Below the pieces are notes generated by a model. That model was not told where the DNA came from. It saw nothing but the letters and a program-made list of their open reading frames with translations, and did not search any database. 64,000 bases of DNA from Medicago truncatula (lineage: Eukaryota > Streptophyta > Magnoliopsida > Fabales > Fabaceae): the NCBI RefSeq assembly GCF_003473485.1, contig NC_053049.1:12896001-12960000 (forward strand), written 5' to 3'. The stretch's first letter is position 1. The number at the start of each line of letters is the position of its first letter. Of the stretch, positions 1 to 64,000 are shown piece by piece. The translations under genes and the position numbers were made by a program.

Positions 1-683
1 CCATGTTTCCTAACATAAGTCATGGAGCTTATTGACTTATCTTGCAAGATAGATCATGAAAACCCCCAATAACTGTATTATAAATCATGAAGATTATATT
101 ATGGTATTAAATTGGCGAGCCAACTATATGGAGTGGACTTTCAATTCCCAACCCATATGAAATGGCGGGTTAAACAGGTTGGTCCAACGAATCATACCCA
201 TTTTGCCACCCCTACACACACAGAGAGGGAGGGGGGTGGGGATGGAGAGGGGGAGGGGTAGGGGTAGGGGGAGAGGGAGAGAGGTTTTCTAAAAATGTGT
301 TTATTTAGTTAGCAGTTACCTAATTTAAGGAACTTAGTTATAAACTACTTTGATTGGTTTCTTGTACATGGATGGAAAATGGATTCGAGAAATTGATTTA
401 CCACAATGATGAAGCTGATCAAGCTATATCATTCATAATTTAGGAAGAAGATGTAATATAATAACATTTTTATTTATAATTATCATGTTTTACTACTATA
501 TATAGCAGTCTTTTCACTAGGGAAAAAAATTACACAATAAAAATATGATTAGAAGGATGAAATTATTATCAACTAAAATAACAGAAATGATTATTTTTAA
601 ATTTGAAATTACAAAGTCATAAACTATAAATTAAATAAATCAAAGCCAATTAAATGAGCATCACTGTCTATAGTGGCAGCATC
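1..683. other. 3' flank of WRKY gene, no gene
   Basis: No convincing coding region. The stretch is AT-rich apart from a purine-rich, G-rich tract at about 222-285. It lies downstream of the minus-strand WRKY gene and probably holds its 3'UTR and terminator region. Confidence 0.5.
249..271 (+). other. G-quadruplex-forming motif
   Basis: Four runs of four or five G (249-253, 255-258, 261-264, 267-271) are separated by loops of 1, 2 and 2 nt. This fits the strictest intramolecular G4 pattern. It lies within a longer GA-rich tract about 410 bp beyond the WRKY stop codon. Folding is inferred from sequence only. Confidence 0.6.
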
Positions 684-2951
684 TTATTCCACTACGAAGC
701 CATCAAAAGGTTGAAAGAAATCATCATTAAACTGAACAGTATCATACAATAAACCATGCATCATATCATTGTGACCATATTCAAGTGTAGAATTATGTAA
801 AGTGAGATCAGAGCAAGGCAGGTTAGTATTCACTAAGGTTGATGAAGGAACTTCATCGTTATACTCCTCTGAATGTGTTGAAGAAAAAGATGATGGTGAT
901 GACAAAAAGGGACATTCTTGTTTTGTTGGAGTTGGGAATGTATTATTAAAGCTAAGTAACAAGGAAGAAGTGTCATTAGGATCAAGTATGATGTCAGGGT
1001 TGGGCAAGTTTCCACAAGTGTGGTGACCATAATAGGTTGTCTTATACAAGGGAGGTTTTTGTTGAATTCTATGCACATGCTTGGTTGTTAGGCATCTTTG
1101 ATCAAACTTGTGAGTACACCTGTAGTAGTTCCTGCATATATCAAATTGGATAGGGAAAAAAATAAATTTTAGAACCAAAAGGATTATTGGGAAAACAAAT
1201 TATGAAAGAGGGAAGGAAACAATATTCAATATTTAATACGCATGTGACATGTCAATAATCACAATGGAGCGGAGCGGGTACAAGTTTCAACTTTCTCGTC
1301 CTTGTCTTTGATTATAGTTACACGTTACCCTATCTGATTTTTGATGGGGGTGAGAAATTGAACTCCGTCTCCGACGAATTTCAAGGAATCTCCTCATAGT
1401 CTCCATCTCCATAGTGCAATAATTTTTTTAATAAAAAAAAGTATTTCCAATTAATTCCCGCCTCGAGCACAGATTTTTTTCCAAAACCTTAACCTACTAT
1501 CAGAAATTAATTTCCACCATTTTTCTATTAATATAATCCATTTGGGGTGGAAATTTTTCTATTAATATAATCCATTTGGGGTGGAAAATTACCAAATACC
1601 ATGTGTATTTGTCAATCACAAACTAAGAAAATGTTCACAGTATTTGAAAATTCAAAAATATCTCAAAAGTATGGATGACATTTAAAGGCTAGCATGTTGT
1701 ATATCAGTGTGCGTACCAGCTATATCCACATTTTGTTACTCATCATGTATCCGTTTTTTGAAATTAGGGAAAACTCAAACTCAATCAAAGCGAGAAAAAC
1801 CCGTTAAGTTGAGGTGGGTTTGGACGGCTACCCGTAGATACGAGTATTTTTCCATACCTACTCCTAAATATAGGATTTATTTCACTAAAATTAAAAAAGT
1901 TGGTTGTAATATTAAATTTGTTCACAATTGATATTGATCTATTTATTTATTTATTTACACTTAAGTAGAGAACAATTTAATGTTTTCATTAGAGAGATAT
2001 TTATTACAAAATGCAAAACAATGTAACATAATAAGCGATGAAATTGAAATTTGAGAAGAGTCTTGCAAAAAGAGACAAAAAAAAAAAAAAATTAAAGTGT
2101 CTTAGTAATAATAACAGAGGAGAGATAACAACATAATCTCTAAACACCAGATTATATGAATCTCATAAATTTGGTGGAACGATTTTAACCAATAAATACA
2201 AGTGTGCTAAAAGTGTGATGATGATATTGTTCGACCATGATTAATTCTCACCTTAAGTATGGAGAATTGTTGATCTTTTTTTTGCCATATTTTCTCCATT
2301 GATGCCCATCATCATCTGTTGGAGTTTGTGTCACCTTCTCCCATGTTTGTGTAATGTTTCTGCATGGATATGAGTACATGTAATCCATTATTTTCAATGA
2401 TCCATTAAAAAACTAATTATGGAAGACTACATTAAGCAAATCACATTCAATTATACAAATGCACAGCTTAAAATATATGTATAAGGACCTTAAATAATTT
2501 GGGCATATGCATTAAATTTATGGGTCATGCTAACTTGTACACTTCACGGTTATATTATTTCGTGCATCATTAACAAATATAATTAGTGTATAATAATTTT
2601 CATCACATTTGATGTAGAAAGAGATAATTCAAAAAGCTATTACCTTCTTTTGTTACATCCTCTAGTTGCAGAAGTCTTCTTCCAATTTTCTTTGAAGTCG
2701 ACAGATCTAACTACTGGAGCAATGGAAGAAAATTCCTTTTGAATTTGGTCACTAGGGTTTCCTTTGCTCATGAGAAATATGGTATTGTTAAATGAGTTGA
2801 TGACATTGTTGACAAGATGTTGAACAAATATTGAGGTTGGTGTTTTCATCAAATTATTAGTATTATTATTGAGCAGTAATTGCTGAAGCTGCTCAGCAAA
2901 CTCACACCCTCTCATGACCTCTTCCATTGCCTTTATGTGATACTCCTCCAT
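684..2951 (-). CDS. Group III WRKY transcription factor, WRKYGKK variant
   Basis: Three exons on the minus strand: 2951-2644, 2359-2252 and 1131-684, giving 287 aa. Junctions are consistent (donors AG|gtaata and AG|gtgaga; acceptors atgcag|A and tatgcag|G) and both introns split an Arg codon, the usual place for the WRKY-domain intron. The WRKY core reads [14 protein letters not shown], with the heptad at about residues 124-130. The zinc finger is C-x7-C-x23-H-x-C (about C144, C152, H176, C178), the group III signature. The N-terminus ([20 protein letters not shown]) is the helical segment typical of group III. Group III WRKYs are nuclear DNA-binding regulators, mostly of defence and salicylate responses. 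The normal WRKYGQK is replaced by WRKYGKK; in tobacco NtWRKY12 that variant prefers the WK-box TTTTCCAC over the W-box. The C-terminal half is acidic and Ser/Thr/Asn-rich, a plausible activation region. Confidence 0.93.
1521..1588. repeat. 34-bp tandem duplication in WRKY intron 2
   Basis: Two near-identical 34-bp units lie head to tail in the 1120-bp second intron of the WRKY gene. Each carries TTTGGGGTGGAAA. The second unit contains GTGGAAAA at 1581-1588, which on the gene strand is the WK-box TTTTCCAC. Confidence 0.7.
1740..1880. repeat. Degenerate dispersed repeat in WRKY intron 2
   Basis: A stretch with GGGAAAACTCAAACTC, GGGTTTGGACGG and CTACCCGTAGATACGAG is recognisably related, in opposite orientation, to 3290-3440. 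It looks like a decayed dispersed element; the class cannot be assigned from termini. Confidence 0.35.
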
Positions 2952-4474
2952 TCTCTTTATATAACACTCAATTCTCTTTCACACTTTCCCTACTATATCA
3001 TGTTTCTATTTCTCTATCTCCTTTTAATCTAATTTTATAGGAGCTAACCTAGCAAATTGTAATCTTATCTTATACTATTATTATTCTCTTTCCTTCCATC
3101 TTCCTCCAACTAATTTTTTCATTTTATTTTATTTTTTATAAATTATACTTCCTTTCTTCATTATTATAAGCAAAATTTCAATTTTTAAATTTATTAAATA
3201 AGTGGCAAATAATATAAAGAAGATATATCAATTATTAAATAAATTGAAACGTAAAATTTTGTTTATAACAACGACCGAAGAGTATCTACAACTTGATAAA
3301 TAGGCATGGAAACAAAATTTGTACCCACGGGTACTCGCCTGAACCAAACCCAATTTGATGGGTTTCTCCGTTTTGACTGGTTTGAGTATGAATTTGGGTT
3401 TTCCTCGATTTCGAAACACGGGTACGAGACATGTAATGGGATGTAGGTACCAACCCCGAACTCATACTCAAATTCGTTCCGAATGTAGAAAATCAACTTA
3501 TTACCCTTTTTATATAAAGAGAAACGCAAATCCTAAATTATTTCACTCATACTGTCAGAGTCTCGGTCTATCAAACGACACTCGATTTATGAGTTCTCTC
3601 TCTTATCCTTACACATCTGACACCTTCAGTCTCTCTTCTCCATCACTGTAGCCATTGATTGTAATTATCTCTTTGTTGGATAATGCATTACAACATTGCA
3701 CCCTGTGATTGTAAAATACTTTTTTTTTATCAAACAAAATGTCCACTGCGAAAATGGGACGGGAACACCCAAACGAAATGGGACGGGGATACACAAACTC
3801 GTCGGGAGTGAGGATGAGATTCAATTTCTCATCCCCATTAGGCATGGGTAAAGCAAAGGGTAATTATGTGAGAGTATAGTATGAGGATGGGAAAGATAAA
3901 ACACTTCCTCACCCTGTCTCATTGTCATGTCTATTGATAAATTCCAAACATAATAAATATCTTTCATCATCTTATTAAAAAAATAAGAATTTAATGATGG
4001 TGGGTCGACAATCCAGCATAATTTTGTATATAAAATCAATCAAAACATTCAGAATTACCACTTAAATTAAAAACATTAATTGATGTATCAATTTTAAATG
4101 TTTTAATTAGTTGTATGTGCAAAATTGTTTTAGACTATCAATAAACTCAAAAGAATAACTCATCTTAATTCTCAAAAATAAATAAATAATCCTTAACAGT
4201 ATGATGTCGTCGTGATTGTGTCATTTGATGACGTTATTATTAAGAAACAACCATGTGAATCTGACTCCTTTCAAAAAAAATAACAATGTGAGAATCTGAC
4301 TAAATTTATTATTGTTAAAGCTCAATGTTATCATTCAATTCCGGCTTGTACGGATCTTGGCTATAAACACCGATTCTAATACGGTAGTTGTCCACTTGTT
4401 TTAAGTTAACTTCGGTTTTGCTTCATTTACATTGTTCAATTTAGAAAGAAAAAAAATATATCAGTAGTATATTT
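2952..4474. other. WRKY upstream region with degenerate repeats
   Basis: No gene. The first few hundred bases are the likely promoter of the WRKY gene. Positions 3290-3440 hold a decayed copy of the repeat in the WRKY intron (opposite orientation), and 3740-3850 hold a related GGGACGGGGATAC-type fragment. Short ORFs here are products of this repeat and match no family I know. Confidence 0.4.
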
Positions 4475-4787
4475 AGGTTAAATATGTTTTTGATCTCTAT
4501 AAAATTGAGATTTTTTAAGTTTAATTCTTACTTGATTTTAATAGTTTTTTTAGTCTTTTAAAAAAAAAAATTGCACTATTAATCCCTCCTCATAGTGTTC
4601 TAAACTTGTCTTAAAAAAATTATTCAAAAATTTAGGAGTTTAAGGATAATTAAACAAACTTTGTTGTAATAGGGACTAAAATTAAAAGTAATTTTTTTTT
4701 TAAGAACTAAAAAAATCTATTAAAATTAAGTAAAAGACTAAACTTAGAAGTTCCTAATTTTATAGGGACCAAAAACATATTTAATCT
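4475..4787. mobile_element. MITE (foldback, about 313 bp)
   Basis: The left end AGGTTAAATATGTTTTTGAT and the right end (reverse complement AGATTAAATATGTTTTTGGT) form a terminal inverted repeat of about 50 bp. Flanks GTATATTT and ATATATTT look like an imperfect target duplication. A second element with similar ends lies at 24434-24823. Non-coding and non-autonomous; superfamily unresolved. Confidence 0.55.
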
Positions 4788-5189
4788 ATATATTTTATTG
4801 AATGGATTCTAAAAAATCTACCATCTGTGTCTATCTCTCGTTATTAGACAAATTCTACCACGGTGTCACTCTCTTCTCCTTCCCGCTCGTTGTTGCTGCC
4901 ATCTTTCTTCCTCGCATATTATTGAAGAGGCGAAAGTGAAGGGCACACTACAAATATTAGGGACGAAACTTTGAATAGTGAGGACACCATATATCTCTTT
5001 CAATTATTAGCATATGCAGAGTTCTAAAAGGATACTGGTAAATAATTATTTTGGGTTGTTAAATGTGTTAAGTACTTGTCATCATAATACATGAATTTCT
5101 CAAAGTTACAAAAACATCCTCAAATATATATTTTGTCAATAATTTTATAGCTTAAATTTACTAGAAAGAATATATATGAGGGTCAAATT
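4788..5189. other. Gene-free stretch
   Basis: AT-rich sequence in which I see no coding region, RNA gene or clear repeat terminus. Confidence 0.4.
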
Positions 5190-5402
5190 ATTACGGTTAG
5201 TAATTTTATATGAGATGACGTGAGTCTCTTTTAACATAACTAAGATTAAGGGTTTGAATTCAACATTGGACATGCAATAATGTTAAAACTTGTATGAAGA
5301 GTTTGCAACCCATTCCGATTTTACAAGGCTCGAGAGATTAATCTTCCCAATTGTCCGCAGAGGATACCTGGTTCACGCAAAAAAAAAAAAAAAAAAAAAA
5401 AA
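5190..5402 (+). mobile_element. SINE-like element with poly(A) tail
   Basis: A stretch of about 210 bp has a box-B-like GGGTTTGAATTC near 5251 and ends in GATACCTGGTTCACGC followed by a run of more than 20 A (about 5379-5402). This layout resembles tRNA-derived legume SINEs. The 5' boundary is approximate and no target duplication was established. Confidence 0.4.
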
Positions 5403-5730
5403 ACACATTTAAAGACCAAAATATCTATAAAAAACACATTTATGTTTAATTTTTTAATTTTAATATATGTATATTATAACAATTTATGTGTTTTTATTGA
5501 AAAAAATATATCTTGAGGTATCTCAATGACATATCAAACGATTTTAAATTTGTGTAACATTTTCTCTGAGTGATCTATTTCGGTTGTTAAATTTATAAAA
5601 AAAATTATGCATACATTAATGTTTATCGGTATCGAATACACGTCGGACACGATACTTCACACAATTTTGGACTATTGTGCATCACAAAATCCTAGCCATT
5701 CTATTATTTTTTGCCACATGTCATTTATCT
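5403..5730. other. Gene-free stretch
   Basis: AT-rich sequence with no coding region or recognisable element end. Confidence 0.4.
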
Positions 5731-6078
5731 ATGGGATGAAAGATTAAATGGAGCATATCCAGATTTTCAAAACACTTGTACATTTTTTTATTCCTTACTT
5801 GCGAAAAGACGGCCACACACGTGCCCGTCTTTCCGCTATTTTATCTATGGGATGAAAGATTAAATGGAGCAGATCTAGATTTCCAAAACACTTGTACATT
5901 TTTTTATTCCTTACTTGCGAAAAGAAGGGCACACACGTGCCCGTCTTTCTGCTATTTTATCTATGGGATGAAAGATTAAATGGGGCATATCCAGATTTCC
6001 AAAACACTTGTACATTTTTTTATTCCTTACTTGCGAAAAGATGGGCACTCACGTGCCCATCTTTCCGCTATTTTTATT
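5731..6078 (+). repeat. Tandem repeat, three 116-bp units with hairpins
   Basis: Three copies of a 116-bp unit start at about 5731, 5847 and 5963 (marker ATGGGATGAAAGATTAAATG). Each contains a 36-nt inverted repeat (5801-5836, 5917-5952, 6033-6068) with 16-nt arms around GACGGGCAC and a 4-nt loop. The period is not a multiple of three, so the short ORFs crossing it are not conserved coding. The third unit carries matching changes in both arms. Confidence 0.85.
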
Positions 6079-7420
6079 GCGCTAACTGTGTTTTTTTATG
6101 AAATTCTGATTTGAATTAAGACTAATAATATAAATTTTTGTTACTTTCGAGTTATAACAAACCAAACTAATCATGATTATTTATTTTAATGACGCCAACA
6201 ATATAACAAAAAATTATATATAAATTTTTTTTTTATTGACACCAACAACGATTTTTATTATAGAAAAAGTTGCTTAAGAGCATAATTGGGATAATGAAAA
6301 AGTAAGTATAAATATAACATCCATGAAATTAAAATGGAATTTTTTTTCTTTTACAACATAATTATATCCTTATTTTTTAAATTTTTTTTGTGTGTAAATG
6401 TAATATTCTTCATTTTTTTTGAAGAAAAATTTGATATTTATTATGATTGGGGTGAATAATAAATTGCACAGTAGTAAACATTTGCACACATTCACAAGAT
6501 TTGTATTGTTTAGTTATTTTTAGGGTAGGAAATGATATTTAGTTAAATTTTGTTAACCAACTTTTTAGCATTTCTACCAAGACCTTTAATTAGAAAGGAT
6601 TTTGGTGGCAATCTTGCTTTGAAGGATTGATATTAAAAAAAAAAAAACTTGTGATACCATAGACCTGAAGTTAATTCCTCTTTGAAGTCTTGTGCATTTT
6701 TTGTTTTTGCACTAAACTCTCTATTTCTATCAATGGAAAGAATTCTCGATATTTCTCTTGTAAAAGAGGCGTTAGATAAGGTAACCCTTTTTCTCCTCTT
6801 TTCATTGTTTTTGATTATATGTTTTTTTTTTTTTTTAGCAAATGTTGTTTTTGTTGATGTTGTTTTGCATGAGATTTACGTATATATTGTTTATTAGGGG
6901 TCTAGGGAGGAGGATTGTGGATGTTAAGATGGAATTGAATTTGGAAAACAAGCAAGGGTACCTCGAAGGTTAAGGGTAGCAAATTGTCTCTTCGTCTGAT
7001 TCTAGGCTTATTATTTCTTCTTTTCTAAGGGAGGTTGCTTGTTGTTATTGGCATTTGTACTAGATTTTGAATCCAAATGAAAATAAACTCAAGTATTAAA
7101 TTGAATGTCTGAGAAATAAGAAATGAGATGTAATTCTTATTTTATTGTTATGTAAAAATCTGATTTACATAGAGAGCTGCTATTGATTTATATACAAAGT
7201 TCTAAAACTATTGAAGTATTGTAACTGACATAAACTAATAACTAGGAAAAAAGCTAACTGATTTCTCTACTATAAATGAGATAAATTAGCATATTTATTA
7301 AGTAATATCGCCCTAGAAGTTGGACTATTAATGTCACAAAGGCCAAACATGGAAATTAAGGAGCCAAAAGCGAGCGATAACAACGGTTTGGTCAGCACAT
7401 AACAAAGTTAGCTGAAGAAG
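6079..7420. other. Gene-free stretch next to the Copia remnant
   Basis: No coding region recognised. Poly-T and poly-A tracts are frequent. The part nearest 7420 may be untranslated or LTR sequence of the minus-strand Copia element, but I could not find a polypurine tract or a TG...CA LTR boundary. Confidence 0.35.
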
Positions 7421-8440
7421 GAATGGAAGGAGATGAATAAGCCCACTCTGGATTTTCTCACGGATCGCGTGACAATCGGTCTAAATGTGTTTAGTTCTCT
7501 CATGACAGGTGGGGTTATGAGCGAGATAAATAGCAGATTCATTGTCATAGTAGACAGAGGCAGGTTGGGAAAAAGTAACATCGTGAAACAAATATTCCGG
7601 CCACTGTAATTCACAAGAAAGGCTAGCGAGAGTGCGATATTCGAACTTGACCGGTAAACCGTAGATTACTTTTTGGACTTCTAAGAGATGAGAGAAGAAC
7701 CAATAAAGACACAGTAACCAGAAATAGAGCAATGGATAGCCGGGAAAGATGCCCAATCCGAGCCAGCAAACCAAGACAACTTCAAACGAGAATTGGCATA
7801 GAAGAAAAGTCCCTTTTCTAGGAAGCGCTTCAAATATTTCAAGACACGAGTAGCATCCTGGAAATTAATGTCTTGGGGGCGAGAAACAAATTGACTAAGT
7901 TGCTGGGCAGCAAATGTAATATATGGTCGACTTGTAGTGAGATAAAAAAAGCGTCCAATTAAGCTTCTGAAAGCAGATTCATCAGGATATAAGGGAGAAT
8001 CTGGATCATGTAGTTTCAAGGAAGAGTCATGGGGAGTAGAACAAGGGTTCACGGCAAGATGGCCTCTGTCAGAGAGAAAATCCAAAGTATACTTGTGTTG
8101 ATTGAGCAAGATACCACTCGGAGATCGAGTTATCTCAAGACCAAGAAAGAAGCGAAGTTTGCCAAGATCTTTAATATTGAACCGCTGATCCAAGGAATAT
8201 CTGACATGTTGAATTTAAGTGAGATTATCACCCGCGAGGACAATATCATCCACGTAAACTATAAGAGTTGCTATTTTTGTACTAGAAGTCTTTGTAAATA
8301 AAGAGTATTCAGTAGAGGAATATTTGTAATCAATGGAAACAAGAGTTGTTGAAAGGTTGGCATACCATTGTCGGCTTGCTTGTTTAAGGCAATAGAGAGA
8401 TTTTTGAAGCTTACATACGTTGGTGTAAGAAGTGGTAGCA
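7421..8440 (-). pseudogene. Ty1/Copia pol remnant: reverse transcriptase and RNase H
   Basis: Minus-strand translation gives Copia RT and RNase H sequence: DQRFNIKDLGKLRFFLGLEI, SRPYITFAAQQLSQF, QDATRVLKYLK, and then EYRTLASLSCELQW, YYDNESAIYLAHNP and HERTKHI. Further upstream, the YVDDIVLAG catalytic segment and KSLYCLKQA-like residues are present around 8230-8420. At least one frameshift near 7680-7780 and interruptions elsewhere show it is dead. The upstream part of the same element (integrase) continues at 12009-13080 on the same strand; the two halves are separated by the insertion at 8446-12003. Confidence 0.88.
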
Positions 8441-9511
8441 GACTATGTAACACTCCGTTTTCCCAATATAAAAATTTCTTAAACAATTATCAGAGTAAAC
8501 AACATAAACAAACGGGATATCACATTTAACATAATCCAATATCAGTTAAATAACAATTTAACCAAATAACTTAAACGTTGCAGTGGAAAATTGTTTCATA
8601 ATTCATAAATCGTTTGGCACGTAGGCCCCATCAACATATCTCAAATGAGTTAATCAACATCATAAAAATAATCATAAATGTTCACGTAAAAGAATGAAGC
8701 ATGCATAACAAACACCCCATCCCGTTACGTATCAGAGCGACCTAGACGACTCAGTGAGGAAGGGCCACTCACGACAGCAACTGCAAACTTAAGCACGATC
8801 ACCTGCAAGTTACTCATACGAAGAGCAACATTTTCAAGCAGAAGGGGTGAGATTTCATAACACAATAACATTAATCAATGTAATTCGAAATCATAAATAA
8901 CATCATTATCAGTCTTAAACAACATAGCATCTTTGATAAACAATTATCAAGTAATCACAACTTCAATCATAATCAATAACATATACATCTTTAAACTTGA
9001 CAAATGCGACAATGCAACTTAGACACTTATATGCATGTGGTACCAATCGTCATCATAAGTATTAATATACTTTCATCGTGCGGAGGACAAAGCTCCTAAA
9101 CGTGCAGAGGACAAAGCTCCTATCATGGTGAGGACAAAGCTCAATGAATGCTAATGCATGGACTCTAACAACAAAACATCTTAATCAACTTAACACATAT
9201 ACATCCAATAATTTGGAGTTCATCATCAGCTTATTCATAACATGCAACTTAGTTAAATAACATTTGCAGCATAATCAAATCACAACAGGTTTAATAACAA
9301 ATCATTCTCAACAATTTCTTGATCATTCAACAATAATTCAAGTAAAGGCAATCAATCCATATTTCATTTCATAATCTCTTAACAGTTCGTAAAAACTTCA
9401 CAGTTCACAGTCATTATCTTTAATAGGTCACATTAGTACCTAAAGTTCCTTTCCTAACCAAACTAAACAGCTCAGGTCTCACAATCCTCAAAAGCACTCA
9501 GTTCTGGAAGT

Positions 9512-9834
9512 GCTCGCGAGGCGAGAGCATCTGCTCGCCATGGCGAATACGAGCCAGAATCCCAACTAAGGTTTTTCCAGGTTCAATCTCGTTCTAAATC
9601 CTTTCCTAATCAATAGTAGGCACCTAAAGGTACTCAAAGGCATCTAAGGTTCAACTCAAAAGTCAAAAACTCAGAAAATGACATGCTCTCTGGTCAAGCT
9701 CGCTAGGGCGAGTAGGGTTGCTCGCCGTGGCGAGCTACGACTTGTAACTCGCGAGGCGAAGGGAAAGGGCTCGCGTGGCGAGCGATGAACATTCATCCCT
9801 CGCGAGGCGAGGATCATTGCTCACTATGGCGAGC
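9512..9834. repeat. Palindrome array, GCTCGCC/GGCGAGC word
   Basis: Eight imperfect copies of a GCTCGC-N-GCGAGC palindrome lie at about 9512, 9533, 9698, 9720, 9748, 9769, 9799 and 9819. They come in pairs whose members are about 7-9 nt apart. Individual copies vary in the central bases (for example GCTCGCCATGGCGA and GCTCGCGTGGCGAGC). They lie within the outer LTR element. Confidence 0.8.
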
Positions 9835-10137
9835 GATGAATTTTGGCTCGGACAGAATGCAGTTTTCACACAATTTTCATCAACTAACATGGTTCTAAGC
9901 TTAATTTCACATCCATAATTCATCCTAAACATATTCTAAGGTTATAGGATGGTTTCTACATCAATCTAAGTCAGTTTTACCGTTTGATCATCAATTTTAG
10001 GGATTTGACCTAATTTCAAAACTTTTCTAAATCAATCCTAACTTTGTCAATTAGTCATCAGAACTACAACAATCAATATTACTGAATTATTAGTCTCACC
10101 CTTACCTTGTATTGAAGAAATCAGCCCTCCTAGTGAT

Positions 10138-11633
10138 TGATGAAGGATTTTTACCTCTCATAAAACTATTTACACGTAAGTATAATAGGATCGTGTCCAC
10201 AGGGAGTTGCGTATTTCATAAGCATTTTCACAATATTTGTCGCATTAATTGTTTGGGTATAAATTGTTTGTTTGTGTAAAATTATTTTCCTAATCGACAT
10301 AATAGTAAAACGAGAAGAGATAAGGCTATTTTGCTTGCGGTTAGAGACATCAACCAAGCGTAACAGCTGCAATCTCTCGATCGATTAACGGATTCTAGCT
10401 TTTTAAACTATATTATCACAATCACTCGACAATATCATTCGTGTTCAAATGATATCGTTATTTCTAAGGGATCGTTTAAACATCGATTTCCCAAACATTT
10501 AAACGATCACAAAGTCGTTTGGGTAGTTTAATCGACGATTTCCGAACCGATTAAATTACCCAAAAGCATTAAGTTCTAGATTAAAAGCGATTATCAAATA
10601 TTAACATCCATGTCTAGAGTGATAACTTAAGATAGATTGTTATTCTATTTCTAGATTCAAAAGTATGTGTCCATATCATTTTGAATCTCAATAAAACAAT
10701 AAAAGCAAGAATAACAACAATATTGAATAAATAAGCTAGAACCATATATTAAAAGATCAAAAGATTACATAATAGCTTGTTTGAATACCTCAAAACTACA
10801 AGAGTAGATGTAGCTACATATGTCTATGATAGCTTTGCAAAGGATGAAGAAAGGGTGAAGATTCCATGACAAGATCCATGATGTCTCAACAAATCTTGGC
10901 TTGAATCTACTCCTAACTACCTTGCTTTGTGTTTCTCTCTCTAGAAAAGCCCTAGTCTCTCTCTAAAACCAGAAAAATATGAATAAAAATGTAATAGAAT
11001 ATATTGGAAAGAGAACAGAAAACTATTTATATGGGTTGACTGCGTGCCAGTTCGCTTAAGCGAACATCCAGGAAATCTAATGTTGACCATTGAGGAGCTG
11101 CCACGTGGTCCTTATCTTCTGAAGTTGGATGAACTTCGCTTAAGCGAAACGTAAGCGAACGTGTGAGCGAACTTTCCTGGAGCTCTCTGGAACTGGTTCG
11201 CTTAAGCGAACCATAGGTCGCTTAAGCGAAATGACCTTTTCTTCATGAGCGAACTGGAAGCGTGCTAGTAAGCGAAGAATCCTGGTGCTCTCTGGAACTG
11301 GTTCGCTTAAGCAAACCATAGGTCGCTTAAGCGAACAGAGCTTTGTCATGAGCGAACTGAAGGCGTGCTTGTAAGCGAACAGAACGGTTGCTCTCTGTAA
11401 CTGATTCACTTAAGCGAACAGGGGTTCGCTTAAGCGAACAGACCTTGGTTCAGGAGTTTCCTTCTTTTGGTCCTTGCTTGTCATTTCCTGCATAAATTGG
11501 GTAGAATCAGACATGTAAAGCATAAATGGTAATATTACACTCAAACGGTAGCTTTTCCTTAGATAACTTGCAAAACAAGACACTAATTTGCCTAAGTTAA
11601 CACATGAAATATGTTACTTTTGAGCACTTATCA
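10138..11633. mobile_element. Nested LTR-bounded element (1496 bp)
   Basis: The ends TGATGAAGG and CACTTATCA are flanked by GTGAT at 10133-10137 and 11634-11638. It carries the phrase AGGATCGTGTCCACAGGGAG near its left end, a motif also seen in the LTR-like segment at 51421 (ATCGTTCCCACAAGGACTG). No coding capacity; probably a solo LTR. It is nested inside the element at 8446-12003, so it is the younger of the two. Confidence 0.8.
11048..11440. repeat. Palindrome array, GTTCGCTTAAGCGAAC word
   Basis: GTTCGCTTAAGCGAAC is a perfect 16-bp palindrome. Perfect or near-perfect copies occur about eight times, in pairs separated by about 6 nt (CATAGG). They are embedded in a higher-order repeat of about 104 bp whose units start GCTCTCTGGAACTG near 11182, 11287 and 11390. 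The open reading frame across this array is a repeat artefact. Confidence 0.85.
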
Positions 11634-12008
11634 GTGATTCTCTCTTCTCTTGGCTTTTTTCTCCTTTTTCCAAAGTTTGATCGTACGTGCAATTGTTTTC
11701 TAAAAACTAGGTCTATCTCTTATATACTTCTTCCCAATATCTTATCTTATCTCACTTTCTCCCCCAAAACTATCTAAAATCTCAAAACAGCCCTCAACTA
11801 AATATTTTTATTTTCTTTTCAAATCTTATTTTATTTAACAATAAAATAAGTCTCATAATCTTATCAAATCACCAAAACACATCAAATCTTTCAAATCAAC
11901 TTAAATCATCTTAAATCAACAAAACTCACACATATATTATATAAACATAATATAATTGCCTAAACTCGATTAAATAAATAATTAAACGAAAGTGGGCGTT
12001 ACAGACTA

Positions 12009-13080
12009 CAGTGATAATCTTCAAGATATTTTTTGTTTAGTTTTAGGTCTTGTAGAATGTTTCAATGCATCGGTGGTAGGAGGAGGAGAAGGAGCTGCAG
12101 GTGCAGGAGGAAGAGTAGAAGTCGGAGGGGTAGGCTTAGATGATGGAGTAGAAGATGGTTTAGGCTAATTATTAATCTAAGTTGGTTGATGAAGGATGGA
12201 GTCCTACTCGTCAAGAAGAGTGAGATCATAGGAATCAAAAGATGTTTGGGGACTAGATGAAGTAGAAGAAGATGTAAAAGGGAAGAAGAAAAAAAAAGGA
12301 AACTTACTTTCTTCGAAAATTACATTTCTTGACAAGAAAAAGGAATTGGAATGGATATCATAGGAAAGATATCATTTGGTTCCTTCTCTATATCCAAGAA
12401 AGACATATTTTCTAGCACGAGCGTGGAAGTTAGAACGGTTGTGTTGGATAGTAGAAGCAAAATCTAAGCAACCAAAGACCTGTAGGTGGAGAAGAGTAGG
12501 TGGTTGTTTATGGAGTAATTCGTAAGGGCATTTATTGTGAAAGAGAGGAGAAGGAATACGATTTATAATATGCACTGCATACTGCATAGAAAAATGCCAA
12601 AAAGGAATAGGAATGTTTTATTGAAAGGAAAGGGCTCGGGCAACATTAAGGATTTGTTGATGTATCCGCTCAACAATGCCATTTTGTTGAAGGGTTTCAA
12701 CACAAGATCGATTATGAATAATACCTTTAGCTTGATAAAAGTCAGACATTAAGAATTCAGGCCCATTATCACTTCTTAAACACTTGAGTTTACAGTTGAG
12801 CTGAGTTTCAATGAAAGAAATAAAATTGGCGAGATGTTGTCTAGCCTCATTCTTTGTTTTCATGATAATGATCCATGTACAACGACTAAAATCATCAACT
12901 ACTGTAAGGAAATATTTATGGCCAGAAATAGATGGGATGGCATATGGTCCTCAAATATCAGCATGTAATAAATCAAAAATATTAGAAGTACGAGTGAAAC
13001 TATAGGGAAAAGATAATTTTCTTTGTTTTGCATAATGACATATATCACAAGGAGTCGATATTCTTTAAAATTTACAAAGG
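12009..13080 (-). pseudogene. Ty1/Copia integrase remnant
   Basis: Minus-strand translation shows the integrase core: YAIPSISGHKYFLTVVDDFS, CLRSDNGPEFL and QQNGIVERIHQQ, followed by the downstream RIPSPLFHNKCPYELL, VFGCLDF and ARKYVFLGY segments. The frame is interrupted by stops, and the region next to 12009 is low in recognisable sequence. It is the 5' portion of the same minus-strand element whose reverse transcriptase lies at 7421-8440. The 5' LTR and primer-binding site were not found. Confidence 0.85.
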
Positions 13081-13701
13081 GAAACTGTGATGAAATACAT
13101 TTCTATATTGAATCCAATATGTGTCCTAGTCTAGTGTTCCATATGGAAGATATTCTTTAAACATTAGTTATTGACACTTAACAAAGCACCAGCGCCATTA
13201 ACTTCGGGGGACGAGCCACCCCAGCTAGCCTGGGCACTAGCCCAGGATCAACTTCTACTTTCTTTGTAGCAAGTCCATCTATTGCTAGAACCTCTCTCTT
13301 TTCCTGCGGGTTTACCTGCGAATTTTGCCAAGGATTTTGGTTCCCAGGTAAATGTAATATCTTCGTGGGTAATTGTTTCCTTAGGATTTTAGGATCCGCA
13401 GGAAATGTGCAATTATCTGCAGGAAGGAAGTACCATTATATGGGAAGTCTATAAAATTATCTGCAGGAAATGTGCAATTTTGCGCAGGCTCTATAAAATT
13501 CCTAGCTCCACACTGATTAACTTGGGGTATTTGTATCTTCAGAATAGAAAAAGGGACAAGAATATGTGAGCCATTAGAGGTCTCAAAAATTAAAAATGTG
13601 AGTGCAATTTTTCTTTGAAAAAACTGGATAGAAAAGGAGGTGCGAATAGTAGCATCCGTTCAGCATTTGAACCATAGCCACCCCTATGCAGAAATTAATA
13701 A
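13081..13701. other. Gene-free stretch, possibly decayed Copia gag region
   Basis: No confident protein homology. It lies where the gag portion of the minus-strand Copia element would be. Short internal repeats (TCTGCAGGAAATGTGCAAT-like) occur near 13400-13480. Confidence 0.3.
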
Positions 13702-13710
13702 ATTTGATAA

Positions 13711-14087
13711 GGGTTAATAGTGTTTTACCCCCCTGTAATATAGGTCATTTCCGGTTTTACCCCCTGTAAAATATTTTTTTTGGATTTCGTCCTTGTAATT
13801 TGATGATTTTTGGTTTTGGACCTTCATGAATTTTGACAGTACAAAATCAAAGATATGATAGGGGGTAAACCGAAATTTGCTCAAATTAACAGGGGGGTAA
13901 ACCGAAATTTTCTCAAATTACAAGGGGGTAAACCTAAATTTGCTCAAATTACAGGGAGTGAAATTTTCCATGAAGGTCCAAAACCAAAAAATCTTCAAAT
14001 TACAAGGATGAAATTCAAAAAAAATATTTTACAGGGGGGAAAACCGGAAATGACCTATATTACAGGGGGGTAAAGCACTATTAACCC
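13711..14087. mobile_element. MULE-type MITE (377 bp), family copy 1
   Basis: The two ends form a terminal inverted repeat of about 125 bp beginning GGGTTAATAGTG(T/C)TTTACC. A perfect 9-bp target duplication ATTTGATAA flanks it (13702-13710 and 14088-14096), diagnostic of Mutator-like elements. Interior ORFs are products of the repeat. Related copies lie at 33164-37234 (split by a Helitron) and 58844-58922. Confidence 0.92.
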
Positions 14088-14096
14088 ATTTGATAA

Positions 14097-14459
14097 CTTT
14101 GATGGAACTTGTTCAGCACACTCATGAAAATTTCAACAAGAAATTATAAAAAAACAGAAAAAGTTGAAGTTAGGTATCTCTTTCATCTCATATTAAGGAA
14201 TTAATTCAACATTGGAGGTATAGATTGGTTAGATGTTAGTGTTATGGTGAGATAGTAGAAGTTTGAACTTAATGCCTATTTATAAGGTTTTTTTTTACTC
14301 ATTTGTAATATTCTATTTGATCAATACAAAAAATTTGAAGCTTTTCTCTCATTTCTTTATGGATGATGTTTCATAACATTTAACAACCTGACAAAAATAT
14401 AAAACATACATGTTTTTCTAAATGAAGCTGATATTTAAGACTCATAAATCTGAGGAAGT
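14097..14459. other. Gene-free stretch
   Basis: No coding region or clear repeat seen between the MITE and the duplicated tRNA flank. Confidence 0.4.
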
Positions 14460-14519
14460 TAAAAAAGAAGAAGAAGAAGAAGCTCAGAGGTATATTTATC
14501 ATCCAGTTTTTCAAGATAG
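14460..14519. repeat. Left fragment of duplicated tRNA-Gly 3' flank
   Basis: GAAGCTCAGAGGTATATTTA and the following 40 bp match 18208-18263 downstream of the second tRNA gene. The rest of this flank, with the first tRNA gene, lies beyond the LTR insertion at 17935-18060. This shows that the tRNA unit was duplicated before the LTR inserted. Confidence 0.75.
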
Positions 14520-14524
14520 GTGAT

Positions 14525-17500
14525 TGTTATCGCGATTTTCGGGTGTCAAGTCATTAATTAGGCTTGAACCTTTCAATCTTTGATATTCTCTATTTTTTCT
14601 TGGGAAGGGCAAAATTGAGAAAAACCCTTAGAGTCTAAGTTCGGGGGTCGTTTTCGCTACGGGAAGGTGTTAGGCACCCGGAACGATTATGGTATTCCAT
14701 AAGAACCGTTCTCCTAAGTTTATTCTTACGCTTTATTTTTATTGCCTACTTATTAAAAAAGAAGTTTTATTTGAGTGAAGAATGGGGGAGAGAAGATGAT
14801 TGAGATTTTATTTTACTTGGCTTGGAGGAGTTTTAACTCATTGCCTACGTACCCTTTTAAGGGATCAAAACCAAACGTAGTTCATTCTCGAAAATTGTTT
14901 TTGTTTTTGTCAGTTGATTTTAAGTTTGAAAAGAAAAAGAGGAATTTTGAAGAATGGAGATGAGAGGCCTCAAGGGCGTGAGATTTGGAAAATGTGAGGT
15001 GGAATTAGTTATTTTGCAAAATAAAGTCTAAGTATGATTAAAATTCATTAAGATTTTTACTTAAGAAAATAAAAGGAAAATGAGGAGTTTTGACTCCTAT
15101 TTTGGAAAAAAGGTTTTCAAGTGAGGTTATTCACATTTTTTGGGAAAATGATTTTTGTCTAAGCGTTGTAAGACCTAAGCATACATCTAAACATACATTC
15201 CCTAATCATACATCTAGAATATCCATGTGGGGTGTGTGCATGTGTCGGTGCTTGTGTCGGTGTACATCACTTATAGTGTCTATAGTCCTTTACATCGAGT
15301 CCTAAATACATGCTATGGTCTTGCAAGAATTTAAAAGATGAATTTAAACTAGCCTAAAATATTACATAACCATCTTAACATAGAAATTAAGAAGAAAAGA
15401 AAAAAAAGAGATAATGCCTAAACTATGAGAAATTGAAATGAAAGAGGTGAGATGCTCATGGGATAAATGAAACATGAAATGAAATGGTTAGTGATATAAG
15501 GCATGAAAATGGTAAAAAAAAAAAAAAAAAAAGGTAAACAAAATTGAATAGAATAGCAAAAAAGAAAAGAGCAATGAAATGAAATAAAATGGCAAAATAT
15601 ACCTAGAATTGGTTATAACACTTAGACATGCACATGACCTATAATTCTCTCATCATAGCAATGTTAAAGAGGTTTGATTTTGAGCTATAATGTGAGGATA
15701 ATAAGGACACATACAAGCTAAGCATTATAACACAATTATAGGAATATTTTACACTTTATTTCTTGACACAAAAAAAAAAAGCACATATATATTTATCAAT
15801 TTTAATGATGAAAAAGAAAAAGAAACAATCAAAAAGAAAAAAAAAGAGAGAAAAAAAAATACATCAAGAAATATATAGGAATTTTTAGGAATTTTTCTAA
15901 ACACAAAAATGTCAAAAAAGGTGTAAAAACAGTATTTTAAAAATAAAAAAAAAAAGAAAAAAAAACAGTTAAAAAAAAGAAATAAAAAAAGACTCAGCAT
16001 GGTTTAATCTGGACCGTTGGATGAATCCAGAGGTCCGGATTTAAACCTCAAGATCTCATCACAACCATTAGATCAAAATGATCCAAATCAAAGAGTTTTA
16101 AAGAAACAGGAACACAAAAGACCTTAAATGACTACACACACATGAATCCACCCAAGAGCATCCTGGATCGTTGGATCTGAGATCCAACGGTCTAGCCTTG
16201 AGGTCACGTGAACGTCAAAGGCCACTCATACATACAATCAGGAAAAGAGATGCAAAGCAGCCCTCAGATCTTGGAACGATCCGGATCTGAGGGCTCACAA
16301 CGTGAGGGAGCATCCAATAGCATGCACGCGCGCGCGTAGGAAAGCAAGGTAATATAAAAGGGAATTCAACAAAAAAAAACACAAAATCCACAAAAAACTT
16401 CTCTCCTCTTTGAATTCTAGAGAGAGAGAGTCTGAACTCTCTCTAGAATCCAGTTGTCTTCTCCGGCGAGCCATATTTTTCCGGCGAGGTGGCGGCGCCG
16501 CCGCCGGAAAAAAAAAAATTTGCTCCGATTCAAAAATTTTTTACATTTTCAAACATCCTTTTTTCTCCCATGCATGAATCTGAGCTTAGTTTTTTGAAAA
16601 AGAATTTCAATCGGAGTAGATCTGAGTTTGAAGTTGCGGTTTTGAATGAAGCTTTTTCAAGTTTTTTTCTGCTTTTTCGGTTAGAAACTTCTAAAATTCT
16701 ACAGATATACACTTGATTCGCCTTTGTTGATGTTCTTGAGAAAGAAAGATGAAGTTTGAGTTTTACCTGTGATTTTCGGTTGGAGATTTCGGATGAGTTC
16801 TTCGGAAAACTTCGATTTGATTCTGTTTGTGGATTTTTGCTGTGTGAATCCGAAAATAAATCGGTTCTTCTTCTTCACCGGTTCGACTTTTCTTTCCCTC
16901 TTCTTTTTCCTCAAAAAAAAACGCCTCTGCGATCGTGCTTGAGTTTGCCGCTTTCAGTGGTGAATTCGTACTTGAATTGTAGAGCAAAAACGATTCAGTG
17001 ATGAAGATTCTTTGATGAATCTCTGAGAATCGGAGAAAAACTGATGAATCTGTTGAATTTGAGTTCTGGAAAATTTTAGGGTTTTTTAGTTTGTTCTTGG
17101 TGATTTTTCTGTTTTGATCTAACAGAAAAGAGAGAGAAAATTGAAATCTGTTTTTGGTGATGTGTCAATGATTGTGTGGATCTGTGCAGAATAATGCTAT
17201 TTATAGACTGCCATGTGTATTCCTGGACCAATGGGGGAATGCCATCTGTTTTTGGACTTAGGGACTCTTCTGCAAAAAAGAAAAGTGAAAGGACTGGACT
17301 GCAATAAAAAAAAGGACTGAAATGAAATTTTTAAATGTTTTGGACTAAAATGCAAATTAAAATAAAATTGGATTACAATTGGTAATTTGAAAAAACGTAA
17401 AGTGAAACAAAAAATAAAATCAACAAAAGGACTAAAACGAACCAATTACTGACATGAGGTATTTTAAAATACCTCCCTGTCGAAATTTTGACAGGAAAAG

Positions 17501-17934
17501 ACCAAAATGCCCCTAGGGACTAAACTAACTCAAATTGACTCAAATGCAATTTTTGAAATGATTTTAAACAGAGATTCAACAATGATTTGTACAGACAGGT
17601 TTAAAAGACTCAGAGGCAAACACAGGGACTAAAATGGGTTCCACTGCAGGAAATGACCAAAATACCCTTTTGTATGATTTTTTTTGAAATAAAACGCAAG
17701 AAAAGTAATGCGATGTTTCTGAGAGTTCTTAAATGACTTATAATGCAAGAAAAGACACTTTGAATAGTTTTATGCAAGAAAATTGAGCTTGAACGTGCTT
17801 TGAGACAGAGACAGTAAAATATGCAGATGAAAAGAGAGTAAAGATTCAGAGTAAAACAACAGCGAATTGACAAATATCAGTGTTAGAAAAGAAATTTGAA
17901 CGAGTATTTTTAGGTCCAAAATCAGGGTATAACA
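14525..17934 (-). mobile_element. Solo LTR, Ogre/Tat-like Ty3-gypsy (3.4 kb)
   Basis: On the plus strand the element begins TGTTATCGCGATTTTCGG and ends CAGGGTATAACA, with the 5-bp target duplication GTGAT at 14520-14524 and 17935-17939. On the minus strand it starts TGTTATACCCTGATTTTGG and near its 3' end carries AAGGGTACGTAGGCAATGAG and GGGTGCCTAACACC, phrases I associate with Tat/Ogre LTRs; this suggests minus orientation. No gag-pol is present, so it is a single long LTR. A TATA-like AATATAAAAGG at about 16351 on the plus strand, followed by pyrimidine-rich sequence, could be an opposite-strand promoter, so orientation is not certain. Confidence 0.75.
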
Positions 17935-17984
17935 GTGATGTTACCCAACACCACATGCATTATCATCATAGCTCATTCAGGGGT

Positions 17985-18055
17985 TGCACCAGCCAGGAAT
18001 TGAACCCGGGTCTGTACCATGGCAGGGTACTATTCTACCACTAGACCACTGGTGC
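17985..18055 (-). tRNA. tRNA-Gly (GCC), copy 1
   Basis: 71 nt on the minus strand starting GCACCAGTGGTCTAGTGGTA, with anticodon loop CTGCCAT (GCC), a paired GTACC/GGTAC anticodon stem, box B GGTTCAATTCC, an acceptor stem closed by GGCTGGTGC and discriminator A. It differs from copy 2 at loop position 38 (T), the T-loop purine (A) and one T-stem base, leaving a G-U pair; all are tolerable. Its original 3' flank is cut by the LTR about 50 bp downstream, so the first TTTT on the gene strand now comes from the LTR end (17918-17921). Confidence 0.9.
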
Positions 18056-18191
18056 TTTGTTGTTACAATCTATGAGAACATAGTATATCTTGTTTTAGTA
18101 CACCAGCTCTTCAATGTCGTTTCAATATGTTGCACCTCTTTAATTGATTGAATAAGGTTCCCTAGCACAAAAAAGGATGAAAAGAAATAAT

Positions 18192-18383
18192 GAAAAAAAA
18201 AAAAAAAAAAAGAAGGAGCTCAGGGGTATATATGTCATCCAGTATTTCAGGATAAGTGATGTTACCTAACATCACAGATGTCATCATCATAGCTCCATCT
18301 GAAGTTGCACCAGCCGGGAATCGAACCCGGGTCTGTACCGTGGCAGGGTACTATTCTACCACTAGACCACTGGTGCTTTGTTG
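18192..18383. repeat. Tandem duplicate of the tRNA-Gly unit
   Basis: This segment matches 14460-14524 plus 17935-18062. It covers a poly(A) tract, a conserved flank containing GTGATGTTACC(T/C)AACA, the tRNA gene and about 6 bp beyond its 5' end. The identity drops sharply after TTTGTTG upstream of each tRNA. Confidence 0.8.
18306..18376 (-). tRNA. tRNA-Gly (GCC), copy 2
   Basis: 71 nt on the minus strand with anticodon loop CTGCCAC (GCC), box A TGGTCTAGTGGTA, canonical box B GGTTCGATTCC, full acceptor stem pairing GCACCAG/CTGGTGC and discriminator A. This matches the standard plant tRNA-Gly(GCC). The nearest T-run on the gene strand lies about 95 nt downstream (plus-strand poly(A) at 18193-18211). 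Confidence 0.95.
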
Positions 18384-18774
18384 GTCAATTCTAATAATAT
18401 ACTATATGTATCATCATCATATTATTCTTCTTTTTCAATGTTGTGTATTCTTCCTTTGTTGCTTAATATACATTGTAAAATATCATTTTGCAATTCATTC
18501 AGTAAATTGAGGAATAAAAATTCTTTTGGTCCTTGTTATCTTGTCATCAAGTTTTTTTAGGAGAAAAATGATTGTGTCACTTGTGACAGTAAGTAAAAAG
18601 TGTTATGGTGTTTGACATATTGAAATTGTGTATGGTGTTTTACATATATCGACGCAACATCAACACATGTTACAATCAAATATTTTATTTTGTTAAGAGT
18701 CAATTTTATTTTAGTATATGGGATTGTGCTTCATAATTTGTCGATCAAAATTCAAAGTAATCGTACTACTATTA
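18384..18774. other. Gene-free stretch upstream of tRNA copy 2
   Basis: AT-rich, with no coding region or recognisable element. Confidence 0.4.
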
Positions 18775-18860
18775 GGTTTTAGTGCACCGGATGGTGGGAC
18801 CCCTTCCCGGACCCTACATATGCAGGGGTTTTAATGTACCGGGTTGTCGTTTTTTAGTAC
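18775..18860 (+). mobile_element. SINE fragment (Au-like 3' part)
   Basis: The phrases GTGGGACCCCTTCCCGGACC, ATATGCAGGGGTTTTA and GTACCGGGTTGTCGTTTTTT resemble the 3' half of the angiosperm Au SINE, ending in a T-run. The tRNA-related 5' part is missing or decayed. Confidence 0.5.
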
Positions 18861-19110
18861 TACTATGAGGTTTTACTGATTAGAGACTACACAATCTAAG
18901 CATTGATTGATACATTGATTACAAGATTGATTAAATATATAATCTAAACATTGATTACACAAATTACCAAGGTTTTGCATACCACAGTTTTACATTCTAA
19001 GCTACTTGTTTCATTCAGACAATGAAACAGCAACATTGATAAGAACAAAAGTGAATAAGAAAGTGCTTAATGATACAAAAACTAAACAGTTCCAACATGG
19101 AATTTTTCCA

Positions 19111-20796
19111 TTATTTTCTGCTAAACAAACTTCTCAATTTCCCTCTTTCCAATCTTTCACGCAACTTTTTAGCTCCTGGAATCTCTATGTCAATAAGCTT
19201 CTTCAAATACCCTATTGCTCCATATGATATCATCAACCGCTTACATTTCTTACAAGAAGAAAGTGATCCAAGGCAACAAACTGCGTATTTTTTCGCAGTG
19301 TTTTGTGGACTAGGATCAAGCAATTGAACCAAATTCGGCACGCTTTTATCATCCTTTTTAACCTCTCGCCGATTCTGAGACAAAATCATCAAACTGGCAA
19401 TTGCTTGTGCTGCAAGTTCTCTAGCAGTGTTTGCTTTAGCCTCAAGCATGTTGATCAATAGAGGAATGCAACCAACTTCACCTAACATTTTCTTCATCTC
19501 AATTGAGCTACAAATCCTGCATATAACTGATGCAGCGCATTGTTTCGCACCTAACGATCCTGACTTCAAAACATGAACTAAACAAGGAAGCAATCCAAGA
19601 GAAACCAGAGTTTCCTCGGAAACCGATGCAACGAGATTCCTCAATGCACCAACAGCGGATTCTTGAGGAAGTGGACCATCAAGATAAGCCAGAATGCTCC
19701 GAACGCCGCCTTCTGATATAACAGACCTTCTCAGATTCTCATTGCTAGCAGTCAGATTCTGCAAACACTCAGCAGCATACTCTTTAGTTCCTAACAACAT
19801 TCCATTGTTAAGAAGATTGATCATAACCTTAACAACACCTTCTTCATCCAAAACCTGTCTCACTTCCGGAACAGCCGAAATGTTCTTCAAAGTACAAGCA
19901 GCTGCAGATTGTGAAACAGAATCACCAATCTGACAAAGCTCGACTAACGGACGAACCCCTCCATGTCCGACGATTGCACGAGTTGTGTCTTCCGTCATAG
20001 ACAACCTTTGAAGAGATACAATAGCCTTTTCTTTACTAACAGCACTACCTGATTCAACAAGCCTTATAAGTGGTGGCAAAACACCTTCAGCAACTAACCA
20101 ACTTTCGCAGCTACCACCGGATTCAACGAGAGAGCATATAATACTAACTGTTTTCTCCCTTATCCTTGTTGATGTTGCTGTAAGCAACTGAACCAAAGCA
20201 ACAACATTGCTCCTGCAAAAAACAGCCAAAACATTCTTCTCATCTTCTCTCATAATATCATGAAGTCTATCCAAAGCTTTGTGTTTCGATTCCAAATGAC
20301 CGATTTGAAGGCGCGCGAGTAGCTCCTTTATATTGCAATGTGTTTCAATATCTGATTCTGTTATAGAACCAGAAACATTGAATTGCAAAGTAACTTCACC
20401 AAGTACACCAGTTTTTGTTAACAAGCTACAATCCTTTAAATTCAAATCAAGCTTACCAATTAATGCATCAAGATCACTTTGCATTCTTAGTTTTCCTTCA
20501 TACTTTTCTTTCAAACATAACTCAGCTAATTCAATACCTTCTCTTAGTGTCTTTGACACAGCCTGCAATTGTTCCTTGCAAAGTGCATTCTTTGAAAAAC
20601 AAGGGTGGCTTGATAAATCTGATAGCTTTGATGGAACTTGTTCCAATTTTGAAATGATCATTTTCCACCTACCTTGAAATCCTTTTACCTCTCTTGCTTT
20701 TGTAAGAGCAATAGGAACAAGTTCTTGTGAGTTCAACAACCATTCTTCTGTTGAGCATGTATCCACTGTGACAGCAACTGTACTATCTTCCACCAT
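19111..20796 (-). CDS. Armadillo-repeat protein, VAC8-like
   Basis: Single coding exon of 561 aa on the minus strand. Residues about 17-140 form a helical N-terminal domain (EEWLLNSQELVPIALTKARE and LSSHPCFSKNALCKEQLQ) that recalls the U-box N-terminal domain of plant PUB-ARM proteins, but no U-box follows. From about 165 to 520 there are tandem ARM repeats (for example GVLPPLIRLVESG, GGVRPLVELCQIGD and GVVKVMINLLNNG). The tail is basic (KKLRERLERGKLRSLFSRK). It resembles the uncharacterised Arabidopsis ARM protein At2g45720 in length and layout; ARM arrays are protein-binding scaffolds and no enzymatic function is indicated. An upstream in-frame Met at 20901 lies inside the inferred 5'UTR intron, upstream of the acceptor ttctacag at 20849. 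The Met at 20796, in context CCATGG, is therefore preferred. Confidence 0.92.
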   Translation of the reverse strand: MVEDSTVAVTVDTCSTEEWLLNSQELVPIALTKAREVKGFQGRWKMIISKLEQVPSKLSDLSSHPCFSKNALCKEQLQAVSKTLREGIELAELCLKEKYEGKLRMQSDLDALIGKLDLNLKDCSLLTKTGVLGEVTLQFNVSGSITESDIETHCNIKELLARLQIGHLESKHKALDRLHDIMREDEKNVLAVFCRSNVVALVQLLTATSTRIREKTVSIICSLVESGGSCESWLVAEGVLPPLIRLVESGSAVSKEKAIVSLQRLSMTEDTTRAIVGHGGVRPLVELCQIGDSVSQSAAACTLKNISAVPEVRQVLDEEGVVKVMINLLNNGMLLGTKEYAAECLQNLTASNENLRRSVISEGGVRSILAYLDGPLPQESAVGALRNLVASVSEETLVSLGLLPCLVHVLKSGSLGAKQCAASVICRICSSIEMKKMLGEVGCIPLLINMLEAKANTARELAAQAIASLMILSQNRREVKKDDKSVPNLVQLLDPSPQNTAKKYAVCCLGSLSSCKKCKRLMISYGAIGYLKKLIDIEIPGAKKLRERLERGKLRSLFSRK

Positions 20797-22560
20797 GGTT
20801 TGAAAATTTGTAGGAGTGGTGTTGTAGAAATGATGTTGATCACCAAAGCTGTAGAACAGAAGAAAAGCAAGCTTAAAGAAATGACCAAACAAAGATACCA
20901 ATTGTAGAAAGACAATGATATTAATTTATTTGTTAGTATATAGAAAGTTAAGAAGGTTGTGGAGCAGTAGTTATCATCAAATCCTTATATTATAAATCAA
21001 GACTCCAATAGAAAAATTCTTATACATATAAATATAAAGAGTAAAAAATATTTTTAAACCTTATAATTATCTAAACTTTTGTTGGTTCTTACAAATTATA
21101 AACTTGCATGCTTTTAGTCCTGAAATCCCTCTCTAGGTGCTAAAAGAGTGCAGTTTTACAATTTGTAAATAGATACAAGATCTATAAAATAATTAGGGAT
21201 TAAAACTTGGGTTTATTCGCTGATGTTGGCTTGAGACCTTAGAGTGTGCTTTTCTTAATGTCTGAAGTTTGATACCCCTGAGACAATTTTAGTAAGTTAG
21301 TTCATAGAAAGTTTTGTTCTGGTTTTAAATTGGACCCCGCAAGTAGACGGAGGGATCAGACTCTCAGATTATTCGGTCCTTAGACTGAATACCGAGTTTA
21401 AATAACTAAAAAATATCAAAAGAGTAGGCCAACAAAAATAACTTATGAGAATCTCATAATCACACAAGAAGCTTGTTTATTAGTTCAGATCATGACTTGA
21501 CTATAAAATGTGATGTACCTAAAGATGCCACCCCATGAGTATTTCTCTTACTTTAGCAAGTGATCATTTAATACCCTTTGGAAAATTCCAAAACACATTA
21601 TTAAATTTTGATATGAAAGATAAAGTATGGTTTATGAGAATGGCTGTTGATGAAAATGAAGGAATTGGCGTGTAACTACTAACAATAACAATACATTTCA
21701 ATTAAGTAGCCGTCGGTGGATATTATTATTTTTTATACAAATCTAAATCATTAGGCTTAAAAATATCCACCTCACATACATTAACTTGTACAAAATGTAA
21801 TAATGGTTACTTTATAAGGGTGTTTTGGTAATTGAAGCAAATCATGGTTGGTGGAAAGAGTGTCAAAGTTAATGTAAAAAAAGTTTCGACATGATATCAA
21901 AGGAGAGTTCTTAGATGTGATTTTACATCTTTGTCCTCATAAAAAAGGAGAAGCCTTGCTTTGAAGGGAAGACAAGTAAGTCTCTATCAACAAGTTGTAT
22001 TCAATACAAGTATATATCTCCAATCAATAATCAATTATTACGGTGGAATTGAACCTCTCATATTAGTACGTTCATGTGTCACATATCGAGTTTAAAAAAA
22101 TAAATCAATTATTGTAATAACCTATCACAAAAATTATTATTATTACTGTTAAATTCAGTAGAGATCACAAAAATTATTATTATTACTGTAAAATTCAGTA
22201 GAGATGAGCATGAAAATAAAAACAACCATGAGAAATTAAGATAATTAATTTGAATAAATTTACCTCTTACAAACTTGACTTGCTGAAAACAACTGATCCT
22301 TTCACTGTTTCTGTAAGCAAAAAATAAAACTGAAAGAAATTAGAACTCCACAAACATAAGCTACAAAAAAATAGCTCAATTTCACAAAATAATTCAAAAA
22401 TACAGAAAAGAAAAACATAATTTATTTTTCCTGTAAAAAGTGATGAAATCAAAGCAAAAAAGAAAAAAAAAATTACAAAATGAAGAAAAAGAACCAACCT
22501 TTAAGAATGAGTAAGTAAGAAAACAAGCTTATGTAGCTTAATCTTCAAACTTCAAACTCA
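20797..22560 (-). other. 5'UTR exons and introns of the ARM gene
   Basis: On the minus strand an acceptor tttcttctgttctacag ends at 20849, with UTR exon sequence from 20848. A donor AAGAG|GTAAAT lies at 22264/22263. A further acceptor tttttgcttacag at about 22313 and a donor AAG|GTTGGT at 22499/22498 suggest a 49-nt middle exon (22312-22264). The large intron would be 1415 bp. These splice calls are inferred from consensus only. Confidence 0.5.
22123..22204. repeat. 40-bp tandem duplication
   Basis: Two units of TATCACAAAAATTATTATTA plus ATTCAGTAGAGA are repeated head to tail with one base difference. They lie in the inferred 5'UTR intron of the ARM gene. Confidence 0.8.
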
Positions 22561-22728
22561 ATGTCACACTCTGTGTAATCCAGAAAATGTCTATAGAGAG
22601 CACTACACCAACCTTCAAAAACTTTGCTTATAACATTCACAATTTCAAATGCTTCCAAACTCATCAATCAAAAATACAACTGGATTTTCATCAAAACCGT
22701 AACTTTTGATTTATGAGAATCAGAAACG

Positions 22729-22736
22729 CTTATATA
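22729..22736 (-). promoter_or_regulatory. Candidate TATA box of the ARM gene
   Basis: TATATAAG on the minus strand lies upstream of the inferred first UTR exon and would place transcription start near 22700. It is inferred from position only; AT-rich sequence makes chance matches common. Confidence 0.3.
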
Positions 22737-23049
22737 TTATAATTTATAATTGAGAATCAAACACCAAAAGGGTACAATTACAAATTACAAATAACAATAT
22801 TTACTCACAACCCATGATTCAAAAATCAAACTTTTTGACTCACACTACAAAATGGAAGTGAATGTAGATTTTGGGTGGTTATAAGAGTTAAATGTGGAGA
22901 AGATTCAGTGATTGAACGGTTGAGATTGTTTTTAAGACAGAAACGTTACCGTTGGGATTAGTTAAAATTTGAAAATGCTAAGGTTTTTGTTTTTGTTTTT
23001 TTTTTATTATCTTACGTTACCTAGGAATCTAGGATGAGATGGAGAAAAG

Positions 23050-23110
23050 TGACACGTGTCATGTGGGGTAGGGTAATACTTTTCAAAATAGGTTTGAAAT
23101 CACACGTGTG
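23050..23110. promoter_or_regulatory. Pair of palindromic G-boxes
   Basis: TGACACGTGTCA (23050-23061) and CACACGTGTG (23101-23110) are perfect palindromes with an ACGTG core, the G-box/ABRE class bound by plant bZIP and bHLH factors. They sit about 350-400 bp upstream of the probable start of the ARM transcript. Confidence 0.5.
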
Positions 23111-23429
23111 TGAAGTGGATAGATTATTTATGAAGATCTTAGAACTGTGTTCACTGTTTTGAATTTGAATATGTTTGACATTGATTTGTGGTGAAATTGC
23201 GAAGATGCCACTCATGTTTTATGAAGCAACGTATGTATTTTTCTATGGTGGGGATGAGGAATCTGTCTTGTAATTGGAGGGAGCGTATGTGATTGTTTTT
23301 TTCTTTACTAACAACACAAGTGGGGTTGTATTGTACTTGGTCATGACAAGAGTTTCAAGATCATTCAAATTGGAAAATTGTTCTTCTTCTATTAACTTTT
23401 GCTCATTCTCCAGGAAAGTACCGAAAGTA

Positions 23430-23540
23430 TCTCTATGTGACTTAAATCACATTCATAGCATCAGCGTAATTTAAGTTACATTGAATCGGTGTGAATTAAT
23501 TCACGTTTAGTACATATCAACGTGACTTAAGTCATGTAGT
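23430..23540. repeat. Palindrome repeat, GTGACTTAAGTCAC word (copy 1)
   Basis: GTGACTTAAATCAC (23437), GTGAATTAATTCAC (23491) and GTGACTTAAGTCAT (23522), plus the weaker CGTAATTTAAGTTAC (23465), vary one palindromic word. The lead-in GAAAGTATCTCT also precedes the related block at 38560, so both belong to one dispersed family. Confidence 0.65.
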
Positions 23541-24433
23541 GTTATGTTATAGAACTACAAATTCAGAAACAGAAACCATTGATATTCAAAAACTTCAAGT
23601 GTGATTTTGCTTGCTTCAAGTGCGATTTTCTTTATTCTTGCGTCAATCAATGTTGATTTCTACTCCAAAATCAAGTAAATGTTTATTATTCTATTGCATT
23701 TTTTTTTAATTGTTAAATTTTTTGGAGAAATTTCATATATTTAGGTTTTTAAGATTTGATTTGCATGTTTGTTTTTAGAATTATTAACGATGAATTAAGT
23801 TACAAAATTGTTGTTTAAATATTGATTAGAGTAAGTTTGATTCAAATGTGGTAGGTTAGAGTTAGGTTAGAGGTACAATTTTTTTTTAAAATTACCCAAA
23901 AATAACTCGTCTTTATATTTTTAGGTATGTTGTACTTAGGAATAATTTTTGAGTCTTTGAAATAAACGCACCCTTAAATTTTCTTTCCTACAATTTTATT
24001 TTTCTAACAAAACAAGGTGTTAATCATGAGTTTGACACGTATGTGAAATTAATATGAAATTGCTAGAAAATAGAAATGATGTTGGATTTCCAAATTTGAA
24101 TATTTGTGAATAAAAAGTAGAACTTCACACCGTGTACGTGACTGGCGGAGAACCAGCAAATACTTACAAAATGATTGAAGAAATCATGCATGCATGCTTT
24201 TTGGTATTGTTGACATTTTTGTGTTCAAGTTCAAGGTTATTTTTTTATGCCAAAAATCAAATTGACATGAATGGGAAAAGCACAGAAGATACAATCAATG
24301 TTGTGACTTGTGATGACAGTTCGATTATGGATGTTAGTGAGAAATACATTTTCACTTCTTTTATTGCATACACACACATATGCATGTTGCCCATATACAT
24401 AGGGAGAGATGCATACTTACATTTTTTTTACAT
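23541..24433. other. Gene-free stretch
   Basis: No supported gene. A short ORF near 24132-24449 shows no recognisable family and runs into the adjacent MITE. Confidence 0.4.
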
Positions 24434-24823
24434 GGTGAAATATGTTTAGAATCCTTATATTTTGTGCATTTTTTGAAGAATAGTCCCTACATTTCATTAA
24501 ATATTTTTAAAATCCTCGCATTTTATCTTTGTTATCAAAATTAGTCTCTGCTGTTAATTCTCTAACGGAATGGTGACGTGGTAGTTAGTGGGTTCCAAAA
24601 TGTAAGGACTACTCTTCAAAGTCACGCAAAATATAGCGACCAAAAAATATATTTAACCTTAAAATAATTGAAACTCACTAACTGTCACATCAGCATTCCG
24701 TTAGAGAATTAACAACAATGATTATAACAGAGATAAAATGTAAGGATTTTAAAAACATTAATGAAATGTAAGGACTATTCTTCATAACGACGCAAAATGT
24801 AAGGACTAAAAACATATTTAACC
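24434..24823. mobile_element. MITE (foldback, about 390 bp)
   Basis: The left arm from GGTGAAATATGTTTAGAATC pairs with a right arm whose reverse complement begins GGTTAAATATGTTTTTAGTC. The match extends about 150 bp and includes TTAATTCTCTAACGGAATG in both arms. The flanks are T-rich and a duplication of about 9-10 bp is possible but imperfect. Non-coding. Confidence 0.65.
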
Positions 24824-26272
24824 ATTTTTTATATGAACATATACGTGCACACACGTTTACATGTCCCCATGCACATAATTGCTAAAATAACAATTATTAT
24901 CACATTTTTAAATGTCTTTTTATAGTTTTCAAACTATACTACTCTTAATCATTTATTATCTCATTTCATATATTTTTCTTTTTGTAATATATAGTTAAGG
25001 GTATTATTGACAAATCAATAATTGATGTTTCATTGAACTTCAAAAACGACAATTTAATTGAAACAAAATTTTCCTTCGAATGTGACATTTCAAAAGGAAC
25101 ATATGGAGTATGAAGTAGGATCAACTTATTTTAGCAATAAACTACATAATTTCTATAATTTTATATAAAATATTAAATTAATAAACTCATATATGTGAAT
25201 AATACAATATTAGCACATGCATTTTTTTTTTTTTGTAAAATCAAATTTACTTTATTATATTGAAGGTAAAATTAGTAAGATATACATCAAAATATGGGAT
25301 CATACTTTTTAAACTTCAAAAAGTATATTTAAAAGTTTAAATTCAATTATAAAAATGAATTATCAATTTGTTTAAAATTGTGTGAAATTTTGTATATTTG
25401 ATTTACATAATGACAATTTTCAAAGTAGAGCTTAATCAAAATTAATATTAAAAAATACGTTGCTTTGACATACAGACACACATGACACATGTGTATAGAG
25501 AGAAAGAGATATATGGGAAAATAAGGGTAAGAAACATCATTGGTTTTATTGATAGATTATTATACAACGAGATAATTATCATAGTGCATGCATACCTTCA
25601 ACAAAAAACAAAAAAAAAAACATAGTGCATGCATACATTTTTTTCTTTTTTGAAAAGAGGTGCATGCATAGAGTAATCAAATGGGAGAAAAATGCATATA
25701 AATAGGGGGAAACCAGAAACATCATTGAGTACGCCAACGCAACTAGATAGGTGTGGCGTGGGGCTCCTTTTCCGATTTATGACCTTCAAAGTGGGTGTCG
25801 AGAGTACTTTCCAGACTATACCTTTTAGAGGAAACAAAAAGTTTCTCTCCCTATCATCTCTCTTTTTAAGTAGTGATAATTGAACAACCATTTTAAACAA
25901 TTTTTGATACAATTTTTTTTTTTTCTTTTTTTATTGGTCAAAAATAATTGAGAGAGAAAAATGAAGAGAGAGAATAAAAACATAATGTGAGTATGAGAGA
26001 GAAAGTTGTCTAAAAAGTTGTCACAAAGTGGATGTACGAATATTTTTTCTTTCTTTTAAACGTGTTTGCATAACCAACGAGATGGACATGTTCGCACGTC
26101 CATTCTTTCCGAGAAGAAAATAGTTATGGTGATTTTTCCGTTAAGTTAGATATTTCCTCTAGGATAGACTATATGATCCTTCACCGAGGCCCAGCCTCTA
26201 GGATCTTGTCATGGTTGACTATGGGAATCTGGTCTGATCTGATCGATATGTATTTTGTCTACACAAGTTTAA
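24824..26272. other. Gene-free stretch
   Basis: AT-rich intergenic DNA with a small local duplication of CATAGTGCATGCATAC at about 25580-25636. Short ORFs here match no family I recognise. Confidence 0.4.
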
Positions 26273-26348
26273 TAAGAAACCAACATAACTATTTTCTTAA
26301 GAAATATCAATTGTCTAAAATAACAATTGTTATCACATAAGGAGTATA
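26273..26348. repeat. Left copy of 76-bp LINE target duplication
   Basis: The 76-bp sequence from TAAGAAACC to GGAGTATA recurs at 27986-28061 with one mismatch (CCAACATA versus CCTACATA). The two copies bracket the LINE exactly. Confidence 0.9.
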
Positions 26349-27985
26349 CAACAACTAAGCCTTATCCCACTAAGTGGGGTCGGCTACATGGATCAAATGA
26401 CGCCATAGTGTTCTATCATACACCAAATTTGGATCCAACTCATTGACCTCTAAATCCTTTCTAATGGTTTCTCTAATAGTTTTCATAGGTCTTCATCTAC
26501 CTCTTTTAACTTGACTCTCCTTCATTTGATCTACTCTTCTTACCACGGCATCTACGGGTCTTCTCTCTACATGCCCAAACCATCTAAGCCTATTTTCTAC
26601 CAACTTTTCTACTATAGGTGCTACCAGGGGCGCAACCCTTCATTGACAAGGGGTAGCCTTGGCTACTCCAAAAAATATATTAATCTTTAATAAGTTGGTG
26701 CAAATTAATATTCGGCTACCCCAAATAACAAACATTGAGCTGCCCCAAACAAATTCAGTTGCCGAAAATTAACATAAACAAATTAAATGGACATTGAGTT
26801 TCTTGCAAATAACCTATTTGTTTTACATTGGAAAAGACATTATTAATCTATTTAGTAAACGGTCAATTATGGATACAATTGGTTTCTTGAAATGCATTTT
26901 ACACAACTTTTTTAAATAGCTATTGTCAATTTTAATCCTTTGTTGATGCTTTAATTTACATTTCATATAAGTAAAAATTATTGTCATTTTTTTTTCATGT
27001 ATTGATTAATTTTCAAATTAAATTTGTTTTTAGTCTTTAGAACATTTGCGATTTTTGAGTTGTGTTTATAAGATTTTGTTTGATTTTTGTCCATAATTTT
27101 TTGTTAGAGATTAAATACAAGACTAAAAACACTTTTTTAGTAAATTTTTTAAAAATTGAGACAAAAATTGAATAAATTTTTTGTAAGGACTAAACCTAAA
27201 AAACTATAATCTATGGGACTAAAATTATTTTTATCCTTAAATTTAATATATTTGTTTTAAAAATATTTTATTCTTCCTTTATATTTGGCCCCTGCATAAA
27301 AAAAATTCTAGCTTCGCCGCTGGGTGCTACCCCCATTCTCTCTAATGGTGTCATTCATAATCCTATCATGTCTAGTCTTACCACTCATCCAACGCAACAT
27401 CCTCATATCTGCTACACTTACATGATTCTCATGTTGACTCTTAACCGCCCAACACTCCGTACCATGCAACAACGCCGGTCGGACGGCTGTCCGATAGAAC
27501 TTTCCTTTCATCTTAAGTGGTACTTTCTTATCGCACAAAACACATGAGGCTCTTCTCCATTTCAACCACCCAACCTGAATACGATAGCTTACATCTGCTT
27601 CTATTTCTCCGTCATTTTGTACGAAGGACCCAAGATATTTAAACCGTGTAACTTGGGGTATGATATGATCTCCAACTTTCACCTCCAAGGTAGACCTACT
27701 TCTCCTTCCGCTGAAGTTACATTCCATATACTCCGTCTTGCTTCTACTCAAGCGGAATCCATACGCTTCTAAGGCTTTCCTCCAGGTCTCTAGCCTCCAG
27801 TTCACTTCCTCCCTCGACTCACCCACCAAGACTACATCATCTGCAAAAAGCATACATCTCGGTGCTAACTCTTGGATGTGTTCCGTCAATACATCCAAAA
27901 CTAAAGTAAAAAGATAAGAACTTAAGATTGACCCTTGGTGCAATCCTATTGTTATGGAAAAATCTTCGATAGTCCCATATTTTCT
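26349..27985 (-). mobile_element. 5'-truncated RTE-type LINE, split by a hAT
   Basis: Minus-strand translation gives a non-LTR reverse transcriptase: GLHQGSILSSYLFTLVLDVL, the catalytic box FADDVVLVGESREE, FRLSRSKTEYMEC and FKYLGSFVQNDGEI, then AVRPALLHGTECWAVK. The first visible residues correspond to the middle of the RT domain, so the 5' end is truncated. The 3' end (26349-26390) reads on the minus strand GTAGCCGACCCCACTTAGTG, ending in a TTGTTGTA-like tail, as in plant RTE elements. A hAT element at 26625-27322 interrupts it. The 76-bp direct repeats flanking the whole element are its target duplication. Confidence 0.88.
26625..27322. mobile_element. Non-autonomous hAT element in the LINE (698 bp)
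   Basis: The left end CAGGGGCGCAACC and right end (reverse complement CAGCGGCGAAGCT) are flanked by the 8-bp duplication GGTGCTAC at 26617-26624 and 27323-27330. Length of duplication and CAGSGGCG termini are diagnostic of hAT. No transposase is visible. It is younger than the LINE. Confidence 0.9.
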
Positions 27986-28061
27986 TAAGAAACCTACATA
28001 ACTATTTTCTTAAGAAATATCAATTGTCTAAAATAACAATTGTTATCACATAAGGAGTATA
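27986..28061. repeat. Right copy of 76-bp LINE target duplication
   Basis: Matches 26273-26348 at 75 of 76 positions and abuts the truncated 5' end of the LINE. Confidence 0.9.
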
Positions 28062-29099
28062 AGCTAGCCATATTTGACGTGGTCAAATAAAATCTAATTA
28101 TATGCTTGACTTGACAGGGGAGTAGAAGACAACACAAATTCATTTGAAATTTTTTAAACACTTGAATGAAGACAAGAGAGTAAACCATTAAAACTCGAGA
28201 TCCGGAATTTTCAAACCTAGTGGGTGCAAAGGTCATGCTTTGACACTGTTGCAAATAAGTTCTGAAACTCGATTAATTTTCATAAAAATATGAAAGGGGA
28301 TTCAAAACTTGAGTTTGAGACAAGTCAAACTCCAGCCCTCAAAAATTCAATCCAAACAACAAATAAGACAACTCGTTTATCCACCTGATTGGATGCTACT
28401 TGCCACGGATTGTTCCATAATTGGGCACAACATATTGCTCGTGACATGGTTGAATGGAACAAAGGGCACCATAACAAACAACAAAGATAAACTTTAATAA
28501 GTACACTATTGAGCAAAATCCAAGATTTGGAATTATAACAAGAGTCACGTTAACCAGTGCCTCCGGGCAACTAAAAATAGCAAGAAAAGAGAAAATTAAC
28601 ATTTAAAACAACACTTTTTCAAGTTTTAAAAAATAACATACATAATTTCTAAGAAAACATTTCTTTTTATAATTCCTTAACTAGTGCCCCGGGGCACTAG
28701 TTAACATTTCCCTTATAACAATAACAAGCAATTATAGGAAGTAGAAACAGAATAAGCAAGGATGCAACTACAAGACTAATCATGTGAAAGTCACTAAAGA
28801 AGGCTCGCAGATCCAATCAGTATATATGAACAAGCAACAAGGAAGAGGATTACCATTGGTTAAAATTTTAAGTAAATAATTTTTCAAAAGAAAAATCACA
28901 ACGCAATGTGTAGCATAACTGTATCTAATATATAACAATGTCTTTGCAGATTGCACATTAGATCCTGACCACAAATAAAAGTAAATACAATAAAGAAATC
29001 CGGGTTTTCTTGGTGCCAAACTATGGACTAACATAAGTTGAAACGGAAAAAAGAAATGGTCCAGCAACAATTTCAAATACAGTTCTATTCAGCTACTCC
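28062..29099. other. Intergenic, 3' side of the SR gene
   Basis: No gene supported. It contains a perfect 28-bp palindrome at 28677-28704 and probably the 3'UTR of the SR gene near 28800-29099. Confidence 0.4.
28677..28704. repeat. Perfect 28-bp palindrome
   Basis: TTAACTAGTGCCCC is followed immediately by its exact reverse complement. Related, less perfect forms occur at about 28557-28575 (TTAACCAGTGCCTCCGGG) and 42092-42118 (TTAACCAGTGCCCCGGAG), and are followed or preceded by similar TTAACATTT phrases, suggesting ends of a dispersed element family. Confidence 0.8.
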
Positions 29100-32000
29100 T
29101 CAAGATCGTGACCTATCACGAGGTGGGGGAGATCGGCTGCATGAAAAGTAAAATAGTTAGAACATAATGATAAAACTACCCAAAAAAAATCTAAAAAAAA
29201 AAACAATTTAAATGGATCATATACCTATCATATCTCCTATTCATTGGGCTTTCAGCTCGTTCATATTTGGGGCTTCCTCTTGCTTCTGGTCTGGAAGGTG
29301 GATTTGATCCACGGGGTGGGGGTGATCGGCTGCATGAAAAGTAAAATTACCAAAATACAATGAGATATGTTACTATCCATAAAATTAAAAAATCAAATAA
29401 AAATTAATTAAATGGATCTTACCTATCATATCTCCCATTCGCTGGGCTTTCAGCTCGTTCATACTTTGGGCTTCCTCTTGGTTCTGGTCTGGAAGCAGGA
29501 TTTGATCCACGACCATAATCAGGGCTACCCCTACCTCTACGATAAGGACTTGGGGATCTGCCACGACCATACCTCCCATCAGGAGAGCCACGACCATACC
29601 TACCATCAGGGGAGCCACGACCTCTTCTATCAGGACTGTATCCATCCCTTTTGACATCATCATCCCTTATAGCATACTCCACTGTGATAACACGGTCCAT
29701 AAACTTGCTGCACATCAAATATAAAACAATTAAGCCATTGAGATATATAGCCCCTTACCATCATTCCTCTCCACAAAAATGGTGGAATGTACTATGTTTC
29801 TAAAGGATAAAACTTGGGAAAAATAATAACTATTCAACAACTCAGGTAATTACAACCTCAGGTTAGTTGCTTCCAAAGCTTTAGTGGCTTCTTCCTGCGT
29901 TTCAAATTGGATAAAAGCGAAATTCCTTCTGATCCTTAAATTTGATATTTTCCCATAGGGATCAAAGTGTCTCTCTAAATCCCTTGTCCTGGTGTGAACA
30001 GGATCAAAATTTATAATAAACAAAGTCTTCGATGGTTTTGTATTAGTTGAAGATTTCTTTGAATCGCCACCAGACCTTCTGTTGTCACGTTCTGCCTAAA
30101 AAACATAATATAACAGAATGTGTATATTAAAATACCCAAAATTAAATAATTCCAAAATCATTCATTTGAATGCAAATGTATCTGTCACACAAATGAAAAC
30201 ATCCACCAAAAGTATAGCAATTCTCATGATAATATCACACCATTATTAAAATCTAACAAAATGTGGTAAAGTTTTCCAAAATGATTTATAACCAAAATGA
30301 TCCCCAAATGCCAAGCTTTAAAGTACATGATGATGCGTCATAACAATCAACATTGTTTAGATATCCCTAATGCAGTTCACTATTACAACATACCTTAGTC
30401 CACTCAACACGAATTCGGCGCCCCTTTCTACCAAACTCTGTTTGATCAAGTCTTCTGATTGCATACTCGGCATCACGTTCGTCTTCCATGTAGATAAAAG
30501 CAAAACCTACAAAACAAGAATGTTAAAATAAAACCATGCAGAAATATTTCAGTTCAATATTATTTGAAGACTCCTTTCATCAAGATGGCGTAGGGAGGAA
30601 TGCCGCATCAGGATATCAGGTATGAGAGATAAATTCAACATAAAACAGAAATAAACTGTAAGGAAGTACCACAACACCTGCCACATTTGTGAAATCATCA
30701 TGGTTCATATGTTGAAACATGTCGGAAATTGAACAGTGAGCAAAAGTCATGAGGAATGAAAAAGCAATGAATGCTGAGTGAGGAAATGCAGAATGGCAGG
30801 GCTAGGGCGGATCAGATTATTTCTTCTGGAAAAATACAAGAAGGAGAAGCTGGGGCACTTCTATAAAAGAAATGCAGAGAAGCACATCCATCTAAGAGGA
30901 GCATGGACATTCATATTATCCAAGTAATCCTGCCACAAAGAAATTGTTGAGTATGGGGGTTCATATTTTAATGACAGTTTTTTTTTTTCTTTTAAAAGGA
31001 AAAGAAAATGTACATCCATTCACAAGTAACAAGTCAAAGAGCACCATCTTGACCCTTTTAAGAATCATTTGAGGACGGAAATCGCATGATCCAATTCAAA
31101 TTCAAGATGAAAACAAAAGGTTCAGAAAGCTAAGGCCAAAAAAAATTAAAAATCAGCGCTTGTACAGTTTTACAATTACAAGCATCCTTGGCATTAGCAT
31201 AAGCATACAAATAAAAGGATTGCACTACTAGCACTCTCCTTTGCCAAATGTGCAGCATATAAAAGACCAATTTGAAATGTTTAAAAGTTTCGCAATCACG
31301 TAGGATTTAGGCCCTGTCTCTAATTCTTTTTTAAAGTATTTTGTGTGCAAGTCCAAACTGATATCAAAAAAGGGTCAATGAGTTCTTTGAAAAACGATCG
31401 CTTTCAATGGTTGTACATAACATTTTCCTTTCTCCAAACAGTACTATAACCCCACTGCAACTCAACACAATAGAACACTTTCATCTTGACTTCAAATTTG
31501 TCAAACACCACCATCCATCATGTAACGCCGGTCACCAATCTGTGAATCTGCTTTTTCGTAACAGAACCTACCTACCTCTATAAAATCGATCTGGGTAAAA
31601 TCTATCCAACCACCACATAACAAAATCAAGCAAAATACTCCAACAAATTCAGCACAACAAAGCAAACTGCTCACAATCATCACAGCCAAAATAATACTTG
31701 GCCATCCAATATACAAAACTTACAATTTAAAAACACAGACCATAGTAAGAGAATACCTACACCCTATTTGGATAACCAGCTTAATTAAGTGTTTATAGCA
31801 TTAACGCTTATCATATAAGTACGTATGTATAAGTTATTTCTATAGCACGAGATAAAACAAGGTCAAACAGCGTCAAATAACCTATAACATTGTTTTCATA
31901 AGCTATCCTAGAGAGCTTATAGACTTGTTTTAAGTTGATTTCATAAGCTCTCCGAACCAGTTCCACAAGTGCATATAAGTCAATCCAAGAGACTAATAGT

Positions 32001-32909
32001 AAAGAATAAGCATCAAGTTGGACCTTAAACTATCACACTCTCATCAATTTAGTCTCAAAATTATAGAAATACACTAAATAGTCTTGTAATTATTTTTAAT
32101 CCATCAAGGTAGCCCCTGAATCATCATTCTCTCTTCTATTTTAAAAGGAAATGAGGGACCACCAAGTATACTTCTACGCTTCAGGGACTAAGGGCCTATT
32201 TGGATTGATTTATTTGAGCTTATCTCCTGGCATAAGTTTTGTGAGACTGTTTGAGAGAACTTCTAAAAACAGTATTAGAATAGGAAATATTCTTAATCAA
32301 CTTTTGTATTGAATAGCCTTTAGTAATATTTTGTAGAATCAATCTGATTCAACACTTCTGTATATATACACATTTCATATATGAAAGAAGCAAGGCAATT
32401 ATCCTATTTAATATTTAATTTACATAAAAATATTACTAAAGGCTATTTAATACAAAAATTGACTAAGAATATTTTCTATTCTAATAAACAGTTAATGACA
32501 GCTTATAGCATATACAAAAACAAGTTAACTTTATTTTATCTTTTGCTATAAAAATGGCTTATGCAAGCTTATACATAACCTCTTAGCTTATCTTGATAAA
32601 CGCGTGCTCTATAAGCTGCAAATAAGTTGTTTGTCCAAACATATCCTAAATTGGTGAGAGAGTGACCGTTTAAGGACCAACTTGATAGTTTATTCAATAG
32701 TAAATAACTAATTAACCTCCAAAAAAAATCACTTTAAACCTAAAACTTAAAACAAACTCAAAATTATAACCAAAAAAATATGAAATGATGAAGAATGTTA
32801 TACCAGACTTCAAGTCCACCCTATCAATCTTCCCATATTTTCTGAACAGCCTCTCAACATCAGATTGTCTTGCGTCAAAATCCAGATTTCCACAAAAAAT
32901 TGGCTTCAT
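29100..32909 (-). CDS. SR splicing factor, plant RS subfamily (RS40/RS41-like)
   Basis: Six coding exons on the minus strand: 32909-32804, 30506-30394, 30095-29857, 29707-29423, 29329-29225 and 29136-29100 (885 nt, 294 aa), all with GT-AG junctions and consistent phase. RRM1 (about residues 2-72) has RNP2 IFCGNL and RNP1 [11 protein letters not shown]2 (about 96-168) has RNP2 LFIINF and RNP1 NFAFIQFE. The tail is rich in RS, RG and SP ([19 protein letters not shown]) and ends [11 protein letters not shown]. Two RRMs without a zinc knuckle or SWQDLKD define the plant RS subfamily of nuclear pre-mRNA splicing regulators. The tail is shorter than I expect for Arabidopsis RS40/RS41 (about 350 aa). 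Exon 5 duplicates the end of exon 4. The long intron between exons 1 and 2 (2.3 kb) is where SR genes often make alternative, premature-stop isoforms. Confidence 0.93.
29225..29505 (-). repeat. Duplicated exon-intron unit in the SR gene tail
   Basis: Exon 5 (29329-29225) repeats the last third of exon 4, including [11 protein letters not shown] and RRYD/GRYD. The following introns are also alike, and exons 5 and 6 both start at an identical acceptor context ACTTTTCATGCAG|CCGATC. The unit is about 190 bp. This indicates tandem exon duplication that kept the reading frame. Confidence 0.85.
32192..32646. mobile_element. Tourist-like (PIF/Harbinger) MITE, middle of three
   Basis: Termini GGGCCTATTTGGATT and (reverse complement) GGATATGTTTGGAC with a TAA target duplication (32189-32191 and 32647-32649). 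The interior carries AGCTTAT-type motifs on both sides, as in legume Tourist MITEs. Inserted in the MULE MITE and itself host to 32273-32486. Confidence 0.85.
32273..32486. mobile_element. Small inverted-repeat element, inner of three (214 bp)
   Basis: Begins TATTAGAATAGGAAATATTC and ends in the inverted version CTATTCTAATA. The terminal inverted repeats are about 58 bp and include AGCCTTTAGTAATATTTT. A perfect 5-bp duplication AACAG flanks it (32268-32272, 32487-32491). Superfamily unclear. Confidence 0.8.
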
Positions 32910-33163
32910 TTTTCCGAATGCTTCTGCAACAAACCTGCAATGCAATGTAAGAAAAAATGGATTATTGCGATTCGGAAACGGTGAAATTGAACGAATTGTT
33001 GGAGAAAGAAGAAGGAGATGTGGCGGATCTGAAGATCCGTTGAAGGATTGGTACCTTTTCGGAGGGAGATAGGGTTTGCGAATGAAACCCTAGAGTTGAG
33101 GTTTGGGGGAAATTACGAAATGCAAAGGAAAGAGAAAATGGTGATAGAGATAGTTACTTCTGT
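32910..33163 (-). other. 5'UTR of the SR gene with intron
   Basis: On the minus strand a donor CGAAAAG|GTACCA at 33055/33054 and an acceptor cattgcattgcag at 32935 define a 120-bp 5'UTR intron; the ATG lies 25 nt into the next exon in context AAAAATGAAG. The upstream UTR contains CTAGGGTTT and AAACCCTA telo-box-like motifs typical of plant housekeeping and translation-related genes. The leader is cut at 33163 by the MITE insertion. Confidence 0.6.
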
Positions 33164-33529
33164 GGGTTAACAGAGCAGCTTTATCATGTAATATACTAGT
33201 GTAACGCCCCGTGCCAAGCACGGGATACATTTTATATAAAACAATTTAACAGGTTTACACATAAATAAGTTTTTTAGATATTATTTGACTTTTTTAGTTT
33301 GATTTCATTTATAATTTTAATATTATGTAGTACTTTATCTTCATATTTAAAATTGAGACAGAGTTGGTAGGGACATGCCAACTCTACTTAAAATAGTGAG
33401 AAAACTTACAACTATACTTAAAATATAAAAATACTATAAATAATTAGTATATTCTTAAAAATATATCTAATTACTAAGAGGTATGATTACATCTGTTATA
33501 AGAGGTACGAAACTTTCATCACTTACAAT

Positions 33530-33913
33530 GTGCCAACATGCAACGATGGTGCGATGAGTGACGTTGTCCCCCCGCACCATCCTTTTTTCCGATTCCCACA
33601 ACAATTTGTGTCATTGGTTTCCGATTCAATCAGTACCACATCTGCTACGGGTGGTGGTTGCTTAATTGTTGGTATTCGTAAATTGTTGGTTGTCACCGAC
33701 GATCTTGTTTGGTTCTATGTCTTGGCTTCTCAATGGCAGAACCCCCGCATTGGTTTGGTTGAAACCCAAAAGGGTCCGTTCTTTATCCTCTATTTTGCCA
33801 CCGTTTTAGACCTTTTTCTCCTCTGTGTGGATTGGTTACGGTGGATCATTCGAATCCGCCGTCTCCTCCCTTTCTTTGGAGGTGGTTGTGGTTCTATATT
33901 GGGCCATAATTGA
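33530..33913 (+). other. 127-codon ORF inside Helitron, unknown
   Basis: An open frame with no family I recognise; it contains a hydrophobic stretch (FFILYFATVLDLFLLCVDWL). It lies inside the non-autonomous Helitron and could be captured sequence or chance. Confidence 0.25.
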
Positions 33914-34969
33914 CTGTTAATTTGATGTTGATCATAGCAGTAAACAGTTAGTGCGTTTGAATTTGTTAATTACCAACGTGTTGGCGGTTGAATCTACTCC
34001 TCACTCTCAAGAATATGTATGTGTTTCGTATCCCATTAATCCTTGATTGACATGAGACTGTGTGGACTTGAAAGAGTCGTTAATGCTTGTTGTCGTTGTT
34101 GCAGTAGCACGTGATCCGATTTTGTGTTGAAGATCGATCAATTTGCCAAATTATAGACCCGATTTGCCCTCACAAATGTCTATCGTTAATGGTATTCGTT
34201 TGTTAGAATTAATTAGGGTTGAATCCACTTTGTTGGTCTTTTTTTTTATGTATTACTCGTTAGGGTGGATCTACTTGGATTGACTGTATCATTTTTTTTT
34301 GTCCTCCCAGGTTTTATATAATTTTTTCCTTTTTTTGAATAATATATATGAGCAACTGACAATCGATTAAGTAAAAATTATTTTATTGAATCCTTATTAT
34401 TTTTAGTGTGGACAGAGTGTGGAAGCTAGTAAAGTCAATTGGTTTAAGTGAGATAAGGTGTGTCTTGGTCGATATAGTTGTTGCTTGAGGGTTCATATAA
34501 TGCAGAATTTTAACTTATCTTTGTTACGTGAATAGTTTTGGAGGCTGATATGGATCAATGGGTTTGCATTTTAGAGTTTTAGCTTCTTAGAATAGGTAGG
34601 GTGAGTTCATGTGAAGAGTGGGGACAATTAGGCGTATGTGTGGTAAAATTACTTCCATGATGTTAAAATAGGGGCGAAGATGGGGATTAGAAATTGGTTT
34701 GATGACAACTTGATGATAGTGGAGAGTAATGAGAAAAATACTCCTTTTTTTTTTGCAATGATTCGTGGTTGTAGTGTGGTCCATTGTGTGATATATTTAG
34801 AAGAACTTTTGAGTTATATCAAAATAACTCTATGTCATTTAAGGAGATACGTAGGTTTGGGTTGGATGGGGTGGAGACGATGTCATAGAATTTTGCTTGA
34901 AATGAGATTGTTGTTATTTGATGGACAACATTATTTTTAAGGCTAGCGTTTTTTATAAGTTTCTTTAAA

Positions 34970-35650
34970 GTTGATCATGGTGAAAGGTACCCTGATAAAG
35001 GGGTATATCATCTAGTTGCAAGTGGAGCATGATGTACCTATGGCTCTAAAAAATCTCATTAGGAACAAAGTAGCTCCTCTAAATGTCTCTCTCTTTTCGT
35101 GGAGGCTCTTGAATATCTGAATTCTAATAAATGAAAACTTAGCTTGATGGAGTATTTACAATATGGACTTATTTTTATGTTCTGGCAGATGTGAAAAAGA
35201 GGAGAATTATCTTTTTTATTTTTAGTGTGAATTCTTTGGTAGCATATGACATAATATTCTAAAGTGGTTGGAATTATTGTGTTCTTTCAATTAATTATTG
35301 TGAGGGTACTCTTCATTTCAGTGGTTCTCAATTGTTCCAAAAAAAGTTCGTTTTAGTTTTCAGTTGATTTTGCTGACTTGCATTTGGATTATTTGGAAAG
35401 ACAAAAATTCTTACATTTTTGTCACAAGAACCAGTTTATGGTGTTGTTAGATAAATTATATTTCTCGTTTACTGGATACAAATTGCTAAGCAATCATGTA
35501 TGTATTTTGAGTTGAAATGTTGGTGGAATAATCTTTCTACTTGTCTTGGTTATTCTACTCATGATTTGGTTCTTTTGAATCTATGCATCTTGAACTTTGT
35601 ATTTTCCTTTATTGGACACATCTTGTGCTTGAAGGGTTTTTAATATAATT
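34970..35650 (+). pseudogene. Decayed L1-type LINE fragment (zf-RVT region)
   Basis: In shifting plus-strand frames one can read APLNVSLFSWRLL, INENLAW, GLIFMFW and LLTCIWIIWKDKN, the usual run of the zinc-binding region at the C-terminus of plant L1 reverse transcriptases. There are many stops and frameshifts. It lies inside the Helitron. Confidence 0.55.
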
Positions 35651-35788
35651 GATTTGAGGTCTCCATACAAACAAAATTTACCCCAGTCAAGACACCAACT
35701 ACATCAATATATAATTTATTTCATGTTGTTAGAAAGGGATGCGAGTTTGAAATTAGTTTGATGATAAAAATATGATTCAAATTACATT

Positions 35789-36201
35789 TCATGTCGTAAA
35801 AATTATTGAAAACATCATATGCAGTGTAAACGAATACATGTTTGTAGGGACCAAAGAAGATTTAGGTATTTTGATTTTTGTGTTAATTGTAAAATTCACT
35901 TTGTATTCGTTGTGTGATGGTCTATACAAACCACTGTTGTAAGCAAAATCAAATGAGAAAATCGTGAACACCATTCCCTCTTGAAGCTGCTCCTTGAACT
36001 TGTAGATCAATGTTCTTCGTATAAACGCACCTATTCGATCACCCTAGATATGAACAAAAAAAAAACAAAAACGGTATGAAAAAAGTACCTTTCAATCCAT
36101 TAGAACCAACTCCATAGAAAATGATATTTTTATTTTTGTAGTCTTGAGCAAACCAAGCACGAACAACCCTCACAACCAATGTCCACGATTATTTTCTTAG
36201 C
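35789..36201 (-). pseudogene. RPA1-like OB-fold fragment, Helitron-borne
   Basis: Two exons can be read on the minus strand. The first (about 36201-36088) encodes WTLVVRVVRAWFAQDYKNK and ends at donor AAAG|GTACTT. The second (36043-35789) starts at acceptor ATATCTAG and encodes GDRIGAFIRRTLIYKFKEQL then GMVFTIFSFDF and YRPSHNEYKVNF. This is the first DNA-binding OB domain of the RPA70-like proteins common in legume genomes and in plant Helitrons. No start codon and only one domain, so it is a fragment. It matches the Helitron's strand. Confidence 0.7.
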
Positions 36202-37243
36202 GAAACATTAGAGCTGAAGTTGTGTTTCGTAAACATTTTTCTTTGCAATTGAAAAAATTAAAGAAATTATTTAGAATATAGATATCAGAGAACCATAGAA
36301 CAGAAAAAGAAGAACTATATTTTGTGATTGTTGTGTACTCGTACCAAAAACGCTACTATTGATATAGAAAAATAGTACCATAACGGTTAATATCTATTAA
36401 TTATTATTTTGACCGTTTTAAAATTAATATTATCAACGTATTTAATATTATAAAATGTGCATTAAACGATTAGATTATATTTCATGTAACCTACAAAAAA
36501 TTAACTTCATAACATTTAAAATTTAATAATATCTTATTAATATTAAGTAATATAATTTTGTAACAAATAAAAATTAATTATATAACCTTAAAAACTAATT
36601 ACTACAATTAAATTTTTAATTAGTAGGTTACTGTCATAGTGTAACGGACCAAAATTCAAAATATAATTTATTCAAGTTATTTATTATAATTTTGTAACCT
36701 ACCAAATTTTTAATGTACCATATAAATGTTAATTGAATAATAATTATATTAATAATCATTTGATTGTAACGTACAAATTTTTAATGTAACATATAAATTT
36801 TAATCGAAACAATTATTATATTAATAATGATTTGATTGTAACCAACTGTGTATTTTATGTACAATTTAATGATTAATAAAAAAAGGTTTTTAATAATAAT
36901 TATAATTATTAAGCTTGTATTAAAAATTAGGAGAAATTTTTGGAACAAATGCCAAGTAGGATTATGATGATGTGGACATTTTTAGAGGAGAGGATTTTGA
37001 AATAGGCTATTTCTAAAAACTCTAAATTGTTAGCATAAAGATACGTCGTTTACCTCCTGTAAAATATTTTTATTTTTATTTTTTTTATCATAAATTTTAA
37101 TTTTTGTATGGCCTATTAAAGCGATTTTTTGAAAAAAAATAAATTATTTTACAGGATATAAATCAAAAAAAATATTTTACTGAGGATAAACCTGGAAATT
37201 GTATATATTACAGGGGATAAAGCACCATTAACACTACTTCTGT

Positions 37244-37302
37244 CGTAAGCATAGCTTAGACCGGATTAAAAAGCACCGTTTATATGGAAGAAAAAAAATA
37301 TA
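37244..37302 (-). promoter_or_regulatory. Displaced original promoter segment of the SR gene
   Basis: Before the MITE inserted, this sequence joined the SR 5'UTR at the TACTTCTGT target. A TATAAA on the minus strand (37279-37284) lies 36 bp from that joint, so the original start of transcription may have been just upstream of the insertion point. This is inference from spacing; many SR genes lack a TATA box. Confidence 0.35.
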
Positions 37303-38482
37303 TGAGTAAAAAAGCAATTACCCCTGAAATTGTAAGTTTCGTCAATTATCTTTCTGAATTTAACAAAACTTCAATTACCCCTTAAAATTGCACAACGTTA
37401 ATCAATTTATCTCATCCGTCAAATTCATATGTAAGTCAACATGACGTTTTGCAAATACCCACCCTGAAGTTTTGCATTTATGTGCAAAATGTCCCTTGAA
37501 AATTTATATTTTTTTCTTATCTTAAAAGTGACTGCATTATCACTGAATTGTAGAGCATATTAGCTAAGCTTCTACGATATACAACCATATATGTTCCCTG
37601 AAACGATCAAACATTAACCATATATTAGAGCTTAATGATATGAACGTCAGCATAACAAAGTACAACCACACATGTCAGATGGAAAACTAATGCATAACAT
37701 ACATAATAAAGCACATAAATGACATATGATTGACATAACCAAGAAGTCAAAATATATCGCTTTGCTATTGCTCATTTTAACCACACCAAAAATTTCCACT
37801 TCCTTTATATTGTGAGCACTGCACACTCTACACCAACACACTTCTCTCACTTTCAAGAAAAAATACATATACTTGTTACTTCTCTCACTTTATAAAAGAT
37901 CTTGAAGGAAACATGGTATTCTTCCCCTGATAGGATTCAAAGAAATGGTAATAATATTATATTATGTATATTTCACTATGTTTTATTAAGAGAATAAAAA
38001 AAAAAAAACATGATAGCCACCATCCTTTTGATCTCTAATGGGGTGAAGGACAACTTGAAAAAGAAAAAACAACATCTGATGTTGGAACAAAGAAATGTTT
38101 TTATGTTTGTTTTGTAAATATTCTTGAGTTTTGAACATTATTGTAGGGTTTACCAAATATTGTCAATTTGTTTTACCATACTGCCAATATATTGTTGTAT
38201 ACCGACAAAACTTAGCTAATATGCTCCACAATTCACTGATAATGCAGTCATTTTTAAGGATAAGAAAAAAATATAAATTTTCAAGTTCAGGATGCATTTT
38301 ACACATAAGTGCAAAACTTCAAGGGTGTATTTGCAAAACGTCATGTTGACCAACAGAAGAATTTGACGGATGGGGTAAATTGATTAACGTTGTGCAATTT
38401 CAGGGGGTAATTGAAGTTTTGTTAATTTTAGGGCGGTAATTGATGAAACTTACAATTTCGGGGGTAGTTGCCTATTTAGTCA
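37303..38482. mobile_element. Foldback MULE-like element (1180 bp)
   Basis: Left TGAGTAAAAAAGCAATTACC and right (reverse complement TGACTAAATAGGCAACTACC) begin inverted repeats of about 190 bp, including TTGCACAACGTTAATCAATT and CATGACGTTTTGCAAATAC in both arms. A perfect 10-bp direct repeat AAAAAATATA flanks it (37293-37302 and 38483-38492). The 0.8-kb interior has no coding capacity that I recognise. Confidence 0.82.
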
Positions 38483-38559
38483 AAAAAATATATTCTCACA
38501 TTTTTTGAAGAAAATTGCTCTTCTCCCAACAAAAAACACTCCCTCCCAACTGAATCGAC

Positions 38560-38660
38560 GAAAGTATCTCTGCGCGACTTAAGTCACGCAAAGTACTTTC
38601 CGTGTGAGTTAACTCACGCTCCTTTGGCCGTTGGCGTGACTTAACTCACGCTCTTTTCTG
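38560..38660. repeat. Palindrome repeat, GTGACTTAAGTCAC word (copy 2)
   Basis: GCGACTTAAGTCACGC (about 38575), GTGAGTTAACTCAC (38604) and GCGTGACTTAACTCACGC (38634) are variants of one palindrome, preceded by GAAAGTATCTCTG as in the related block at 23430. Confidence 0.7.
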
Positions 38661-39538
38661 CACCACATAAAACACTTTTTTTGAACGGTGCTCAGATGGT
38701 AAAACTTGTTTTTTGCACGTATTTTGACACACCATAATGGTTAGATACAACCTAGGCATCCATTCCCCTGTAAATATCCTTCCAACATTCGCCATTTCTC
38801 ACACCATAATCTCACATTTTCTCCTCTTCACTCTCTCATCCTCTTCCTTCTACACCAACAATATTTTTTTTCATCGTTAGTCTTTCATAGAAAGAGTCCT
38901 CTTTGAAAATTTAAGACATTGTATGAACGGTCAATGAGAATGCCAACTCACTACAAAGAAGTGTGGTCTGTATGAGTATCATGTTGACCATCGAGGTCTC
39001 TTTCGCCTTAGACAAGAAACATACCTTACCCCCAACCTCCTTCTCCCCCACCATTTATTTCTCCTTCCCCTTCCCCCATCACCTTGCACCATTGGTTTAG
39101 CTTTATCCTAGAGATTTAGTTTTACCCTAGAGGTTTAGCTTTACCCCAATCCCCTTCTCCCCTCCCCACAGATTTTGCTTTTCCTCCATCTTCTTCTGAA
39201 ACAAATGTACTTTTACCCTAATCCCCCTTCCCTAGACAAGAAACATACCTTATTATAAATATATCGATATAATAATAAAAATAAGATTTTATGTGTATCA
39301 ATTTTGTTCTTTATTTTTTATATATATCTGCATTTATTTATTTTATGATTTTGGCATCTAAATAATATAATGTCTTCGAAGACTAATTAAACCCAGCTTT
39401 AATTCGAATAAAGTTGTGTATTGAATAAATTCGAATAAAGTTGCACAATATCAATTCAAAAAATACACAATTTTATTTAGTTTTAATTTCATCTACATTA
39501 CATAACATTCTCCCTAAATATATGTGGTATCATCATGA
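38661..39538. other. Gene-free stretch
   Basis: No coding region. A pyrimidine-rich stretch with repeated AGCTTTACCC/AGTTTTACCC phrases lies at about 39020-39240. Confidence 0.4.
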
Positions 39539-39930
39539 TGTTGGATTTAAGTTTAATTATTGGAAGTTTGCAGAAAATGTTGTCATTGAAGTCTCTTATA
39601 CTTCGGGTAGAAATTTGAAACTTCCTTTGATAAGTCAAAGAATGAAGAGAACACAACACATGTATTCTATTAAATCAACTATATAAGTTTTCACATCGAA
39701 TTCCTTCACATAGGATGAGTAAATGAATGAGGTGCATTCTCTTACGCCCCACTCATCCTATACAAAAGAAGTCGATGTGAAAACTTATATAGTTGATTCG
39801 CAAGAATACATGTTGTGCTCTCTTCATTCTTTGACTTTTGAAGGAATATACAAATCTCTACCTTAAGTACCAGACACTTCAATGCCTACATAGTCGGCAA
39901 ACTAACAAGAATTAAACTTAAATTCCAACA
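39539..39930. repeat. Long inverted repeat (hairpin), arms about 170-180 bp
   Basis: The left arm 39539-39720 and right arm 39761-39930 are imperfect reverse complements, with blocks such as AAGTCAAAGAATGAAGAG, TCAACTATATAAGTTTTCAC and TAGGATGAGT in both. The loop is about 40 nt. A transcript would fold into a long double-stranded hairpin. It lies just beyond the 3' end of the broken ORF at 39958-40278. Confidence 0.8.
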
Positions 39931-39957
39931 AAATAAAGACACTACATAATAATGACG

Positions 39958-40278
39958 TTACGATGGCAGAATCAAACGCTTGAGAATATCTTTAGGCGAT
40001 CTTAGCAACGTAACATACATATCGATCCACAGGAACATGCTCCTCACGTCGTCGTCGTTCGTTAACTCCGGTCGACTGAACGTTATTCTCCCATCATCGT
40101 ACGATGGACATTCATACCAAACGTATTCCACCCTCCTTGTGTCTCTGGGGTTGAGTTCTTCGTTGATTTCATTTAGTTGATCATTGAGACCTTTTAACAT
40201 GACATTAATGTACCGAACCTTGAACAACTAAGGATTTCCACCGTTGACGCGTATGCAAACCCTGAACAAATCAGCCAT
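39958..40278 (-). pseudogene. Broken N-terminal ORF, MULE-transposase-like
   Basis: Reading from ATG at 40278 gives MADLFRVCIRVNGGNP, then an in-frame TAG, then LFKVRYINVMLKGLNDQLNE and RRVEYVWYECPSYDDGRI to a terminal stop at 39958. The second part (DDDVRSMFLWIDMYVTL) resembles the N-terminal segment of legume MuDR-type transposase proteins as I remember them; the assignment is tentative. The internal stop and short length make it a pseudogene. Confidence 0.5.
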
Positions 40279-41223
40279 TGCTTCAAATCTACACCATAAA
40301 AATTAAACAATCAATGAAAAACTCATTCAAACATTTCATCAAACACTTGGAGTGCAAATTATACATAAACCCTAAAACTCATAACTACAACATAAACATG
40401 CAAACATCTAAACAATTTAGTGATATAAGTCATTTACAATTAACATTGTATAATATTTTTCAAATTTACAATAGAAGTTGTTACAAGGATAATATTGAGA
40501 TTTTAATTAATCTAAGGATAATTTTAACAATGCAATAAAATTTTAAAGAGATCATCTCTCATCGTCTCTGAAAAACTTCAATTTAAGGGAAGCAGAAAAG
40601 TGAATCTTGAAGGGATTTTGTCCCCTCCTCCCACATTTAAAAATTAAATCAAATACATCAAATTAAAAATATTTTCTTTCCTCCTCTCCACTCCAAAACT
40701 CTCGAACCAAACATACCCTTAAGTTCAGTTAGAAAAGTGCATATAGTACATTATTTAAGTTATCATTCTATAAAAATGTTGAATTAACTACGCTTGCAAT
40801 TGACTAACAAAATAATTAATTAAGCAAGTCCCTTGGCAAACCTAAAAACATTACCCGCTTCATCTTTAATACACTTCACTTGATTAGAATCTCTTGTCTT
40901 TCTTTCTCTTCCTTTAGCAAACCTAAAAAATATATTTTTCTCCCTCTTTAATGCCTAAAAATTGGTATGAATCGGTAAATAATTTGAGTTCATTCTTCTT
41001 TCACCGTCATCTTAGTATCATTTTAACTCTCTTATAATTTTTTGAAGTTTCAACATTTATACTACTAGATCAATCTTTAAAGCTTTTCCTTTTAATTTTA
41101 ACTTTATTCCCCATTTTTTTTTCCACCAACAAGATTCTTTACCTTCAAGTCCAAGACATCTTGATTCTCTCATACTAAATAATAGTAGTAGTAAAAAAAA
41201 GGAAATGCTAACAATTGTCGTTA
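40279..41223. other. Gene-free stretch
   Basis: AT-rich intergenic DNA without a recognisable coding region. Confidence 0.4.
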
Positions 41224-41608
41224 GGCTTTGTTTGCGAATTTGGAGGGGAGGGGAAGAGAAGGTTTTGAGGGGTGGAAAATATAAGAAAAAATGGAGAAAT
41301 CTTTCAAAAAATTTAAAAGAGTAGTATTTTAGAGAATTATAAATTAATGCATATGATGACTATATTTTTAATTTTAAAAATAATATAACAATATATATTA
41401 AATTTGAAGAATTCATATAAACCCTCCAAAGCCCCCAAAAATCCTTCTCCAATACAATTTTTTAGTTCCCCCAAATGAGGAGGGTTTAATATTTTGAAGA
41501 AAAGTTAACCCCCCAAAGTCTCCCATTTTCCTCTATTTTTTCCAATTGCTCATTCATTTTTTTTCCAAGTCTTCCCCTCCCTTCCTCTCCAAACTCGCAA
41601 ACAAAACC
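41224..41608. mobile_element. Tourist-like (PIF/Harbinger) MITE (385 bp)
   Basis: Termini GGCTTTGTTTGCGAATTTGG and (reverse complement) GGTTTTGTTTGCGAGTTTGG, flanked by TTA on both sides (41221-41223 and 41609-41611). GGAGGGGAGGGGAAG-type purine blocks mirror each other inside. Non-coding. Confidence 0.85.
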
Positions 41609-43107
41609 TTAATGCATTTGATAAGATGTTTAAAGTGATAATTTTATCTTAAAAATTATGTATTCAACACATTGAAACGTTAAAAAGTAACTTTTTTTTT
41701 TTTATCATAAAATTAGGTGAGTGTAGAAACTATGTGAGTGTATGGAAAGAGTCATAATGGAAAATCCAAGTCTAAATATTCTTTTCCCACGTGTACATAA
41801 ACATTCGACCAATTCGACCAATCCTATTTCCAAGGATGTAGAAATATTCATGTCTCAAAACATAATATTGACATGGTCGTCCCATAAAACTTTTTGAATC
41901 CTACGTTACTGCCTTCACCATGTCCCCATTTTCATTCTCTCTCTAGCAATAATTCTTGTCATTATTTTCTTTAGGTAAAATTTTGTTAAGGAAACTAAAA
42001 GAAGAAATTGTAAGTCAAAAAAGACACTTTTTAAATTTTTAATGTATTGATTATACAACTTTCAATAAAAATATTACTATATTTACTTCCTTAACCAGTG
42101 CCCCGGAGGCATCGGTTAACATTTTCGTTTTCTATATTACAAAAAGCAGTATCACATTCAACTACAAGAAGTATATCACCTGGAGCTAAACATCTGCAGA
42201 AATTTCTATACGTTAAAAATCAAGTTTAAAAATTATGGTGCAATTTTTATATTGACTTTTTTATAAAGTTCTTCGGTTATTGATATAATCTTAAAATTCA
42301 CCTTATATTTAACTTGCTTTTTCATTGTTTATCTTGTTATTCAAACGAGCTACTACATATAAAAACAAAACCAATTATTTGTGCAATCCATATATAGGTG
42401 TACCTACCCACACATTATTCTCTCAAATGCTCAATAGATCCAAAAATACACCACGTGCTATAAAGAGCCTAAAGTGAAATGATAATAACATAGTTGCAAA
42501 AAATAAATAAATAAAAATATTAATTATGCTCTTTAAGTAAAAAGTATTGCCAATATATTTTCATTCCAAAGATGTTTAATTACAATCACAAATATACTTT
42601 GGCATATCTATCTATATAATTTGCAGCAACTCAAATTAACATAGTTGCATCCAAGACTTTACATATAAAATCGATTTGAAATGAGAGTTCATTTTTCAGC
42701 CAAATTTTCATTTATCATTAATTTCATATTCTTTGGCATAATTAAACTAAACTTTTCTCATATAAAACTAAAGTTTTGTTCTGTATGTACATACATGCTA
42801 TAAGAACATAGTCTTCAACTCTTCATCATATAACATAAGAGTTTATGCTCTTGATTAACTTTTTGAAAAGATGCCCATAACAAATTTTTAGCAGGCATCA
42901 ATCAAAATAAGCCAAGAAGCACCATTATGATTATCAATATCATTACATGCATGTTTGGATTGAGGAGAATTTCAACGAAATCACGGTGACACCATGATAA
43001 TTTTTTTTCATTCTCCAAAGTTTAGTTTCTACCAAAATCAGAGTGATCCATCGTGATTCCATTGGACTTGCCGTTAATCCAAACACGAATTTCATGTTCT
43101 TCCAATT
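41609..43107. other. Intergenic, 3' side of the ERF gene
   Basis: No gene. It contains a TTAACCAGTGCCCCGG...GGTTAACATTT fragment at about 42092-42126, related to the palindrome at 28677, and the probable 3'UTR of the ERF gene next to 43107. Confidence 0.4.
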
Positions 43108-44025
43108 TTACTTCTTGCTACCATAATAAGGAGAGGCATAACCATTACAAGGGGATCCACAACTATTATATGGAGAAGCATAACCACTATAAGGTGAACC
43201 ACAATCATAAGGAGAACTAGAGAAAGTTGGAGGCACAAGAACAGAAGAAGATACCTTAAACCTCTTACTACTTGAACCTTCACAAATATCAGAACTATCA
43301 TCATCAATCCACCCCATGAGTTGTTCCAAAAAACCTTGATCACCAACATTAATATTAGCATTATTGTTAATCTCTCCTATATCAGATCCATCAGAATCTA
43401 ACCCTAGATTCTGAAATCCAAACCATTCAGAGCTACAATCAGAAACCCTAGAAGGGTCACCATCATTAGAGGGAACAATGATACTAGGCTGCACAACTTT
43501 CTCTATGTTCTTCATATCCAAAGCAGATATTTGATTGTAATTATGATTCCTACGGTTGAATATGCTAGCAAAAGTAAAATGATCACTCACTCTACTCTTT
43601 GAAAACTTGTTGTTATTATGATCACTTGTTCTTGCCATAATACTTTGAAGATTCTTGCTCAATTTTGCTTTCAATGAAGCAAAAGTTAAACTGTTTTTTG
43701 CTTCATTTGTTTGTGGTGATGATACTAATCCTTGATCATCACTGCATGGTGTTGTACCGTCTGTTGATACTGCTAGGGCGAAGTTGGTTCGAGCATTTTC
43801 TCCGCGTAAAGCTCGAGCAGCTTCGTCGTAAGCTCGAGCAGCTTCTTCTGGTGTGTCATAGGTTCCAAGCCATAATCTTACATGTTGAGATGAGTCTTTG
43901 ATCTCAGCTACCCATCTACCTGATGGCCTTTGTCTCACACCAATGAATCTTCTCATGTTCGGTTTTTTTGATTTGGTTATGTTGTTTGTAGCAGAAGCAT
44001 ATTTTGTAGCTTCAGTTCCAGACAT
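43108..44025 (-). CDS. AP2/ERF transcription factor
   Basis: Single exon, 305 aa, minus strand. A single AP2/ERF DNA-binding domain spans about residues 25-84 ([52 protein letters not shown]), preceded by a basic KSKKPNMRR segment that may serve in nuclear import. Key AP2 residues are present ([26 protein letters not shown] and RTNF). The [16 protein letters not shown] form is that of the ERF group holding RAP2.11 and the legume ERN factors; the exact orthologue is uncertain. ERFs bind GCC-box or related DNA. The centre is acidic ([24 protein letters not shown]), a possible activation region. The C-terminus has an unusual SPY/GYASPY low-complexity repeat. The A-rich sequence just before ATG is a usual plant leader. 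Confidence 0.93.
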
Positions 44026-44137
44026 AATTTTTTTTTTGCTTAGATTGGCTAAAAAAATTGTTGAGTTTGGATTTGAGTGTTGTTTTGGAAGTGGAGTTTA
44101 TATTATTGGAATGATAAATATTGGTGATATGTTGTAG

Positions 44138-44145
44138 TATTTATA
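44138..44145 (-). promoter_or_regulatory. Candidate TATA box of the ERF gene
   Basis: TATAAATA on the minus strand lies about 113 bp upstream of the ERF start codon, a usual distance for an intronless plant gene with a leader of about 80 nt. Confidence 0.5.
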
Positions 44146-45589
44146 TGTGTAAAGTTTTGGAATTCAGTGAAATATGATTGCAAGAATATAGAATATACCC
44201 ATCTCATCAATTTTTTTATTTGTGCACGTATGTCTTCAAGTGTCTAACATTTTTAATACTTATATTGTGTGCTTGATTTGTACTTGCAAGTTGATCTCCT
44301 TTCAACTTGGATGAGTTTATTTGGTTAGTGAGAATTCTTCCAACTTGGTAATATGTACACTGTTGGTATTTTGGGACAATCTAAATCAATCATTATATTG
44401 AACTAAGAACAAATACACAAGTTAGTTTGAACACCGCAGCTTCACTCACAACCTTAAAATATTATCAATGTGGCCTTCTAATGTGGTCTTTTAACTCACA
44501 CTTTTCACATAAATATTCTCTCCTTCAAGTATGAGATTCTCTGCATCTTTGATCTAACATCAAGAACCACTCTTGCACCTTAATAAGTCAAACCAAACTC
44601 TGATACAACTTATGGGACTTGAGGGGAATCTAAAATATATGAGAATCATCACATTCGGTTAAAATTCGATGCACACATCACATCTTCATTCATAACCTTA
44701 AATATCAGATACAACGCCCCTTTCAGTCATATGAAGTTCAACAACTACTTTTCCAATACATATGTGTGACCTCTAACTCACATTTTTCCCATCAATTGTT
44801 GAGTGTATTAACAAATATGCGTGTTTATACATATAAATGGATTTTGACAAATAATTTGAGTTCGAGTAGTTTACATTTCGTCTTCACCAAATCATATCCG
44901 GATAATCCATAAAGTTGATTTGAGATTAAACATAAACATCAATTAATTCATCACACATTTAATGTGTGGAATCCAAATCCCTTGGAACGTTAAAGTTGTT
45001 GACTTGTGACTTAGAAGTTACATGTATATAAATAAGTTTAAGGTTGTATACATCTATACTCTCTAAAATTCATTTGATGGGAGTCTCATACATCAGATCG
45101 CCATTGATATAATAAATAAACAAAATGTGCAAATTTCGATCGTTGATTGAACAACTCATATTTCGACCTTCAATCATCGGTCGAAATATGCAAATGTTGG
45201 AATTATGACAAAAGATAATCCAAATTCCAAAATATCAGCCTTCTAGAGGTTTGTGTTTACAGTTTTGTGATTTTATGGCTTGTTGTTAATGATTTATATG
45301 GTGAAGTTAAAAAATATAGTACTAAGTGAATAACCAGGTCAACGTTTCCTCTTTGGGATTAATGGTACGTAGGACTATTAAGGTGGTCAATTAATATTTT
45401 GCTAAAGTCCAAATTGAACCGTGTTAATCAGTAGTAGCCACTAAATCTTCCAAATTCAAATTATTTTTACAACGTATGCCTGCAATCTGCGCCAAGAAAC
45501 AGGATATATCCGCCAACTTCAAGTAATATTGATGCATGTAAATTTTTTGTATTTGTAATTTTGCATAACTATTTTTTATTTTATCTTTT
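44146..45589. other. ERF upstream region, no gene
   Basis: No supported gene. The proximal part is the probable ERF promoter. TTCGACCTTCAATCATCGGT and related direct and inverted ATTTCG phrases occur at about 45130-45195. Confidence 0.4.
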
Positions 45590-45725
45590 TGGTCAAATAG
45601 CTTAAGGTTTGGATTCACACATTTTAAACGTAGGGAAATGAGATGTCTGAGGTTCGAACTCCGACCCATACATATATTATGCAATGTCCCTATTAATTGA
45701 GTTAAATTTACGAAGGCTTCAGGCT
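45590..45725 (-). mobile_element. SINE-like element
   Basis: On the minus strand, TAACTCAATTAATAGGGACA (box-A-like) is followed by GCATAATATATGTATGGGTC and GGAGTTCGAACCTC (box B), a layout common in dispersed tRNA-derived legume repeats. A more degenerate relative lies at about 46610-46690 (TTGATAGGGATATTGCATAA). Ends are approximate. Confidence 0.45.
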
Positions 45726-48560
45726 GCATAACTATTTATAACTAATTTCATTTGAATTTAGTTGACCATGCTTACTTTAACATTTTACTTTTCTGTAGCT
45801 CAGTTGAATTTTGCGTCCATGCTAATAATATATGGCAAATTATGAAAGTTATGATTTTTTTTGCATAAATGTATTACAATATTGTTAGTCTATCTTATTT
45901 TGTTGGTCTCTCGTAAGTTCACTCCGCTTGATATAAATATAATTGTATTTAAGATGCTAAAAATGGAATTAATCAATAAATGCACAAAATAAAAAGATAA
46001 AATTTAAAGTTTTCAAAATTAAAAATACACAATTTTCAAGATTTAATTTTTATTTTTGGTTTTTTATCTTGTGTCCTTAAAGCACAAGCTAACATTTCCC
46101 TCTAAGATAATGTCAAATATTAAATGCAGATATTAGATATTTCTTTCAACGGATGTTTGAACTTTAATTTGTCACGGTGTGAATGTTTAGTCTCTTCTAC
46201 AATATCAAACCTTTTAGTAAATATTGTTAGTCTTTAATTACTGCAATGTTTTATATATACTCCATCCACCAGATCCAAATTATACGACGTTTTAATCATT
46301 TCACATAACTTAAGAAGTGCAATTAATGTTAAATGGAAAAGAGATATTATAAGTCATTTTACAAAATTATCCTTCATTAATGATATAGAAAAGATAAATT
46401 AAGGAATTGAAAAAAGTATTATGCATTCACCAATTTTGTATTTTTTTGTGTTAATTTTTCGTTCGCGGGGAAAGAGATTATGGTAATCCGGGAATTTAAT
46501 CAGGAGGTAAGTAAAATTTAGTAAAAAAATGTTTCACTCGATAGTCAAATTTGAGGTTTTCTGAACGATTTGTTCTTATGTGAAGTTTATTAACCACCTG
46601 AGCTCAATCATTTGATTTCAATTTAATTAACCAACTTAATTGATAGGGATATTGCATAATATATGAGTAGGTTAGGTTCCGTTTTTAGAGAAGTCAAAGT
46701 TAACCCAAGTATTATTTTAAGTACTTATAGAACATGATATTAAAACATATAAGTATATTGAGGGACTAATATTACAATATTAACAAACATTTTAACATAA
46801 TGGACTATTTTAACTAACATTTGTTTATAGTATACAAACAAGTATTATTTTAAAATTTGATACATTAAAAATACTATTATGCCTATTTGTTTAACGTTCA
46901 TGAATAAAAATGGCTATTATCCAAAATATAATTAACCATAAATTTCATGTGTTGCAAATTTAGATGCAGTTGAACACATGACATATTATGGTCAACCACA
47001 TCTAAATTAGTGGTATTGAAGTTATGTTGTGGTTAACTAGTTTCAACACAGTTCACAAGAAAAAGAAAGTAGTTTGAACACATGATATATCAATTACATA
47101 TCTATTAATCGTAATTAATAATTTTTTTAATGGGATGAATAATCTATTTAAATTGCTTTAATCACTTAAGAATTTGTCGTAAAAGTTTTTTTAAAAGCTA
47201 AATTAACCCAACTAAATTGATACTGGAGAGAATATCAACTGAGTTCAAGGTGCATACTTTAAGGTCCCAAGCCAACACTATCAGACCAACTCAAATGGAT
47301 TTTGAATTCGTCGTACATGTTATGTAAAAGATCATGGATTAAAATTACACGATTCTAATATGTAGGAGATTAAAATTTAAAAGGGAAACTAATTTTATAT
47401 AAGATAATTAAAACTTCACCTTCATTTTTGTTTTGTTTCGGTCAAAATAAGTTTTACTGTTGTTAATTTCCAACTTACATTCTTTCAAATTGCATGCCCT
47501 AAAGATTAAACTCAAGTTAATATTCTTTTAGCCAACTTGTCTCTTTCTTTTTTTGGCATAAGCCAACTTGTCTCTTTCTCTTGTGTAAGTAAATTACTAA
47601 TCATGTAAATTACTGCAAAATTTATCCATAGCTAGAGAGCTTGGGAGTTGGCTAAGCCGTAGCCGAGGCTGTTCGTTTAAAGTACAAAGCAGACAATACA
47701 ACAAGAAGCATACAAAATTAGGGCACAAACAAAGAACGGGTTCGCAACGTTAAATCATAACCCTAATATACATTATAATATCAATTGATAAAGTTTATTT
47801 ATAGCTTCTAGTGACGTATTGGAATTTAGCAGTTGTTGATAGAATGAATTAAGGGCTCCACTTATTTTTGTACCCTTGTTTTTTCTTCTGTTTCCATTTA
47901 CCCTTAAATGCTTTCACCTTATTTTTATATGATATGATTTAGGATTATTTAATTTGTTGCAAATTGTGTTTAGCGGGTGAAATTAAGATGGCTATTTTGT
48001 CCTATTGTTGAAGACGTGGTCCATTTGAATTATGACTAATCACCTAAATGTGGCCTTAAGATTAAGATGCCACTAATTTCGTTTTTGTCAACTTGGAAGT
48101 AAGAGATTTGTCCTTTAATATTGTGAGCTTTTGGATAATTGTGTATTTAGAATGTCGACACCTATCAAGTTTTTTTATGTTTGTGCAAGTATTATTGCCA
48201 CTTACCAATGATGATTAAGGAGAATACTTGCAAAGTTATTGAATTTATTTAGTGTATTATTATTTTTGATTTAACTAAGTATCTGTGTGTAATTATAGCT
48301 TATAATTATTCGAATTAAGTAGAAGTCCACAAGTAACAAAATGCTCAAGAGTAAACTTTAACGCATTTGTAGAGTTGATTTTCAACTCGAAGTGACTGGT
48401 TTAGGCAGAAGTTCAACATCACTAGTTAAGTGTACTTAATATGCCTCAGGCAAACCAATGTAAACCAATATGGTGTTCAAATAAGTTAGATATTTGGGTG
48501 TCATAAATATTTAGTTCGCAGTTTGATCATAGGTCAGGGCACTATGAAAAAACATACAAT
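45726..48560. other. Gene-free stretch
   Basis: Long AT-rich intergenic DNA without coding homology. It includes the SINE-like relic near 46610-46690, a small duplication of CAACTTGTCTCTTTCT at about 47534 and 47567, and a fragment at 47630-47780 of unknown origin. Confidence 0.4.
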
Positions 48561-48576
48561 AGTATTGGGTATTTGA

Positions 48577-49336
48577 AGTTGGTTTTGTTTGCGCTACCGC
48601 TCTTGGTGTTGAATATCTTGAGAATTTGATTTATGGATTCTTGTGGGCCGATCGGTTTTGCTTCGAGACCAAGAACCAGTGTTTAGTTTTAAGTTTTTGG
48701 ATGGTTATGGTGTTTTCTCCGGTGTGCTGTGAGTTTAGGGTGTCTTGGTGAGTTGCTTTGGAGTTTGGTGGGTCGATCGTTTTTTATTCGAGATCGAAAG
48801 TCAGTTTCTAGACTCAAGTTTTTGGACTTTTGTTTGGTGTATTCTTCGGCAGACCGGGATTAATTGGTGGTGAAAATTGAATGAGTGTTGGAATAAGAGG
48901 TTTACGGGGCGTTGATTTGGGCTCAGTTGCGGTAGAGAATGTGGGGGTGTTGTTAGAGTTTTTGTTCGGTTTGGTGGTTTTTTAGGAGGGGTTTTCGTGC
49001 AACTTGCGGGAGTAAGGTGTTTGGGACTTGTTTTTGTGGTCATTCACGATGGAGGTTGAGGCTTTGACTCACAATTAGGTTACGTTTTTATGTGAAGGTT
49101 TAACTTTATTTTTGGTGTTGTCTTTGATTTGGTGGTTGAGTTTTTGTATTGGATTTTGGTGGTAGCATTTGATTGTGTGCTATTTTTATTGGTGGTTTGA
49201 TATCAAGGGTGTATGAGTTTTCTTTTGGGTGTTCCGCCTACATACGACGCCCTTTTTATTGTTGTTCTGTCTTATTGGTCCCTGTTCGTCGTGTGCAGAA
49301 ACCTAATTATTAATAAATTTTGCCATTCAAAAAACA
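48577..49336 (+). mobile_element. 5'-truncated L1 LINE, 3' end only
   Basis: The right end, with GTCGTGTGCAGAAACCTAAT, TTAATAAATTTTGCC and a short A-rich tail, resembles the 3'UTR end of plant L1 elements. A perfect 16-bp target duplication AGTATTGGGTATTTGA flanks it (48561-48576 and 49337-49352). Only about 760 bp remains, with no reverse transcriptase. Confidence 0.8.
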
Positions 49337-49352
49337 AGTATTGGGTATTTGA

Positions 49353-50716
49353 TGAATATGAGTTGAGCGGGCCGGTGTTACATTGATTTACCGAAAAAAG
49401 AAAATCTCACGTAAATAGCTCAGTTGTGAACTAAGAGACATCAAATAAATTTTAAAAAGGAGATTCATACCCTAAAAACTAACATAACTATTAATTTACT
49501 ATCATCTTCCTATAAAAAAAATAAAAAATAAATTATACTCCCTCTATCTAAAAATGATTAACATTGTTTGACATTATTCATATAACATATTTTAATCATA
49601 TTTTTCTAGTGATATATAAAGACACATGATATCATTTAAAATATTTCATTTGTCTTGATGAATATTTTCAAAATTTATCAACTTTTTATAATTTGTACTA
49701 TTAGATAATTAAATATATAACTATTCAAAATTGTCAACCAGTCATTTTGAGACAAAGGAGTAATAGGGAGTCCTATGGCTATGAGTTAAAAAAATAATTT
49801 AAAATTGTGATGGGGCTATTTGTTTTAAGGCTGGTGTCACATGCTCCCCAAAAGCCTAACTCATTCAAAAATTCCAAGGTTTTGTCCAATTTTCAGTGTA
49901 AGGTAGCAAAATCAATTTTCTTCTTAGTCGATGATATCAACATATGTGTGGGCTCATCATTCTGCTAGAATTGTACTTCTCCGTAATCAAGTTGACTTGA
50001 TCTTAATTTCTAAACTCAGAGAGTCATGCTAGCTATTTAAGCTCAAGTCCTCATGAATTAAGTTGGCAACTTCTGTATGTAATGGCATCATTTGCAGAAT
50101 CTGTTAAATTTGTTTGATAAATATCACTATTTGTATATTTTGCATTAAAACTAATTATCAATACTTTTGACAAAATCACACTGTTCTTTAAATAATTTCA
50201 TCATATCAGATTGGCTTGCTTTTCTTTTCAAGTAAATCATTTAATTTTGATAAAATTAACAACGTGGACATTTTTTGTTTTGTTGAAGTTTTCTTATCTT
50301 AAGTGATAGAGATTACCGATTTGCACGAATCGACCAAATTTATCCCCTAATTTAACGAAATATTAAAATAGTCTCTGAATTTGTAAAATGTCAATCAATT
50401 TAGTCCCTCCGTTCAATTGGAGTGTTAACGGTGCTGACGTGGCCGTTAAGCTCTCACATGTCAGATGTCGCATAAGCATGGACTAATTTGGCCGATATTG
50501 ACCAAAATTTTCAAGGACGAAATTGATTGATTTGCAAAAAATGATCTTTCCTCCCAACGACTCTTTCTTTCTTCCCCAACGACTCTTTCTTCCCCCAATA
50601 TTAGAACCGTAATTTTACAATCTTTAATCTACACTCCAAAATCCCCAAAATTTCTTCCCTAATTAGCGATAACGTTCTTCCCCGATTCAAAAAACTTCAA
50701 ACCCTAATTATTTGAC
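49353..50716. other. Gene-free stretch with dispersed repeat
   Basis: No gene. Positions 50340-50530 contain a repeat-like block with TTTAGTCCCTCCGTTCAATT and GCTGACGTGGCCGTTAAG, phrases common in legume MITEs, but paired ends were not resolved. Confidence 0.35.
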
Positions 50717-51404
50717 TAACTATCAAATCAATCCCTACATTATATTAAAAACCCATCAAATAAGTCCTTGAATTATTTAATCAGATATCAATTTGATCCT
50801 TGAAGAATATATATCAGTAGCAACAATACTATCTTCTTCAGTACCTTGAGTAGCACCAACACTGTCCTCTTGATTTCCTTGAGTAGCACGGACTGTTACA
50901 TCCATTCCTTGAGTACCATCAAAATTTTCCTATTAATTATATACTCTATTTTGCACACAAGCAACCAAACAGTCTATTACCACATTTATTTCCTCAGCAG
51001 TTAGTATGTCAACCTCCATAACTTTGAATGGAAGAAAGACAAGATTGATGGAGAAGGTTCAGTCCATGGTTAAGGTTAAGGAAAGTGGTAATGATGAGGT
51101 TTGGAGGGAAATGTTGATGGACAAAGTTGATTGTATGGGAAGTGAGCTTAGGTTGATTAAGTTTTTAATAGTCATAATTTGCTTGTTTGAGTTTTTTAAC
51201 ATGCTATTGTATTGTTCTAGGTGTGTAGAGTTGTAATGAAAAGAGGATGAAGATGAATGAAATGTAGTCTTTCAGTAATAATTTTACCATCATATTAGTC
51301 CCTAAATTAATTGTCTAACTATCAAATCGATCCCTACATTATATTAAAAAGCCATCAAATAAGTACTTGAATTATATAAACATAAATCAATTTGATCCTT
51401 GAAG
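50717..51404. repeat. Two 90-bp direct repeats flanking a small ORF
   Basis: The block from CTAACTATCAAATCAATCCC to AATTTGATCCTTGAAG at 50717-50803 recurs at 51314-51404 with several differences. The 510 bp between them contain the 76-codon ORF at 51006-51236. This looks like an element with internal or terminal direct repeats; the type is unknown. Confidence 0.6.
51006..51236 (+). CDS. Small hypothetical protein with one membrane segment
   Basis: 76 codons from ATG at 51006. The N-terminal half is basic and hydrophilic (NGRKTRLMEKVQSMVKVKES), then LRLIKFLIVIICLFEFF forms a likely membrane-spanning or coiled hydrophobic helix. It recalls the C-termini of plant GRF-zinc-finger transposon-linked proteins, but this is only an impression. 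It lies between 90-bp direct repeats, so it is probably element-borne. No function is assigned. Confidence 0.3.
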   Translation: MSTSITLNGRKTRLMEKVQSMVKVKESGNDEVWREMLMDKVDCMGSELRLIKFLIVIICLFEFFNMLLYCSRCVEL

Positions 51405-51420
51405 TAGCCTCTGCAATGTC

Positions 51421-51965
51421 TGATAGACAATTGACAAGTGTACCAAAAACTATCGAAGTTGTAAAATAATATCGTTCCCACAAGGACTGTTTTTAATTTC
51501 AATAATTCAAAGGTGTTATTATTCAGAATGTATAAATGTTATTTTGATTTGTCACTAGGCAGTTGATTGGTTTGATTGCATAAAAGTAACGACAGAAAAT
51601 AAAGATTGGTTGTAAAGAATGAGAGAGAGATGAAATCAGGTCTTTCGAATCATCTATATTCCCCTAATTGGTATACTGCACCTATTCTTTTGGAATGGTT
51701 TTCTAGTTCCACGATAGTTAACAAAATAGTCCTAATCAATCCCTTGAGTTAGGACCCTCTTCTTAGATTACAATCCCTAATTCCTTAGTTGATCTAATAT
51801 TCTTTGAAGGTTTTATGCACTTTAACATAATATCACTAACAAACGATTATCCATTCCTAGACTAACCATGTTTATTAGAACAATTCAATTAGGTCTAAGT
51901 TAAAAGCTATGGTCAGTAGCCATTCGTTCTCACTAAATTATGTTTATATTTGATCAAGATATAAA
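51421..51965 (+). mobile_element. LTR-like segment, left part
   Basis: Begins TGATAGACAATTGACAAGTG and carries ATATCGTTCCCACAAGGACT, the same kind of phrase as near the left end of the LTR element at 10138. It appears to continue after the F-box fragment at about 52470. No target duplication or right end was found. Confidence 0.45.
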
Positions 51966-52470
51966 AAGCATTAAAAGACACCATATCACCTGTCAAGCCC
52001 AACCAATGGCAGAATTCATTCAAGTTCACTCCAGAACTATCTCGCAAAGAAACAGGAATATTAAGGCCATCGAGTTTCCTCCAAGAGTTACTTCTAAGGC
52101 TGTATATCTCTCAGAAGAGGTCATACATCTCTACTACTGCCTCAAGGAAAGTGTCATTATAATCCATCTCCCAAAATGGGTTATCCTTCTATGGCGCATA
52201 AGCCCAATTTCCATCGAACTCTAAGGGATATTGAACCTTCTGAATCACCTTATAATCATCTCCCACATGGTCGTACCCAAATCCCAGAAGACGTAAATTA
52301 ATCTCAATATTATCGTAGGCTTGAAGGCTATGAGGAATGATATTAAAATCCCCTGTAGAAGGGTTCCACAATACAATTGTTATGTACATGTCAATACCTT
52401 TGTAGAGACAAAGAGTGCCATTAATACAATTGTTATGTACATGTCAATACCTTTGTAGAGACAAACTCTA
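51966..52470 (-). pseudogene. F-box protein fragment (F-box-associated domain)
   Basis: The minus strand encodes a recognisable F-box-associated domain: YITIVLWNPSTGDFNIIPHS, RLLGFGYDHVGDDYKVIQKV, then after an in-frame TAG, DNPFWEMDYNDTFLEA, then a TGA, then SLRSNSWRKLDGLNIPVSL and LNEFCHWLGLTGDMVSFN. Two in-frame stops and a 53-bp frameshifting tandem duplication (about 52370-52475) show it is dead. The F-box itself is absent. It sits between two pieces of LTR-like sequence, suggesting capture or a nested insertion. Confidence 0.75.
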
Positions 52471-52636
52471 TACAAACCCTAGTTTTGTTGTTGCCTTTCT
52501 AAACCCTTGTTTCAGCCCCCTCTATCTCTCAAAGTTTGCTCTGATACAAGGTCTATATATATAGTAAGAGTATCGCTTAAAATTTGGAACAAATTTGCAC
52601 TCAAAAATATGTTTCTGTTTTTCGCTGCCAGCACAC

Positions 52637-52740
52637 CATCGTGCCACGATGCGATCCCATCGTGCCACGATTTTTCCAGTACATTGCCTCAAAACTGAAA
52701 CCTCCAATCGTGCCACGTTGCCTTGCCATCGTGCCACGAT
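52637..52740. repeat. Palindrome array, CATCGTGCCACGATG word
   Basis: Four copies of (C)ATCGTGCCACGAT lie at 52637, 52658, 52706 and 52727, in two pairs with members about 6-7 nt apart. The word is an odd-length palindrome (arms ATCGTG/CACGAT around C). It is within LTR-like sequence. Confidence 0.85.
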
Positions 52741-52989
52741 TCCTGCAGATCCTGATTTTAAGTTAACTCTCACATACATGATCAAACACCTCAACAAAGC
52801 ATATACACCACTCACATAAGATCACAGTAGCATATGCATATAGCATCATAGGACAATTCCGATTAATTCCAAAATTCACCTAAGTTCGTCTCACTTTATC
52901 ATTTTTTCAAAGAATTCCATTTTCAAAGCAAAACCAAGTTAAAGTTCATGAATACCATCTAAAACCATTTTATAAATCATAGTTACAGT

Positions 52990-54600
52990 AAGCAATCTTA
53001 ACCCTACCCTTTTCTATAATGAAAAAAAGTTTCAGAAAATTATGCATTCTTGAACATTTTTTAAAAAGTTTGATTCAATTCACAAAACCAATCTCAATTC
53101 AATCCATTTGATGTTCCAGCAAGAATATTAATCAAAACAGCAAAAGAGCATGCTTAAAAGATTGCATATGACCTATACATGTTGGCCCCCAAGCACCTGA
53201 ACGTGAAACAACATGAATTGTTGTTCATGTATAGGTCTGGCTTGTTGCGCCTAGGCGTTGGCTTGTTGCGCCCATGCGCAGGCTCCCAGCAACTGTCGAC
53301 GCTGCAAAAAGCACGTTTTGATGTGTTCCAGCCACGGGTTTTCGTCAATTTTTCCCCAAAGTGCTTATTTTGATCCCCCATTCACCCAAAGTGATTAAAA
53401 GGTTGTCCCAAGGCTCAAACACATCAAATAAGCTCTTTTCACAACACTCAAAACAACTTATGCAACAATTGAATTGATTTTAACTTAAAACACAAAAGTT
53501 CCAACAATAACATTTCAATTCATTCCAATTCAACACAACAATAACAACAACTTAAACTTAACATCACCCAATTTAAGAATTCACATCACCAACAACACCC
53601 AACAACATTCAAGGCATAATTTCATGAGTTACAACTTTATTTTCACCATTTTAAGCAAAAATCGCAAAAGGTTCATATTATCATACTTTGACCATGGAAA
53701 ATCAACAATCAATAGTTACAACTTTATTTTCACCATTTTAAGCAAAAATCGCAAAAGGTTCATATTATCATACTTTGACCATGGAAAATCAACAACAACA
53801 ACATACTTAGCATCAATTTAACATGCCCAATCTTATTATCAAGGAAGGAGCACGAAAATTAACATTAAAATTCACAAAAGTCACAATTCACAAATAAACA
53901 CTTATTCAACTAATTGAAAATATGAAGGTTTAGCTTAATTGATGATAGGAATCTATCCCCCTTACCTCTAGCTTCAAAGATCCTATCTATGACTTCAATT
54001 TAGCTCCTCTAACCTCAAGTCTCTAGCCTCTTTTTCTCTTCAAGATTTTCTTGTCTCTAACCCTTTTCTCTATTCTTCTCCTATTTCTCTCTCTACCCCT
54101 CTCTCAAAATATTTTGTGAAGTGAATGAATGAATGGAAAACCTAACTGGGTTTGGTTTCTAATTGTCATAATGGGCTTAACATTTTTACCATCTAATTCT
54201 CCAAAAGTTACTACTTACTTAAACCCTTTTATGTCATTTTGCTCTTGGCTTATAAAAAAAAAATCCAGAAATTTTAAAAATCTTCTTAATTTTGAAAAAA
54301 ATCCGAATATTTTTTTGATATTTTCTAAAATTTGAAAAAAAATCTAATGTTTTTTTTTTCTGATTTTATTAATTTTAGAAAAATAATCTTAAATTTTTTC
54401 GATTTTAAAAATTCTTAGAATAAAATCTGAATATTTTTCTGATTTTCTAAATTTTGAAAAAAAATCTTAATGTTTTTTCTGATTTTTATAAAAGAAAATC
54501 TTAATGTTTTTCGATTTTTAAAATATTTGGAAAATAATCTGAATATTTCTATGATTTTTTTTCTAATTTTATAAATTTTAAAACAAAAATCTTAATTTTC
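52990..54600. repeat. LTR-like non-coding sequence
   Basis: It has a paired palindrome block at 53245-53282 (TTGCGCCTAGGCG and TTGCGCCCATGCGCA), then CT-rich leader-like sequence (54000-54110), like the layout of the element at 8446-12003. At 54260-54600 it runs into a degenerate AT tandem repeat of units like TTTTGAAAAAAAATCTTAAT. Boundaries are not resolved. Confidence 0.4.
53628..53801. repeat. 87-bp tandem duplication
   Basis: Two units, identical over about 79 bp (GTTACAACTTTATTTTCACC to GACCATGGAAAATCAACAA), repeat with an 87-bp period. The ORF across them is a result of the duplication. Confidence 0.9.
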
Positions 54601-55613
54601 GAAAATAATAAAATTGCAAAAAGTAAGAATTTTTTTTGGAGCTGCAAACATAAACTATAGGAATTTTGTCAGATGTTGATTAACACTATCACATTAGTGC
54701 TATTCTAGCTTCAGAGCAGCAAACATGATTTGCAAACCAGAGTTTGATATCAATCTTCATACTAGTATTACAAAGAAATCAATAGGCCATGAAATTAGCA
54801 TTACTAGGGCAAAGAATATGTTGCATTATCACATGGTTTGTGTTTGTGGTGTAAAATCCTTAATAGATGATGGCTCGTATCAAATTGACATCTTGATATA
54901 TTAAGATATTAAATTTCAGACTAGCAAGTAATGTAGCTCAAGGCAAAAAGCCAACACGCTGAATGATTTCATCTTTCTTATTACCTTGTATAAGTAGTCA
55001 TAACAATACACATATTAGCAATGGAACAATAGAGCAGCAAGAGTTTCATCCTAAATGCCCTCCCATATCTTTCCCTCCAACACTTGGAGGTTGAGATGAA
55101 TACTTGTTAAAATAACAAAATTATTTGGGTACACATATATTTTAATTTTTGAATGATCAAAATTACAAAGAAAATATCCAAATGTATCTTTAATAAGCTA
55201 TTGTGGTTTTTAAAGTGTTTTTTTAAAGAGAAATGCTAGAAACACTATGTTTTAGCACCCTCTGTAACATTCACTCTTTTATTAGGTGAAATCCATGTGA
55301 GTCTCAAGCCACTTTATGTGAGATTCATTTCGAAAGTGTGGAAGTGTTAATATCACTCATCTATATTGTAAAGTGTTTTTGTTAGGAATTTTATGAACTA
55401 AATTGATTAGTTCAAAATGCATTTGATGACTATATTGATTAACAAAAATTATATTTATAACTTTGATATATTTAAAGATTGTAATAACCATATCAAACAC
55501 GTATTGTGATCAAATGACTATTTACTCAAATTGTTCCGACTCATGGATATTTGTTGATGATGACCCACAGTAGGTATGAAATCATATTAGATGGGGTGGG
55601 TGATCAACGTAAG
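54601..55613. other. Gene-free stretch
   Basis: No coding region or clear element termini. Confidence 0.4.
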
Positions 55614-55905
55614 CAGGGCCGACTCAACATTTTAAGAGGCCTAAAACAAATTTTATAATGAGGCATTTTGAAATTTAAAATAAACAATGCTTATTCAAAG
55701 CATAATTCCTGCTTTATAATTGATCAACTAAGACCAAAAGGTTTTGAGGCCTTAAAATTGATCAACTAAGCTAGATAAATATTGATTAATAGTATGTTAT
55801 ATTATATATTTAGAGCTAAATTGACTTATTTTGAGGTATTTTTTAACCCAAAATCTTGAGGCCTAAAACCCTTGCTTGGGTGGTTTGGCCCTTAGGCCGG
55901 CCCTG
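55614..55905. mobile_element. Small non-autonomous hAT element (292 bp)
   Basis: Left end CAGGGCCGACTCAACATTTT, right end (reverse complement) CAGGGCCGGCCTAAGGGCC. The flanking 8-mers AACGTAAG and ATCGTAAG match at 7 of 8 positions. CAGGGCCG termini with an 8-bp duplication are typical of hAT. Confidence 0.8.
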
Positions 55906-56990
55906 ATCGTAAGTGTGTCACAAATATTTACGGTTTCTTTTTATCAATTGGACAAATGCAAGATAGTGATTATTGTAATGAGACTGATATTAAATTTGGA
56001 GGATAAAATAAAATTCGAAAGAAAAAAAAAATACACGAGTTTTTGAAATTTGTGTTTTTGGCATTTTACTACAAAATGTTAGTTTTATTTTCAGGATCAA
56101 GAAAAGGAATAATTTAGTCGAATCAAAAGCAAGGATATAAAGTGCAAGGATAGAGACACAACCCGTGTGCTTGCTTCAAGAAAATTTGTGAAAATAGGCA
56201 GTGGTTGGCGTACGACCTGTGCGCCTTCATAAAGGGCATAATTTCAAAGGACATCAACAAACACGACCTGTGCGTTGAGGCACACAACCAATGCGCCATG
56301 TGCAGAACCAAAATGGTTGTTACAAACTTTTGAAATTCTCTCATTTATGACTTGTAACTCGAAATTAATGCATTGTCTATGATTCTAGGCTACAAATATA
56401 CCCAATTTATGTGGCAAAAGACATGACTTCATACTTGTAATCTTACTCCAAAGTTGAAATCAAGTTCCTATATTTTTTTAAGTTTTTGTTCTTTATTTGC
56501 ATTTCTGTACTTTCTTGCCTTTATTTTTTGTTCTTTACATTTCCAGCAATTTTTATTTCAAACTCTTTATCGCTTTGTTTTCGTTCCTTCATTTACTTTT
56601 ATGTCATTTACTTTCATGTCTTTATCTTATAATCCTTTGTATATTATGATCATGTGTGAGTGGACTTTTCCTAGTGTTGTTGGAATAATTTAATGATGGA
56701 GTCCTAATCAATCCCAAGTCTAGAATCTATTTTATTTGAGTTTCTATTCTAACATAACCTTGTTATTATTCAATCATATTTCAAATAACGAAGTACTGAG
56801 ATGTGAAGTTTGATGTTCAAACAAATGAGGTTAGATAAGACAATCAAAACATGAGAATAGATTTGAGAGTGTTGGGACAACAATGTTGAAATTAAATGGT
56901 CTCAACAATTATCAATCATGAGAATAGACTCGATCATTATTTCCAGATACATTCATGTATTGTTAGAGGAAACATGAAATACCAAATGGA
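55906..56990. repeat. Gypsy-LTR-like non-coding sequence
   Basis: Repeated words ACGACCTGTGCG (56211, 56262) and AATGCGCC occur at 56150-56300, followed by a T-rich block with repeated GTTCTTTATTTGCATT and TTTTATGTCATTTAC phrases (56470-56640). This resembles plant gypsy LTR sequence, but termini were not found. Confidence 0.35.
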
Positions 56991-56999
56991 TACATTGTC

Positions 57000-57960
57000 C
57001 TTAGAAACGAAATCAGTATAAAATAGACTCGAGAGTTTACCTCAACTCATTTTGCCAAGGTAAACTCGATTCGAGAACTCGTGCGAGTTTACCTAAAATT
57101 AAAATTATATAAATTTATTTTATTCATGGCATATATAAGCTAATATGATATTGTAAATAGATCAATAAGGTAAAATATGACTTAATTTCAAAGGCAATTA
57201 TACCAAACTACCATAATAAAATATTATGCTCAACTTAGCATCAAAATACAAAAACTAACGCACCAAATCATAAGTTTCATAAGTCTTTAAGTTTAAGTCA
57301 TCCATAAATCAACCCAAAAAAGCATGTTTCACAAGTTCCTAAAGTTGTTATTAAAACTATCAAAAAAATAAACTAGTTAATTTCTTCAAAAGGTCAACAA
57401 ACACCACCGCCGCAACCCAAATCGACAACGCAATCATCGGCGTCGCAATCTGAATTTCCACCGCCGGAATCGCAACCCTAACTGGTATGTGCTCCCCTGT
57501 TCATCGTTTGAGAACTTAGAGAAGAAAGAAAAGGAAACATTTCATCTCAGGAACAATGTGTTACTGTAAAGGTAACTATTCAGTAAACGTTTCAGTCTTT
57601 GGGTTTGTAGAAAATGAATTGGGTTTTGAAAAAATTGGGCCCAAAAAAGGGCCAATTTTTTTTTCTTAGATGTAAACTCGTAAAACTCGGTAAACCCGAT
57701 CAAGTTTACACGAGCTTACACGAGTTTACCAAGTGTTAACTCGGTCAAACTCGTCAAACCTTTCAATTTTACCAGAAACCGAGTTAACACGATTTTGGTA
57801 CCTAAAAACGTAAACTTGGTAAGCTCGTCAAACCTTCCGATTTTACCAGAAACCGAGTTTACCTCTGAGTTAACACGATTTTGGTACCTAAAAATGCAAA
57901 CTTAGTAAACTCGGAGAGTTAACACTCGATTTGCGGAACATTTAAATAGAGGATAGATAG
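57000..57960. repeat. Repeat region built of GAGTTTACC/GTAAACTCG words
   Basis: Many copies of GAGTTTACC, AACTCGG and TTAACTCGG occur. A module with TTTTACCAGAAACCGAGTT and ACACGATTTTGGTACCTAAA is present twice (about 57765-57810 and 57838-57897). A GC-richer patch at 57400-57480 is possibly a fragment of a coding exon but shows no family. Confidence 0.45.
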
Positions 57961-58843
57961 GAAAATGTCAGATTTATCAATATGATTAAAGCCACAACCT
58001 TAATACACTTTATAATTTCTGAATTTTAATCAAACAAACATTCCTCTTTACCTAATTATTGTCTTCGGGGGTGTTCGCGGTACGGTTTGAATCGATTTTG
58101 AGATTAATGTCATCCGATCCAAAATAAAAATCATAAGTGATTCGATTCGGCTTAGATGACTATTTTAATAAAAATCTGATCCGATTCGATCCAAATATAT
58201 GCAGTTTAATTTGGATAGGTTTTTAGATATTCAAAATGCAAAATATTTAATTGTTTATTTACTTTTTTTAAGAATATAATATTTTATTAATACTAGTATC
58301 ACACAAACACGATAAAATAATATGTTTAATGCAAAATATATTATAAAATTAAAATTATAGTATGAAAATTATGGATTCTTTTTTAAACACATGAAGTAAT
58401 AAAATATAGATTAAATTAGTGCAATATATAAGATTAAAAACTAATAAACAACATAATAATGCAATATATAATACTAATAAAAGAATAAATACATATTAAT
58501 ATTTTCTTTTGCGATTCGGTTCGCTTTGATTCTGTTTTGAAAAAATAATCTAAAATTCGATCCGATTCTAACGCTTTTTACAAAACAATATCTAAGCGCA
58601 TTCAAAAATATTTCGTTTTTTACAATTTTCAGTTTTTTAGATTGATTTACTGTTTTATTTTAGACCGGTTTGAATTTAAACATTACTAATTTTCTTTAAG
58701 CTAACAAAAACTAAAAGTTTGGTTTTTTTTTTGTTGTAGAAAAAAAAAAAAAAAGTTAGATGGGTGATTCCTAAAACTACTGTTGAGTTGATATTTTTTT
58801 CACCACTCCATAGAACTTTAACTTGCAAAGACAATACATAATA
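57961..58843. other. Gene-free stretch with hAT-like relic
   Basis: GGGTGTTCGCGGTACGGTTT at 58069 and GCGATTCGGTTCGCTTTGAT near 58510 resemble a common legume hAT-derived repeat, heavily decayed. The last 100 bp approach the EG16 promoter. Confidence 0.35.
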
Positions 58844-58922
58844 GGATTAATGGTGCTTTATCCCCTATAATATAGGTCATTTTTGGTTTTCCCAGTATTA
58901 CATGATAAATCACCTTTAACCC
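58844..58922. mobile_element. Minimal MULE-type MITE, family copy 3 (79 bp)
   Basis: Starts GGATTAATGGTGCTTTATCC and ends in the inverted form TGATAAATCACCTTTAACCC; the ends match the MITEs at 13711 and 33164. It has a perfect 9-bp duplication TACATAATA (58835-58843 and 58923-58931). Almost the whole interior has been lost. It is about 220 bp upstream of the EG16 start codon. Confidence 0.85.
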
Positions 58923-59141
58923 TACATAATATAGCAAGGTGTAGGTTGAAACTCAAGCCACCAAATACGGTTGCGGCAATGCCACATATCTTTGTGGATT
59001 AAAAAAAGAAAACAGCTCTTTCTATCATTCATTCATTCCAATTTCAATGAAATCAAACAAAGGATTCTCGGAAACCATATGATTAACATATTTCCTTTCC
59101 TTTCATTGACTTTTCTATTCCTTTCTCTTCATCACCCTACA

Positions 59142-61184
59142 ATGGCGGATCAATCGCTTCACCAAACCCAACCATTGAAGCAAATCGCAATCGACTACAC
59201 TCCAGAAGCATGTAACCACTGTCCTATCTCCAACACCATCGCCCTTACCTATGACCACCGCGGCGGTGCACGGTGGCGATCCACAACCCGTTTCCTATAC
59301 GGAACCTTCACCGCCAAAATTCAAACTCCAAAAGGTAACACAGATGGCCTCAACTTCAACTTCTACCTTTCCTCTCTCGAAGGTGATAAATTGCAAGATG
59401 AGATTGATTTTGAGTTTCTCGGCAAAGATAGCACCATCATTCAAACCAACTATTACTCTAACGGTAATGTTCTATATAGTTAGAGATTTGTTAGAATTAA
59501 CTTAAGTAGTTAGGCTCTGTTTGGTAATAGATGATAATATAGCTTATAGTGGATGGATTTATAGCGGATAGTTGATAAGTTAACTTATAACTTGTAGAAA
59601 ATAAGCTAGTTGATTGAGTTTGTAGTATTTGATAAAATTAGGAGTTGAACTAGCTTATAAATACGAATTGACGTAAAAAAGATAAATTCAATTAATATTG
59701 ATTTTTTTCCTATTAAGGTTATATATTCAATTAAGATGAGAGAATAATTGATAAACTATAAGTTATTTGAATTAGTTTATCAAAAAACAATATGGCTTTG
59801 GTAAAATATAGCGGATAATGATAATTTAGGTTATAGCTGATGAACTTATAGCAAATGACTTATAAATAAGCTAGCTTATAGCCAATAACAGATAATTTAG
59901 CTGATTGAATTTGTAGTGTTTGGTAAAATTAGCCGTTGAAGTAACTTATAAACTCTGTTGTCAATAGCTGCCGCGCCACCCGCTATAGCGGAGCGGAAAA
60001 AATCAGCACACCGCTTCTAACCGCGATGGAGTCAAAGCGGCCCGCTATTCAGCAGTGTGGGGTGGAGTCAATGCTGCTAAAGCGGCCTCTACACACACAC
60101 ACCATGCAGAAAGACGGGCTTGCCCATTACTTTAAACCGTTTTAAGAGTAGTTTTGTAATTTTTGAAACGTTAACTTCATGAATTATGAATACTTCATGA
60201 ATTTTAAGTAATGTTCAAGGTATTTTAGTATTTGTTTTTGAACAATATGGTCTTTTAGTATTAAATATAGTAGTGTCCACGCCACAAAATAGCGCCCGCT
60301 ACGTGACCTGCTCCCGCGACGCACCAATTTTTGGGGGTGGCCGCGCTGCGCCGCATTTCCGCTTTGACAACAGAGCTTATAAATATGAAATTACATGGGA
60401 AAAAATGTGCATTTAATTAATATTTACTTTTTTTAATTAAGATTGTAGGGGTAAAATTGAGATAAAAAGTGATAAGCTACTTGAATTAACTTATCAAAAA
60501 ATACTAAAGGCTTGTGAGAAAGTGACCATTACCAAACGAGTTTGTTTTTTAGTCATATGAGCATATAAGATAAGCTATAAACTCAAAAACAGACCCATAT
60601 GCTGGTAAAAATAAGTTAAAAGCTCATGAAAAAATGACAGTTATCAAACAAGTCTTTTGTACTCATATGAGTTATAAGCTATAAGGTCAAAAATATGTTT
60701 TGCCAATAGACCTTGGAAGTTAGTTATGATTAGGTGGAAGTTTGTTAGTTATAGATCATTATATAAAGGTGTATCATACCCTAATTGTATCATTATTTTT
60801 CGTTGGATTATTTATGAATAATTCATTTTTTTCTCAGTTTATTTTCTCTTAATTAGTTGAACTCAACCATGCTTCTTAACAGGTAATGGAAACAATGAAA
60901 AGATTCACCAACTTGGTTTTGATTCTTCTGATGGGTTTCATGAGTATGGGATCAAGTGGGGTGATGGGTTGATTGAGTGGTGGATTGATGGGAAGTTGTT
61001 GAGAAAGGATGAGAGGAAAGAGGGTGATATGTTTCCTGAAAAGGCTATGTATTTGTATGCTTCTATTTGGGATGCTAGTTGTATCGCTGAGGGAGAGTGG
61101 ACTGGGAAGTATTGTGGAGCTGATGTTCCTTATGTTTGTCATTATAAAGATATTCATGTTCCTTTGAAGAATGCTGTCGAATGA
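59142..61184 (+). CDS. EG16: GH16 endo-glucanase, EG16 type
   Basis: Two exons, 59142-59463 and 60883-61184 (624 nt, 207 aa), joined AACG|gtaatg ... aacag|GTAATGG within an Asn-Gly codon pair. The GH16 catalytic motif DEIDFEFLG (catalytic E..D..E) is at about residue 90, with the surrounding GARWRSTTRFLYGTFTAKIQ and DGFHEYGIKW, IEWWIDGKL and PEKAMYLYASIWDASCIAEG typical of the XTH/EG16 branch. It ends soon after VPYVCHYKDIHVPL and lacks the XTH C-terminal extension, the definition of plant EG16. EG16 enzymes hydrolyse mixed-linkage glucan and xyloglucan and lack transglycosylase activity. MADQSLHQTQPLKQIAIDYT is the usual cytosol-type start without a signal peptide, so 59142 is preferred. An in-frame ATG at 59079 would add a hydrophobic leader. 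Confidence 0.9.
59464..60882. repeat. EG16 intron rich in Tourist-like MITE sequence
   Basis: The 1419-bp intron contains several AGCTTATAGC/ATAAGCTATAA-rich modules starting near GGCTCTGTTTGGTAATAG (59512) and ending near TTTTGCCAATAGACC (about 60713). This is the style of legume Tourist MITEs, but the TTA duplication is not clean. A complete hAT-type MITE is nested inside at 59953-60375. Confidence 0.5.
59953..60375. mobile_element. hAT-type MITE in EG16 intron (423 bp)
   Basis: Ends CTCTGTTGTCAA and TTGACAACAGAG are perfect inverted repeats, flanked by the 8-bp duplication CTTATAAA (59945-59952 and 60376-60383). The interior is GC-rich for this window (CCGCGCCACCCGCTATAGCG). No coding capacity. 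Confidence 0.88.
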
Positions 61185-62724
61185 TCGTGTCTCTAGATCT
61201 TGTACTTTTCTGTTTTTATCTTCTGTTTTCAGACACATAGTGTTCATGATAGGTGGTCCGCTATGGATTGGTACTTGAAAAATCTCAAAATAATAGCAAA
61301 GATTGACACTTCCCTTCAGAAGTAGAAGTTCATGGTACTCTTTGTTCTCACAACTGAGACGATAATCTGGTTGATACTGATTTGACAAAAGGTAGAGAAA
61401 ACGAAATATAAATCGAGTTTTGAAGAATTTATATCTATTTACACTGTTAGGTCACTGTCTCATAAACTTCAACTTGTGAATACCAACATCAGTTATTATT
61501 GGAGTTTCGAGCAATTTTCAAATACTGGATCCCTTTATACTGGTGAACCGCCATACTATAGAACTTGCCTTGTTTCAAGTGTTGTTCAATTTGAGCATTG
61601 TCATTGTTTGTTGTACTTGTTTGCCACGTGATTTATGGGCATTAACATGTTAATTGATTGTTTGTAACTTGACATGTAAGAGCATCTATCTCATGAACAA
61701 TTTAGAAGCAACTGATTTTGGGTTGTTTAGCCTATATGAAGTGGTTCTGATTATGCCACATTATATTGTAATTTTTGGGATTTTTGAAATGATATCGAAA
61801 GTGGAATGAGTCTGCTTCTCTGTCTAAGCTGAATTTGACTGTCTATTCTGCTTAGATTTAAGCAGAGTGAGAGACTTATTTTGTTTCTTGCAATAAAAGT
61901 AAAAGCTCAACATTATATTCTCAAACATTGGTCTGATTGGAGTTAGCAAAACTATTATTACACACAATGTGTATTCTAAGTAGAAATCTGAAACAGACAA
62001 TTCCAATCTAGTACCTTATTCTTATGTTTTATACTTATTTATGTTGATTTTTTTAATGCTTAAAATTTTATTGAGGGTTTACTTGTTTTCGTGATAATGT
62101 CTACGTCTACATTCTTATTTCTTGGATCCTTTCCTGATATCGATCAGCTTCAACTGCTTAATCCTTTTACAATTATTACATATCTCTGTTTTTTTTTTTT
62201 GTTCTAAAGAGTCTAACGGCGAAACTCACAGACACTAAGTGTTGAGAAATGAAGAATCCCAGATTCGTGAGGTGTACTTATGGGGCTTTTTATATCACTT
62301 TACTAAATTTACAATGGAAAAATGTGTCTGTCATGCTGCATTTAATCATAATTCACAAGCCTAGTTGTTTATCAGAAAGTTATTAGCTTCAAACTGATTA
62401 TATATAAATTTGAAGCTGTGGAGCTTAATTGGTTGGTGAAACTGTACTAGGGAATGTAACATTTTTTCATGCAGATATAGTAGTTTTATGTGCTAACAGA
62501 ACACAATTGTTCTTTCATTTGGAGCATGGCTTATCAAACAAGAATGAAGACAAAATAAAGGACATACTAAGGTAAATCTATGATGGCTTATCCAAGTCTA
62601 CTCACTCAAACAATAACAAGATTAAGTCCAAATATAGCTTATTTTATCAAAATATCATAAGAGAAGTAAAATAAGAAGCTCCAAGATTTAAACATGACGA
62701 AGCAAATCAAATAACAATTTATCA
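61185..62724. other. Convergent intergenic region EG16 / HSP70
   Basis: No further gene seen. It holds the 3'UTRs of the plus-strand EG16 gene and the minus-strand HSP70 gene, which end toward each other. Confidence 0.5.
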
Positions 62725-64000
62725 TTAAGAATCAGAATCACTTTCTTCACCGGAGTAACCTTTGTTGATCTTATTCAAAGCAGATCCAAAGATGCTCTCA
62801 AGCTCCTTCAAAAAGTCCAAAAACACAAATGTATCTTCCTGCTTGTTTCCATCAATCAAGCTTTTTCCCTTTATCATTGCAGAATCTATCAAAATTTTGT
62901 CTACAGGTGTCAGCATGGAACTAACACAATTATCCTTCATGATTTTCCTCACATGGTAAAGATAGTCATCCAAAGCATTGATTGCTTTAACTTTCTTTTT
63001 GAACTTCATATCTTCAGCCTTGAAATTCTCAGCTTCCTGGATCATTCTCCCAATTTCTTCACTTGATAATCTTCCATTTTCATTTGTTATTGTAATATCT
63101 TTCTTATTACCACTGGTTTTTTCCTTCGCAGAGACTTTTAATATACCGTCAGCATCTATAGCAAAGCATACTTGGACAGGAAGGTAACGAGGTGCATGAG
63201 GAACTGAAAGACGAAAGAAACCAAGCAAGTTGTTTTCGCTAGCTATCATTCTCTCGCCCTCATAAACATGAATTCGGACTCCAGTTTGGTTATCATATGC
63301 AGTAACATATCTACCTGTCTTCTTGACAGGGATGCAAGTGTTCCTAGGAATCATAACATCCATAAGATCTCCTTTTATAGAAAAACCAAGAGACAAAGGT
63401 ATAACATCTTGCAGCGTCACTTTCGGAACAGTCTTCATGCCTTCACTCAACAAAGCAGCCTGAACAGCGGCACCATAAGCAACAGCCTCATCAGGGTTGA
63501 TGCTCTTGTATAACTCCTTGCCCTTGAAAAACTCCTGCAATAGCTGCTTCACTTTGGGAATCCTAGACGAGCCACCAACAAGTACAATATCATCTACACT
63601 ACTCTTGTCCATCTTAGCATCGGTCAAACAACTTTCAACGGTCTCCATACACTTTTCAAAGAGGTCCATATTCAGTTGCTCGAACTTGGCTCGAGTGATT
63701 GATGAGCAGAAGTCAATGCCCTCACATATAGCATCTATGTCAATTGTAGCCTCTGTATCGTATGAAAGTGTCCTTTTCGCCTTCTCGCAGTTAGTTCTCA
63801 ATCTCCTTAGGGCTTTTGAGTTCCCAATAATGTCAACTTTGTTCTTCCTCTTAAACTCTTTCACAAAGTGATTCACCATTCGATTATCAAAGTCCTCTCC
63901 TCCAAGGTGAGTGTCTCCGGCAGTGGCCTTGACTTCGAAGACATTATTCTTTACTGTAAGAAGAGACACATCAAAAGTTCCACCGCCAAGGTCAAAAATA
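62725..64000 (-). CDS. HSP70: HSP70 family chaperone, partial, lacking EEVD
   Basis: Minus-strand frame open from the window edge to a stop near 62725; about 424 residues visible, 5' part outside. It starts within the ATPase domain ([16 protein letters not shown]) and contains [20 protein letters not shown], the phosphate/adenosine-binding [20 protein letters not shown] and [20 protein letters not shown], then a substrate-binding domain ([27 protein letters not shown]) and a helical lid. This is the cytosolic Hsc70-like class. It is divergent: the C-terminus ends [10 protein letters not shown], with no GGMP repeats and no terminal EEVD, the motif bound by TPR co-chaperones such as HOP and CHIP. 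The otherwise intact frame argues for a functional gene of a specialised clade, not a pseudogene. Confidence 0.93.

Follow-up and report, generated by a model that had tools for sequence, protein, structure and literature searches.

The locus described here raises the question of what short palindromes, repeated mostly in pairs with one layout and different words, are doing in plant repeats. The window (the whole stretch of DNA that was analysed, 64,000 nucleotides of Medicago truncatula) had been marked in a first-pass annotation as carrying several such blocks, the first four of them in LTR-like DNA. Palindromes of the same word lying no more than 250 nt apart form 21 pairs in the window and 0 in 60 dinucleotide shuffles; 17 palindromes enter this count, two of which (23056 and 23106) fall beyond the blocks first described. 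Genome-wide, the TCGC-N4-GCGA core occurs 22,523 times versus 265 for the reversed pattern, and reversed controls gave 36 for GTGANTTAANTCAC (2349 found), 76 for TCGTGNCACGA (4587 found) and 0 for exact GTTCGCTTAAGCGAAC (1127 found). The window shuffles and the genome-wide reversed-pattern controls rule out a chance origin, the outcome that the annotation had named as its own undoing. A scan of viral contigs for GTTCGCTTAAGCGAAC returned two contigs, each with one such palindrome near the match, and these were taken as chance.

Blocks A and B lie in two nested solo LTRs, each bounded by a TSD.

8446..12003, minus strand: solo LTR A, assigned to a Ty3/gypsy family, with TSD and TG..CA ends; its length is about 2.06 kb once the nested LTR B is subtracted
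8441-8445 and 12004-12008: TSD of LTR A, GACTA
11721-11727, minus strand: TATA-like TATATAA in LTR A
9511..9834, minus strand: block A, seven TCGC-N3/4-GCGA cores and an eighth that is mutated, most of them in pairs at 21-22 bp
10138..11633, minus strand: solo LTR B (TGATAAG..CTTCATCA in sense), nested in LTR A, read from sequence, with copies in different flanks
10133-10137 and 11634-11638: TSD of LTR B, GTGAT
11050..11439, minus strand: block B, tandem units of about 103 bp holding TTCGCTTAAGCGAA-type palindromes, paired at 20 bp, and GCGAA half-sites that stand alone
11023-11034, minus strand: TATA-like box of LTR B, with block B directly upstream

From its TATA-like box and its relatives (39 other places matching at 91-97%, among 40 scored of 3561 candidates), we infer that the sense orientation of LTR A is minus. 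The internal piece of one relative contains pieces of Retrotrans_gag, RT_RNaseH and Integrase_H2C2, by which the family is classed as Ty3/gypsy, and the primer-site-like stretch TTGGTATCAGAGC is also found in the internal piece of one relative. Block B holds six exact TCGCTTAAGCGA cores together with mutated cores and lone half-sites. No LTR polymerase turned up in Pfam scans of the DNA beside LTR B, and pieces about 2-6 kb downstream of its copy L034 gave a LINE-like endonuclease and RVT_1; the superfamily of LTR B is tentatively placed by a primer-site-like stretch in L034, of a kind seen in the Tat/Ogre/Athila type. When LTR A was compared with ten other B-word loci, five matched over 24-37 bp only and five showed nothing, a weak link on which the orientation given to those loci rests.

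The remaining blocks belong to other hosts.

52457..52774, minus strand: partial LTR C, matched at 92-97% in at least 39 other places
52637..52740, minus strand: block C, ATCGTGGCACGAT palindromes in two pairs 21 bp apart
52554-52563, minus strand: TATA-like run of LTR C, with block C about 75 bp upstream
53239..53284, unstranded: block D, a 21-bp repeat present in 2.2 copies, its words resembling TGCGC-N4-GCGCA
23435..23535, unstranded: block E, four GTGANTTAANTCAC-type palindromes in a putative MITE-like element
38571..38651, unstranded: block F, three GTGANTTAANTCAC-type palindromes in a putative MITE-like element

Block C consists of three exact ATCGTGCCACGAT palindromes and one broken copy, and its LTR is assigned to copia by the gag (Retrotran_gag_2) in the internal region beside one relative. 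Block D is the weakest block, its TGCGC-N4-GCGCA core being only weakly enriched (85 vs 25). The hosts of blocks E and F are likely short MITE-like elements rather than LTRs, matched at their left ends alone: in an element-end comparison that took in 15 elements, these ends agree with that of L119, a short relative, at 23 and 25 of 38 bases, a score equalled in 0 of 200 shuffles, and the right ends bear no resemblance to the L119 end. CACTA/En-Spm elements carry subterminal arrays of short direct and inverted repeats that are bound by transposase and have a word for each family. Blocks E and F are like these in having short repeats with a word per family; transposase binding is a feature of CACTA.

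The paired palindrome blocks first described are real for A, B and C, far above chance, and weak for D. Their placement in LTR-like DNA is upheld by the TSDs of solo LTRs A and B and by partial LTR C; for block D it is putative. The proposal of one architecture with differing words is supported and now takes in gypsy, copia and MITE-like elements, whereas that of a different word for every element is only partly right: the words of A and B share a TCGC..GCGA core.

In the LTR blocks the centres of neighbouring palindromes are often 20-22 bp apart, which is about two turns of the helix. Counting centres no more than 60 bp apart, with identical segments entered once and with copies that are related, so that counts are not independent, gaps of 20-22 bp make up 57 of 65 at B loci, gaps of 21-22 bp 44 of 77 at A loci, gaps of 21-22.5 bp 42 of 64 in the C1 sample, and gaps of 20-21 bp 22 of 44 at other B-word loci. 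Of the 50 positions listed for each word, 33 went into the C-word gaps and 18 into the E/F gaps, chosen as having another site close by. Longer gaps of 26-30 bp are found as well, commonly so in A and in the C1 sample, and centres in E and F are 25-32 bp apart, outside the LTR-block spacing. By eye, a TATA-like box stands directly downstream of the array in LTR B, LTR C and four further loci (L081, L082, L091 and L130); judged from sequence, the array is upstream of the box in B and C and downstream of it in A, where the distance is about 0.4-0.7 kb in the sense of the LTR.

A tentative explanation, to which we give slightly less than an even chance, is that each block is an array of cis-regulatory sites with dyad symmetry, carried by several types of transposable element and akin to the palindromic repeated motifs of Sirevirus LTRs, with binding and function both putative. 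Half-sites such as GCGAG or GCGAA, each retained largely alone, would be recognised by a symmetric DNA-binding dimer, local tandem duplication would multiply the sites, and selection may have acted on source copies. Because pairs in the LTR blocks lie about two helical turns apart, two dimers could share one face of the DNA, and the arrays directly upstream of the TATA-like box in B and C may act as enhancers or silencers. In favour of this explanation are the excess over reversed patterns, the arrays placed directly upstream of a TATA-like box, the spacing in the LTR blocks, stems that are less substituted than their surroundings, and arms that vary independently at pair 5. Tnt1 boxes and the heat-shock elements of ONSEN lie in the U3 region of the LTR and are factor sites, symmetric or repeated, whose inducing factors are known. 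The present blocks resemble them as symmetric or repeated candidate factor sites in an LTR, inducing factors being a feature of Tnt1 and ONSEN. A literature search on the Tnt1 box found no matching paper; box I of Tnt1 is mentioned in the consulted sections of PMC2829016.

Several observations count against the regulatory-site explanation. Block A is downstream of its TATA-like box; palindrome centres of 3 nt are found alongside centres of 4 nt, a difference that a single dimer might not accommodate; and the 26-30 bp gaps, like the spacing in E and F, depart from two helical turns.

The first-pass annotation had supposed that structure is conserved and sequence drifts, with changes matched between arms. 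This idea is shared by a distinctly unlikely alternative, in which the element transcript, as RNA or single-strand DNA, would fold into hairpins at the palindromes, to serve in packaging or dimerisation or to be cut by Dicer. RNA folding is indeed better than in shuffles for blocks A, B, C and F (z -4.89, -6.54, -4.91 and -7.44), scores that are expected anyway because any palindrome folds well, and across copies of block A the stem stays constant as the centre varies. In the consulted parts of PMC10760457, the LTR cis-region of maize Sireviruses has clusters of palindromic motifs, strong predicted structure and an excess of small RNAs over the clusters, which favours hairpins; the present blocks share the clusters and the predicted structure, the small-RNA excess being a maize feature. 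Against hairpins stands the arm tally, taken from 20 of 39 listed A loci, 18 of 39 listed C loci and 16 of 33 B loci (including the window's own copy, L027). Scored against the window's copies, stem positions show 40 one-arm changes and 3 two-arm changes that keep pairing (A, B and C: 25, 8 and 7 one-arm; 0, 2 and 1 two-arm), and 49 and 3 when the majority base of each column is the reference. Among one-arm changes G.U is not in excess over A.C (17 vs 24, pooled), and in the C1 sample, with identical segments entered once, the arms are independent at pair 5 (identical halves in 31 of 41 vs 31.4 expected). Arm compensation as a general driver is unsupported, and matched changes are mostly absent from the LTR blocks.

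Three paired two-arm changes nevertheless exceed the 0.45 expected at equal independent rates, an excess that weakens the regulatory-site explanation and slightly raises both hairpins and a mutational process. At several outer pairs, too, the arms depart from independence (at pair 9 of the C1 sample the counts are 18 vs 12.7, p 0.03), which again tells against regulatory sites. For the core C-to-T change, word-like centres occur among 84 listed sites in 55 one-arm and 2 two-arm cases; scaled on an assumed total of 10,000-20,000 for CTCGCNNNNGCGAG, this gives about 24 two-arm sites, or 2-4.5 times the independent expectation, an estimate resting on two sites. Since all three paired two-arm changes are G-C to A-T, CpG hot spots may lie behind them.

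In the mutational process, reverse transcription or repair would switch templates at quasi-palindromes and units would undergo gene conversion, so that palindromes are perfected and spread without function. We consider it unlikely, though of some weight. It is favoured by the two-arm excess, by the tandem array of block B, by the symmetric variants ATGAGTTAACTCAT and GTTAGTTAACTAAC amid GTGAGTTAACTCAC-type words in L126 and L127, and by the covariation of E/F arms (mean z of 1.86 for partner columns and 0.54 for other columns). This covariation is modest; it also counts against regulatory sites, and arm compensation, as first proposed, may apply to E and F. One-arm changes persist in A, B and C, however, and covariation in the TCGC sample (50 listed sites minus four lone ones, conditioned on the core, from a single contig) is hardly above background (partner z 1.22 vs 0.80). 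The three G-C to A-T changes could come from two CpG deaminations each, and the process leaves placement by the TATA-like box unexplained.

That these are ordinary minisatellites with incidental palindromes, hitchhiking in successful transposon lineages, is quite improbable. Words are nearly invariant within sampled A and C copies and block B is a tandem repeat. Blocks A-C come close to what the annotation had said would mark simple minisatellites, but fewer stem substitutions and regular spacing argue for more. Substitutions are scarcer in stems than elsewhere in the same block (stem vs remainder: B 21/1556 vs 283/5852; A 27/1344 vs 162/6001; C 9/683 vs 170/2359, the C figure partly from misalignment), in counts from related and hence non-independent copies. 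The same architecture is present in different element types, and the two TCGC words, of A and of B, are each met in LTR flanks of more than one type across the genome.

The closest known system to the proposed regulatory sites is that of the Sireviruses. In the portions of Bousios et al. (2010, PMC2829016) used here, Sirevirus LTRs carry palindromic repeated motifs (RMs), many copies of a short palindrome whose word differs per element, with at least eight copies per element, clustered shortly upstream of the TATA box and of unproven function. The RMs are termed Sirevirus-specific there, and of the 13 listed every one except Tnd-1 has a CGG-CCG core; accompanying features are an RM cluster that forms a CpG island, multiple PPTs and linker copies before env. 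The likeness lies in a palindromic motif repeated in an LTR, in A and B with TSDs and in C in a partial LTR. Judged by sequence, B and C lie upstream of their TATA-like boxes and A downstream of its own. Unlike in RMs, the words TCGC..GCGA, ATCGTGGCACGAT and GTGANTTAANTCAC are without a CGG-CCG core. Copy numbers are seven cores and one mutated in A, six exact plus mutated ones in B and four in C, in single LTRs, against at least eight per Sirevirus element. Sireviruses are copia elements; LTR C appears to be copia by its gag, whereas A is classed as Ty3/gypsy and E and F are probably MITE-like. A literature search on these sequence words found no plant transposon paper, a paper on the Medicago LTR landscape (PMC2533021) gave no match to the terms looked for, and the tandem repeats treated in the consulted part of PMC11963269 sit outside the LTR.

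A broader proposal, rather doubtful at present, is that phased palindrome arrays are a cis-module general to plant transposons and evolved repeatedly, present in the LTRs of gypsy and copia as well as in MITE-like DNA elements, which would answer to a common class of host factor, with words switching between a few variants in parallel across unrelated lineages. If this is true, RM-like sites, described as Sirevirus-specific, would become a general feature of transposon control regions, with such sites numbering in the tens of thousands in a single genome and lying in gypsy, copia and probably MITE-like elements. The rules of spacing and half-sites would then bear on a shared binding factor, and the arrays on why elements keep structures able to trigger silencing.

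Palindromes of 12-16 bp are arrayed in three LTR-borne blocks of the window, A, B and C, and same-word pairs lying no more than 250 nt apart number 21 across the window, against 0 in 60 dinucleotide shuffles. Over the 430 Mb assembly, with the reversed pattern as control (in brackets), GTTCGCTTAAGCGAAC occurs 1127 times (0), TCGCNNNNGCGA 22,523 (265), GTGANTTAANTCAC 2349 (36), TCGTGNCACGA 4587 (76) and TGCGCNNNNGCGCA 85 (25); by these counts, block D is weak and the other blocks are strong. The host elements of blocks A and B form, together with a copia-like pol remnant, a nest at 7681-12008, with both TSDs intact and LTR B within LTR A:

8446-12003: solo LTR A, TSD GACTA
10138-11633: solo LTR B, inside LTR A, TSD GTGAT
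7681-8214: RVT_2 match in the copia-like stretch flanking LTR A, 29.6 bits, just below the Pfam cut-off of 31.6

In one relative of LTR A, Ty3/gypsy gag, RNase H and integrase pieces adjoin the LTR; block C is hosted by a partial LTR, one relative of which adjoins a region with copia gag. In element sense, TATA-like boxes lie closely downstream of blocks B and C, while in LTR A such a box precedes the block by some hundreds of bases. A similar TTTRTGCAGGA stretch, splice-acceptor-like by eye, borders the arrays on their upstream side in LTR B (near 11490) and at two sampled loci, L081 and L084; LINE-like endonuclease and reverse transcriptase occur downstream of one LTR B copy (L136-L137). The window also holds gene pieces of an ARM-repeat/DUF7032 protein (19111-20925) and an AP2-domain protein (43108-44097).

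The first-pass annotation gave each element its own word. The A and B words do differ (CTCGC..GCGAG and TTCGC..GCGAA), symmetrically and around a common core, and each is found in more than one flank kind: 20 of the 23 B-word loci picked by position on one chromosome form one flank group and 3 cluster with LTR B, and in the C1 sample (sites on one contig picked by the TCGC..GCGA core) L081, L082 and L091 are LTR-like, with A-type words immediately upstream of a TATA-like box by eye, a placement resembling that in LTR B.

Neighbouring palindromes of the LTR blocks frequently have centres separated by 20-22 bp. Among centre gaps of up to 60 bp, 44/77 measure 21-22 bp in block A copies, 57/65 measure 20-22 bp at B loci, 22/44 measure 20-21 bp at other B-word loci and 42/64 measure 21-22.5 bp in the C1 sample; gaps of 26-30 bp are likewise present in A and C1. 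The paired gap of block C is 21 bp in the 3 copies examined, a distance seen in 3/18 gaps up to 200 bp among the C-word sites listed, and gaps in blocks E and F run from 19-52 bp to longer. These gaps are non-independent because the unit of block B is a tandem repeat of about 103 bp, and plain minisatellites are a possible description of the arrays. Separately, a 116-bp unit with GGGCAC..GTGCCC palindromes is present three times in tandem at 5724-6074 (94%), and an 87-bp unit is duplicated in tandem at 53627-53795, probably recently since the matches are 100%.

In related copies, with stems found via their own motif, aligned substitutions number 27/1344 in stems against 162/6001 in the remaining block for A, 21/1556 against 283/5852 for B, and 9/683 against 170/2359 for C, where the excess is partly misalignment. 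CpG-rich stems are expected to decay faster, and because these CpG-rich stems nevertheless carry fewer substitutions, the counts suggest constraint on the source copies.

RNA hairpins are another possible reading, and the earlier annotation had proposed paired hairpins whose arms drift together. Scored against the window's own copies, changes to one half of a stem pair number 25 in 560 stem cells for A, 8 in 328 for B and 7 in 323 for C; paired changes to both halves number 0, 2 and 1, against 0.28, 0.11 and 0.06 expected if the arms changed independently at equal rates, and unpaired two-arm changes number 0 in all three blocks. All 3 two-arm changes in B and C are G-C to A-T. Scored by column majority, 49 cells are changed on one arm and, of those changed on both, 3 are paired and 1 is unpaired. 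For CTTGCNNNNGCRAG (569 and 615 occurrences overall, 60 and 61 for the controls), the 84 listed sites comprise 68 one-arm and 16 two-arm, or 55 and 2 with word-like centres; scaling, with totals assumed and two sites as basis, estimates about 24 two-arm against 5-11 expected. Identical halves at pair 5 of the C1 sample number 31/41 with 4-nt centres (31.4 expected) and 34/37 with 3-nt centres (32.3). Kinship or word mixing can account for the deviations at pair 9 in C1 (18 against 12.7) and A copies (22 against 6.8) and at pairs 5 and 6 of B loci (75 against 69.0; 69 against 59.5). Arm change in the LTR families is thus mostly one-sided, with a slight two-arm excess that CpG decay may explain; a mutational process that perfects palindromes is also possible.

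The arms of E and F words covary modestly. Identical halves number 31 against 26.9 expected (p 0.067) in the first 50 among the sites listed, and in 55 sites from 15 elements they exceed expectation at several pairs, among them pair 9 (42 against 30.0) and pair 3 (33 against 23.9), with partner columns averaging 1.86 against 0.54 off-partner in those elements. Matched arm change may thus hold, in modest form, in E and F, and is mostly not seen in A, B and C (40 one-arm against 3 paired two-arm). E and F resemble two short elements with matching ends, L117 (166 bp) and L119 (159 bp); against the ends of L119, 9 of 14 other elements, E and F included, beat 200/200 shuffles at at least one end, and L117 alone does so at both, so that with ends partly matching the class is likely, though unproven, to be MITE-like. 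An inverted repeat of about 298 bp (86%; 37303-37592 and 38187-38482), perhaps a fold-back element, ends about 75 bp before the block F stretch.

A literature search by sequence word and topic, with subscription journals thinly covered, turned up no account of such arrays in legume gypsy or MITE elements. The closest described kind is the palindromic repeated motifs of Sirevirus LTRs (PMC2829016), likewise element-specific and near the TATA box; unlike the window arrays, those have a CGG-CCG core and are termed Sirevirus-specific. In maize, according to PMC10760457, small RNAs lie over such palindrome clusters, and evidence for a cis-regulatory role is cited there. The reading that we favour, tentatively and somewhat short of calling it probable, is that the arrays are predicted dyad-symmetric protein sites.
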